From: Xestospongia bergquistia
Taxonomy: Eukaryota; Porifera; Demospongiae; Haplosclerida; Petrosiidae
Length of the DNA stretch: 64,000 nt
Direction: 5' to 3'
Assembly (NCBI GenBank): GCA_963965975.1
Contig: OZ014411.1
Location: 20,984,446-21,048,445, forward strand
Shown here: piece after piece, positions 1 through 64,000 of the stretch
How the letters are laid out: every line of letters starts with the position of its first letter
Position numbering within the stretch: the stretch's first letter is position 1
Notes under the pieces: model-generated
Databases searched by the model: none
Told to the model about the DNA's origin: nothing
The model's input: the letters and a program-made list of their open reading frames with translations, nothing else
Position numbers and translations under genes: made by a program

Positions 1-462
1 AAGTGAAGCAGCCACAACATCTTTAAACTTTTCATATTTTTTCTTGCACATTGTGTTTACATGAGTGTGGTATGGTGTCTTGTATCCTGATTCAACAAAC
101 CCAAGAAGTCTCTGAAAGCCTACAATATCTACAGTACACAAAGGTTTCAAATCAAGTGCAACAAAGTCAACAATTTTATCAGTAATCTCAGCTGAACATT
201 GTGTGGAATACAGTTTTGATGATTCTGTGAGTAGTGTTTGTCTACTGCTTGATAACGTCTTGCTGATCATATGCTGATATTCCACCGGATGCTTAGAGTT
301 TAGGTGGATTAGCAAGTTTGTTGTGCCACCTCTGCTGGCTAACCTGATTTCACAAAACTTACATCATACCTTTTTGACTGCTTTGCCTGTAGCGTCACAG
401 TCATCTACTAGCTCAGGCTCTTTAAAGAACTCCCATACTGCACTTGTTCTCTTCTTGGCCAT
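1..462 (-). pseudogene. hAT transposase relic with BED zinc finger, cut by left edge
   Basis: Read on the minus strand, an ATG at 462 opens a frame beginning MAKKRTSAVWEFF. A BED-type zinc finger follows (CKFC about 40 residues in, then H-x4-H in HLNSKHP), then the usual hAT linker ending in GFQRLLGFVESGYKTPYHTH near the window edge. BED-finger hAT transposases bind the ends of their own element and catalyse cut-and-paste movement. The frame carries a TGA just before CKFC, where relatives usually have tryptophan, so this copy is probably dead. The catalytic core lies outside the window. It is a different family from the relic at 545-1737, because the two linkers differ clearly. Family assignment is from motif recognition only. 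Confidence 0.75.
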
Positions 463-544
463 TTAATAATATATGCTCATGCTCTAGCCACCCACATCAA
501 TTAATTTATATATTATCACTTTTCTTGAAATTATTAAAATTCAC
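463..544. other. spacer between two hAT relics
   Basis: A short AT-rich stretch between the start codon of one hAT relic and the truncated 3' part of the next. No terminal inverted repeat was recognised here. Confidence 0.4.
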
Positions 545-1737
545 TTTCCTGAAATGAGTAACAAGACAATATGCTGCAGCAATCACTTGATCCACACTTC
601 TATTCACCTTTAGTCCTGCATTCACACAAAGCTGTAATGTGTGACCAGCACATCCCATAGAAACAGTTCATTTTCTAATAACCTTGCTGCTAGATCTATG
701 TTAGACCATTATTGTGGACGAAAGAAACTACTTTGTTGCTATCAACATTAAACTCTATTAATAGGTGGGACAAAAGTGAGCTAGCAGATCAAATGGAGGA
801 ATCAATAAATAATGGACCAATCAGATTCATTGTTTAAAGGACCAATCATATTCATTGTGTTTTATTTTCCCACGCTACATTAACCAATCATATTGTTTTA
901 ATCATGAGACCGCTAAGTTCACTATTTAAACCCATTCACATTCATTCCTAGTCAGTCTGGAGTCTGGATATTATATTTAACTTATTATTTAAATCAAGAT
1001 TATTTTAACCCAAATGGGGTTCAATTAGCTAGCATTGCGAGGCGCATCCGACAATAGGTCTTTTATCCAACATTTTATACTTTCTCCTGTATGACTTTCA
1101 GTTAGTGGAAATGTACCTAAAGAGAAACTTTTCATTTCCCAATTGTTATCTATGTAATGTAGTGTAACACTGAGATAGCTCTCTGTTGCTATACTTGTCC
1201 ATATATCAGCAGTTATTGACAGACTGTACATCTTTAGACAATATATCAATAACTTTCATCTTTACAGATACATAGATCTTTTCAGTGAGATTAGTGAAAT
1301 GAGTGTCTGAGGGAAGTTTATAACCAGGTTCAAGATAAGCCATCAATTCTTGGAATCCTTTTCCATTAACTACCTTGATTGGATGAAGATCATTTACAAT
1401 CATACCTGCAATCAGGTTACTAATGACAGCTGCCCTTTCATTAGAACATGAATGCTTTTTGCTATAGATATCCATCTTTAGCTGCTTTTTAGGAGGGCCG
1501 TTTGAGGCCAGACTCTACTAAGTGTTTTCTCCTTAGGTGTTCCCTGGTAGAACTGGTGCCAGCATGGAATCTCAAGGTGAATTTGCAAAGTGAGCAAACA
1601 GCTTGTGAATGATCTTCTCTTTCAAAAACTTCCACACTTTGCTCGTTTGTCTTTGACCTTCTGCCATTTTTCAATGCACGTGGCAAATTAATTACCCCAC
1701 CCATGTTATGATAAACATGTTGATTATTCAGCTTCAA
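545..1737 (-). pseudogene. BED-finger hAT transposase relic, interrupted
   Basis: Minus-strand pieces line up in order as the N-terminal half of a BED/hAT transposase. At 1737-1489 there is a BED finger (CSLC then H-x4-H in REHLRRKH). At 1475-1206 comes the hAT helical region with the family motif VNGKGFQELMAYLEPGYKLP. At 1249-1025 comes the start of the RNase H-like core (LSITADIWTSIATESYLSVT, with the first catalytic Asp in TADIW). At about 765-545 come VSFVHNNG and GCAGHTLQLCVNAGLKVNRS. The junction between the second and third pieces needs frame changes, and stops are present. A 240-bp insertion at 787-1026 separates the last two pieces, and removing it with one copy of its target duplication puts them back in frame. 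The C-terminal dimerisation domain is missing. Confidence 0.85.
787..1026. mobile_element. 240-bp insertion with 8-bp target duplication
   Basis: The 8-mer AGCTAGCA occurs at 779-786 and again at 1027-1034, exactly flanking this segment, which interrupts the hAT relic. Removing the segment and one 8-mer restores the hAT reading frame. The insert holds CCAATCA-type motifs (near 818, 842 and 886) and a CTATTTAAA box near 922. That arrangement resembles a small promoter-bearing element such as a solo LTR or a non-autonomous hAT. I found no clear terminal inverted repeat, so its class is open. Confidence 0.75.
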
Positions 1738-3616
1738 TTTTAATATTCAAATATGTATTTAAATGAATAGTATTCGAATATTTGTTTATTTGATGGAGCC
1801 TTAATAAAGAGAATACAAAATTAAAGAAGTAAAACTATTGACACCTTTTACATAGGAAAACATAGTCTTCAGAATTCACTCATTATATAAAATCCAATCT
1901 CACACCTTCCATTTGATATTGTTATGTTAAATTTTAGGTGCACACATAGTCTGTATGTGTTGACATCTTAAATCTAATAACAAAAGAAAGAAGCTCATTT
2001 ATTGCACATAACATTACAAACTATAATAGAAGACATTTCTTCTCTAGAGCTACTTTTAGGGAAATTATTTTTTTATGAACCATTAGTATTAATGGCAGTA
2101 AGTATAGGTGATTTCCTGCATTGATGTTCATTTTAAAAGATTGTATGACTGATAAGACAATGACCATAACCATAAACATAGCTATGGTACATTGTTGCTG
2201 TTGTTGATAGGGTTGCTGGTATTTCTCATTTTTGGCGACGATATTTTAGAAGATTATATGCTTTTTAACAAAACTCCAATTTTGAAAGTCTTGTAGAAAT
2301 GTTTTCACTGCTAAGTAGTCCTAACAATTTCTTAGGTCACATGATATGTATTTGTGTGCAAAAAATAGAAAATGGCACATATAACAAAAAATTAAGATAA
2401 CAAAATTTTAATATGACACTTTTGTAACTTTTGATAAAAACCTTCTCCACTATTACAGAAAGTTTATTCTTACATTATGAATGTACTTGTAATAGGATGT
2501 TCTGTAATTGTTTTTGATCACATGTTATATATTAGTTTTGTATCTTGATGAAGCCATACATAAAGGCACTGACTATGAATGTATATGTACTGTAGTTAAT
2601 GTAATATTGGCACTTTACAGGAAGTTACAAAACAACATAGAAAGTACACAAAGTCAATACCAAACAGTATAAAAATAGACAATATTATAAAGTTTCTTGT
2701 TTGTTACTACAATTGACAGACAGACTGAGATGGCAAACTTAGATTCTCTGGTGAATGCTCAGAATTTATTTCCTCTATATAAATGATTAGCACGTCTTAA
2801 GACTTTGATGACTAATCTAAGTCACTACTTTACATTCAACTTAAGGGTAGAGGGTATAGAGATGAGCCCTCGTTGTCACAAGTGGAGTCATTGTTGTAAC
2901 TACATAGCAATCATTACTGTTTTTATTATTAACAACTATTTAAATTTCTTCCTTCTAAAGGAATAGTTTGACTCTGGAAGACAAATCCTTAGAACATTTT
3001 ATCATACTATTAGCTAAATGAATCATGACAGCAACTAGCAGAGAGAGAACACTAATGATAATACTAAAAAATTGAAAAGGATTGCATTATCATGTTACCA
3101 AGCAACTCTTTGCTTGATCAATGAAATTGTGCTCCATGGCACATTTCATGTATGTCTTCAATGATACAAACCACTTATATTATGGATAGGCAAGGTTTAT
3201 TATTAATATTATATTAATTATTCTTATTTCCTTGAGGCTCCACTCTCAGGAAATATGAATAACTCATATATTTGGAATAAACTGTACCTGTCCATGATAT
3301 AACTATACTTATACCTTTGTGAGCTAGTTGAACATGGAACATCCAGCATGCTACAGCTTTCTCTATTAGCTATTAAAACACTTGCCTTTAAAAAAATTAA
3401 GCAAACAAGTAAAGAAAAATGTTTTCTAAAAATGAAGTAAATATAGGGATGGTTAATATCAATTTAATACAAAGAATGCAAACAAGATAACAATGATGGC
3501 AAATTGGCAATTGTATTATTACTACATAATAATACAGGTGGCACAAACAATTAAGGATATACATCAACTATCTGTATCACTTAAATAATATCAGTGATAT
3601 ATTGTTGTATTCTGTA
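1738..3616. other. AT-rich non-coding stretch
   Basis: No credible coding segment, RNA gene or element ends were recognised, apart from one short interspersed repeat at about 2296-2412 that is listed separately. Confidence 0.5.
2296..2412. repeat. short interspersed repeat, copy A
   Basis: This matches 7397-7493 closely. Shared blocks include TGTTTTCACTGCTAAGTAGT, GGTCACATGATATGTATTTG and AAAATGGCACATATAACAAA. The other copy is an insertion inside a hAT element, so the unit is mobile. It is too short to code and has no identified class. Confidence 0.65.
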
Positions 3617-3752
3617 CTTGTTCTATTATTTACTGAATTGCTTTGTCTAATTCTGACCACTAAACAAAGCTTCTGGCTAAGCTCTTCATGTGTGATATGT
3701 GAGGGTGACATTTGTGAATTTCCTGTAGAACTCGAGGTCTACTTTGCAGTGG
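3617..3752 (-). pseudogene. Ty3/gypsy integrase zinc-binding fragment
   Basis: The minus strand reads EIHKCHPHISHMKSLARSFV, a stop, then WSELDKAIQ. This is the N-terminal H2C2 region of gypsy integrase, where relatives read roughly HxGHPGxxRMKxLAR..VWWPxxDxxI. The stop stands where the first Trp of the WW pair would be (TGG to TAG). It lies downstream, in minus-strand order, of the reverse transcriptase fragments at 3863-6000, and probably belongs to the same decayed element with most of its RNase H region lost. Confidence 0.65.
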
Positions 3753-3862
3753 TATGACCACTCAGTTTCACCAAAGAATACTACTATCTTGAAATGAAAG
3801 CTTTAGTTATTTTGGTGTGATTGGGTAATCATCCTCTGTAGTAACTGTCTTGTGGGGATCAA

Positions 3863-4107
3863 AGTGAATTCTCATCTGGTCTCAGGTTAACAGCAATGAA
3901 ATCTTCCATGTATTTTCTACCACCATTATTTGCCTCTGGAAATATGTATCTAATGTTATCAAAGTAAAGGGTATAACTTATAACTGATAGTCTGACAATA
4001 TGACCCAAATAGATAGATGATTTCTGTAAATTATGTTTGCTAGGCTTACAGGTTAGTTTTTGTTGTCTTGAGATGTTCTAAGACTGTGTTGATATCTTGA
4101 ATATATC
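3863..4107 (-). repeat. duplicated gypsy RT tail, copy 1
   Basis: The minus strand contains KSSIYLGHIV, matching the YLGHxV motif that closes the gypsy reverse transcriptase palm, then about 40 further open codons. The same sequence recurs at 4134-4284 (truncated) and 5423-5660. Copy 1 is the only copy without a stop in the region after YLGHIV. The open stretch includes GGRKYMED, which resembles a PP2C phosphatase motif but is probably coincidental. Confidence 0.6.
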
Positions 4108-4133
4108 TCTTGCCCCCCTCATATCCGCCTATG

Positions 4134-4284
4134 GTTTCAGGTTAACAGCAATGAAGTCTTCCATGTATTTTCTACCACCATTATTTGCCTCTGGAAATAT
4201 GTATCTAATGTTATCAAACTAAAGGGCATAACTGAAAACTGATAGTCTGACAATATGACCCAAATAGATAGATGATTTCTGTAA
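4134..4284 (-). repeat. duplicated gypsy RT tail, copy 2 (truncated)
   Basis: Near-identical to parts of 3863-4107 and 5423-5660. Its low-coordinate edge abuts GAGGGGGGCAAG-type transposon-end sequence, in the same orientation and at the same base as copy 3. It carries an in-frame TAG after YLGHIV. Its high-coordinate edge runs straight into the zinc-finger transposase relic. Confidence 0.6.
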
Positions 4285-5422
4285 ATTATGTTTGAATGCA
4301 CAACAGTACATCATCAACATCATTACCTTGTTCAACACCTTGAGTTTTGTAAAGCAAAATTGGATTATAGGATTCGTTTCTCATTTCTTTGACCCATATG
4401 TCAACACTCTGAAGATCATTTTGATGCCGCTGTACTCCTTCAACATTAGACTGACGACCAATATTCTGAATATCTTGAATTGAAACTAAGTGCTCTCTCT
4501 TCCAATGCTGCTCGTAACATTATCTCTGATTTCATCAAGTATTTTCTTTTCAGAGACACCTTCATGCAGCTTAGTTGCTATTTTTGCTCGCAATTGGGCA
4601 TCTATTGCGGTGATGAGAGCAATACTCCACATGAACAGCATCTGAGTCAATGTCTTGATGAGCCTTCATGTAACCCGAGCATGTGTTGCCAATTTTACAT
4701 GATCCTTGTAATTTTATTTGACGATCCTTTCGATTCAGAAATCTAATGAATATGAAAATGATAGATGAAATTCTTAAGTCACTGAGTTAGAAATTTACTG
4801 AGTTCTAGTACCAGTCCAAGTTTGCTGGCAGGTGTTTCAGTACACCATGTGGTAAAAAAAAATAGATACTGAAAATTCACTGTGTGTTCACAAAAAAATA
4901 TTCACCTCAGGCTTCCCTACTGAGCTGAAAATTATTTTGTCATGCATCATATATAGTGCGGTTAGTACATAATATGATCATAGTTAATGACACTTTTGTG
5001 ACTACAAATTATTATTATTCACCTGTCATGACATTCATTGCAAAAGACTGAGCCACTGTCTACCTCATGAACAGCTTTAACATGTCTTGATAGACTGGAT
5101 TTGTGTTGAAAGGTCTTATCACAATGCTTGCAAACAGACATACTTAGTTGTTGCAAGTTGCTAACACATGACTTCAGGATACCCTTAGAATATGGGATTT
5201 TACTGGATGCTAACCTTCTGTCGCTAATGGCTTGTCTAGCAGTGAGTCTAGCTCTAGTCTAGTTTACTAAGAGTAGAGTCAGTATTTTCTTGAAGGTTAG
5301 AATTCTTTACTTAGTTCATAGTGCATCCTTTTCTACAGGATCAAAAGTAGGATAGTTTAGGCTGTAGTCATGCATGTAGGTGAGGCTAAGCCCCCCTCTT
5401 GCCCCCCCTCATATCCGCCTAT
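4285..5422 (-). mobile_element. zinc-finger (MULE-like) transposase relic
   Basis: On the minus strand a C2H2 finger is readable at about 5145-5070 (CKHCDKTFQHKSSLSRHVKA, then VH). Further on, at about 4560-4290, it reads LHEGVSEKKILDEIRDNV, DIQNIGRQ and VQRHQNDLQSVDIWVKEM. The last block closely matches the block on the plus strand at 16,735-16,790, so both are remnants of one transposase family. I associate this architecture (N-terminal C2H2, C-terminal PHD) with Mutator-like transposases; that is recall, not a search. The right end carries a purine-rich terminus reading CATAGGCGGATATGAGGGGG inward from 5422. Frameshifts and stops are common, so it is inactive. Confidence 0.6.
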
Positions 5423-6000
5423 GGTTTCAGGTTAACAGCAATGAAGTCTTCCATGTATTTTCTACCACCATTATTTGCCTCTGGAAATATGTATCTAATG
5501 TTATCAAACTAAAGGGTATAACTTATAACTGATAGTCTGACAATATGACCCAAATAGATAGATGATTATGTAAATTATGTTTGCTAGGCTTACAGGTTAG
5601 TTTTTGTTGTCTTGAGATGTTCTAAGACTGTGTTGATATCTTGAATATAATCTTAACAGGTCTTGCTGTAGATCACCATGTCATTGTCACCATCAATGTA
5701 GGCAGCTGCTCTATCATTCAGCCCTTGTATTACATGATACATCATTCTCAGGAAGGTCTCTGAAGCCCCTTTGTCAGACTACAGAACATAACACAAAACA
5801 AATAACAGTCTATATGGTGTCATAAAAGCTGTCTTATGCTTGTAACACTCTGACATTGGAACCTTCCAATATCCTTGTTAAAATGTATTTAGTACCACTT
5901 CTGGTCAATGAGATTGTCTATTCCAGTTATTGGGTAGGTGTGGGTGGATTTGATTATTATTGAGGTGTACATCATGTCATCAGATGATTCTGCAAATTCT
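5423..6000 (-). pseudogene. Ty3/gypsy reverse transcriptase fragment
   Basis: The minus strand reads, in order, YPITGIDNLIDQ (about 5940-5905), then GASETFLRMMYHVIQGLNDR, then AAYIDGDNDMVIYSK (the YxDD palm motif region, here altered to YIDGD), then DYIQDINTVLEHLKTTKTNL, and after a frame change YLGHIV. These are the successive conserved blocks of gypsy reverse transcriptase. The altered active site, stops and frame changes mark it as dead. The segment stops at 5423, where it meets a transposon terminus. Confidence 0.8.
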
Positions 6001-6564
6001 GTCAGGTTTCTCTCCCCATACCCTATAATAATAAAATTAGAATGTTATACAAATAGCTGTTGTTGAGTTTTGACTGATTGATAGTCATACCTTGACTAAT
6101 ATTAACAAAGATGGTCTCATTAGCTATGTCTAGGTTTCTTGTGTGATATTTATGACTGGGTGCAGGTTGTAGGTATAATAATACCACTAGACTCCTGGGG
6201 ATATATCAAGTTATTCCAGCAAGGTCTGTGGTCATGTGGGTATTCAATGTTGCTATGGGATGCCATAGATACTGCAAATATTTGAGAGAGTTAATAATTG
6301 CACAAATTATTTTGGTATTGATTGCCATCAATATAAATCTTGTACTGATGTTGAACATTGTCTTTTAGCTAAATAATATAGTGAAGCTAATACTAAAAGA
6401 AAATGTGGAAAGATTAGTATTTGATTCTTCTGGATTTAGAATACTCTTTGATATCATTAGAAATACTTACATTGACCCAATACATGATGTCTTCTTAGGT
6501 ACTTGTAAACATATCAAGGTACATGTAAACTTATCATGAAAGGTATGTACCAAAAGGAAGAAAA
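6001..6564. other. non-coding stretch
   Basis: No supported coding segment was found. It may contain further gypsy debris too decayed to read by eye. Confidence 0.4.
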
Positions 6565-9071
6565 CATAGGTGTAGGAAGCAAGTTAGAAGAGGTGGGGCT
6601 AATGATTTCCTGATCAAATTTTTATGGATCATTAATATTCATAGGGGCGTGGTTTAATTATTATTATTTTATAACTTAATTTATTAATATTGTCCAAAAA
6701 ATATTCTGCATCTATCATTACAACAAATGAATTGCATAGCAATATCGAGTAAATCAAGTTTGTCCACTCTATGTGTATGCATCAGAGTAACATTATTGAG
6801 TCCTTTTTTAGTCATTATAGACCGTAGATAGTATTCAAGTCTTTTTAGACAAGAAAAAGTTCTTTCTGCTGTTGCAGATGACATTGGGACTGTCAAATAA
6901 ATACGTAGCAAGTGATTTACTTCACCTAGGAAGGTTTGACTGAATGTATTAACATTCATATTAATTGGATAATAGTCCCAATGGAAGATACAGTTCAAAT
7001 GTTTAAAGCTTCCTTTGCATTTGCAGTCTTCAAAAGGTCCGGTAACATCATCAGTTGGACTTTCAAACAGTCTGAATCCAACTCATTCTTGTAAAGTTCA
7101 CAAAAGCCTTCTGTTAACTCAACACTGACACCATTACACCATTACATGATTTAATTAACAAACTCTCCATTTCCTGCTTAACAGTAAGTGCAGGAAGCTC
7201 AAAATGCTGATTCAATTGCCCTATCATCACATCTAAAGTTTTATAATACTCCATGTGATGGCATTGTTCAGCTATGGTGAATTCCTGGCTGTTACTACCA
7301 TTATTGTATCTCCTGGGTGCTCTCCTTTGTCGGGAGATGTTGGTACTTCAGTCAAGTCCTTCACTTCAGCAACAGTAGTTACATAAAACTGAGAAATGTT
7401 TTCACTGCTAAGTAGTCCAACATTTGCTTAGGTCACATGATATGTATTTGTATGCAAAAAAAAACAGAAAATGGCACATATAACAAAAATTTAAAAACTA
7501 AGAAAACAAAAGATGTAAGAAAGCTTCAGACCAAAATAAACTGAGAACCTGTCCATCATTGCAAGTAGTCCACAAGATTTCTGGATTGTTCACCATAGCT
7601 TTTTCTAGCTAATTTCTCATATTCAGCACAAATAACTGAGTAGTTTCCAATTATAACTTGTATTACACCAATATGAACTATCCATCTAGTTGGACAGAGT
7701 GGTTTAATATTATGTGTATCCTGGCCCTCTTTCTGCAGGGATTCAAACAGTGCTAAATGTTTTGGAGAAGCACAGATGAAAGTAGCAATCTTAGAATTCT
7801 GTGAGAGCAAGTGCTTCATTAATGGATTGACAAGTGCTGGCACTATCCTGCAAGCATAAGTTTAGGGAATTAGCCAAACAATGAATGTAAATTGCCTTTG
7901 GGCTTTCTTTTAATATCTGCTGAGAAATGCCATTCAACCTTCCAGACATGTTACTACTGCCATCATATGCTTGCCCAACACATTTGATGATAGGAAATAA
8001 TGCACGTATGAGGGTGTCTTTAATAGTAGAAGTCAAAGTAGTTGCATCTGTGGCATCTACTTGTACCAAACCAATCAGATCTTCATGTCAACCCAACAAA
8101 TGCGTACAGCTAGTTGCTCCTCACCACTCAAGTCACGTGTTTCGTCTGCTATAATCAAAAACTATTCAGCTATACAAATATCACTTATAAGTTCATGTAA
8201 AAGTTGAAGACCCATTAGCTGTGTCATTTCATTTACAACTTCAGGGAGACTTGTAATTTCTATTTTCTAACCATTCCTTTATACAAATAACGTCTTCAAA
8301 TCTACATTTTAGGAGCTGGTAAAAATTTCCCTCTTCTTCATTATAGCCCCACATTGCTAAGCATTGACGCAGTAGATAGTTTAATGAACTCAGCTGTTTT
8401 AGAAGCTGCTCTTGGTGTTTCTCCTGATCTTTGGCATGTTGAAGTGACAATTGAGTGGTTATTGAAGGCTGCTGCATTGCTTTGTAATTCATACATCCAT
8501 CAATATGGTAGTGACTCTTCTCATGCTCTCTGAACTTACATTTAGCATTTTTCCAATTACCAAATCCTTGTGATGTAAATGAGGGTCCAGACCTTTGTCA
8601 CTTGTACTAGCTTGATGCTGGCAATAAAAGCAGAATGCTTTCCTTTGTGTAACACAAAAGGAGAGCCATTTATAATCTTTAAACCATGTGGTAATGAAAC
8701 TACGAGTTTATTTTCCTTCTGGTACAACTGAAATCAATAGAAGGTTGGTAGGGAGCGTCATTAGTGCAGCACACTGCTGTACACGATGACTCAGTTGGCT
8801 TGTGTTAATTTATTCACTCTAAATCAAATCCATACAAAAGACTTACATTAAAACTCCTGAATCAATGTCTTCTTTGTCACTGAAATCAGAGGCAGCTTCT
8901 CTTATTAAGCAAATAGTTGAGAATGCTTCTTTACTTTGCAGCCATTGGTCCTTAATATTTTTTAACCCAGTAATGACTCAAATTAACCCTTTGCCTTGAA
9001 AAGGGGGGGGGGCTAAACCCTCATTTTCTCATGAAGGGAGGGCTATAGCCCCCCTGTTTCCTACGCCTATG
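6565..9071 (-). mobile_element. hAT element, TTF finger/DUF4371 type, near full length
   Basis: Both ends are visible. CATAGGTGTAGGAA starts at 6565 and its inverted partner (CATAGGCGTAGGAA on the minus strand) ends at 9071. The flanks are GAAGAAAA (6557-6564) and GATGAAAA (9072-9079), an 8-bp target duplication with one mismatch, as expected for hAT. The minus strand holds a TTF-type finger start (AFCFYC, about 8640), GFGNWKNA (about 8560), the LSSLNYLLRQCLAMWGYNEE block (8490-8241), the core GQAYDGSSNMSGRLNGIS and IHCLANSLNLCLQD (8069-7791), LCPTRW (about 7700), and the C-terminal dimerisation domain LTVPMSSATAERTFSCLKRL (6998-6684). It resembles transposases related to ZMYM1. Several frame breaks and an insertion at 7397-7493 make it non-autonomous today. 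Confidence 0.9.
7397..7493. repeat. short interspersed repeat, copy B, inside the hAT element
   Basis: This matches the unit at 2296-2412. It interrupts hAT coding sequence between blocks reading FSVYFGLKLS (higher coordinates) and FYVTTVAEVKDL (lower). A near-identical 12-mer, AAAACTRAGAAA, flanks it at 7385-7396 and 7494-7505, which looks like a target-site duplication. Confidence 0.6.
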
Positions 9072-9079
9072 GATGAAAA

Positions 9080-9779
9080 TAAACCAAAATAAAATAAACC
9101 TTGATTCAAGAATGTTAGCATTCTTAGTAGCTGTTTCCATTCCCTTGAGCTATTTTGAAGGCTTTTGCAATTATTAGCTTTATCTTAGGAAACAACTGAT
9201 GCTGAATAGTCCAGTCATTAATACTACATACTAACTGATTTCATAGCATTTTATCCAGATTTGTACCATAGTTACAAAATTCCACTAATGAATGTAGTTC
9301 TGAGGCTGCTGGTAACAATTGTTAAATTTGTATTGTTGCACTATTTCAAAAGGTGTTGTTGGGCTATGGTGGTGTTTATGAGCTGTCATGAGCTCCTCCA
9401 TTTCATGTCTCCTGGAGACACCAGACATTGTAGAAGTTTGTAGGATGATGAACTTTTTATTCTTCCACTACTCCACTTGCTCCAAATAGTTTTCTAACTT
9501 TTTACAGTACTGTCTCTATTCTTCTGCTCAGTTAGAATTCACCATATATTTTGACTAAGAAAAGCTTACCTTGAGGAGACTCACCATCTGTGACTCCTCC
9601 TCAAAGTTCATGATTAATAATCATAGCAGTAAATCAGTAATTAAACAATGAATACAATTAAAGGTGACCCCCTCAGATGGAAACAGACTTAACAACATAG
9701 TAATGTGTAATATATATATATATAAACAAACTATACCAATGTAACACAACAAAAATAATTGAGTCCTAATTCACAGTTA
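9080..9779. other. non-coding stretch before gypsy relic
   Basis: No gene was recognised. It could include the 3' end of the gypsy element that starts at 9780, but I could not find a matching LTR on its other side. A short (TA)n run lies at about 9709-9725. Confidence 0.35.
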
Positions 9780-11045
9780 GAGTTACATAGTTGACTTATG
9801 ACAGTTTTGATGCTTGGATCTTAGTCAGGAGAAGCTCATCATGACACAAAGTTACTTGATCTAGATTTACTCAAATTGAAAGGTGTTTTGGTCTATTGAC
9901 AGGTTGGACAGTAACATCATTCAGATGAAATTTTATAATACAATATGGTCCAAAGAAGGTTCTGGCTAACTTCCTTCATTTTCCTGTTGTTTCATATTGC
10001 ATAAATACCATAACTCTTTCTCCAACTTTGAAGTTAGTCTTTCTAACCTTCTTATCATATTGAGACTTCTTTTTCTCTTGAAATTGACTAACAGTATACC
10101 TTGGTGTGATAGGGAAATAACAACATCTGGAGGTACTCAGCCATACTGATCACAGTCATCTGTCTGAGGATGATATGCAGTGTTTATCTTTTCCATGCCA
10201 TAGACTTCATATACTTCCTTAAGATATCAGATGATAGATTAGCACCATCATCCAAACTTAATTCCTCTGAGACCCCATTATGACAAATGTTGTCCACTAA
10301 CAACCGTGCAACAGTCTCACTAGTTTGATTAAAAATGGGGTATGTCTTAGCCTATTTGGTAAGGTAATTAACAAACGCTGACATTTGTTTCCATGAACTG
10401 TTGATGGTAGGTCCATTATATCAACTCCAACTTGATGGAAGGGTTCATCTACAGGATAGGTATCAGAGGTGGGTTGCCTTTCCTTGCTGTCCCCTGATAA
10501 CTCACCTATCCTCAAAAGATACATTCAATAAGTCCGACTTCTCCAAAGATCAGCCCCTTCTATGACTCCAACTTGTACTACCAGAGAGTCATCTTCACTG
10601 GGAACATCAATAGGTGACCTTGAGAGTGTATCAGCGATCATATTCTTTCATCCAGGACAGTAATGAATTTCCAAATTGTACTCTGCAAAAACCTCACCCC
10701 ACCTGTCCAGTTTACTAGATTGATGCTTTGCATGAAGAAAGAAATTGACTGGAGAATGGTCTGTATATACTATACACTTGTGTCCCCAAAGATTTGCTTA
10801 ATAATGCTTTAGAGACCAGATGACAGCTAGGTCTTCTAATTCAGTTATACTATATAACTTCTCATATATTGAGAAACCTTTACTCACACAAGAGATTGTG
10901 GATGTTGGCACTGGGAAACAGTCCAGTGCCTTGATTATTTCTGGATTTGAGCGAATGGCATCTTTAGAGATGAAGTGTCATCCTTAGAGATGAAGTGTCC
11001 CAGATAGGGTACCTCAGGATATCCAAATGAACACTTCTTAGTCTG
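9780..11045 (-). pseudogene. Ty3/gypsy pol relic: RNase H plus integrase
   Basis: The minus strand from 11,045 reads GYPEVPYLGHFIS (end of reverse transcriptase), ITELEDLAVIWSLKHY, KCIVYTDHSPVNFFLHAKHQ (RNase H, with the YTDH motif), KLDRWGEVFAEYNLEIHYCPG and IADTLSRSP. At 10,524-10,297 it reads PFHQVGVDIMDLPST (start of the integrase catalytic core with its first Asp). Near 9960-9890 it reads KLARTFFGPYCIIKF, the C-terminal integrase tail. Stops and a 16-base local duplication near 10,970-10,990 break the frame, and most of the reverse transcriptase and integrase core is missing. This is a different gypsy lineage from the relic at 57,767-60,500, judged by the divergent integrase sequence. 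Confidence 0.85.
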
Positions 11046-11480
11046 TAGCTTCAATAAAGTGTGCTATGTAATATATGATTTTGAATGTAGTAATTAGCAA
11101 TTGTGTAACATGTCCCAACTATGACTCTATGACAATATACCATAGATCGGGAAACTTTCATGTTACAAAAGTTTTTGGACAAAAAAGGCGTATAAGAAAA
11201 TTTATTAACTCCTAAATTTGCAACATGTAACACATTGAGCACTATGAGTAACACTTTGATGACTAGCATATTTGCCAATTTTTAGCTCGTATGTCTGAAC
11301 TGTACAGCTGATAAAGTCCACATTTTCTCAACACACTTTATATGTACTATATACTGTAAGTATTCCTACTGTAAATATTTCAATTTGCAATAATGTTAGT
11401 GTGTTTAATTTTTGTACATGGTTCAATGTTTGACTTTTTTTAATGATGAAAGAAATTTTCCTGATCTATGGTATTAGCCT
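11046..11480. other. non-coding stretch
   Basis: Short minus-strand open frames here show no recognised motif. The sequence TCCCAACTATGACT near 11,113 recurs near 11,512, so decayed repeats extend into this stretch. Confidence 0.4.
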
Positions 11481-11710
11481 AAAGAATAATAATTAGTACT
11501 AGTGTAGCATATCCCAACTATGACTGTATGACAACATTAAGCTAGTAGCATAAGGTTTGACTATTCATGTATTGATAACATAATATATTGAATAATTAGC
11601 ACTAGTGTAGTATGTCACTGTATGACAGCATAGTAGCATAAAGTATAATAATTAGCACTAGTATAGTATGTGGCTATATGACAACATAGTAGCTTAAAGT
11701 ATTGTGGTTG
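11481..11710. repeat. degenerate minisatellite
   Basis: Three or four degenerate copies of a roughly 65-100 bp unit lie in tandem, built around AATAATTAGCACTAGTGTAG, TATGACAACATAGTAGC and AAAGTA. The copies start near 11,487, 11,592 and 11,651. Confidence 0.6.
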
Positions 11711-11837
11711 ATCACTTGTGTTCTTTACATAGAAAAAAAGGTTTTATATTATTAATGTATTATAGTTTTTGGAAAATCATTTGTATGTGTAACATAAAGT
11801 ATATAAAGTTAAATTTTATTTTTTTCATTTCTTGTAG

Positions 11838-11886
11838 GTGTGACTTGTTTAGCTCCTTATTTGGAAGTACACAACAATATCAGTGA
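11838..11886 (+). other. possible short terminal exon
   Basis: A strong pyrimidine tract and acceptor (TTTTTTTCATTTCTTGTAG) end at 11,837. The frame that follows reads CDLFSSLFGSTQQYQ and stops at 11,884-11,886. No homology is recognised and no upstream partner exon was found. Confidence 0.15.
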
Positions 11887-12117
11887 CAATATTGTCTTCT
11901 CCAGTGACTAATTAAATAACAATTAATTATAATCATAGATGTACATAATAGGAATGGACTCTAATAATTTGATGTTATGATGTAACGTTATCAGTTCATT
12001 TACATGTGAATATAGTCTGATTGACACAGTACTATTAACTGTACAAGTTAGTATCATGTAAATTAGAGTGTCTGATTCACACAATAATGACTTACACAGA
12101 GTATCTAAACTTTTCAG

Positions 12118-12181
12118 CTACAAATCAATCAGACTTAGAATTACATGATGGAACAACCCAACTCAACCAACCTTTGGGCTA
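12118..12181 (+). CDS. exon-like segment of unknown gene
   Basis: It is bounded by ACTTTTCAG and by a consensus donor GTAAGT at 12,182. One frame is open across it (TNQSDLELHDGTTQLNQPLG) and ends in phase 2. The left-over TA plus the first T of the segment at 13,557 gives a Tyr codon, and the next segment then reads open to a stop, so the phases agree. The product is not recognised. The pair could also be chance in AT-rich DNA. Confidence 0.25.
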
Positions 12182-12456
12182 GTAAGTTGTTTGTTCATTG
12201 GATGTGTAAAGAAGATTTCGAAGGATATTTTGAAGAAAATGTATATAATATATAGTAGTTGAATTTAGTCTAGGAAGAAATTAATATTTATAACACGCTT
12301 AACTACTCCTCAGTTTACATTATACTGCTATTAACAAACTATTTTCATTAATGGGCAACATCAAGTTTTTGAACCAATGGGGTATAAGTGTGTTGTAGAT
12401 GTTCTGTAATGCTCTACACATATTCATGTTTGGAGATTTTATATTCTCTATTTTTG

Positions 12457-12835
12457 GGATATCTAATTGGGGCAATGGTGGAGGGGAGATTTGATTCATT
12501 TCATGCTGATTACCCAGAGGTAGAGATTGCTAAACTCATGTCACCATACTTGGAAGTTCTTTTCCAATAACAGCTGATAGGGCTAATGAGGTAAATAGTC
12601 AATGATATTATGTTAATTTGACAGTACAATTTATATCAAGTGGCATACTCTGCCTAAATCTTTTATATTGGAAAGCTTTGTATATACTTCCTTATTAGTT
12701 CAAGTCTTTTCCAGGATAGATGTCACTGTAAAAAGTAATATGTTTCATAATTATGGCAATACAAGTTACATATAGACATAATTCTGTTTTAAATACTAAT
12801 ATATTGTTACAAGTAATATTAGTTGTAACAACTGG
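12457..12835. repeat. local duplication, copy A
   Basis: This segment is repeated at 13,041-13,455 (offset about 584 bp) with few changes. Both copies contain an open stretch reading GAMVEGR then DSFHADYPEVEIAKL, which breaks soon after, at different points in the two copies. The function is unknown. Confidence 0.7.
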
Positions 12836-12880
12836 TAAATATCAATTCTATAGCAATTCTATACTAAAAATGTTACACAA

Positions 12881-13015
12881 AGTTCTGTGTGCATGCTCAG
12901 TGTAGCTGGCCAGAATAGAGTAGTGAACTCCAGTATACATTCATACATTTACACATCATTTATGTCATTAATGTTACTTATTGCAGATTATGAACTCACA
13001 GAACAGCTTCTCACA
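12881..13015. repeat. local duplication of acceptor-like segment, copy A
   Basis: It starts AGTTCTGTGTGCATGCTCAG and ends in TTATTGCAG followed by ATTATGAACTCACAGAACAG. It recurs at 13,685-13,835, offset about 804 bp. The two local repeats are interleaved, which implies at least two duplication events. Confidence 0.65.
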
Positions 13016-13040
13016 GTTACACTCTCAGTATATATTTTCA

Positions 13041-13455
13041 GGATATCTAACTGGGGCAATGGTGGAGGGGAGAGTTGATTCGTTTCATGCTGATTACCCA
13101 GAGGTAGAGATTGCTAAACTGAAGGAGTCTTGTCACCACCATACTTGGAAGTTCTTTTCCAATAACAGCTGATAAGGCTAATGAGGTAAATAGTCAATGA
13201 TATTATGTTATAATTTGACTGTACAATTTATATCAAGTGGCATACTCTGCCTAAATCTTTTATAATGGAAATCTTTGCATATACTTCTTATTAGTCCAAG
13301 TCTTTTCCAGGATAGATGTCACTGTAAAAAGTAATATGTTTCATAATTATGGCAATACAAGTTACATGTAGACATAATACTGTTTTAAATACTAATATAC
13401 TGATTATCAATTGTTACAAGTAATATTAGTTGTAACAACTGGTAAATATCAATTC
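13041..13455. repeat. local duplication, copy B
   Basis: Partner of 12,457-12,835. Here the segment follows TTTTCAG directly, so it could act as an exon, and its open frame joins an upstream ATG at 12,981. It ends at a TGA near 13,170. Confidence 0.65.
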
Positions 13456-13556
13456 TATAGCACATTTAGTATATTATCTTTACTTTCAAACAATTTACTA
13501 CATGCAAACTGTATAACCATATATTGTTAAATCAACCAATTACTTTCTTTTTATAG

Positions 13557-13653
13557 TGATGGTCATTGGCAACTAAATATGGCTACAGAGCAACAGTACA
13601 CAATAGGTACATGTTGGAACCGGTGGGCACATGTCTCAAGGAATAAACACTAA
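13557..13653 (+). CDS. exon-like segment ending in stop, unknown gene
   Basis: It follows CTTTCTTTTTATAG. The open frame from 13,558 reads DGHWQLNMATEQQYTIGTCW and continues to a TAA at 13,651-13,653. It joins in phase to the exon-like segment at 12,118-12,181. No domain is recognised. Confidence is low because there is no homology and the region is locally duplicated. Confidence 0.25.
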
Positions 13654-13684
13654 TCTGGTTCACATATACTAAGAATATTAACTA

Positions 13685-13835
13685 AAGTTCTGTGTACATG
13701 CTCAGTGTAGCTGGCCAGAATAGAGTAGTGAACTCCAGTATACATTGAATTTCATTTACACATCATGTATGTCAGTAATGTTACTTATTGCAGATTATGA
13801 ACTCACAGAACAGCTTCTCACAGTCACACTCTCAG
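13685..13835. repeat. local duplication of acceptor-like segment, copy B
   Basis: Partner of 12,881-13,015, including the TTATTGCAG acceptor-like site and the sequence after it. It differs by a short insertion (TGAATT) near 13,745. Confidence 0.65.
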
Positions 13836-14107
13836 TCAGTGGCCTAGGAAGAAGGTATTTGCTATATATGCTACATATTATATCGCATATTTCTTTCCTC
13901 AGACTAATGTAGGTCCTTGATGCTATGTTACTGGTAAACCAAGAGTGAGCTCGTCTCCATAAAAAGTCCACTTTAACTCTTCAGTTCAATGCTTCAACAA
14001 ACTATTAAAAAGAATGTTGTTATACCTTTGTCTATTCTATTCCTTCTTCACTTCACTACTTTCACTTCTCTGTCATAAGAAAAATGTGAATCCATCTCTG
14101 TCTATCA

Positions 14108-14335
14108 AACCATCTATCTATCATTTCTCTGTCTCTCTTTGTCTGTCTGTCTGTCTCTCTCTCTGGTTTTCTTTAATGTGTTGGACACTATAACGTCGAT
14201 CATTGTAGCAAGTACCAACATAATCACTAGATTCCTTTTTCTGTGGTTTCTTTATTTTTGTACACTATATAAGCTCCTTTTCTAATATATGTATGTATGT
14301 ATGTTTGTATGTATGTATGTTTGTATGTATGTATT
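14108..14335. repeat. microsatellite cluster
   Basis: CTCT/CTGT runs at 14,127-14,164 and a TATG/TTTG tetranucleotide run at about 14,288-14,333, separated by ordinary sequence. Confidence 0.8.
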
Positions 14336-14344
14336 ATATGTGTA

Positions 14345-14690
14345 TATAATAATTAGAGATAGTAATCATCAACTCAGATTTATACATTAACATCTATTCC
14401 TAATATTTAACGCTATAATACTATGACGTTTCATGAACTACAAGCTGTAATATGGATTCCTGTCTAGCACAGATCAATATATTTGAGACAACTTTTACTC
14501 ATGTGTCAATATTACTTTTATATATGTATAGTACTTCTGAGTTAATAGCGACGTGACAGTTTACTTTAACACCCAATATAAAACTAATTAATAGTTTAAT
14601 TGCATACTTCAGGGTATTGTTCAAAATGAATAACAAAAGAAAAGCAATTGTCTATTGTAGTGTTATTGTGTTACTTTACCAAACAATAAA
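14345..14690 (-). repeat. inverted copy of the ankyrin-gene intron 1 repeat, lacking the MITE
   Basis: The reverse complement of this stretch matches the sequence either side of the MITEs in intron 1 of the ankyrin gene (20,830-21,557 and 19,230-19,822). Shared blocks on the minus strand include AGATGTTAATGTATAAATCT and GTTAATGTATAAATCTGAG. The roughly 315-400-bp MITE present there is absent here, so this is an unfilled version of the site. Confidence 0.65.
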
Positions 14691-14739
14691 TTAGTATATA
14701 TGTCTATATTTCTGTGTATCTACCTACCTACCTAGAGAG

Positions 14740-14860
14740 AGAGAGATATATACATGTATGTATATATATATGTGTGTGTGTGTGTGTGCGTGTGTGTGTA
14801 TGTCTATGTATGTATGTATATACATATATTTATACACACACATATACATATATATATAAT
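14740..14860. repeat. GA/TA/TG microsatellite
   Basis: Runs of AGAGAGAG, TATATATA and TGTGTGTGTG with TATG and CACA interruptions. An open frame through it (from 14,714) is an artefact of the repeat. Confidence 0.85.
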
Positions 14861-16180
14861 ATAATAGGAGATATGTTCATTGTAGGAGATTATATAGAAA
14901 GTAAGAATAGGCTGTTGTCCTTTGAGGACTGTTTCAAAAAGTTCATCATCCTAGGACTGGCCCATTCCAAGTTAAGAAACAACTCTCAGAAAATGATTAC
15001 AAAATTAAAGATGTTCAGAGGACAGACAGTTTCCGCAAAATGGGAGAAAACAATTTTTAATACATTTTATCATATAAAAATCATGAAGACATTAATTATA
15101 TATGTACAATCAAACATGTATTGTCATGGCATGTAAGAAAGGAGAGAGAACTAGAGTACTAAAGATTTGAAAATAGTAACTGAGGATGTATGAGATGGCG
15201 GATACCAACTAGAGCAGGATAAGCAAAAATGTGTAATGTACACAGAAGCACAATACATAACTTTACAAGTGTAAAGGGTCAATGAAATATCCAGTAAAAG
15301 TAAATAACAGTATATATCCAGAAAAAAAAACGAATAACAACATTAATAGAGCAGGCAGTATAATTCCATGAAGGCATATTTACTATACACCCTAATGGGA
15401 TTTTGTGTGGATAGAGAATACTTTGATAAGTCATCTAACAGGTGGATCACCCAGGGATTATTCTATGGATGGCTTACTAAACATTTAATAAGAAGCATAC
15501 CTTTTGATGTCCTGTTCATCCTCTTGTAGATGGATGGTCACACATTACACATTGACCTAGATGTATTAAAATTCTGTAAGGTAAATAGTATTTTTTTATT
15601 GCCTTAACTTCATTGTTTCCATATAACACAGCCACTATATGTTGGTTTCTTCTCTAAAACAGGAGTGGAGAAACACTGTTCTTGAATGCAATTGTGAAAA
15701 ACGAGGTAGTTCTGTTGACAAATAACAGTAGACATTATCTTTACCTTTAAACAGTCACTTTTGCATGGGAAAATTAAAATACTGTACTGTCTTAATCTGA
15801 AACTACTTCCACTGTCCCATAACTGCCGAACAACATACATTATCATTAAGGTCTGGCATCAAAAATAATCGAAGAAATTAAGCTGAGCATTGTATCAATG
15901 GTGTAGAGCAGGAACAGAAGTTATGGAGGTTTGCAATAAGCATATTTGCAACGTCTAGAGTAAACTATTGATGTTCAAACACCACTTATATTTGGACGTC
16001 TTCCCAATTTATTAGAAAATAGAAGCAGTGAAACTGCTACATATAAATGCTGGTCATAGATTAGTAAAACACTAGATGTGACTAGCCATTAGCGACAGTA
16101 ATTAACCACTCGTAAAACACCGTAAAGTACACATGTGCTATGTGACAACGTATGGTCATGGAAGCTGCTGGGAGTAAATA
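14861..16180. other. non-coding stretch
   Basis: An open stretch to 15,136 runs out of the microsatellite and has no recognised motif. Nothing else here is supported. Confidence 0.4.
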
Positions 16181-17515
16181 ATGTCCTTTTTGCACCTCTG
16201 CTTGCAAATTCCAGTCTTCTCTTAATAAACATATGAGTAAAAAACATCCTGATGAGTCCAAAGAAAGCAAGAGAGATGAATTTCATGTCACATTTGTTTC
16301 ATGAAGTAAGTTGCAGTCATTCAATTCAGCTGGCACTGTATAACCCTGAGAGTCGTATCAGTCCTGACTTTTCTTTTAATTTATTATTTTGTGCCTCAAA
16401 TGCTTCATCCTATTTTTCTTATTTGTTTTTAATACCTTGAATAATTTGATTGACCACTTGGAAAAATCTCATGGGAGGAAATTTCTACTACTAATTAGCA
16501 TACTTTCACAAGCATCAAGAAGATTGGAAAAAGGAAGTGAAGTCATCAAAATGTCTCTATGTTTAGGATAGTGGATGTCGAGTGCAAGGATTGAATCGCT
16601 AAGCTACAGATGGCTGTGTCTTTGGATAGAATTTTAGATGATGTTCGTGACAATTGAAGTGACTGAAAGAGAGCATTTGATGTCCCGTTAAGACATCCAT
16701 AATATTCAATACCAGTGATTTACAAAGTATTGAAAAGCATCACAATGATCACATGAGTGTGTCAGCTAGGGTTGCTGAAATGCAGGATATGGCAGGCAAT
16801 CTTAATTTTCAAAAATCAAGGTGAAGAGCAGAATGATGAATGTGACAATATTGGAAGGGATGACTTTTTACTTGATTTTCAAACAGACTACCAATGTGAA
16901 CTTGACAACAATGGAGAAGTGCCTGATAATGAAACAGATTTTGATAATAATGGAGTTTGCAACAGAATGGACTTAACATATTACAGTGAATTGCTGTGGT
17001 CCAATAGTAAAGCAATGTCATTTGTATCATCAAAACAGTTGTTTGAAGAAAAATTCTCTGAGTTGCAATTGCTTGTGAGTCATTGTAGCAGTTGTGAGAT
17101 CATTAACACAGTATGCTCTCACCTTACATCAGCAATCACTGTAGTAATGGCAGCCAGTACTATGGAAGCTCCAGTGGCCTCATCAATAGTTGTTAGGAAG
17201 CTATCAGCACCAAATTCTAACAGTGAAAAGTAGTTTTGATTTCATAGTACAAGAAAGAAGAGGTGTAAGGGATCTTGATGGGCAAAACCCACTATAGAAG
17301 AACAAGATATTGCAAGAGAAAAATGGAGAACACTCTGGTTGAAGTTTGTGGAGTTTGTATGAAACAATATGATAAATGTGATAGTGTTGAAGTTGAGTGG
17401 ATTGAATGTGACAATGTAAATTGTGGATATATGCATGCATCATGCATTGATGCAGACTCTTATGATGATGACAATAGTTATGATTATTTGTGCTGGAACT
17501 GCTTGGATTGAAGTA
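16181..17515 (+). pseudogene. C2H2/PHD transposase relic, internally deleted
   Basis: The plus strand shows a C2H2 finger at 16,182-16,250 (CPFCTSACKFQSSLNKHMSK, then KH), a second degenerate finger at about 16,393-16,475 (CLKC then HLEKSH), QEDWKKEVKSSKC (about 16,515), EREHLMSR and DIHNI (about 16,670-16,705), and SIEKHHNDHMSVSARVAEMQ (16,727-16,787). The sequence then passes directly into a C-terminal-type region (16,820-17,230, with ELQLLVSHCSSCEIINTV). It ends in a PHD finger at 17,345-17,510 (CGVC, WIECDNVNCGYMHASC, CWNC). The catalytic core expected between the HND block and the C-terminal region is absent, and frames shift several times. It is the same family as 4285-5422. Assignment to Mutator-like elements is tentative. 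Confidence 0.65.
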
Positions 17516-18019
17516 AACGCTGAATTGTTCTATTCTTAAAAAAATTTTGTAAAATCAGTTCAGTAATCATTTCTGCATCAATGATAAATTATAGTCTTCT
17601 CACTACAGATCCAAACATCACTTTTCCAGTGAGGCAATCATGTAAAGTACTTTTTGGTATATTGTATTTTCTGGCTGTTCATCAGACAGATATACCACCC
17701 AATACTGCTTCATATGTTTTAAGTAATTTATGCTTTTTTAAAGCTTATACTGTGAGGGGGGCTCAGATGTGAGTGATAGGAAAGGCCTATGGTTACTGCA
17801 TGATCGAAAGGTTCTGTCAGCTAAAAGCAGATGTCAACTGCATTGGAAATATATTTTATTAATCATCTTAACCTGCGTTTAACAAGTTGTCACTTCACTT
17901 ATCACATTGTGAAATCTGCCCATCTTACATCATTATGCTTTTAAATAACCACAGTGTTTACAGTATCTTCAGACAGCAATTAAATGGCATTTTTTGTTCT
18001 TTTTCTATGATCCACGTTT
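17516..18019. other. non-coding stretch
   Basis: A short open frame (17,581-17,772) shows no motif. No gene is supported. Confidence 0.4.
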
Positions 18020-18340
18020 TCACTTAGCATGTGCCAACTCGTGTTTAAATACGGACGAATTTATACGTCCCACGCCTCCTAAGACTGCGAAAGTCGCTAA
18101 TAAATTCAAACGTTCTGTAAGAGAATCTATAGAGGTTTAGTAGGACATTTGTTTACTATTAGTTGCCAACAGTTTTGTTCCACCTTCAATGAAAGAACCA
18201 AGTGTACGACAATAGAATATTTTATCCGAACTTATTATAGACAGGTCTGAAATTCTTCGTTTTCTGATCGTTGTGGCTAAGAGTGAAGTTGAAGACAGTG
18301 GCTTTCCACATCTAGTGTTTAACTTACCTATGACCTTCAT
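18020..18340 (-). CDS. candidate two-exon small gene, divergent from the ankyrin gene
   Basis: On the minus strand ATGAAGGTCATAG (18,340-18,328) is followed by a consensus donor GTAAGT. A TTACAG acceptor ends at 18,115. Joining them gives an open frame of 35 codons (MKVIERLNLLATFAVLGGVG, then RINSSVFKHELAHAK) with a stop at 18,022-18,020. The hydrophobic LLATFAVLGGVG core resembles the N-terminal membrane segment of prohibitin-type proteins, but the rest of such a protein is not seen here. It may be a 5' fragment, a small peptide gene, or chance. The ATG lies only 80 bp from the ankyrin gene's start codon, leaving little room for two promoters. Confidence 0.3.
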
Positions 18341-18420
18341 TTATATATGTACCAGTTTCACTGCTAAATAGGGAAGCCCGAACACACGTATTGTCTGAAC
18401 GTCAATAATTTACTCTAAGC
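18341..18420. promoter_or_regulatory. possible shared promoter/5' leader region
   Basis: This is the interval between the minus-strand ATG at 18,340 and the plus-strand ATG at 18,421. It includes a TATATAT at 18,341-18,350. An in-frame TAA lies shortly before 18,421. Transcription starts cannot be placed from sequence alone, and any promoter must overlap one of the leaders. Confidence 0.3.
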
Positions 18421-18516
18421 ATGACGGTACTGTCCGGTACCGCCCACGGTTCTCTAGTGTATGAGATCACACAGACTAAAGTGACGATTGCTTTAACACC
18501 AGAAATCATGGAATTG
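18421..18516 (+). CDS. ankyrin gene exon 1 (N-terminus)
   Basis: Thirty-two codons beginning MTVLSGTAHGSLVYEITQTK and ending in MEL, followed by donor GTAAGT. It has no recognisable domain. The 96-nt length and phase 0 match the other exons. The frame is open from an in-frame TAA shortly upstream. Translation could instead begin at the ATG at 18,508, which would leave only three codons in this exon. Confidence 0.75.
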
Positions 18517-21500
18517 GTAAGTACATCATTGCTATATATTACTGTGTCAAAGTGTAGATAGTCATTCTATGGACATTAGTGTGATCCCTATCATATTACT
18601 GTATGATTTTGTTTTCTAATCATATTAATAGTCGTTTTTAACTGTCTAGTCTAATTATTGTTCTAAATTAGAAGGGAGTATACTTCAGTCTCTCTAAGAG
18701 CTTTATTATACATGTATGTAACCTTGTTCTGTATAGCTAATGTACATTACAAGATTTCATTGTTTAATGTGTATAATAATTGTCCCAAGTGAGTTAAGTC
18801 TAAATATTTGTACTGTAGTCTATATATATAAATCATCAATGTAGTTAAACAAGCAAACTTGGGATTTATGAAATGTAATTCTTGCCATCTTTATTTCACC
18901 ATGATTGAAAACATAGGTGTTGTGCCTGATCCATGCCATGGTCAACCTCAAATAAGACATACATTGTGTATGTGTGTGTATATACCTATATCAATATCTA
19001 TTTCTATATCTATAATATATATCTATATTTATCTGTATTATCTATTAATATCTTATCTATTTATATCTATATCTATCTATTATCTATCTATCTATCTATT
19101 TATCTATCCATCTATCCATCCATCCATCCATCCATCCATCTAATCTATCTAATCTATCTATATCCACATCTATATCTATCATCTATATATATAGAGATAA
19201 ATAGATAGATAGATATACACACTATTTTACAATAGTCAAACTGTTCCTTATTATTCATTTTGAACAATAGCCTAAAATATGTAATTAAGCTATTAACTAT
19301 CATGTGTTAAAATAACTGTCTAACGATTATTAAGTATGCATGTATATAAAAGTAATATGGGTGACGGAAGCCTCAGATGGACACCTATTTCTAATTTCAA
19401 TCAAACCGTGTTATACGGAGTTAGAATATCCGTCCTCGGCTTGTCCTCGGCTACCGTATACCACAGACCTAACTAAAATGAGGAACATCTCGCTGACGCT
19501 TGATTCTAAGATACGGCTCGTGGTACTAGCACTCCGCATTTTATTAAATAGCAAGAAAACCTAGAAATAGAGTACGTGCCAAAAAATGGAAAAAGGAATA
19601 TGGAATTGAACCCATCACTGGGTTATTAATTGGAATTTTCCAACTACGCGAAGAAATAGAATCGTCTGTGGCTTCCGTATGACTATAAATGAGTAAAAAA
19701 GTTTTCTCAAATATACTGATCTATGTGCTAGACAGAAATTCACATCACAGCCTGTAGTTCATAAAACATCATGGTACTATAGGAATAGATGTTAATGTAT
19801 AAATCTGAGTTGATGAATACTGTCTCTGTTTATTGCAATTATTGTTTTCCAATATAAATTTCATATATAGCTATGTGTTTAAGTTTTGCTTAATTAACTG
19901 AACTACTATCTCTTTTTTTATCAAGTAAACAGTGCTAAAGAAATTATTACTTGTGACATTATAGAAAACACTAATTTTTGTCCCAATTATTGGAAGAACT
20001 ATATCACATTTGTGACCACTATATCCTGTTTTTAGTTTTGTTTTAGTTATTGTTGTTTTAAGACACTATTTACTATCCTTTTTATAGTTTGTAAAAATAT
20101 ACATGATAATCATATCCATACTACATAAGACATCAGCTAGTTATGGAACATTATTTAAGTGGAATATCTATAAAGTTATTGGCACAAGTTTTTTATTTGT
20201 TAATAAGATAATTTAATGATGTAAGTTAGCTTGCTTTTAGCCTTATATATGTCCATGAGTGAAACAAGCTTTTGCACATTGTTGTTGATGTTTCTCTTTA
20301 TATAATACACAAACCTTTCATTACTAAATAATTAGGTGTACTGTTCAATGATTTTCACAAATTTTTATACTGCAAAATAAAAAAAAACTAAGAAGTTGCT
20401 TGGAATATTTATTTTAAAGTCTCTTTACGTTAATGAATTAATGCAACATTTGTTTAGCTTTGAATTATTCATTTTAAATTTAAAAAAAGATTTTGTAGAT
20501 ACATAGGACAGCAATTGTCATGCAGACTACTTGAATTTGTACCTTACTGGCTACTAAATAAAAATATGAGATTATCTATGGATTTTGTGACAATGATGAG
20601 AGTATTGTTATAAAATTAGAGAGTATTGAAGAATTTAAAGGTCATAATGAATCCAGCAGTGGTATATTTCTGTAACTAGTATGCTTCTTGCTATTATTAA
20701 GAAGTCCCCAATTGAAATGCTGACATTTTTTATTGTTCAGACTGTTTCCATCCATCCATCCATCTATCTATCTATTTCTATATAGAGAGAGATAAATAGA
20801 TAGATAGATATACACACTATTACATTAATTATAGAGTAACACAATAGCACTACAATAGTCAAACTGCTTTTGCTTTGTTACTCATTTTGAGCAATAGCCT
20901 AAAACATGTAGTTAAATTATTAACTAGTTTTTTATTAAGTGTTAGAATAACTGTCTCAACTCTTCTATGTAATATGAGTGAAGCATATGATTGTACAGAA
21001 GTGGACATTCCAATTCCTATTTCTAATTTCAATCAAATGGTGTTATACGGAATTGAAATATCTGTCCTTGGCTTCCATAAATGACATTACAGATTGGAAT
21101 GTCCATCCTCAGTTACTGTATACCATAGACCTACAATATATATCCAAAATGAGGAACCCAACCCAACTGGAAATGTCTTGCTGAAGCTCAATTCTAAGAT
21201 ATTGCTCGTGGTACTAGCGCTCTGCGTTTTATTAAGTAGCAAGAAAAGCCTAGAAATGGAACACATGGGAAGAATGGAAAAGGGAATATGGAATTGAACC
21301 CATCAACAGGGTCATTAATTGGAATTTTCAAACCACGCGAAGGTGCACGGAAGAAATAGGAAATAGGAATTGGAATGTCTGTCTGTGGCTTCCGTATGAT
21401 CATAAATGAGTAAAAAAAGTTTTCTCAAATATACTGATCTATGTGCTAGACAGAAATTCACATCACAGCTTGTAGTTCATAAAACGTCATAGTACTAATA

Positions 21501-24500
21501 GTGTTAATATCAGGAATGGATGTTAATGTATAAATCTGAGTTGATGATTACTGTCTCTGTTTATTGCAATTATTATCTTTGTATAATATAAATTTCATAT
21601 GTAGCTATGTGTATAAGCTTTGCTTAATTAACTGAACTACTATGCTTTTTTATCGAGTAAACAGTGCTAAAGAAATTATTAATTGTGACATTACAGAAAA
21701 CACTAATTTTGTCCAAATTATTGGAAGAACTATATTACATTTGTGACCACTATATCCTGTTTTTTAGTTGTTTTGTTTTAGTTATTGTTGTTTTAAGACA
21801 CTATTTACTATCCTTTTTATAGTTTGTAAAAATATACATGATAATCATATCCATACTACATAAAACATCAACCAGTTATGGAACTTTTTGCACATTAATG
21901 AAGATATTTCTCTTGATATAATACACAAATTTTCATTATTAAATGATTAGGTATACTGCTCTATGTTTTGTACAAATTTTTATACTACAAGATATTATTG
22001 AAATAAATAAACTAAGAAGTTGGTGGGAATATTAAATTTTATTTAAAAGTCTCTTTAGTTTTATGGAAATACTAGTTTACATTTAGTAATACATTTAGTG
22101 TTTTTATTTTTGTATTAGAATAACAGTCTAATTGAATTTACTGAGAAAGGAGATTTGTCAGGTGTAAAAGACATTCTTATTAGAGGAGGCAATGTAAATA
22201 CTTTAGATGAGGTAAGTCTATTTCATTTTAAGATCTACAAATATGCCAAATATGATGAATATTGGAAGAAGATGGTACCAATCCCTTATTACAATAATAG
22301 AAAAATCTGTCATTTGTTTTTATAACATGTGTATTAACTAATTTTACTACTTATTCTTATTGGACACTACCAGATGTACAAACATCACTTTTTCATAATT
22401 TTATCAATAGTCAGTTGAAATTCATACACAAAAATAACAGTGATGGAAATGAATTGAAGCATTATTTGTTTAGCTTTGAATTTTACACTTTAAATGTTTA
22501 AAAATATAATTTTGTGTATACACAGGACAGCAAATGTCATGCATACTACTTGAATTTGTATGCCACTGGGTAGTAAATAAATAGATGAGATTGTTTGTTG
22601 GTTTTCTGACAGTGCTGATAGCATGATTTCATCTTATTATAAAACTAGAGAGTATTGAAGAATTTAAAGGTAATAATGAATCCAGGAGTGGTATATTTCT
22701 GTAACTGGTATGCTTGTTGCTATTATTAAGAAGTCCCCAATTGAAATGGTGACCTTTTTTATTGTCCAGATTGTTATAGACCTATAGTTTGTGAGATGCA
22801 ATAATTGTCAGAGAGGGATGATGTTGGTTAAACTTGTTAATAATATAATTAGAGAGCCAGCCCTATGTTAATATAAAGAAGATGATAGCTGATATGCTAA
22901 GCACTTAAAGAGCAACGTGTTATATTTTTGTGAGATGCTGGTCTGTTTAGTCAATAGTATATAGGTCTAAATTGTACTAATTCTATGTTTGTATCTTGTT
23001 TATCAGTCCCTCATATTACAGTGTATATAGTTTTAATCCATCTTGCATGAATTAGTCTTTTAAAAACTTCTTTAAGTAATAAAGGCTTATACTAGTAATA
23101 GATTTCATCAAGTCCTACATGTACTAGATGACTTAGATGTAGACAACATATGAATGTAATATGTTATAATGTTAAAACCAAAGTGCATAAATATAAAAGA
23201 ATAGAGAAAGTTGTTATGTTTGTACTGTTATTGTAGAGTGTTAAGAGATTCATTTTCCAGTTGATTGTTTGTGTGTTTTTTCTAATAGAGAGGATGGGCA
23301 GCTCTTCATTATGCAAGTTACAAAGGACATCTAGACATCATTGAAGTATTAGTCAACAATAATGCTAATATAGATGTTACTACGGTAATTGAGATGACGA
23401 GAATGAAGTGTATTCTTTAAGTTGTGTGAATGGATAGTAACAATTAGAGAAGACATAGCATAGATATTGTAATAATATAAGACTAGTTTATCTAACTCTA
23501 ACAAATACATAAAGCAGGTGGTAGTAGCAGTATAAGGGCAGCATGATGTTTTTCTTCATTGTTGGTATTGTTGTGTTTGTGCATAGATAATTACAAAACT
23601 AGAAGATTTAAAATATTATTTTCTAGAGAAATTTATGTTTTTACCTAAAGTATACGGTTTTAGAATTTTTATTTAAAGTAATTTAAGAATGATAATAGTA
23701 GTTTATAGAGAGTTTGAAGTATCTTCTGAGATTTACTTCATTTTTTCAAAATATTCATATTTGGATGTATTGAAAAGTCTTTTGAATTGAATGTTGTTAT
23801 TTTATTTACCCTATTGTATTGACATTAATGGTTTTTAATGCCTTGGACGGAAAGCTTGGCATGGTGTACAATAGATGTTTTGTATTGTGTAGTATCTATG
23901 TGTATAGATTTTTGGAGCAATTTTATTGACTATATTGTAATAGCAGCTTATGAGATGAAGAAATGAGATTAAAGTGGATCCTTTAACTGTTGATTCCAAT
24001 ATGAACAATGAATTTTGTTAAAACTAACTGGATGTGATCCGACATTAGGTATCACTAATAATGCTTAAATCTTCTTGCTAAGCTGTTTCTTCACCTATAT
24101 GTTTAGCATTTTATAGCTATAGGCTAGTATAAATTTTGAGCATATCAATGTGTTGTTGTCATTTTTTAATGATATTGCATTTGGTTTCCACATTTCTGTT
24201 GCTGTTATTACTTATAATGTGAATGTGTCCTTTACAATATAAGAGTACGTAATTTTGATATAATGTATTCTAAGTATATTTAATTTGTTGTTGTGATTTT
24301 GTTTATTGTATTTTTTGTTTTCACATTTATGTTCCTGTGATTACTTATCATCTAAATGTTTTGTTTAAAATATAATAGGAGGTAAGTGTGATATAATGTA
24401 GTATTGATTCTAAGTCTTTTGAATTGAATGTTGTTATTTTATTTAACCTGTTGTATTGACGTTAATGGTTTTTAATGCCTTGGACAGAAAGCTTGTCATG

Positions 24501-27500
24501 GTGTACAATAGATGTTTTGTATTGTGTAGTATCTATGTGTATCGACTTTTGGAGCAATTTTATTGAGTATATTGTAATAGCAGCTTATGAGATGAAGAAA
24601 TGAGATTAAAGTGGATCCTTTAACTGTTGATTCCAATATGAGCAATGAATTTTGTTAAAACAAACTGGATGTGATACGACATTAGGTATCACCAATAATG
24701 CTTAAATTTTCTTGCTAAGCTGTTTCTTCACCTATATGTTTAGCATTTTATAGCTATAGGGTAGTATGAATTTCTAGCATATCAATGTGTTGTTGTCATT
24801 TTGTTTTACAATATTGCATTTTGTTTCCACATTTCTGTTGCTGTTATTACTTATAATGTGAATGTGTCGTTTACAATATAAGAGTACGTAATTTTGATGT
24901 AATGTATTCTAAGTATATTTAATTTGTTGTTATGATTTTGTTTATCATATTTTTTGCTTTCACATTTATGTTCCTGTGATTACTTATCATCTAAATGTTT
25001 TGTTTAAAATATAATAGGAGGTAAGTGTGATATAATGTAGTATTCATTCTAAGACTTTTGAGTTGAATGTTGTTATTTTATTTACCCTATTGTATTGGTG
25101 TTAATGGTTTTCAATGCCTTGGATGGAATGCTTGGCATGGTGTACAATAGATGTTTTGTATTGTGTAGTATCTATGTGTATCGACTTTTGGAGCAATTTT
25201 ATTGAGTATATTGTAATAGCAGCTTATGAGATGAAGAAATGAGATTAAAGTGGATCCTTTAACTGTTGATTCCAATATGAGCAATGAATTTTGTTAAAAC
25301 TAACTGGATGTGATCCGACATTAGGTATCACTAATAATGCTTAAATTTTCTTGCTAAGCTGTTTCTTCACCTATATGTTTAGCATTTTATAGCTATAGGC
25401 TAGTATGAATTTTGAGCATATCAATATGTTGTTGTCATTTTTTTACGACATTGCATTTGGTTTCCACATTTCTGTTGCTGTTATTACTTATAATGTGAAT
25501 GTGTCGTTTACAATATAAGAGTACGTAATTTTGATGTAATGTATTCTAAGTATATTTAATTTGTTGTTATGATTTTGTTTATCATATTTTTTGTTTTCAC
25601 ATTTATGTTCCTGTGATTACTTATCATCTAAATGTTTTGTTTAAAATATAATAGGAGGTAAGTGTGATATAATGTAGTATTCATTCTAAGACTTTTGAAT
25701 TGAATGTTGTTATTTTATTTACCCTATTGTATTGGTGTTAATGGTTTTCAATGCCTTGGATGGAATGCTTGGCATGGTGTACAATAGATGTTTTGTATTG
25801 TGTAGTATCTATGTGTATCGACTTTTGGAGCAATTTTATTGAGTATATTGTAATAGCAGCTTATGAGATGAAGAAATGAGATTAAAGTGGATCCTTTAAC
25901 TGTTGATTCTAATATGAGCAATGAATTTTGTTAAAACTAACTGGATGTGATCCGACATTAGGTATCACTAATAATGCTTAAATTTTCTTGCTAAGCTGTT
26001 TCTTCACCTATATGTTTAGCATTTTATAGCTATAGGCTAGTATGAATTTTGAGCATATCAATGTGTTGTTGTCATTTTTTTACGACATTGCATTTTGTTT
26101 GCACATTTCTGTTGCTGTTATTACTTATAATGTGAATGTGTCGTTTACAATATAAGAGTACATAATTTTGATATAACGTATTCTAAGTATATTTAATTTG
26201 TTTTTGTGATTTTGTTTAACATATTTTTTGTTTTCACATTTATGTTCCTGTGATTACTTATAATCTAAATGTTTTGTTTAAAATATAATAGCGGGTAAGT
26301 GTGATATAATGTAGTATTCATTCTAAGTGTTTTGAATTGAATGTTGTTATTTTATTTACCCTATTGTATTGGCGTTAATGGTTTTCAATGCCTTGGATGG
26401 AATGCTTGGCATGGTGTACAATAGATGTTTTGTATTGTGTAGTATCTATGTGTATCGACTTTTGGAGCAATTTTATTGATTATATTGTAATAGCAGCTTA
26501 TGAGATGAAGAAATGAGATTAAAGTGGATCCTTTAACTGTTGATTCCAATATGAGCAATGAATTTTGTTAAAACTAACTGGATGTGATCCGACATTAGGT
26601 ATCACTAATAATGCTTAAATTTTCTTGCTAAGCTGTTCCTTCACCTATATGTTTAGCATTTTATAGCTATAGGCTAGTATGAATTTTGAGCATATCAATG
26701 TGTTGTTGTCATTTTTTTACGACTTTGCATTTTGTTTGCACATTTCTGTTGCTGTTATTACTTATAATGTGAATGTGTCTTTTACAATATAAGAGTACAT
26801 AATTTTGATATAACGTATTCTAAGTATATTTAATTTATTGTAGTGATTTTGTTTATCATATTTTTTGTTTTCTCATTTATGTTCCTGTGATTACTTATCA
26901 TCTAACTGTTTTGTTTAAAATATAATAGTGGGTAAGTGTGATATAATGTAGTATTCATTCTAAGTGTTTTGAATTGAATGTTGTTATTTTATTTACCCTA
27001 TTGTATTGGCGTTAATGGTTTTCAATGCCTTGGATGAAATGCTTGGCATGGTGTACAATAGATGTTTTGTATTGTGTAGTATCTATGTGTATCGACTTTT
27101 GGAGCAATTTTATTGAGTATATTGTAATAGCAGCTTATGAGATGAAGAAATGAGATTAAAGTGGATCCTTTAACTGTTGATTCCAATATGAGCAATGAAT
27201 TTTGTTAAAACTAACTGGATGTGATCCGACATTAGGTATCACTAATAATGCTTAAATTTTCTTGCTAAGCTGTTTCTTCACCTATATGTTTAGCATTTTA
27301 TAGCTATAGGCTAGTATGAATTTTGAGCATATCAATGTGTTGTTGTCATTTTTTTACGACATTGCATTTTGTTTGCACATTTCTGTTGCTGTTATTACTT
27401 ATAATGTGAATGTGTCGTTTACAATATAAGAGTACATAATTTTGATATAACGTATTCTAAGTATATTTAATTTGTTGTTGGGATTTTGTTTAACATATTT

Positions 27501-30500
27501 TTTGTTTTCACATTTATGTTCCTGTGATTACTTATAATCTAAATGTTTTGTTTAAAATATAATAGCGGGTAAGTGTGATATAATGTAGTATTCATTCTAA
27601 ATGTTTTGAATTGAATGTTGTTATTTTATTTACCCTATTGTATTGGCGTTAATGGTTTTCAATGCCTTGGATGGAATGCTTGGCATGGTGTACAATAGAT
27701 GTTTTGTATTGTGTAGTATCTATGTGTATCGACTTTTGGAGCAATTTTATTGAGTATATTGTAATAGCAGCTTATGAGATGAAGAAATGAGATTAAAGTG
27801 GATCCTTTAACTGTTGATTCCAATATGAGCAATGAATTTTGTTAAAACTAACTGGATGTGATCCGACATTAGGTATCACTAATAATGCTTAAATTTTCTT
27901 GCTAAGCTGTTCCTTCACCTATATGTTTAGCATTTTATAGCTATAGGCTAGTATGAATTTTGAGCATATCAATGTGTTGTTGTCATTTTTTTACGACTTT
28001 GCATTTTGTTTGCACATTTCTGTTGCTGTTATTACTTATAATGTGAATGTGTCTTTTACAATATAAGAGTACATAATTTTGATATAACGTATTCTAAGTA
28101 TATTTAATTTATTGTTGTGATTTTGTTTATCATATTTTTTGTTTTCTCATTTATGTTCCTGTGATTACTTATCATCTAACTGTTTTGTTTAAAATATAAT
28201 AGCGGGTAAGTGTGATATAATGTAGTATTCATTCTAAGTGTTTTGAATTGAATGTTGTTATTTTATTTACCCTATTGTATTGGCGTTAATGGTTTTCAAT
28301 GCCTTGGATGGAATGCTTGGCATGGTGTACAATAGATGTTTTGTATTGTGTAGTATCTATGTGTATCGACTTTTGGAGCAATTTTATTGAGTATATTGTA
28401 ATAGCAGCTTATGAGATGAAGAAATGAGATTAAAGTGGATCCTTTAACTGTTGATTCCAATATGAGCAATGAATTTTGTTAAAACTAACTGGATGTGATC
28501 CGACATTAGGTATCACTAATAATGCTTAAATTTTCTTGCTAAGCTGTTTCTTCACCTATATGTTTAGCATTTTATAGCTATAGGCTAGTATGAATTTTGA
28601 GCATATCAATGTGTTGTTGTCATTTTTTTACGACATTGCATTTGGTTTCCACATTTCTGTTGCTGTTATTACTTATAATGTGAATGTGTCGTTTACAATA
28701 TAAGAGTATTTAATTTTGATATAACGTATTCTAAGTATATTTAATTTGTTGTTGTGATTTTGTTTATCATATTTTTTGTTTTCACATTTATGTTCCTGTG
28801 ATTACTTATAATCTAAATGTTTTGTTTAAAATATAATAGCGGGTAAGTGTGATATAATGTAGTATTCATTCTAAGTGTTTTGAATTGAATGTTGTTATTT
28901 TATTTACCCTATTGTATTGGCGTTAATGGTTTTCAATGCCTTGGATGGAATGCTTGGCATGGTGTACAATAGATGTTTTGTATTGTGTAGTATCTATGTG
29001 TATCGACTTTTGGAGCAATTTTATTGAGTATATTGTAATAGCAGCTTATGAGATGAAGAAATGAGATTAAAGTGGATCCTTTAACTGTTGATTCCAATAT
29101 GAGCAATGAATTTTGTTAAAACTAACTGGATGTGATCCGACATTAGTTATCACTAATAATGCTTAAATTTTCTTGCTAAGCTGTTTCTTCACCTATATGT
29201 TTAGCATTTTATAGCTATAGGCTAGTATGAATTTTGAGCATATCAATGTGTTGTTGTCATTTTTTTACGACATTGCATTTGGTTTCCACATTTCTGTTGC
29301 TGTTATTACTTATAATGTGAATGTGTTGTTTACAATATAAGAGTATTTAATTTTGATATAACGTATTCTAAGTATATTTAATTTGTTGTTGTGATTTTGT
29401 TTATCATATTTTTTGTTTTCACATTTATGTTCCTGTGATTACTTATCATCTAACTGTTTTGTTTAAAATATAATAGCGGGTAAGTGTGATATAATGTAGT
29501 ATTCATTCTAAGTGTTTTGAATTGAATGTTGTTATTTTATTTACCCTATTGTATTGGTGTTAATGGTTTTCAATGCCTTGGATGGAATGCTTGGCATGGT
29601 GTACAATAGATGTTTTGTATTGTGTAGTATCTATGTGTATCGACTTTTGGAACAATTTTATTGAGTATATTGTAATAGCAGCTTATGAGATGAAGAAATG
29701 AGATTAAAGTGGATCCTTTAACTGTTGATTCCAATATGAGCAATGAATTTTGTTAAAACTAACTGGATGTGATCCGACATTAGGTATCACTAATAATGCT
29801 TAAATTTTCTTGCTAAGCTGTTTCTTCACCTATATGTTTAGCATTTTATAGCTATAGGCTAGTATGAATTTTGAGCATATCAATGTGTTGTTGTCATTTT
29901 TTTACGACATTGCATTTGGTTTCCACATTTCTGTTGCTGTTATTACTTATAATGTGAATGTGTCGTTTACAATATAAGAGTATTTAATTTTGATATAACG
30001 TATTCTAAGTATATTTAATTTGTTGTTGTGATTTTGTTTATCATATTTTTTGTTTTCACATTTATGTTCCTGTGATTACTTATAATCTAACTGTTTTGTT
30101 TAAAATATAATAGTGGGTAAGTGTGATATAATGTAGTATTCATTCTAAGTGTTTTGAATTGAATGTTGTTATTTTATTTACCCTATTGTATTGGCGTTAA
30201 TGGTTTTCAATGCCTTGGATGGAATGCTTGGCATGGTGTACAATAGATGTTTTGTATTGTGTAGTATCTATGTGTATCGACTTTTGGAGCAATTTTATTG
30301 AGTATATTGTAATAGCAGCTTATGAGATGAAGAAATGAGATTAAAGTGGATCCTTTAACTGTTGATTCTAATATGAGCAATGAATTTTGTTAAAACTAAC
30401 TGGATGTGATCCGACATTAGTTATCACTAATAATGCTTAAATTTTCTTGCTAAGCTGTTTCTTCACCTATATGTTTAGCATTTTATAGCTATAGGCTAGT

Positions 30501-33500
30501 ATGAATTTCGAGCATATCAATGTGTTGTTGTCATTTTTTTACGACATTGCATTTGATTTCCACATTTCTGTTGCTGTTATTACTTATAATGTGAATGTGT
30601 TGTTTACAATATAAGAGTATTTAATTTTGATATAACGTATTCTAAGTATATTTAATTTGTTGTTGTGATTTTGTTTATCATATTTTTTGTTTTCACATTT
30701 ATGTTCCTGTGATTACTTATCATCTAACTGTTTTGTTTAAAATATAATAGCGGGTAAGTGTGATATAATGTAGTATTCATTCTAAGTGTTTTGAATTGAA
30801 TGTTGTTATTTTATTTACCCTATTGTATTGGCGTTAATGGTTTTCAATGCCTTGGATGGAATGCTTGGCATGGTGTACAATAGATGTTTTGTATTGTGTA
30901 GTATCTATGTGTATCGACTTTTGGAGCAATTTTATTGAGTATATTGTAATAGCAGCTTATGAGATGAAGAAATGAGATTAAAGTGGATCCTTTAACTGTT
31001 GATTCCAATATGAGCAATGAATTTTGTTAAAACTAACTGGATGTGATCCGACATTAGGTATCACTAATAATACTTAAATTTTCTTGCTAAGCTGTTTCTT
31101 CACCTATATGTTTAGCATTTTATAGCTATAGGCTAGTATGAATTTTGAGCATATCAATGTGTTGTTGTCATTTTTTTACGACATTGCATTTTGTTTGCAC
31201 ATTTCTGTTGCTGTTATTACTTATAATGTGAATGTGTCGTTTACAATATAAGGGTACATAATTTTGATATAACGTATTCTAAGTATATTTAATTTGTTGT
31301 TGTGATTTTGTTTATCATATTTTTGTTTTCACATTTATGTTCCTGTGATTACTTATCATCTAACTGTTTTGTTTAAAATCTAATAGATGGTAAGTGTGAT
31401 ATAATGTAGTATTCATTCTAAGTGTTTTGAATTGAATGTTGTTATTTTATTTACCCTATTGTATTGGCGTTAATGGTTTTCAATGCCTTGGATGAAATGC
31501 TTGGCATGGTGTACAATAGATGTTTTATATTGTGTAGTATCTATGTGTATCGACTTTTGGAGCAATTTTATTGAGTATATTGTAATAGCAGCTTATGAGA
31601 TGAAGAAATGAGATTAAAGTGGATCCTTTAACTGTTGATTCTAATATGAGCAATGAATTTTGTTAAAACTAACTGGATGTGATCCGACATTAGTTATCAC
31701 TAATAATGCTTAAATTTTCTTGCTAAGCTGTTTCTTCACCTATATGTTTAGCATTTTATAGCTATAGGCTAGTATGAATTTTGAGCATATCAATGTGTTG
31801 TTGTCATTTTTTTACGACATTGCATTTGGTTTCCACATTTCTGTTGCTGTTATTACTTATAATGTGAATGTGTCGTTTACAATATAAGAGTACATAATTT
31901 TGATATAACGTATTCTAAGTATATTTAATTTATTGTTGTGATTTTGTTTATCATATTTTTTGTTTTCACATTTATGTTCCTGTGATTACTTATCATCTAA
32001 CTGTTTTGTTTAAAATATAATAGATGGTAAGTGTGATATAATGTAGTATTCATTCTAAGTGTTTTGAATTGAATGTTGTTATTTTGTTTACCATATTGTT
32101 TGAATTGTTTTTAATAGTTTTTAATGCCTTGCTTGGGGAAAATCACCATGTTGTACTATAATTGTTTTGGATTGTATCGTATCTATTTTGTATCCAATTT
32201 TACTTTTTTATCATAATGTTATAATATGCATTGTAGCTAATTATGCAATGTAGGACTAGTCAGTTTAAGTCAGTATCTTTTATAAAGATTATGGGAGGAC
32301 ATTAGTTATTACAGCTAGCTCTTCCTCTATGCTACTGAAAAGTAATTTTTTATTCTAGTCACAAACTAGTGTGAAGTTTCAAATTTGTGTTTATAATTTC
32401 CAATTGTTGAGAGTGATTTGATTCATATTTTGTTTGAGTATATATATAATATTATCTAAGTTTATAATAACACTAGTGTACTGATACATCTAAGTGTTGG
32501 TATAGGGTAATGTACTGATGTTATGATTAATGTTAATGTGGTAATTAATAATATATTTAGAATGGATCTACTGCAGTCATGTTAGCAGCAGATGAAGGAC
32601 ACAAAGATGTTGTTTTGATTTTAACACAGAAAGGAGCCAATCTAGATCTTGTCAACAAAGTAAGTGTTCATGCACACATGTTATATGAGAAAGTCAATAT
32701 AACTTTCTCATATAACATGACATTTTATACTTTTGTGTTTCTATGAATGTTGAAAGTAGAAGAGGATGCTAAGACCTTATGACAATATTAGAAAAAGTGT
32801 CATTTGTTTTTATAACATGTGTGTTGATCAGTTTTCCTACCTCTTCTTATTAGAGACCATTAGATGTACAGACACAACTTTTTCATAAAGAGATGCAGGC
32901 ACCAAAATAGCAGTGATGGACATGAATTGAAGCATGATTTGTTTAGCTTTGAATTATTCATTTTAAAATGTTTAGAAATAGAATTGTTATGTACATACAT
33001 AGGACAGCAATTGTCATGCATACTACTTGAATTTGTATGCCACTGGGTAGTAAATAAATAGATGAGATTGTTTGTTGGTTTTTTGACAGTGCTTATAGCA
33101 TGATTTCATCTTGTTATAAAACTAGAGAGTATTGAAGAATTTAAAGGTGATAATGAATCCAGGAGTGGTATATTTCTGTAACTGGTATGCTTGTTGCTAT
33201 TATTAAGAAGTCCCCAATTGAAATGGTGACCTTTTTTATTGTCCAGATTGTTATAGACCTATAGTTTGTGAGATGCAATAATTGTCAGAGAGAGATGATG
33301 TTGGTTAGACTTGTTAATAATATAATTAGAGAGCCAGCCCTATGTTAATACAAAGAAGATGATAGCTGATATGCTAATCACATAAAGAGCAACGTGTTAT
33401 ATTTTTGTGAGATGCTGGTCTGTTTAGTCAATAGTATATAGGTCTAAATTGTACTAATTCTATGTTTGCATCTTGTTTATCAGTCCCTCATATTACAGTG

Positions 33501-36500
33501 TATATAGTTTTAATCCATCTTGCATGAATTAGTCTTTAAAAACTTCTTTAAGTAATAAAGGCTTATACTAGTAATAGACTTCATCAAGTCCTACATGTAC
33601 TAGATGACTTAGATGTAGACAACATATGAATGTAATATGTTATAATGTTAAAACCACAGTGCATAAATATAAAAGAATAGAGAAAGTTGGTATGTTTGTA
33701 CTGTTATTGTAGAGTGTTAAGAGATTCATTTTCCAGTTGATTGTTTGTGTGTTTTTTCTAATAGAGAGGATGGGCAGCTCTTCATTATGCAAGTTACAAT
33801 GGACATCCAGACATCGTTGAAGTATTAGTCAACAATAATGCTAATATAGATGTTACTACGGTAATTGAGATGACGAGAATGAAGTGTATTCTTTAAGTTG
33901 TGTGAATGGATAGTAACAATTAGAGAAGACATAGCATAGATATTGTAATAATATAAGACTAGTTTATCTAACTCTAACAAATACATAAAGCAGGTGGTAG
34001 TAGCAGTATAAGGGCAGCATGATGTTTTTCTTCATTGTTGGTATTGTTGTGTTTGTGCATAGATAATTACAAAACTAGAAGATTTAAAATATTATTTTCT
34101 AGAGAAATTTATGTTTTTACCTAAAGTATACGGTTTTAGAATTTTTATTTAAAGTAATTTAAGAATGATAATAGTAGTTTATAGAGAGTTTGAAGTATCT
34201 TCTGAGATTTACTTCATTTTTTCAAAATATTCATATTTGAATGTATTGAAAAGTCTTTTGAATTGATTGTTGTTATTTTATTTACCCTATTGTATTGACA
34301 TTAATGGTTTTTAATGCCTTGGACGGAAAGCTTGGCATGGTGTACGATAGATGTTTTGTATTGTGTAGTATCTATGTGTATTGACTTTTGGAGCAATTTT
34401 ATTGACTATATTGTAATAGCAGCATAAGAGATCAAGAAATGAGATTAAAGTGGATCCTTTAACTGTTGATTCCAATATGAACAATGAATTTTGTTAAAAC
34501 TAACTGGATGTGATCTGACATTAGGTATCACTAATAATGCTTAAATTTTCTTGCTAAGCTGTTTCTTCACCTATGTGTTTAGCATTTTATAGCTATAGGC
34601 TAGTATGAATTTGGAGCATATCAATGTGTTGTTGTCATTTTTTTATAATATTGCATTTGGTTTCCACATTTCCGTTGCTGTTATTACTTATAATGTGAAT
34701 GTGTTGTTTACAATATAAAAGTATTTAATTTTGATATAATGTATTCTAAGTATATTTAATTTATTGTTGTGATTTTGTTTATCATATTTTTTGTTTTCAC
34801 ATTTATGTTCCTGTGATTACTTATCATGTAAATGTGTTGTTTAAAATATAATAGGAGGTAAGTGTGAATTAATGTAGTATTCATTCTAAGTCTTTTAAAT
34901 TGAATGTTGTTATTTTATTTTCCCTACTGTATTGACCTTAATGGCTTTCAATGCCTTGGATGGTTCACTTTGCATGGTGTACAATAGATGTTTTGTATTG
35001 TGTAGTATCTATGTGTATCGACTTTTGGAGCAATTTTATTGAGTATATTGTAATAGCAGCTTATGAGATGAAGAAATGAGATTAAAGTGGATCCTTTAAC
35101 TGTTGATTCCAATATGAGCAATGAATTTTGTTAAAACTAACTGGATGTGATACGACATTAGGTATCACCAATAATGCTTAAATTTTCTTGCTAAGCTGTT
35201 TCTTCACCTATATGTTTAGCAATTTATAGCTATTAGAGTAGTATGAATTTCTAGCATATCAATGTGTTGTTGTCATTTTTTTTGTAATATTGCATTTGGT
35301 TTCCACATTTATGTTGCTATTTTTACTTATAATGTGAATGTGTTGTTTACAATATAAAAGTATGTAATTTTGATATAACGTATTCTAAGTATATTTAATT
35401 TGTTGTTGTGATTTTGTTTATTGTATTTTTTGTTTTCACATTTATGTTCCTGTGATTACTTATCATCTAAATGTTTTGTTTAAAATATAATAGGAGGTAA
35501 GTGTGATATAATGTAGTATTCATTCTAAGTCTTTTGAATTGAATGTTGTTATTTTATTTACCCTATTGTATTGACGTTAATGGTTTTTAATGTCTTGGAT
35601 GGAAAGCTTGGCATTGTGTACAATAGATGTTTTGTATTGTGTAGTATCTATGTGTATCAACTTTTACAGCAATTGTATTGACTATATTGTAATAACAGCT
35701 TATGAGAATCAAGAAATGAGATTAAAGTGGATCCTTTAACTAGTGATTCCAATATGAGCAATGAATTTTGTTAAAACTAACTGGGTGTGATCTGACATTA
35801 GGTATCACTAATAATGCTTAAATCTTGCTAAGCTGTTTCTTCACCTATATGATTAGCATTTTATAGCTATAGGGTAGTATGAATTTTGAGCATATCAATG
35901 TGTTGTTTTAATTTTTTTTTGCGATATTGCATTTGGTTTCCACATTTCTGTTGCTGTTATTACTTATAATGTGAATGTGTGTTTTACAATATAAGAGTAT
36001 GTAATTTTGATATAATGTATTCTAAGTATATTTAATTTGTTGTTGTGATTTTGTTTATTGTATTTTTTGTTTTCACATTTATGTTCCTGTGATTACTTAT
36101 CATCTAAATGTTTTGTTTAAAATATAATAGTGGGTAAGTGTGATATAATGTAGTATTCATTGTAAGTCTTTTGAATTGAATGTTGTTATTTTATTTACCC
36201 TATTGTATTGACGTTAATGGTTTTTAATGCCTTGGACGGAAAGCTTGGCATTGTGTATAATAGATGTTTTGTATTGTGTAGTATCTATGTGTATCGACTT
36301 TTACAGCAATTTTATTGACTATATTGTAATAGCAGCTTATGAGATAAAGAAATGAGATTAAAGTGGATCCTTTAACTGTTGATTCCAATATGAGCAATGA
36401 ATTTTGTTAAAACTAACTGGATGTGATACATCATTAGGTATCACTAATAATGCTTAAATTTTCTTGCTAAGCTGTTTCTTCACCTATATGTTTAGCATTT

Positions 36501-39500
36501 TATAGCTATTAGACTAGTATGAATTTTGAGCATATCAATGTGTTGTTGTCATTTTTTTTGTAATATTGCGTTTGGTTTCCACATTTTTGTTGCTATTTTC
36601 ACTTATAATGTGAATGTGTCGTTTACAATATAAGAGTACGTAATTTTGATATAATGTATTCTAAGTATATTTAATTTATTGTTGTGATTTTGTTTATTGT
36701 ATTTTTTGTTTTCACATTTATGTTCCTGTGATTACTTATCGTCTAAATGTTTTGTTTAAAATATAATAGATGGTAAGTGTGATATAATGTAGTATTCATT
36801 CTAAGTCTTTTGAATTGAATGTTGTTATTTTATTTACCCTATTGTATTGACGTTAATGGTTTTTAATGCCTTGGACGGAACTCTTCGCATGGTGTACAAT
36901 AGATGTTTTGTATTGTGTAGTATCTATGTGTATCGACTTTTGGAGCAATTTTATTGAGTATATTGTAATAGCAGCTTATGAGAATCAAGAAATGAGATTA
37001 AAGTAGATCCTTTAACTAGTGATTCCAATATGAGCAATGAATTTTGTTAAAACTAATTGGATGTGATCGGACATGAGGTGTCACTAATAATGCTTAAATC
37101 TTCTTGCTAAGCTGTTTAGCATTTTATAGCTATAGGCTAGTATGAATTTTGAGCATATCAATGTGTTGTTGTCATTTTTTTACAATATTGCATTTTGTTT
37201 CCACGTTTATGTTGCTGTTATTACTTATAATGTGAATGTGTTGTTTACAATATAAGAGTATGTAGTTTTGTTATAATGTATTCTAAATATATTTAATTTG
37301 TTGTTGTGATTTGTTCGCTCTTTTTTTTTCACATTTATGTTTCTTTGATTGCTTATCATCTGAATGTGTTATATAATAGGAGGTAAGTGTGATATAATGT
37401 AGTATTCATTCTAATTCTTTTGAATTAAATGTTGTTATTTTATTTATCCTATTGTATTGAAGTTAATGGTTTTTAATGCCTTAAACGGAAAGCTTCAAAT
37501 GGTGTACAATAGATGTTTTGTATTGTGTAGTATCTATGTGTATCGACTTTTACAGCAATTTTATTGAGTATATTGTAATAGCAGCTTATGAGATGAAGAA
37601 ATGAGATTAAAGTGGGTCCTGTAACTAGTGATTCCAATATGAGCAATGAATTTTGTTAAAACTAACTGGATGTGATCGGACATGAGGTGTCACTAATAAT
37701 GCTTAAATCTTCTTGCTAAGCTGTTTAGCATTTTATAGCTATAGGCTAGTATGAATTTTGAGCATATCAATGTGTTGTTGTCATTTTTTTTATAATTTGC
37801 ATTTGGTTTCCACATTTCCGTTGCTGTTATTACTTATAATGTGAATGTGTTGTTTACAATATAAAAGTACGTAATTTTGATATAATGTATTCTAAGTATA
37901 TTTAATTTATTGTTGTGATTTTGTTTATTGTATTTTTTGTTTTCACATTTATGTTCCTGTGATTACTTATCGTCTAAATGTTTTGTTTAAAATATAATAG
38001 ATGGTAAGTGTGATATAATGTAGTATTCATTCTAAGTCTTTTGAATTGAATGTTGTTATTTTATTTACCCTATTGTATTGACGTTAATGGTTTTTAATGC
38101 CTTGGACGGAACTCTTCGCATGGTGTACAATAGATGTTTTGTATTGTGTAGTATCTATGTGTATCGACTTTTGGAGCAATTTTATTGAGTATATTGTAAT
38201 AGCAGCTTATGAGAATCAAGAAATGAGATTAAAGTAGATCCTTTAACTAGTGATTCCAATATGAGCAATGAATTTTGTTAAAACTAATTGGATGTGATCG
38301 GACATGAGGTGTCACTAATAATGCTTAAATCTTCTTGCTAAGCTGTTTAGCATTTTATAGCTATAGGCTAGTATGAATTTTGAGCATATCAATGTGTTGT
38401 TGTCATTTTTTTACAATATTGCATTTTGTTTCCACGTTTATGTTGCTGTTATTACTTATAATGTGAATGTGTTGTTTACAATATAAGAGTATGTAGTTTT
38501 GTTATAATGTATTCTAAATATATTTAATTTGTTGTTGTGATTTGTTCGCTCTTTTTTTTTCACATTTATGTTTCTTTGATTGCTTATCATCTGAATGTGT
38601 TATATAATAGGAGGTAAGTGTGATATAATGTAGTATTCATTCTAATTCTTTTGAATTAAATGTTGTTATTTTATTTATCCTATTGTATTGAAGTTAATGG
38701 TTTTTAATGCCTTAAACGGAAAGCTTCAAATGGTGTACAATAGATGTTTTGTATTGTGTAGTATCTATGTGTATCGACTTTTACAGCAATTTTATTGAGT
38801 ATATTGTAATAGCAGCTTATGAGATGAAGAAATGAGATTAAAGTGGGTCCTGTAACTAGTGATTCCAATATGAGCAATGAATTTTGTTAAAACTAACTGG
38901 ATGTGATCGGACATGAGGTGTCACTAATAATGCTTAAATCTTCTTGCTAAGCTGTTTAGCATTTTATAGCTATAGGCTAGTATGAATTTTGAGCATATCA
39001 ATGTGTTGTTGTCATTTTTTTTATAATTTGCATTTGGTTTCCACATTTCCGTTGCTGTTATTACTTATAATGTGAATGTGTTGTTTACAATATAAAAGTA
39101 TGTAATTTTGATATAATGTATTCTAAGTATATTTAATTTGTTGTTGTGATTTTGTTTATTGTATTTTTTGTTTTCACATTTATGTTCCTGTGATTACTTA
39201 TCATGTAAATGTGTTGTTTAAAATATAATAGGAGGTAAGTGTGATATAATGTAGTATTCATTCTAAGTCTTTTGAATTGAATGTTGTTATTTTATTATAT
39301 ATAATGGTTTTCAATGCCTTGGTTTGAACGCTTCACATGGTGTACAATAGATGTTTTGTATTGTGTAGTATCTATGTGTATTGACTTTTAGAGCAATTTT
39401 ATTGAGTATATTGTAATAGCAGCTTATGAGAATCAAGAAATGAGATTAAAGTAGATCCTTTAACTAGTGATTCCAATATGAGCAATGAATTTTGTTAAAA

Positions 39501-42500
39501 CTAACTGGATGTGATCTGACATTAGGTATCACTCATAATGCTTAAATCTTCTTGCTAAGCTGTTTCTTCACCTATATGATTAGCATTTTATAGCTATAAG
39601 GGTAGTATGAATTTTTAGCATATCAATGAGTTGTTGTCATTTTTTTACAATATTGCATTTGGTTTCCACGTTTATGTTGCTGTTATTACTTATAATGTGA
39701 ATGTGTCGTTTACAATATAAGAGTATGTAGTTTTGTTATAATGTATTTTAAATATATTTAATTTGTTGTTGTGATTTGTTTGCTCTTTTTTTTCACATTT
39801 ATGTTCCTGTGATTACTTATCATCTAAATGTGTTGTTTAAAATATAATAGTCGGTAAGTGTGATATAATGTACTATTCATTCTAAGTCTTTTGAATTGAA
39901 TGTTGTTATTTTATTTACCCTACTGTATTGACCTTAATGATTTTCAATGCCTTGGATTGAACGCTTCACATGGTGTACAATAGATGTTTTGTATTGTGTA
40001 GTATCTATGTGTATCGATTTTATTGAGTATATTTCAATAGCAGATTATGAGATCAAGAAATGAGATTAAAGTTGATCCTTTAACTGATGATTCCAATATG
40101 AGCAATGAGTTTTGTTAAAACTAACTGGATGTGGTATGACATTAGGTATCACTAATAATGCTTAAATCTTCTTGCTAAGCTGTTTCTTCACCTATATGTT
40201 TAGCATTTTATAGATATAGGCTAGTATGTAGAATTCATTCTAAGTCTTTTGAATTGAGTGTTGTTATTTTGTTTACCCTATTGTTTGAATTGATTTTAAT
40301 ATACCTTGCTTTGGGAAAATCAACAGGCTGTTCTATAATTGTTTCGGATTGTATCATATCTATTTTGTATCCACTTTTGCTTTTTTATTATAATGTTATA
40401 TGCAATCTATGAGAGCAACAAATGACATTAAAGTGCATGCATCCTATAACTGGTGATTTCTATAACAGCAATGAATTTTGTTAGTTTCAACTGTGATTGC
40501 TATGATATTAAGTATCTATCACTAATAATGCTTGAAGCATCTTGCTAGGTTTATCTTTATGTATATTTTGAACATTTTATAGCTACAGCCTGGTATGAAT
40601 TCTGAGGATATTGAATGTGTTTTTACGGTATTGTTTTTCTGTTTCTGCATTTATATTGCTGTTATTACTAGTCATCTGAATGTGTCCGTCACAATATAGT
40701 AGAATGTAATTTTGATATAATGTATTCTAAGTCTATTGAATATGTTGTAATGATTTTGTTTACTCTATTGTTTTGTTTCTCACATTTATATTTGTGTGAT
40801 TACTTGTCATCTGAATGTGTTGTTTAAAATATAATAGCCTATAAGTGTGATATAATGTGGTATATGAATTCTAAATTTTTTGAATTGAGTGTTGTTATTT
40901 TATTTACCCTATTGTATGTATTGATGTTAATGGTTTTTAATGCCTTGCATGGGAAGCTTAGGAGTCTGTAGTATAATTGTTTTTAGAATGTGTGGTATCT
41001 ATGTGTATCCACTTTTGTAATTTTATTATATCATTTTATGCAAGCTTTAAGACCAAGAAATGGCAGTAAACTTCATCCTTTAATTTTAGATTCTTTGAGA
41101 CACCAATAAATTTTGTTATCCCTATCTCTGAATGTAAGCACATTAAGTGTATCTTAGAATGCTTAAAGTTTCTTGTTAGTTTGTTTCTCTGCCTATTGTT
41201 TTATCATTTTTAAACTATAGTCATGCATAGACATTGTAGCTAATTATGCAATGTAGGTCTAGTCAGTTTAAGTCAGTATCTTTAAAAAACATTATGGGAG
41301 GACATTTAATAATATTCTTGTTACTCTTTTACAGACTTTAATGCCTTTTATCCATTGTTTGTTCATAGTATTTAGTATTGAATTGTCTTATTATTCTCCT
41401 AAGAATTAATTATTACAGTTACTCTTCCTCTACGATACTGAAAAGTAATTTTTTATTCTAGTCACAAACTAGTGTGAAGTTTCAAATTTGTGTTTATAAT
41501 TTCCAATTGTTGAGAGTGATTTGATTCATATTTTGTTTGAGTATATATATAATATTGTCTAAGTTTATAATAACACTAGTGTACTGATACATCTAAGTGT
41601 TGGTATAGGGTAATGTACTGATGTTATGATTAATGTTAATGTGGTAATTAATAATATATTTAGAATGGATCTACTGCAGTCATGTTAGCAGCAGATGAAG
41701 GACACAAAGATGTTGTTTTGATTTTAATACAGAAAGGAGCCAATCTAGATCTTGTCAACGAAGTAAGTGTTCATGCACACATGTTATATGAGAAAGTCAA
41801 TATAACTTTCTCATATAACATGACATTTTATACTTTTGTGTTTTTATGAATGTTGAAAGTAGAAGAGGATGCTAAGACCTTATGACAATATTAGAAAAAG
41901 TGTCATTTGTTTTTATAACATGTGTGTTGATCAGTTTTCCTACCTCTTCTTATTAGAGACCATTAGATGTACAGACACAACTTTTTCATAAAGAGATGCA
42001 GGCACCAAAATAGCAGTGATGGACATGAATTGAAGCATGATTTGTTTAGCTTTGAATTATTCATTTTAAATTGTTTAGAAATAGAATTGTTATGTACATA
42101 CATAGGACAGCAATTGTCATGCATACTACTTGAATTTGTATGCCACTGGGTAGTAAATAAATAGATGAGATTGTTTGTTGGTTTTTTGACAGTGCTTATA
42201 GCATGATTTCATCTTGTTATAAAACTAGAGAGTATTGAAGAATTTAAAGGTGATAATGAATCCAGGAGTGGTATATTTCTGTAACTGGTATGCTTGTTGC
42301 TATTATTAAGAAGTCCCCAATTGAAATGGTGACCTTTTTTATTGTCCAGATTGTTATAGACCTATAGTTTGTGAGATGCAATAATTGTCAGAGAGAGATG
42401 ATGTTGGTTAGACTTGTTAATAATATAATTAGAGAGCCAGCCCTATGTTAATACAAAGAAGATGATAGCTGATATGCTAATCACATAAAGAGCAACGTGT

Positions 42501-45500
42501 TATATTTTTGTGAGATGCTGGTCTGTTTAGTCAATAGTATATAGGTCTAAATTGTACTAATTCTATGTTTGCATCTTGTTTATCAGTCCCTCATATTACA
42601 GTGTATATAGTTTTAATCCATCTTGCATGAATTAGTCTTTAAAAACTTCTTTAAGTAATAAAGGCTTATACTAGTAATAGACTTCATCAAGTCCTACATG
42701 TACTAGATGACTTAGATGTAGACAACATATGAATGTAATATGTTATAATGTTAACACCAAAGTGCATAAATATAAAAGAATAGAGAAAGTTGTTATGTTT
42801 GTACTGTTATTGTAGAGTGTTAAGAGATTCATTTTCCAGTTGATTGTTTGTGTGTTTTTTTCTAATAGAGAGGATGGGCAGCTCTTCATTATGCAAGTTA
42901 CAATGGAGATCCAGACATCGTTGAAGTATTAGTCAACAATAATGCTAATATAGATGTTACTACGGTAATTGAGATGACAAGAATGAAATGTATTCTTTAA
43001 GTTGTGTGAATGGATAGTAACAATTAGAGAAGACATAGCATAGATATTGTAATAATATAAGACTAGTTTATCTAACTCTAACAAATACATAAAGCAGGTG
43101 GTAGTAGCAGTATAAGGGCAGCATGATGTTTTTCTTCATTGTTGGTATTGTTGTGTTTGTGCATAGATAATTACAAAACTAGAAGATTTAAAATATTATT
43201 TTCTAGAGAAATTTATGTTTTTACCTAAAGTATACGGTTTTAGAATTTTTATTTCAAGTAATTTAAGAATGATAATAGTAGTTTATAGAGAGTTTGAAGT
43301 ATCTTCTGAGATTTACTTCTTTTTTTCAAAATATTCATATTTGGATGTATTGAAAAGTCTTTTGAATTGAATGTTGTTATTTTATTTACCCTATTGTATT
43401 GACGTTAATGGTTTTCAATGCTTTGGACGGAAAGCTTGGCATGGTGTACAATAGATGTTTTGTATTGTGTAGTATCTATGTGTATTGACTTTTGGAGCAA
43501 TTTTATTGACTATATTGTAATAGCAGCATAAGAGATCAAGAAATGAGATTAAAGTGGATCCTTTAACTGTTGATTCCAACATAAACAATGAATTTTGTTA
43601 AAACTAACTGGATGTGATCCAACATTAGGTATCACTAATAATGCTTAAATTTTCGTGCTAAGCTGTTTCTTCACGTATATGTTTAGCATTTTATAGCTAT
43701 AGGCTAGTATGAATTTGGAGCATATCAATGTGTTGTTGTCATTTTTTTACGATATTGCATTTGGTTTCCACATTTATGTTGCTTTTATTACTTATAATGT
43801 GAATGTGTCGTTTACAATATAAGAGTATTTAATTTTGATATAATGTATTCTAAGTATATTTAATTTGTTGTTGTTATTTTGTTTATTGTATTTTTTGTTT
43901 TCACATTTATGTTCCTGTGATTACTTATCATGTAAATGTGTTGTTTAAAATATAATAGAAGGTAAGTGTGATATAATGTAGTATTCATTCTAAGTCTTTT
44001 GAATTGAATGTTGTTATTTTATTTTCCCTACTGTATTGACCTTAATGGCTTTCAATGCCTTGGATGGTTCACTTTGCATGGTGTACAATAGATGTTTTGT
44101 ATTGTGTAGTATCTATGTGTATCGACTTTTGGAGCAATTTTATTGAGTATATTGTAATAGCAGCTTATGAGATGAAGAAATGAGATTAAAGTGGATCCTT
44201 TAACTGTTGATTCCAATATGAGCAATGAATTTTGTTAAAACTAACTGGATGTGATACGACATTAGGTATCACCAATAATGCTTAAATCTTGCTAAGCTGT
44301 TTCATCACCTATATGTTTAGCATTTTATAGCTATAGGCTAGTATGAATTTTGAGCATATCAATGTGTTGTTGTCATTTTTTTACAATATTGCATTTGGTT
44401 TCCACATTTCTGTTGTTGTTATTACTTATAATGTGAATGTGTCGTTTACAATATAAGAGTACGTAATTTTGATATATTGTATTCTAAGTATATTTAATTT
44501 GTTGTTGTGATTTTGTTTATTGTATTTTTTGTTTTCACATTTATGTTCCTATGATTACTTATCATCTAAATGTGTTGTTTAAAATATAATAGTCGGTAAG
44601 TGTGATATAATGTAGTATTCATTCTAAGACTTTTGAATTGAATGTTGTTATTTTATTTACCCTACTGTATTGACGTTAATGGTTTTTAATGTCTTGGATG
44701 GAAAGCTTGGCATGGTGTACAATAGATGTTTTGTATTGTGTAATATCTATGTGTATCGACTTTTCGAACAATTTTATTGATTATATTGTAATAGCAGCTT
44801 ATGAGATGAAGAAATGAGATTAAAGTGGATCCTTTAACTACTAATTCCAATATGAGCAATGAATTTTGTTAAAACTAACTGGATGTGATCCGACATTAGG
44901 TATCACTAATAATGCTTAAATTTTCTTGCTAAGCTGTTTCTTCACCTATATGTTTAGCATTTTATAGCTATAGGCTAGTATGAATTTTGAGCATATCAAT
45001 GTGTTGTTGTCATTTTTTACGACATTGCATTTGGTTTCCACATTTCTGTTGCTGTTATTACTTATAATGTGAATGTGTCGTTTACAATATAAGAGTACAT
45101 AATTTTGATATAACGTATTCTAAGTATATTTAATTTGTTGTTGTGATTTTGTTTATTGTATTTTTTGTTTTGACATTTATGTTCCTGTGATTACTTATCA
45201 TCTAAATGTGTTGTTTAAAATATAATAGGAGGTAAATGTGATATAATGTAGTATGCATTCTAAGACTTTTGAATTGAATGTTGTTATTTTATTTACCCTA
45301 TTGTATTGACGTTAATGGTTTTTAATGCCTTGGATGGAAAGCTTGGCATGGTGTACAATAGATGTTTTGTATTGTGTAGTATCTATGTGTATTGACTTTT
45401 GGAGCAATTTTATTGAGTATATTGTAATAGCAGCTTATGAGATGAAGAAATGAGATTAAAATGGATCCTTTAACTGTTGATTCCAATATGAGCAATGAAT

Positions 45501-48500
45501 TTTGTTAAAACTAACTGGATGTGATCCGACATTAGGTATCACTAATAATGGTTAAATTTTCTTGCTAAGCTGTTTCATCACCTATATGTTTAGCATTGTA
45601 TAGCTATATGCTAGCATGAATTTCGATTATATCAATGTGTTGTTGTCATTTTTTTACGGTATTGCATTTTGTTTCCACATTTCTGTTGCTGTTATTACTT
45701 ATAATGTGAATGTGTTGTTTACAATATAAGAGTACGTAATTTTCATATAATGTATTCTAAGTATATTTAATTTATTGTTGTGATTTTGTTTATTGTATTT
45801 TTTGTTTTCACATTTATGTTCCTGTGATTACTTATCATGTAAATGTGTTGTTTAAAATATAATAGAAGGTAAGTGTGATATAATGTAGTATTCATTCTAA
45901 GTCTTTTGAATTGAATGTTGTTATTTTATTTACCCTACTGTATTGATGTTAATGCTTTGGACAGAAAGCTTGGCATGGTGTACAATAGATGTTTTGTATT
46001 GTGTAGTATCTATGTGTATCGACTTTTGCAGCAATTTTATTGAGTATATTGTAATAGCAGCTTATGAGATCAAGAAATAAGATTAAAGTGAATCCTTTAA
46101 CTGTTGATTCCAATATGAGCAATGAATTTTGTTAAAACTAACTGGATATGATCCGACATTAGATATCACTAATAATGCTTAAATTTTCTTGCTAAGCTGT
46201 TTCTTCACCTATATGCTTAGCATTTTATAGCTATAGGCTAGTATGAATTTCGAGCATATCAATGTGTTGTTGTCATTTTTTACAATATTGCATTTGATTT
46301 CCACATTTCTGTTGCTGTTATTACTTCTAATGTGAATGTGTTGTTTACAATATAAGAGTACATAATTTTGATATAATATATTCTAAGTATATTTAATTTA
46401 TTGTTGTGATTTTGTTTATCATATTTTTTGTTTTCACATTTATGTTCCTGTGATTACTTATCATCTAAATGTGTTCTTTAAAAATCTAATAGAGGGTAAG
46501 TGTGATATAATGTAGTATTCATTCTAAGTCTTTTGAATTGAATTTTATTATTTTAATTACCCTAATGTATTGACGTTAATGGTTTTTAATGCCTTGGACG
46601 GAAAGCTTGTCATGGTGTACAATAGATGTTTTGTATTGTGTAGTATCTATGTGTATCGACTTTTGGAGCAATTTTATTGAGTATATTGTAATAGCAGCTT
46701 ATGAGATGAAGAAATGAGATTAAAGTGGATCCTTTAACTGTTGATTCCAATATGAGCAATGAATTTTGTTAAAACTAACTGGATGTGATCCGACATTAGG
46801 TATCACTAATAATGCTTAAATTTTCTTGCTAAGCTGTTTCTTCACCTATATGTTTAGCATTTTATAGGTATATGCTAGCATGAATTTCAATTATATCAAT
46901 GTGTTGTTGTCATTTTTTTACGACATTGCATTTTGTTTGCACATTTCTGTTGCTGTTATTACTTATAATGTGAATGTGTCGTTTACAATATAAGAGTATG
47001 TAATTTTGATATAATATATTCTAAGTATATTTAATTTGTTGTTGTGATTTTGTTTATCATATTTTTTGTTTTCACATTTATGTTCCTGTGATTACTTATC
47101 ATCTAAATGTGTTATTTAAAATATAATAGGTGGTAAGTGTGATATAATTTAGTATTCATTCTAAGACTTTTGTATTGAATGTTGTTATTTTATTTACCCT
47201 ACTGTATTGACGTTAATGGTTTTTAATGTCTTGGATGGAAAGCTTGGCATGGTGTACAATAGATGTTTTGTATTGTTTAGTATCTATGTGTATCGACTTT
47301 TGGAGCAATTTTATTGAGTATATTGTAATAGCAGCTTATGAGATGAAGAAATGAGATTAAAGTGGATCCTTTAACTGTTGATTCCAATATGAGCGATGAA
47401 TTTTGTTAAAACTAACTGGATGTGATCTGACATTAGGTATCACAAATAATGCTTAAATTTTCTTACTAAGCTGTCTCATCACCTATATGTTTAGCATTTT
47501 ATAGCTATAGGCTAGTATGAATTTTGAGCATATCAATGTGTTGTTGTCATTTTTTTTACGATATTGCATTGGGTTTCCACATTTCTGTTGTTGTTATTAC
47601 TTATAATGTGAATATGTCGTTTACAATATAAGAGTACATAATTTTGATATAATGTATTCTAAGTATATTTAATTTATTGTTGTGATTTTGTTTATTGCAT
47701 TTTTTGTTTTCACATTTATGTTACTGTGATTACTTATCATCTAAATGTGTTGTTTAAAAATCTAATAGAGGGTAAGTGTGATATAATGTAGTATTCATTC
47801 TAAGTCTTTTGAATTGAATTTTATTATTTTATTTACCCTAATGTATTGACGTTAATGGTTTTTAATGCCTTGGATGGAAAGCTTGGCATGGTGTACAATA
47901 GATGTTTTGTATTGTGTAGTATCTATGTGTATCGACTTTTGCAGCAATTTTATTGAGTATATTGTAATAGCAGCTTATGAGAATCAAGAAATGAGATTAA
48001 AGTGGATCCTTTAACTGTTGATTCCAATATGAGCAATGAATTTTGTTAAAACTAACTGGATGTGATCCGACATTAGGTATCACTAATAATGCTTAAATTT
48101 TCTTGCTAAGCTGTTTCTTCACCTATGTGTTTAGCATTTTATAGCTATAGGCTAGTATGAATTTGGAGCATATCAATGTGTTGTTGTCATTTTGTTTTAC
48201 AATATTGCATTTGGTTTCCACATTTCTGTTGCTGTTATTACTTATAATGTGAATGTGTCTTTTACAATATAAGGGTACGTAATTTTGATATAATGTATTC
48301 TAAGTATATTTAATTTGTTTTTGTGATTTTGTTTAATGTATTTTTTGTTTTCACATTTATGTTCCTGTGATTTCTTATCATCTAAATGTGTTGTTTAAAA
48401 TATAATAGATGGTAAGTGTGATATAATGTAGTATTCATTCTAAGTCTTTTGAATTGAATTTTATTATTTTAATTACCCTAATGTATTGACGTTAATGGTT

Positions 48501-51500
48501 TTTAATGCCTTGGACGGAAAGCTTGTCATGGTGTACAATAGATGTTTTGTATTGTGTAGTATCTATGTGTATCGACTTTTGGAACAATTTTATTGAGTAT
48601 ATTGTAATAGCAGCTTATGAGATGAAGAAATGAGATTAAAGTGGATCCTTTAACTGTTGATTCCAATATGAGCAATGAATTTTGTTAAAACTAACTGGAT
48701 GTGATCCGACATTAGGTATCACTAATAATGCTTAAATTTTCTTGCTAAGCTTTTTTTTCACCTATATGTTTAGCATTTTATAGGTATATGCTAGCATGAA
48801 TTTCAATTATATCAATGTGTTGTTGTCATTTTTTTACGACATTGCATTTTGTTTCCACATTTCTGTTGCTGTTATTACTTATAATGTGAATGTGTCGTTT
48901 ACAATATAAGAGTATTTAATTTTGATATAATATATTCTAAGTATATTTAATTTGTTGTTGTGATTTTGTTTATTGTATTTTTTGTTTTCACATTTATGTT
49001 CCTGTGATTACTTATCATCTAAATGTGTTATTTAAAATATAATAGGAGGTAAGTGTGATATAATTTAGTATTCATTCTAAGACTTTTGTATTGAATGTTT
49101 ATTATTTTATTTACCCTACTGTATTGACGTTAATGGTTTTTAATGTTTTGGATGGAAAGCTTGGCATGGTGTACAATAGATGTTTTGTATTGTGTAGTAT
49201 CTATGTGTATCGACTTTTGGAGCAATTTTATTGAGTATATTGTAATAGCAGCTTATGAGATCAAGAAATGAGATTAAAGTGGATCCTTTAACTGTTGATT
49301 CCAATATGAGCGATGAATTTTGTTAAAACTAACTGGATGTGATCTGACATTAGGTATCACTAATAATGCTTAAATTTTTTTGCTAAGCTGTCTCATCACC
49401 TATATGTTTAGCATTTTATAGCTATAGGCTAGTATGAATTTGGAGCATATCAATGTGTTGTTGTCATTTTTTTTACGATATTGCATTTGGTTTCCACATT
49501 TCTGTTGCTGTTATTACTTATAATGTGAATGTGTCGTTTACAATATAAGAGTACGTAATTTTGATATAATGTATTCTAAGTATATTTAATTTGTTGTTGT
49601 GATTTTGTTTAATGTATTTTTTGTTTTCACATTTATGTTCCTGTGATTACTTATCATCTGAATGTGTTATTTAAAATTTAATAGAAGGTAAGTGTGATAT
49701 AATGTAGTATTCATTCTAAGACTTTTGAATTGAATGTTGTTATTTTATTTACTCTACTGTATTGACGTTAATGGTTTTTAATGCCTTGGACGGAAAGCTT
49801 GGCATGGTGTACAATAGATGTTTTGTATTGTGTAGTATCAATGTGTATTGATTTTTGCAGCAATTTTATTGAGTATATTGTAATAGCAGCTTATGAGATG
49901 AAGAAATGACTTTAAAGTGGATCCTTTAACTGTTGATTTCAATATGAGCAATGAATTTTGTTAAAACTAACTGGATGTGATCCGACATTAGGTATCACTA
50001 ATAATGCTTAAATTTTCTTGCTAAGCTGTTTCTTCACCTATATGTTTAGCATTTTATAGCTATAGGCTAGTATGAATTTGGAGCATATCAATGTGTTGTT
50101 GTCTTTTTTTTTACGATATTGCATTTGGTTTCCACATTTCTGTTGCTGTTATTACTTATAATGTGAATGTGTCGTTTACAATATAAGAGTATGTAATTTT
50201 GATATAATGTATTCTAAGTATATTTAATTTGTTGTTGGGATTTTATTTATTGTATTTTTTGTTTTCACATTTATGTTCCTGTGATTACTTATCATGTAAA
50301 TGTGTTGTTTAAAATATAAATAGTGGGTAAGTGTGATATAATGTAGTATTCATTCTAAGACTTTTGAATTGAATGTTGTTATTTTATTTACTCTACTGTA
50401 TTGACGTTAATGGTTTTTAATGCCTTGGACGGAAAGCTTGGCATGGTGTACAATAGATGTTTTGTATTGTGTAGTATCAATGTGTATTGACTTTTGCAGC
50501 AATTTTATTGAGTATATTGTAATAGCAGCTTATGAGATGAAGAAATGAGATTAAAGTGGATCCTTTAACTGTTGATTCCAATATGAGCAATGAATTTTGT
50601 TAAAACTAACTGGATGTGATCCGACATTAGGTATCACTAATAATGCTTAAATTTTCTTGCTAAGCTGTTTCTTCACCTATATGTTTAGCATTTTATAGCT
50701 ATAGGGTAGTATGAATTTCTAGCATATCAATGTGTTGTTGTCATTTTTTTACGATATTGAATTTGGTTTCCACATTTCTGTTGCTGTTATTACTTATAAT
50801 GTGAATATGTCGTTTACAATATAAGAGTATGTAATTTTGATATAATGTATTCTAAGTATATTTAATTTATTGTTGTGATTTTGTTTATTGTATTTTTTGT
50901 TTTGACATTTATGTTCCTGTGATTACTTATCATCTAAATGTGTTGTTTAAAATATAATAGATGGTAAGTGTGATATAATGTAGTATTCATTCTAAGACTT
51001 TGAATTGAATGTTGTTATTTTATTTTCCCTACTGTATTGACGTTAATAGTTTTTAATGCCTTGAATGGAAAGCTTGGCATGGTGTAGAATAGATGTTTTG
51101 TATTGTGTAGTATCTATGTGTATCGACTTTTGGAGCAATTTTATTGAGTATATTGTAATAGCAGCTTATGAGATGAAGAAATGAGAATAAAGTGGATCCT
51201 TAAACTGTTGATTCCAATATGAGCAATGAATTTTGTTAAAACTAACTAGATGTGATCCAACATGAGGTGTCACTAATAATGCTTAAATCTTTTTGCTAAG
51301 CTGTTTCTTCACCTATATGTTTAGCATTTTGTAGCTATAGGGTAGTATGAATTTCGAGCATATCAATGTGTTGTTGTCATTATTTTACAATATTGCATTT
51401 GGTTTCCACATTTATGTTGCTGTTATTACTTCTAATGTGAATGTGTCGTTTAAAATATAAGAGTATGTAATTTTGATACGATGTATTCTAAGTATATTTA

Positions 51501-53641
51501 ATTTATTGTTGTGATTTTGTTTATTGTATTTTTTGTTTTCACATTTATGTTCCTGTGATTACTTATAATCTGAATGTTTTGTTTTAATATATTTAGAGTG
51601 GATCTACTGCAGTAATGTTAGCAGTAGAAAATGGACACATAGATGTTGTTTTGATTTTAACACAGAAAGGAGCCAATTTAGACCTTGTCAATGAAGTAAG
51701 TGTTCATGTTCATATGTTATATGAGAAAAGCTGTAAAAGTGAAGATAAAATGTAATATTCCTTTTCTCTAAAGACAACTATTAGTTATTTTGCTAATACA
51801 ATATTAATAATTAATTAGTTATTTTACTAATATACTATTAGTTATTGAACTAATATAAGAAAGGTTGTATAAACATCAGTTTTTCATGAATATTTCAATA
51901 CTTAGTTCAGGTGCTTACACCAAAACACAGCAAAGGATATGAATTGAAGCATCTTTTGTTTAGCTTTGAGTATTAAAGAATTTGAAGATTAGTATTATTA
52001 CAGCACCAATATATTTCTCAACTATAACTGGTATACTTCTTGTTATCATTAACAAGTCCATATTTTATTTATTATACCATATGTTTTCTTACTTGTTTCT
52101 GTTTAACTTTGTTTCTTGTTCCACCATTTGCACTGATAAAGACATATGAATAAATATTGACAATTTGACTTACTTTAGTCAGATAGAAAATAACACATAG
52201 AGAATGACATGGTGTTCTTTCTTCACTTTTTTATCCATTTAAAACATGATAACTATAAAAGTAAGATACTTTTACAGATTAAAATTTACACTGCAAGGCA
52301 TGATTTCACATGAGTGTCTACTTTAGAAGTCTTATATTGACACTTTTAGTAATAAAAGTAGTGATTTACATTGATATTTGAAAGTATCCCTTGTGAGAGA
52401 CAGTTATACTTATATTCAGGAAGAAAAATGGAGATCGATTTTATTCTACCATGAGGCCAGTTCTAAGTGGTGTCAATTTGAGTTCTTGTTAGTAATCTAT
52501 CAGTTTCTTTTTTGTAATGAGATCAGATTAGTCTTATCTTTTAATAGTCAGGTATATTTACAGCACATTACCAGTTCAATTTCTAGTTTGTTGTTATTAG
52601 TATGATTATACATCCATACATAAATTCCACTATCTGATGCATACATTATTTAATAAGTATTATTAATTTTAGTAATGCTCTGTTGTATAATATATCTGAA
52701 TACACTCATCGATCCTATAATTATAAACAAAAGGACATTGATTATGAACATATTTCAACTAATTTGTAATTCAAATAATAATAACAAAGCAAGTAAATGA
52801 AATTTTCCAAAAGTTTCATTTAATGTAGTCATGGTGGTCAACAAGCCAGAAGTAGGAATAGCAATATGGACATTCCTATGTCATAGCCACATAAACGTAC
52901 ATGAACACAAATTTATGAAATTCTTTTTTTCTATGCCGAACATTTGTTTACTTGACTTCTTATGGAGGTGTTTTCTACAAAATTCTATGACAACTGTTAT
53001 GACAAAAGATGATTATTCCCTTGATATCATGGCTAATATGTAAGGATGTCCATACTGTCATTCCTACTTTTGGATTTTTGTGATGTTTGTATAGCCATCT
53101 CTCCATTTAATCATTTTTTTCCGAATTTTTTATTTATTTTATTGTAATATAAGTGTTGGCTAGTGATTACTTCATGTAATCAAATTATATATTATAAATA
53201 ATTGATGAGAGAAATTCAAAACTTGCTTATTTCTTGGAACAGAACTAATATGCTTCTTAATTAAGTTTGTAGGACAGTTTTAAATAGTCCATGTTAAAAG
53301 ATATAAAGAAGCTAATGTAGTTTATTTCTCTGCTATATTTGGTAAAAATGAACTCAGTCTTTCAATAAACACCATTTTACACACATCAGGCAAGTGATAG
53401 CACTGCTTATATAAGAATGGTGCAATGTTTTTCTTCTCTTTTCATTTTAAACAACAATAACTATAAACTAGACAGCGTTTTAAGATTTTTATTTTTGATA
53501 GAAAGTTATGTTTTAATTTAAATGAGATCTATTTTAAGTGCTTTTACAATAAAAATATGATTTTTACAAAACTTGCAAGTAGCCTTAAAATAGATCAGAC
53601 AATATTGAAATTCCTACATAAGCCACTGCATAAGGCCCTAT

Positions 53642-53702
<61 letters not shown>

Positions 53703-56700
53703 TAATGAGACTTTTCTGTGGTTCTATGGTTGCTATGTAGGAATTTTTTTGGTCTTGTTTCAGATGTTTATACCATCATCCTTACATCACAAAGTTTTTG
53801 AGAAATTTTTGTGTACTTGTACAATTACAATTATCAATACCTAGCAAGTATCTGAGATGAGTGTCATTGTCCAACACACAGTGAAGTGGTTTTACTACAA
53901 CTGTTTTTCAAAGTTTCAATAAGATATAAACGAAATCATTAATGATGGATAATGGCCTTTTTAGATACATTTTTACAAACATTTTAAGTTTTATTAAATT
54001 TTATTATGAAATATCATATCAATTTTATATGTTCTAAAGACTTAAATGACAATAAATATAACAAATTTATTGTTATAGTAGTTGTAGAATTTATTAAATT
54101 TTTGTTATAAGTATTAATAAATCACCTATATACTTCTGTCATATACTCTAGTATGATTATGTTCTTACCTCTGATGTCTTTTTCATACTATTTATCAACT
54201 GACTTAAATTAATGAATGACATTATAACTTTTAATGACATTAAGTTTATTATCACATGTATTTTGATTTCTTTGTTTATGTAGGTTGGTGAAAATGTTCT
54301 CTATATAGCATGTTATAAAGGTGATGATGAGGTTGTTCAAGTCCTTCTAGGTGCTGGTGTAAAAGTGAATGTTCCAGACAAGGTCAGTGTCATCTTATTA
54401 TATATAATGTAATCATTATCTGTCTACTATATACTTACTATAAGTGACATGACATATTAGACATATGATATTGACATTGTATGTTAATGGATGCAAATTA
54501 ATGATGCAAAGTCACACGATTATTCAATGTCTTTATCAAATATGAGAGTTTTGGTTCTACAATCCAAGTCATTTTTTATTTTGAGGTATTTTGAAGAGAT
54601 TTAAGGAACTTAGATATATTCTCAGCTTCTTGTATATATGCAAAGGGAAAGGTATAGACTTGGTAATTTGAGTTGACTGTTGTATTCCAGTTAAACAAGT
54701 GACAAGTGGAAGGTCAGAGATCTTTGAAATAATTATTTTTCTTCAAGTGTTTTGGATGTGTCTAGTTAAAGCATTAACTATGGTTCACACTTTAACAGTG
54801 TCAATCCAGGCTTAACAAAAACCTCTTTTTGAAAGAGGCTTTCCTATGTTAACTGTTCTTTATGCACATACAGCTCTTATCCAATTAGCTTTGAAAAGTG
54901 AGAAAAAAACTATGTCAAGAGGCTAAATGACATGTGATGAATGGAGTGAAAGACAAGAAAGAGTAATTTCCTCTTGCTTACAGAATTAGAGATTTCCAAA
55001 TCAATAAGATAAGAGTGGCTATTGAGCAGCAAACATACTGGTCTCTCTCTCCCATGTGTTTGCTAGAAAGTTTTTATCCAAAGAATAGTTGAGTGTTAAT
55101 CCAACCATTTGATGAACATTTAAGTACACATCTTTAACTGATCCTTTTAATAGAAAGTATACCAATATCTCACCTGGAAAATGTGCATAGGTGTAATCAC
55201 ATCTCCAATTATATTAATGACAACAAGTGTTACTATCTGCTGCTTCTAAATTGAACAAGAAGCATGACTGTCTTGACGACATCTATAGGGCTAAGACTTT
55301 GCCAGACTCTATCCAAAGGTGTAAAACACTCATTGTAATTTCAAATGCATCTTGGGTCATCATCAAGATGTTGAAATAGTATAATTGCTCAAAGTCAGTG
55401 TACCATAGTTGGATCCTTTCTTCATTACATGTCCAAGCTTGATAAAAGTTCACAGTAAGTTGTTGCTTGTTAAAATTCATACAACCAATCTTTTCTGTGT
55501 CTATTTTCTACAAATGGAATTACTCTTCTCTCTTTATTAAGACCTTTCTTCACAGTTATGCAGATGTTGTCTTTTTTTGACCATACCCTATTTAAGATGT
55601 ATCAATAGTTTACTCTAGTTAGCATTATTCTTCAACAGGAGTAAGTACAGGCTGAAAACCTTGTCTTCTCCTATATTGCAGTTTTTCCAGTTGCATAGTT
55701 GCAGAGTACTTGCAGAGACTATATTGCATAGTCACAGAGTACAGAGGATCATTTTAACTGTTTATGTTCATTTAAGTATGGGATGGCTTTGAAACTACTA
55801 TCTAAATGTTTGTTAATACAATAATGAAGTAATTATACAAAATATAGTATGTACATACAACTCACTATACATAACAAAATACATCGGTCCAGGTAATTTC
55901 CATAATAGGCCAAATATCCACCCTCTACCCTAACTGTATATTATGACATAACTATCTATATCTTTACTTTGTTTATCTAGAACTAATAATGCAAAACAAA
56001 ATACATCTTTTTATCATTTTATTACATTATACCAAATTTCAAGCTTGAGTGTGAATGTAGCACAAAAAATTCCCTTTAAATACCATTAATGTCTTAACAT
56101 AAATTGAAAATGACACAGAATTAATACACATATATACCAGTGTGAAACAAGCACTAGCAAATAAATACAGACTTCAGAAGCAAGAGAAAGCGCTACAGTA
56201 TACACAACAACATGCTTAACACTAATAATATATCTATTTATCTCCTGTTATGTAAATATTTGTTCGTGTGTGGATATGATTGTGGCAAGTGTCTGCATAC
56301 TATTATTGTCCATAATTCGATATTCTTGCTCAACAATAAGCTATGCAAAAGATCTAAATATGAATATTTTCCCATTGGTGAAGAGAGGAAGGCCATTGCT
56401 TTTAGAAGAGGAACTTAATAAAGAGTTGATGGAGTTGTCACTATAAGTGTAACCATGGCAATTGAGCTGCATCATTGAATCCACTAGTTACATTATTTTG
56501 TCTAGAAATAATATTTCTATGGAAATTACAAGACATTAGGTCAGATCACTCCTATATCATTGTTTATCATTATCCTTGAAGTAAATAATACCACCATTCT
56601 TTCCAACCCAACTCCGGTTACTGCCCCCTACCCACCAGTTCTACTAGCACCTATATATGAGTTACTGTCATTCCTGAGTTGGATTATGCCTGATTTTCCC

Positions 56701-59700
56701 TGGTGTGCAGACCCACCATATACACATGCATAACAACAAAGATAATAACAATAGGAAAAAATACAAAATAGATAATAGACAATTAACAACATTAAGTATA
56801 ACCTGTAATACCATATATATACCTATTGTCTGAATAAGGCCACTTATTGAACCTGACCTTAAGAGGCCACACCAGAAGTTGGGAGTAATGAGACAACGCT
56901 GCTCCAGGCAGTTTAAAGTAGTACATATATGTCTCACTATTCCAACAACCTAACTTTTTGAGTGTAGAGTCCTTAACCTCGTAGAGTGTAGCTGTTGATG
57001 CTGCCTCTATATGAAAGCTATGTCCAGCATACTTAATTGGTGGTACTCCTATCATAAGAAGAGCTGATCTAATCTCTCCAATAACTACTGTTTTGTCATC
57101 AGTCTTCCATTTTGAAGATTGAAGAGCAGACCTGTTTTTTTTCTTAATCCTGGCCTACAACATAGTTCCTGAGAGCATCAACAGGAAAAGGAGGCAAGGT
57201 GTGTTTCCATTGAATATATTTTCTCCATGCCTGAAAGGATCTGTTTTAGATGTCTTCAGTCATAATCTGAACATGGAATACCTTAAATTACTGTCAACTA
57301 CTAAGACAGTTAGACAGAGGTAGGACAAAGAATTAAAAGCTGTTGAGTTCAATGTGAACTACTATTTAAGAACCCAATGCAACATATTGCCCACTTTTTT
57401 ATATTTAGTCCAATCTTCCTTGTGTTTGCTTTATACCTCTTAGAACTTATTCTAGTTAGACAATGTGTCTTTAAATGAGTTCTGTCTTCCCCCAATAGCT
57501 GTTAATGGTACAATGCTGATTTTATGGACAAATATGAGAATTACAAACACAGCATGTGTTCAGTTAATGTGATACAACTAGATTATCACTAAAACAGAAC
57601 CTTCTAAATCTATTTTGGTTTCAGGGTATGCTGCCAAATACTGTCACTATGCTTCTAACTTCAGTGGTGTCTCAATGTTCCTGAAATCAGTTCAATTTTG
57701 TTCCCCTTCACAAGAGGACTAGCTGTTCAAGGTCCCCAAATATTTTAGTTGCCTTAACAATGGACCTGTCAGACATATAGAGCCCATATAATGTTTTATA
57801 GACCCTGACTATAGTTGATGATAATGAATACGAAGTTTAACCTGTGTTCTTCGAACTCTCCAGATATCATCGTGTGATCATACATTGTAAAATTAATGAA
57901 ATAGTATAATTAATAAATAATAATACAATATTATAATGATGTAACTAAACATTACATATCTTTCTTTTTCTTTCAAATAGACAACTTATGCATAAACAAA
58001 ATGACGTGTAACATTGTAAACTAAACATACAATTTTCTTATCAACTTATATTATTGTTCAGTGTCACTCAGTGTTAATTATAAACTAACAAATTGTACTT
58101 ATTCTGATCATACAAGAAATTGTTTTTTAACATGTGTGGGATATCTTCTTGAAATAATCTCATTGCTTGTCAAAACAGGATCGACAGATAAAAGGATGAG
58201 TCCATTCACAATATATTACAAGCACATATTTCTTGTTTCAAATTCTTGTTATCATTGTTTTTTTATCTCACAGCATGAAATGACATTAGATCAAATTTGG
58301 TAGACCTTTTCCTCTTATGTTGCTGAATAAAAACACTATTACCAACTTTAATATCTGAACTTTTAGCATTGGACTTCAACAGAAATCAAATCTTTTTTCA
58401 ATTTCTCCCTTCAGCATGTGAAAAAAACTTAATTACTTTGGAGACAGATTTCATAAAGTTTTTAGCTTTACTTGATGGTAGAGCCATTATCAACAAAATC
58501 ATAACATACTCTAGAGGAGAGACCTGTAATGTGTCTGGGTGATTCTCAGGTTTATTGGTCTGATATGGGATGCACTTGTAAATCATTTGTTTCACTTTTT
58601 CATCAATTCTCAGAAATCACACATCTCTTAATAATCAATTGGTTCTCTAGTTCTTGATGACCTTTGTGAGCTAGTAAGATGGCTGTTTGATGTAGAGATG
58701 TTGGTATCTCAATAGAGTTCTCACAAAGAATAATAAATGAGTCATTGTTTACTGTCTATTGGTCTTTGGTTCTATCAAAAAGCTGTAGTTTGCTTCTTCA
58801 AATTGACATCCAACTTCTCTTCTGTTCATGGGTTCCAAATGGTTAGTGTGGATTATTTCTGTGAGACATTGCAACACATATTTTATTAGTTGGGTTTCTT
58901 TGTTTTGGTCAAAGGTTGTGTCTTGATCTTCTTGAAAGAATCATTGTGCTTCTATGTCCATTGGAATTGAGCATTTTTCTTGGTTAGTTCTCTAAGTGGC
59001 TGGTACACTTCACTAAAATTTAGTTTACGCAATACATTATCCTTCACAAAAGAGATCTAACCCAAGCAATTATAGTTTGTGTATTGGCCTTGTAGATTAT
59101 TTCAATTTTCTTTGGGTCTGCAGAAATTCCTGTGACTAAGAACACAAAACCAAAAATGTAACAGAGTTCCTGTTAAATTTGCAGTTGCTCTTGTTCATAG
59201 TTAGACCAACCTCAGAGAATTTTGGAAAAGTGCTTGAAGTGGTAGCTTGTGTCTTTCTTTATAAATACTATAACATCATCATTGATGTCAATGCACCTAT
59301 AACATCATGAAGTTGTTAATCAATTACCTTCTGGAATGTTTCGGTTCCTGACTTTGTGCCAAAATACCTTTGTAATTGGCTATAATGGCTTTCTTGTGAT
59401 AAAGATAATACTAATTAGTGATAACTAGCTCACAAGTCAATCTTTGATAATACTGTGGTTCCATTTAATGTATGAATCAAATGATCAACTGCTGGACTGG
59501 GATGTCTTTTACAATAAATAGCTTAAACCATTTTTATGACAACAGAGTCTAACAGCACCATTTTCTTTGGAATAACAATTAAGTGAGAGACCCAGGGAGT
59601 TGATCCTTCAACCTTCTTAATGATTTCTTGTTGTTCTAAATGATCTTGTTCTTTCTTAATTTTTTTCATGCATGAACAGGAATGAAATAAGCTGATTGGG

Positions 59701-62700
59701 CAGGGGTATAGTGTTGTCAATGTGTAGCTTGATCTTGGCATTCTTCAACAGTACAATTCTTTTAAACAAGTTTTATATTGTTGCATCAACTGTTTAGAGT
59801 TCAATAGCTAATGTTCAACTTGATAAAGCTATATATCAAGAGAGAGGGTATTTTGATGAAGAGTAAATCTTCAGACACACCTATATGACAGTTTTGTATA
59901 ATAACTGACATTAATTGTCTGTATAAAGTCAGGGAATTTATAATAGGGTGCTAATTTTCTTAGTTAAGTGGTAAAAATATTAACTCTTTCATCTTTTGGT
60001 GGATTGCTTGTCAAAATTGTTTAATTACATGATTCACATTCATCTTGGGTAAGAAATGTTCTGTCATAGCAGTTACATAGTTATCTCCAGTATCTGGGAT
60101 AGTATTCTTGCATTGCTTGTCCAGCTTGATATAGCAACAAAGCTCATTTTTGGTTGTCACATGTGATATTCTAGGTTACAAGGTAAATCTGAAAGCATCA
60201 TTGCCAACTTTTCTATTGTTGATTTTTAAGCTAAGATCACTGATTGGGTCAAATGCCGGAAGTAGTGTTAAATTGATTCTTGATGCTATAAGTAGGTAAA
60301 TGTAAGTAGTTTAACATTTGTCACTGGTTATAATATCTTATACTCTCTGACTATAGTCAATGACAATGGATACAAAGTTTAGCATATGTTGTTCTAACTC
60401 TCTCAACCAAACATCACATGATTATACATTACAAAGTTAATGACATAATATAATTAATGAATGTTAATACAATATTATATTGACACAACTAAGCATTACA
60501 ACCCTGCTGCCAGTCAAAGGGGAAGAAAGTAGGTAGACTCAGGTAGAGAGAATTACAATGTATTATTACTATGTGAGGTCACCTAAGATGATAGTTTAAC
60601 TTAGTACACCTGTGTAGCCTACTGTTTATATCCCAATGCCAACATGACACAAAGACCACATTTTGGTTACCATGATAACTGAACACTTCCTGCTTGAGGA
60701 TCACATCAAATTTATCAATTCAATAAATAATATGTCTAATAACCAATCATTCGTCCTGGATACCCAAGAAAATATAGTCCCACCTCTTGTAATTATGTCT
60801 TTGTAGTTACTATTCCAGCAAATTGTACAGATAAGCTACAGCTCATAGATTTGAATGTCAAGAAGTCAACAAAGGACTTCTTATGACAGATACTTATGAA
60901 ATAGAACTTGACTTAGGTCATTGAAAAGTTATCCTAGAATTAATTCTCTATTAAAAAAGTGTTAGGAGTAAAAGGGTTCATGGCATTGTTTGATTACTTG
61001 AAGACAAACAACAACATTATTACAAATAGATCCAAAACTGCAGGATCATAGGATGTTTAATTGTTAATACACAACTTATAAAAAATTAAAATTATAGAAC
61101 TTATAATAATTCCAAACATGAAGTCAGCAATTATTAATACACATTATTATTTTCATCTTTAGTAATTTTTTAGCATAATAATTTTTAAATTTTCTTAATT
61201 ATCAAGTTTGAAATGTTCATTAACATTAGTAATACAGTAGAGAATGTGGTAATTTTCTTTCTTTAAATCAATTCACAAGATGTGGCTATTACATAAAGTC
61301 CACAACCTTTTCCCCACTTTGTTAGTGATTGTTGGCAACTATAAAGGACAACAGTACCCCAAACAGATTTATCATTGTAAAAGCATCAAGAAGACTATAC
61401 ACTGAGTTTTACACAATGACTTCATTCTCCTCTGAAAACAGTTTGGAACGCACTAACAAATGATTTTAGTGGCTGTGTATAATCTAAATTTTTGGATGAT
61501 TAGTACAAGTATTTGTCTGTAATAACTTGAAGCCATTTTTGGTTTTATACTGTTGCCTCAAAAGACTTTTTGTGAAGATGATGTGTACATGTGATTCCAT
61601 TTCACCATTCAAAATGTTTCTTTTGATATGAAAGAACCATTGGCATTGTTTGTGTCCATTTTCACTCAGAGTAAATTTTTCCAACTTTCATCAGCAATCT
61701 TATGCTTTTTAGTTAGAGGCTCTCCTGTACCCTCTCTGTTATTGGCAATTCCTCATCTATTTTAACCTTTAATAAAATGAGCCTTCAGATGGAATTAAAC
61801 TTAAAATAGTACTTAAAAACAGAAGAAACATAAATTCCAAACCTTTTATAACTTTATATGGTCTTTGCTGTCTATGAACAACATTAGGCTTGACTAGTTC
61901 ATTGGTGGTATAATTGCAGACCTTGTGTCTTGTAATGCAACCATAAGCACATGGTGCACCGAAAAGCCTTTAATATGGTGCTATGGTACTAGGTGAAGCT
62001 TCAGGAGAGATTATGTTTGGCCAATAATTTGACTTAAAAATTTTTGATAGGGAGGTATCCAATACTTTAGACTTTGATCTTTATATATATGTTTTGTTTA
62101 TTTGTTTATTTTGACTCATCATATCTTTGTCACAATTATCATTTAGTATGGACGTACAGCACTTCATGCAGCTTATTGGAGTAATAATGATGTCATTGTA
62201 AAGATGTTAGTTAATGCTGACAATTTAGAAGCTGTACAGTCTGTAAGTCATATGTTATAAATTTGTACATATTTGTATATATTATGTACCAAATTTCTCT
62301 TTAACTTGCTCTATATTTGTTCGGCTTGTTGTGATATATACTTTATGTAATTATAGCATTCACAATATATAAATATGCAGATCTATATCCTATAAATCAA
62401 ACAATTACAGCAATTATTAGTCAATATTGTTTGAATAGTAGTAAGAACATTTTGGTGAACAAACAGTTTTTACTGTAGTAAGGTAATATCACATTTTAAA
62501 GTTCATACATACTCTAAGTATATGCATTCTATGTGAGTGTAGGTACATCTTATAATTCTGTAAGAGTATTCTGTTTGAATATTAAAAGTAAAACTTTATC
62601 TTTCTATTTAGGACACTTTACTTTTAGAGTCTCTAAGAAAAGGAAATTTGAAAGGTACTAAGGATGCTTTGTCCAGGGGAGCTAATGTTAACATTGGAAA

Positions 62701-63873
62701 CGAAGTATGCTGACTTATAATTGATATTGTGTTAAGTATATATACACAACCATGAGGGTTATATGGTAGATACAGGTGCTGTGATGTAAACAAACCCAGG
62801 GGTCAACAGACTTAATTGTTGTTAATGTCACAGCAAAACACATATGCAATACAGTATGATCTAGGTTGAATTATAATACGTTTGTGGCTTAAGTAATTAC
62901 CATGGTAGTTTAAAGTGATGTCAGCCTTGTATCTGATAAAATGCTGTGCTATATCTGATATAGTCATTTAATAAGTTGAAACAGTCTGTTGACACTTTGA
63001 ACTTCATAGTATCATATTAACATGTTACAGAAAACAACCTCTGCTACTTAGTAATAGTTACAGTTTGACTTAAATGTGGTCATTATGTAAGCACTCAACA
63101 GCCCAAGGATGACAATTTAGACAATGATCATCTAATAATCTGTATCAACAATGTCTGACAATTCACTGCATTAAAGGTTTTTCCAATTAATAAGTGGTGT
63201 ATACTCCATAATGGTTCATAAATATTTGATAAGAAATTCATGACTATTTGCTAGACACCATTTATGACTTTATGTAATGACAGTTGAATATTGACCACAT
63301 CAGTGTTTTTCCTAATGAATTATTAATAAATGGTCTAATATTGGTTTATTATTATGTTAAATATGTTCTTGCTTATGACTGTCTATAATTAAAAGGATAG
63401 ATGCTACATTTTATTTAAGTATTTTTATGTGAATTGTATATGTATTTGTGTACATAGGATGACCACATTAACATGTTATTTTATCCACCTTACTTATAAA
63501 ATTATGATAGAAAGTAATGGCACAATGATTTGGCATATAACAACTGAACAACATTGTACTACATTTATAAAGATTATGAATGTAATGGCAGATGAATATT
63601 GACTACATCAAAGTGTTTTTAATGAATTATTAATAAGTGATCTAACATTTGTTTAATACTATGTTAAAGAAGTTCTCTCTCATAATTTCTGTAGTTAGAA
63701 AGAAAAATACAGCATTTTATTTTTTATATATACACTAACAATCATTTGTTATATATTCTTTTACATTTACATAGAATGGCCAAACTGCTTTGTACATTGC
63801 ATCCAAGAATGGAAATAATGAATGTGTTCAGCTTCTCCTTAAAAACAGTGCTAATCCTGACATTGCTGATAAA
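18421..63873 (+). CDS. ankyrin-repeat protein, 12 exons, 3' end beyond window
   Basis: Twelve coding exons (18,421-18,516; 22,119-22,211; 23,289-23,384; 32,561-32,659; 33,765-33,860; 41,664-41,762; 42,869-42,964; 51,597-51,695; 54,284-54,382; 62,147-62,242; 62,612-62,704; 63,775-63,873) join without a stop into 387 codons. All are phase 0 at both ends, are bounded by AG and GT, and from exon 2 each encodes one ankyrin repeat of 31-33 residues. The start is the first ATG after an in-frame TAA; an internal ATG at 18,508 is the alternative. Ankyrin repeats are protein-binding scaffolds. No signal peptide or enzymatic domain is visible, so partner and location are unknown. Exons 4-5 and 6-7 are recent duplicates. 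The introns carry 637-bp tandem arrays and transposons. The last donor at 63,874 shows that the gene continues. Confidence 0.92.
18700..18960. other. intron 1, unique part
   Basis: AT-rich intron sequence without recognised features before the microsatellite. Confidence 0.4.
18965..19220. repeat. TATC/CATC microsatellite in intron 1
   Basis: Long interrupted runs of TCTA/TATC and CATC tetranucleotides end in a TAGATAGATAGA run of opposite sense, which makes the 3' part self-complementary. Two open frames rich in Ile, Ser and Tyr across it are repeat artefacts. A shorter related cluster lies at 20,748-20,812. Confidence 0.85.
19200..20735. repeat. intron 1 tandem duplication, copy 1
   Basis: It aligns along its length with 20,800-22,770. 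Anchors include TAGATAGATAGATATACACA, TAATGTATAAATCTGAGTTG, GTGCTAAAGAAATTATTA and AAGAAGTCCCCAATTGAAAT. Copy 1 lacks the region that holds exon 2 in copy 2. The 3' anchor also recurs near 33,210 and 42,310. Confidence 0.7.
19364..19678. mobile_element. MITE, copy 1
   Basis: Inverted ends read ACGGAAGCCTCAGATG at 19,364 and, on the other strand, ACGGAAGCCACAGACG from 19,678. It is richer in G and C than the surrounding intron. An inverted copy of the surrounding repeat at 14,345-14,690 lacks this segment. It has no coding capacity and its superfamily is unclear. Confidence 0.65.
20748..20812. repeat. CATC/TATC microsatellite with inverted half
   Basis: CCATCCATC and TCTATCTATC runs are followed by GATAGATAGATA, giving a self-complementary stretch like that at 18,965-19,220. 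It sits at the join of the two intron 1 duplicates. Confidence 0.8.
20980..21398. mobile_element. MITE, copy 2
   Basis: Contains a perfect 20-bp inverted pair: GACATTCCAATTCCTATTTC at 21,004-21,023 and its complement at 21,360-21,379. The right end GGCTTCCGT at 21,390-21,398 matches that of copy 1; the left outer end has decayed. Short open frames inside it are not genes. Confidence 0.65.
22119..22211 (+). CDS. ankyrin gene exon 2, capping repeat
   Basis: Thirty-one codons (NNSLIEFTEKGDLSGVKDIL, then IRGGNVNTLDE) between TTTTTGTATTAG and GTAAGT. It has the helix-loop pattern of a first ankyrin repeat but no TALH motif, typical of an N-terminal cap. Exon 11 has the same length and pattern. 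Confidence 0.9.
23289..23384 (+). CDS. ankyrin gene exon 3 (GWAAL repeat)
   Basis: Thirty-two codons: RGWAALHYASYKGHLDIIEV then LVNNNANIDVTT. A clear ankyrin repeat with GWAALHYA in place of G-TPLHxA, and GHLDII. Acceptor TTCTAATAG; donor GTAATT, weaker than the GTAAGT at most other exons of the gene. Exons 5 and 7 are near copies. Confidence 0.95.
23750..32260. repeat. intronic tandem array 1, ~637-bp unit
   Basis: About 13 direct copies. Landmark TGTATTGTGTAG recurs at 23,881, 24,518, 25,157, 25,794, 26,431, 27,068, 27,705, 28,342, 28,979, 29,616, 30,253 and 30,890, a spacing of 637-639 bp. Neighbouring units are almost identical in the centre and diverge at the edges (the last, after about 32,090, is badly decayed). 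Some variants recur every second unit (GCTGTTCCTTCACC near 26,635 and 27,908; GACATTAGTTATC near 29,144, 30,417 and 31,691), showing dimer-wise spread. Each unit has the core TAATAG-NNG-GTAAGT. It lies wholly within the intron between exons 3 and 4. Confidence 0.95.
32561..32659 (+). CDS. ankyrin gene exon 4 (GSTAV repeat)
   Basis: Thirty-three codons: NGSTAVMLAADEGHKDVVLI then LTQKGANLDLVNK. Acceptor ATATTTAG, donor GTAAGT. Canonical ankyrin spacing. It differs from exon 6 by two bases, both changing the residue. Confidence 0.95.
32679..32717. other. perfect 16-bp hairpin just after exon 4
   Basis: TGTTATATGAGAAAGT (32,679-32,694) and its exact reverse complement (32,702-32,717) enclose a 7-base loop, about 20 bases after the donor of exon 4. 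The same hairpin follows exon 6. After exon 8 only the left arm is present. Confidence 0.85.
33765..33860 (+). CDS. ankyrin gene exon 5 (GWAAL repeat)
   Basis: Thirty-two codons, as exon 3 but with SYNGHPDIVEV in place of SYKGHLDIIEV. The three base changes are all non-synonymous. Acceptor TTCTAATAG, donor GTAATT. Confidence 0.95.
34235..41180. repeat. intronic tandem array 2, ~600-640-bp unit
   Basis: About ten units, more divergent than array 1, with core sites near 34,855, 35,494, 36,130, 36,769, 37,379, 38,000, 38,609, 39,232 and 39,850 and a decayed one near 40,838. A two-unit block of about 1231 bp is repeated almost exactly (about 36,600-37,830 and 37,830-39,060; the unusual TTGTTCGCTCTTTTTT occurs at 37,311 and 38,543). 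Units toward 41,180 are strongly decayed. It lies in the intron between exons 5 and 6. Confidence 0.92.
41664..41762 (+). CDS. ankyrin gene exon 6 (GSTAV repeat)
   Basis: Thirty-three codons, as exon 4 with Thr to Ile (LILIQKGAN) and a final Lys to Glu. Acceptor ATATTTAG, donor GTAAGT. Confidence 0.95.
41782..41820. other. perfect 16-bp hairpin just after exon 6
   Basis: Same stem and loop as at 32,679-32,717, in the same place relative to the donor. Confidence 0.85.
42869..42964 (+). CDS. ankyrin gene exon 7 (GWAAL repeat)
   Basis: Thirty-two codons, as exon 5 except His to Asp in SYNGDPDIVEV. That single base change affects the conserved GH position of the repeat. Donor GTAATT. Confidence 0.95.
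43345..51596. repeat. intronic tandem array 3, ~637-bp unit
   Basis: About twelve full units, with core sites near 43,963, 44,592, 45,229, 45,866, 46,493, 47,130, 47,768, 48,409, 49,045, 49,684, 50,325 and 50,961. A three-unit periodicity is visible (the variant GAATTTTATTATTTTAATTA near 46,530 and 48,454; GCTAGCATGAATTTCAATTA near 46,870 and 48,790). Unlike arrays 1 and 2, the last unit runs straight into the acceptor of exon 8, so the array's core aligns with a real exon boundary. Confidence 0.95.
51597..51695 (+). CDS. ankyrin gene exon 8 (GSTAV repeat)
   Basis: Thirty-three codons: SGSTAVMLAVENGHIDVVLI then LTQKGANLDLVNE. Acceptor ATATATTTAG is supplied by the final array unit; donor GTAAGT. 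It is more diverged from exons 4 and 6, with both silent and replacement changes. Confidence 0.95.
51696..52845. other. intron 8, non-coding
   Basis: Decayed similarity to the flanks that follow exons 4 and 6 (for example ATGAATTGAAGCAT near 51,939) and otherwise nothing recognised. A 75-codon open frame at 52,378 shows no motif. Confidence 0.5.
52846..53073. mobile_element. MITE in intron 8
   Basis: The left end CCAGAAGTAGGAATAGCAAT (52,846 on), continuing ATGGACATTCCT, is matched on the other strand from 53,073 by CCAAAAGTAGGAATGACAGT, continuing ATGGACATCCT. That gives imperfect inverted repeats of about 31 bp around a 228-bp element. No clear target duplication was identified, and there is no coding capacity. 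Confidence 0.65.
53643..53700. repeat. (TA)n microsatellite
   Basis: A (TACA)n start is followed by about 22 TA dinucleotides ending near 53,699. The open frame across it is an artefact. Confidence 0.9.
54284..54382 (+). CDS. ankyrin gene exon 9
   Basis: Thirty-three codons: VGENVLYIACYKGDDEVVQV then LLGAGVKVNVPDK. An ankyrin repeat with VLYIA in place of PLHxA. Acceptor TTTATGTAG, donor GTCAGT. Confidence 0.93.
54383..56667. other. intron 9, first part
   Basis: No recognised gene or element. A minus-strand frame at 55,283-55,480 and a plus-strand frame at 56,212-56,418 show no domain. Confidence 0.4.
56668..57260 (-). pseudogene. tyrosine recombinase relic (DIRS/Crypton type)
   Basis: The minus strand reads AWRKYIQWKHTLPPFPVDAL (about 57,215-57,155), then after frame changes NGRLMTKQ (about 57,105), then IRSALLMIGVPPIKYAGHSF and LGCWNSETYMYYF (57,085-56,900). 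The last two match the box 2 region of tyrosine recombinases of DIRS-like and Crypton elements, GHSFRIGAA...LGRWxSxxYxxY. Here the catalytic Arg of HxxR is replaced by His (GHSFHI), while the Tyr position is kept in ETYMYYF. Frameshifts confirm decay. No adjoining reverse transcriptase of DIRS type was identified, so Crypton and DIRS remain equally possible. Confidence 0.7.
57767..57956 (-). repeat. 3' LTR of intronic gypsy element
   Basis: Begins TGTCAGACATATAG and ends ACTAAACATTACA on the plus strand, so it is TG...CA bounded. It matches 60,319-60,500 over most of its length at moderate identity, with shared blocks such as GACTATAGT, TCATACATTGTAAAATTAATG-like sequence and AATACAATATTATA. 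Confidence 0.75.
57957..57974 (-). promoter_or_regulatory. polypurine tract of gypsy element
   Basis: Plus strand TATCTTTCTTTTTCTTTC, purine-only except one T on the minus strand, immediately next to the LTR start. This is the position expected for the plus-strand primer of reverse transcription, and it supports the LTR boundary drawn here. Confidence 0.65.
60319..60500 (-). repeat. 5' LTR of intronic gypsy element
   Basis: TGTCACTGG to AAGCATTACA on the plus strand, partner of 57,767-57,956. I could not recognise a primer-binding site beside it. Confidence 0.72.
60501..62146. other. intron 9, last part
   Basis: No recognised gene or element ends. A minus-strand frame at 61,484-61,684 shows no known motif. 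Confidence 0.4.
62147..62242 (+). CDS. ankyrin gene exon 10
   Basis: Thirty-two codons: YGRTALHAAYWSNNDVIVKM then LVNADNLEAVQS. An ankyrin repeat with TALHAA. The usual GH is replaced by SNN, and the tail lacks the GANxN motif. Acceptor ATTTAG, donor GTAAGT. Confidence 0.93.
62612..62704 (+). CDS. ankyrin gene exon 11, cap-like repeat
   Basis: Thirty-one codons: DTLLLESLRKGNLKGTKDAL then SRGANVNIGNE. Like exon 2 it is 31 codons, lacks TALH, and has the KGxLxGxKDxLxRGxNVN pattern, so it looks like a second N-terminal cap inside the protein. Acceptor CTATTTAG, donor GTATGC. Confidence 0.9.
62705..63774. repeat. intron 11 with a local ~310-bp duplication
   Basis: The stretch 63,200-63,395 is repeated at 63,550-63,705 (shared blocks such as TTGAATATTGAC, TAATGAATTATTAATAA and ATGTTAAA) with moderate divergence. 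No coding sequence lies in the intron. Confidence 0.6.
63775..63873 (+). CDS. ankyrin gene exon 12
   Basis: Thirty-three codons: NGQTALYIASKNGNNECVQL then LLKNSANPDIADK. A canonical ankyrin repeat with TALYIA and ANPD. Acceptor TTACATAG, donor GTAAGT at 63,874, so at least one more exon lies beyond the window. Confidence 0.95.
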
Positions 63874-64000
63874 GTAAGTAGAGTGATATGCATTTATGGT
63901 TTATTCATTAAATAAGACTAATATAGAATATATACTATGTCCTAAAACATTTTAACCAACTTACTCAAAACATTATTTCAGAAAGTAAGTCCACAATTGA
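63874..64000. other. start of intron 12
   Basis: Intron sequence to the window edge. A CATTATTTCAG followed by AAAGTAAGT at 63,971-63,990 resembles the array core (AG, three bases, GTAAGT) and is noted as a finding. Confidence 0.4.

What the first reader, a model, noticed from the sequence alone, without database searches (positions are those of the whole stretch)
23750..51596. Every unit of the intronic satellite carries a splice-like core around exactly three bases
In about 34 of the units in three arrays the sequence TAATAG (or close variants) is followed by three bases and then GTAAGT, a consensus 5' splice site. The three bases vary (GAG, CGG, TGG, ATG, AAG, TCG, AGG, GTG) but always end in G and are never TAG. 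Host exons are all phase 0, so a 3-nt exon would add one codon without shifting frame. The core could be a true microexon, a recursive-splicing relay site, a decoy, or a fossil. The first two bases change while the flanks stay fixed, which is unusual for a homogenised satellite. The tract before the AG is A/T-rich rather than pyrimidine-rich, which argues against strong acceptor use.
Basis: partly seen in the sequence, partly recalled or inferred. Interest (0 to 1): 0.85.

Follow-up and report, generated by a model that had tools for sequence, protein, structure and literature searches.

The report
Intronic satellite carrying candidate one-codon exons
An intronic satellite repeat in a family of ankyrin-repeat genes carries, in most units, what looks like a one-codon exon between intact splice sites; the codon is the fastest-changing part of the unit and almost never a stop, which points to a built-in, RNA-spliced library of single amino acids that still has to be proven on RNA.

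Summary
The window has 35 cores AG-NNN-GTAAGT in three 637-bp arrays, 33 with GTAAGT intact. In the 146-Mb genome the motif occurs 3,421 times (up to 2 mismatches; reversed control 3), also in 136-143-bp units. In 24 of 24 stretches with detected ankyrin exons it lies on their strand.

On a tree of 165 units the first two slot bases change 67 and 62 times; next column 25, mean 5.3; third base 4. AG and GTAAGT change 7 times together (base-matched expectation 46.5). Three of four other array sets show the slot excess, one does not. A sister core in the same units is decayed and contains TAG. TAG is absent from 1,055 exact G-ending cores, against 105-311 expected.

Best reading (0.6): live one-codon, phase-0 exons, selected for splicing, openness and variety, adding variable residues between ankyrin repeats. 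Against: no RNA evidence; TAY, CAG and GGG are also rare, so splice-site competition may explain part; whether one, several or all codons are used is unknown.

The parts
23289..23384 (+). ankyrin exon A, copy 1 (32 codons, phase 0, ends ACG|GTAATT)
32561..32659 (+). ankyrin exon B, copy 1 (33 codons, phase 0, ends |GTAAGT)
   Evidence: Ank Pfam
33765..33860 (+). ankyrin exon A, copy 2
41664..41762 (+). ankyrin exon B, copy 2
42869..42964 (+). ankyrin exon A, copy 3
51597..51695 (+). ankyrin exon B, copy 3; the last satellite unit runs into its acceptor
23775..32201 (+). satellite array 1, 637-bp units, 13 cores
34251..41220 (+). satellite array 2, 10 cores, degenerate after 40228
43355..51592 (+). 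satellite array 3, 12 cores, runs into exon B acceptor
24379..24381 (+). slot GAG
25018..25020 (+). slot GAG
25655..25657 (+). slot GAG
26292..26294 (+). slot CGG
26929..26931 (+). slot TGG
27566..27568 (+). slot CGG
28203..28205 (+). slot CGG
28840..28842 (+). slot CGG
29477..29479 (+). slot CGG
30114..30116 (+). slot TGG
30751..30753 (+). slot CGG
31387..31389 (+). slot ATG
32024..32026 (+). slot ATG
34855..34857 (+). slot GAG
35494..35496 (+). slot GAG
36131..36133 (+). slot TGG
36770..36772 (+). slot ATG
37380..37382 (+). slot GAG
38001..38003 (+). slot ATG
38611..38613 (+). slot GAG
39232..39234 (+). slot GAG
39851..39853 (+). slot TCG
40838..40840 (+). slot CCT, decayed donor ATAAGT
43959..43961 (+). 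slot AAG
44593..44595 (+). slot TCG
45229..45231 (+). slot GAG, donor GTAAAT
45866..45868 (+). slot AAG
46493..46495 (+). slot AGG
47130..47132 (+). slot GTG
47769..47771 (+). slot AGG
48409..48411 (+). slot ATG
49046..49048 (+). slot GAG
49685..49687 (+). slot AAG
50324..50326 (+). slot TGG
50961..50963 (+). slot ATG
28070..28078 (+). one example of the decayed sister core (TAC, then ATAATT), used as internal control; such a core lies 121-135 bp before each core

Best explanation
Each core is a live one-codon exon: acceptor AG, three phase-0 bases, donor GTAAGT. The satellite is therefore a tandem row of introns of roughly 140 or 634 nt separated by single codons, placed between ankyrin exon A and exon B. 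Transcripts splice in one or more of these codons, which adds variable residues at the junction of two ankyrin repeats (by general knowledge of the fold, the beta-turn tips, a binding surface). Selection keeps the splice signals, removes stops and favours variety of the codon while the rest of the unit is homogenised. Shown: slot hypervariability in most array sets, conservation of splice signals, strand, phase and place, absence of TAG. Inferred: actual splicing, translation, diversifying selection, and the choice of one, some or all units.
For: Slot bases 1, 2, 3 change 67, 62 and 4 times on a tree of 165 units built without the slot; next column 25, mean 5.3. Three of four other array sets agree: 126 units 24/28/28 against at most 14 elsewhere; 37 units 16/16/2 against 6; 19 units 6/6/4 against 4. 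AG 165 of 165 and GT 162 of 165 in cores; the core block is more conserved than any 41-bp window elsewhere in the unit; AG+GTAAGT 7 steps, base-matched mean 46.5, 0 of 20,000. Sister core of the same units: AG 149, GT 124 of 165, slot mostly TAT/GAT/TAC, TAG twice, length changes. TAG 0 of 1,055 exact G-ending cores; 243 are VAG and 456 TBG, so 105 expected by plain and 311 by quasi-independence. On the tree 6.0-12.8 TA gains expected, 0 found. 0 stops of 411 cores in 26 stretches; shuffling the first base within stretches gives 25.7, lowest of 2,000 shuffles 14. All stops: 3 of 1,728 exact cores, one outside the satellite, one in a decayed array, one in a unit by itself. Slot length 3 nearly fixed. 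Third base G>T>A>>C as at a donor's last exon base (preference recalled). Same strand as ankyrin exons in 24 of 24 stretches. Five introns use the unit's 3' end as exon B acceptor (by eye).
Against: No RNA or protein data. In one of four other array sets (41 units) the slot, 7/10/10, is above the mean of 2.8 but not above the highest column, 11. TA is rare beyond stops: TAT 6 genome-wide, TAY 0 of 411 against 5 expected; GGG 3 against 25, CAG 7 against 21, NTA 0 against 12; GG is gained only once on the tree. Hence independence is a rough null, and competing splice sites (NAGNAG acceptors, an upstream GTAnGT donor) could explain part of the TAG absence. Conservation extends past the splice signals (-15 to +25). 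Synonymous-event test uninformative. Many units of one array share a codon (eight GAG of nine in L022). No docking-type complementarity found in five window flanks. Loci are paralogs, some are adjacent stretches, so strand and place are not independent. One A-to-B intron shows no core within four mismatches (L017), so the codon is not obligatory.
Confidence: 0.6

Rival explanations
1. Relay splicing: the units are stepwise removal points for a long repeat-laden intron; every codon passed is kept as a by-product, so proteins carry a run of about 10 to 30 or more tolerated residues, and variety itself is not selected.
For: AG-NNN-GTAAGT regenerates a donor after each step; short units give introns of about 140 nt; absence of TAG would follow strongly if every unit is always included.
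Against: Does not explain why the first two slot bases change about 12 times more than the unit mean. Known ratchet points are juxtaposed acceptor and donor (start of abstract of PMC8605326 in listing), here three bases apart. One A-to-B intron shows no core (L017).
Confidence: 0.16
2. Splice decoys or regulators: the sites bind the spliceosome but the three bases are not translated; the slot is a local mutation or conversion hot spot, and the missing triplets are those that make competing splice sites.
For: Order GAG 70, AAG 19, CAG 11 in the first 100 VAG places listed, all on C1, fits avoidance of NAGNAG acceptors; TAT/TAC also rare; 52 of 87 events change both bases.
Against: CAG, the best competing acceptor (recalled), is present while TAG is 0 of 1,055; TGG, which makes GTGGGT, is common (41 of 411); third base is not hypervariable in the 637-bp family; nearly constant 3-nt length.
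Confidence: 0.1
3. DNA-level element: the 40-bp block is a binding or recombination site with a free three-base centre, and the splice likeness is incidental.
For: Whole block -15 to +25 is conserved; nearly fixed spacer length; tandem repeats can carry binding boxes (recalled).
Against: Predicts no lack of TAG, no G/T/A over C at base three, no AG-on-AG match to a real acceptor, and no slot rate far above the unit.
Confidence: 0.08
4. Fossil: remnants of a collapsed exon B, spread by satellite expansion, without present function.
For: Units resemble exon B surroundings with the exon cut to 3 nt: same acceptor context in five introns and GTAAGTGT donor. A decayed array exists (L035).
Against: AG/GTAAGT far more conserved than the unit; the decayed array and the sister cores lose both splice sites and slot variety.
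Confidence: 0.06

Closest known systems
Schistosome micro-exon genes (MEGs)
   Same: Very small symmetrical exons, alternative splicing giving proteins that differ by a few residues, fast evolution (PMC4350168, passages read)
   Different: There the small exons make up most of the coding region, and products are secreted or membrane-anchored; here single codons sit in a satellite inside introns of ankyrin genes
Dscam-type tandem alternative exon arrays (recalled)
   Same: Tandem array of homologous alternative exons differing in coding content between two constant exons
   Different: Exons are one codon, arrays are a satellite; exclusivity and docking not shown (negative)
3-nt and 1-nt microexons
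   Same: Exons of 3 and 1 nt are spliced in nature (PMC4674806, abstract and introduction seen; PMC8831610, PMC7821500, PMC8042270 seen in listing only)
   Different: The Arabidopsis case is a single exon; here there are 1,728 exact cores in a genome with a hypervariable codon
Recursive splicing ratchet points
   Same: Acceptor next to donor in long introns (PMC8605326, start of abstract in listing)
   Different: Three bases lie between AG and GT, and they vary

Membership tests
Microexon (exon of at most 30 nt) | flanked by acceptor AG and donor GT | tested here: met
   AG 165 of 165, GT 162 of 165
Microexon (exon of at most 30 nt) | keeps the reading frame between neighbours | tested here: met
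   3 nt, both neighbours phase 0
Microexon (exon of at most 30 nt) | spliced into mature RNA | not testable with these tools
   no RNA data available
Micro-exon gene (MEG) | most of the coding region made of small symmetrical exons | tested here: inconclusive
   known coding mass is 96-99 nt ankyrin exons, but the whole gene is not defined and the number of codons spliced in is unknown
Micro-exon gene (MEG) | secreted or membrane product with signal peptide | not tested
   gene 5' end not defined
Dscam-like exclusive exon array | tandem homologous alternative exons | tested here: inconclusive
   arrays of homologous cores lie between exons A and B; that they are exons is not shown
Dscam-like exclusive exon array | one exon chosen per transcript | not testable with these tools
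   needs RNA
Dscam-like exclusive exon array | docking/selector base pairing | tested here: not met
   five intron flanks of the window, z between -0.7 and +1.6
Recursive splice site | AG directly followed by GT | tested here: not met
   three bases between; no zero-length slot among the 5 short slots found genome-wide
Satellite DNA | head-to-tail tandem homogenised units | tested here: met
   637-bp and 136-143-bp units
Ankyrin repeat protein | Pfam Ank match of flanking exons | tested here: met
   PF00023 E 4.3e-32 on the joined translation A-B-A-B

The most novel reading that the evidence does not exclude
A genome-encoded codon library: well over a thousand one-codon cassette exons, carried by a satellite in introns of a large ankyrin gene family, from which each transcript draws one or a few codons, so that the residues at the turn between two ankyrin repeats are varied by splicing, comparable in logic to Dscam or to engineered ankyrin binders, with the satellite as the engine that makes and reshuffles codons.
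Probability: 0.3. Interest if true: 0.97.

Novelty: new variant of a known kind. Interest (0 to 1): 0.9.

Why it matters
If the codons are spliced in, this is a diversification system whose unit is a single codon and whose carrier is a satellite, usually regarded as non-coding. It would give a dense natural test of how exons of 3 nt are recognised, would show how repeat expansion can write protein variety, and may mark a recognition or immunity gene family. Standard annotation and short-read mapping would probably miss it. Even if the codons are never translated, two bases that change about twelve times faster than their own satellite unit, between unchanging splice signals, need an explanation.

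Tried and rejected
Structured RNA: no Rfam match at gathering score, no tRNA in the window. Docking-site pairing between one unit and intron flanks: nothing beyond shuffles; only five window flanks tried. Synonymous against nonsynonymous slot events: 1.0 seen, 2.2 expected, uninformative. I at first thought that the slot replaces residue 33 of the ankyrin repeat (note); rejected because exon A already has 33 codons in the other copies that I read (32 in the window). Stop avoidance as sole cause of missing TA: not upheld, since TAT is rare too. Papers: the listings (some cut: 10 of 36, 8 of 59) show no title or abstract start about satellite-borne or arrayed one-codon exons; they cover only the held open library.

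One search repeats it with AG and GT required; its numbers replace those. By this the 17.57-Mb set no longer exceeds the highest other column.

Rows dropped: units 40152-40521 and 40522-41220; units not covering nearly the full profile; columns filled in under 80% of units; cores without AG and GTAAGT by its definition, cores without AG and GT; one core cut by a locus end. L033 came after and is not in them.
Full report
WHAT IS THERE. The window (30.4% GC) holds part of an ankyrin-repeat gene on the + strand. Exons A (96 nt here) and B (99 nt) alternate, three of each, all phase 0, and match Pfam Ank. Each of the three A-to-B introns holds a satellite array of about 637-bp units: 23775-32201, 34251-41220 (degenerate after 40228) and 43355-51592. 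The intron-exon blocks are themselves duplicated, for example 22284-32019 against 41878-51591 at 94.6%. Units carry ATAATAG-NNN-GTAAGTGTGATATAATG. There are 35 such cores, 33 with GTAAGT intact. Within the unit an older internal repeat (75-251 against 209-391 of the consensus, 76% identical) gives a sister core 121-135 bp upstream.

GENOME SCALE. The own genome (146.46 Mb, 21 contigs, unnamed) could be searched. The 637-bp unit has 177 matches. The core motif with up to two mismatches has 1,996 + 1,425 matches; the reversed-pattern control has 3. Exact cores AATAG-NNN-GTAAGTGTNATA number 1,055 with G as third base and 673 with another base. Other arrays have units of 136-143 bp. I fetched 28 stretches, chosen because they hold the motif. 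The window and L009-L033, 26 stretches, hold cores with intact GTAAGT. Ankyrin exons were detected in 24 of them, always on the strand of the cores; L019 showed none and L033 was not searched for them. In the stretches that I read, arrays lie between an A-type and a B-type exon where both are in view. These loci are paralogs and some are adjacent, so this is shared descent, not 24 independent proofs.

THE SLOT CHANGES FASTEST. In the window the two slot columns are the two most diverse of 637. On a FastTree phylogeny of 165 full-length units, built without the slot, they need 67 and 62 parsimony changes; the next column needs 25, the mean is 5.3, and the third slot base needs 4. Other array sets, with strict registration: 24/28/28 against at most 14 elsewhere (126 units, C1:13.2-13.55M); 16/16/2 against 6 (37, C7); 6/6/4 against 4 (19, C1:9.6M); and, not confirming, 7/10/10 against 11 (41, C1:17.57M; mean 2.8). 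Taken as one character the first two bases change 87 times in the 637-bp family, 52 of them at both bases. This hints at exchange of whole codons between units or at saturation; I cannot tell which. In L033 only GAA, TTT and CGA occur in 19 units, which looks like shuffling of a small stock.

THE SPLICE SIGNALS CHANGE LEAST. AG plus GTAAGT need 7 changes in total on the same tree, base-matched random columns 46.5 (0 of 20,000 as low), and the same spaced pattern elsewhere in the unit at least 10. The block around the core (2.61 changes per column) is more conserved than any 41-bp window elsewhere in the unit (lowest 3.63). Conservation is wider than splice signals (-15 to +25), as might be needed for so small an exon, or for another function. 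An A at -24 is kept in 89.7% while its neighbours are at 56% and 70%, followed by a T-rich stretch; this fits a branch point, which is inference. In one search the flanks were used for detection; AG, slot and GTAAGT were not; 393 of 397 had AG.

INTERNAL CONTROLS. The sister core of the same 165 units keeps AG in 149 and GT in 124, has mainly TAT, GAT or TAC in its slot, contains TAG twice, and shows length changes. A decayed array on C6 (L035) has slots TCA six times and TAA once, with several broken donors. So variety, openness and length go with intact splice signals; this rests on one decayed array and one set of sister cores.

NO TAG. Of 1,055 exact cores ending in G none is TAG. From 243 cores VAG and 456 cores TBG (remaining 356) I expect 105 TAG by plain independence or 311 by quasi-independence; related copies make these numbers rough. 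Counted as tree events in the 637-bp family, 6.0 to 12.8 TA gains are expected and none is found. In 411 cores from 26 stretches there are 0 stops; shuffling first bases within stretches gives 25.7 on average and never below 14 in 2,000. One search finds 0 stops in 223 units. Of cores T-A/G/T-A/C/T, 98 in all, 6 are TAT, 5 TTA, 2 TGA, 1 TAA and the other 84 TTT. Thus 3 stops in 1,728 exact cores; one is not the satellite (L036), one is in the decayed array (L035), and one is a unit without another exact core nearby, about 0.6 kb before an exon-B-like exon (L034).

AGAINST A SIMPLE READING. In the 411 cores TAY is 0 (5 expected), GGG 3 (25), CAG 7 (21), AAG 6 (16), NTA 0 (12), GAG 70 (37). So other rules act too. 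Competing acceptors would disfavour CAG and TAG over GAG, and TA would create an upstream GTAnGT donor. But CAG, the stronger competitor by general knowledge, persists (11 of the first 100 listed VAG, all on C1), and TGG is frequent (41 of 411). Either reading needs the AG or the GT to be used by the spliceosome; only stop avoidance needs translation.

LINK TO REAL ACCEPTORS. In five introns (window 51597, L011, L014, L017, L020) the last unit, compared by eye, runs directly into the acceptor of exon B, AG on AG. There the 3' end of a unit serves as the intron end of a coding exon. Exon B's donor begins GTAAGTGT in many copies, as the cores do. A simple origin is a duplicated exon B neighbourhood whose exon shrank to one codon; this is inference.

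HOW IT MOST LIKELY WORKS. The units act as introns separated by one-codon exons, and transcripts include one or more codons between ankyrin repeats A and B. An A-to-B intron without a core within four mismatches exists (L017 7211 to 8296), so inclusion is not obligatory for frame. Whether one codon, several or all are used is open; no docking pairing was found in the window flanks. What drives the variety (diversifying selection, codon exchange by conversion, or both) is open.

KNOWN RELATIVES. Exons of 1 and 3 nt are real (PMC4674806, abstract and introduction). Schistosome MEGs use small symmetrical exons to vary proteins (PMC4350168, passages). The listings in the held open library showed no arrayed one-codon exons on a satellite; subscription journals are mostly not covered.

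ODDS. The mended control (one of four array sets not confirming) had already been weighed as weak; I left the confidence at 0.6.

Noticed in passing
window 6687-8087, - strand: hAT transposase pieces: Dimer_Tnp_hAT 4.8e-06; DUF4371 1.9e-05, below its cut-off.
   Followed up: partly
window 1-363, - strand: BED zinc finger fragment, 3.5e-05, perhaps another transposase end.
   Followed up: no
window 56795-57154, - strand: Reading frame that by eye resembles a tyrosine recombinase of a mobile element; no Pfam match at 0.01.
   Followed up: no
window 3877-5653 and 12449-13836: Short local repeats at 91-97% identity, some interlaced, not analysed.
   Followed up: no
L033 (C1:9614001-9621000): 136-bp array with only three codons, GAA, TTT and CGA, shuffled over 19 units.
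   Followed up: partly
L035 (C6:4724100-4725200): Decayed array of about 142 bp with slot TCA six times, one TAA, and broken donors; a natural negative control.
   Followed up: partly
L030 about 3514, - strand: One core whose spacer may be 6 nt (CATAAG) between AG and GTAAGT, seen by eye in the output.
   Followed up: no
L013 and L014, just after exon A: A second short copy of the exon A end and donor follows the donor.
   Followed up: no
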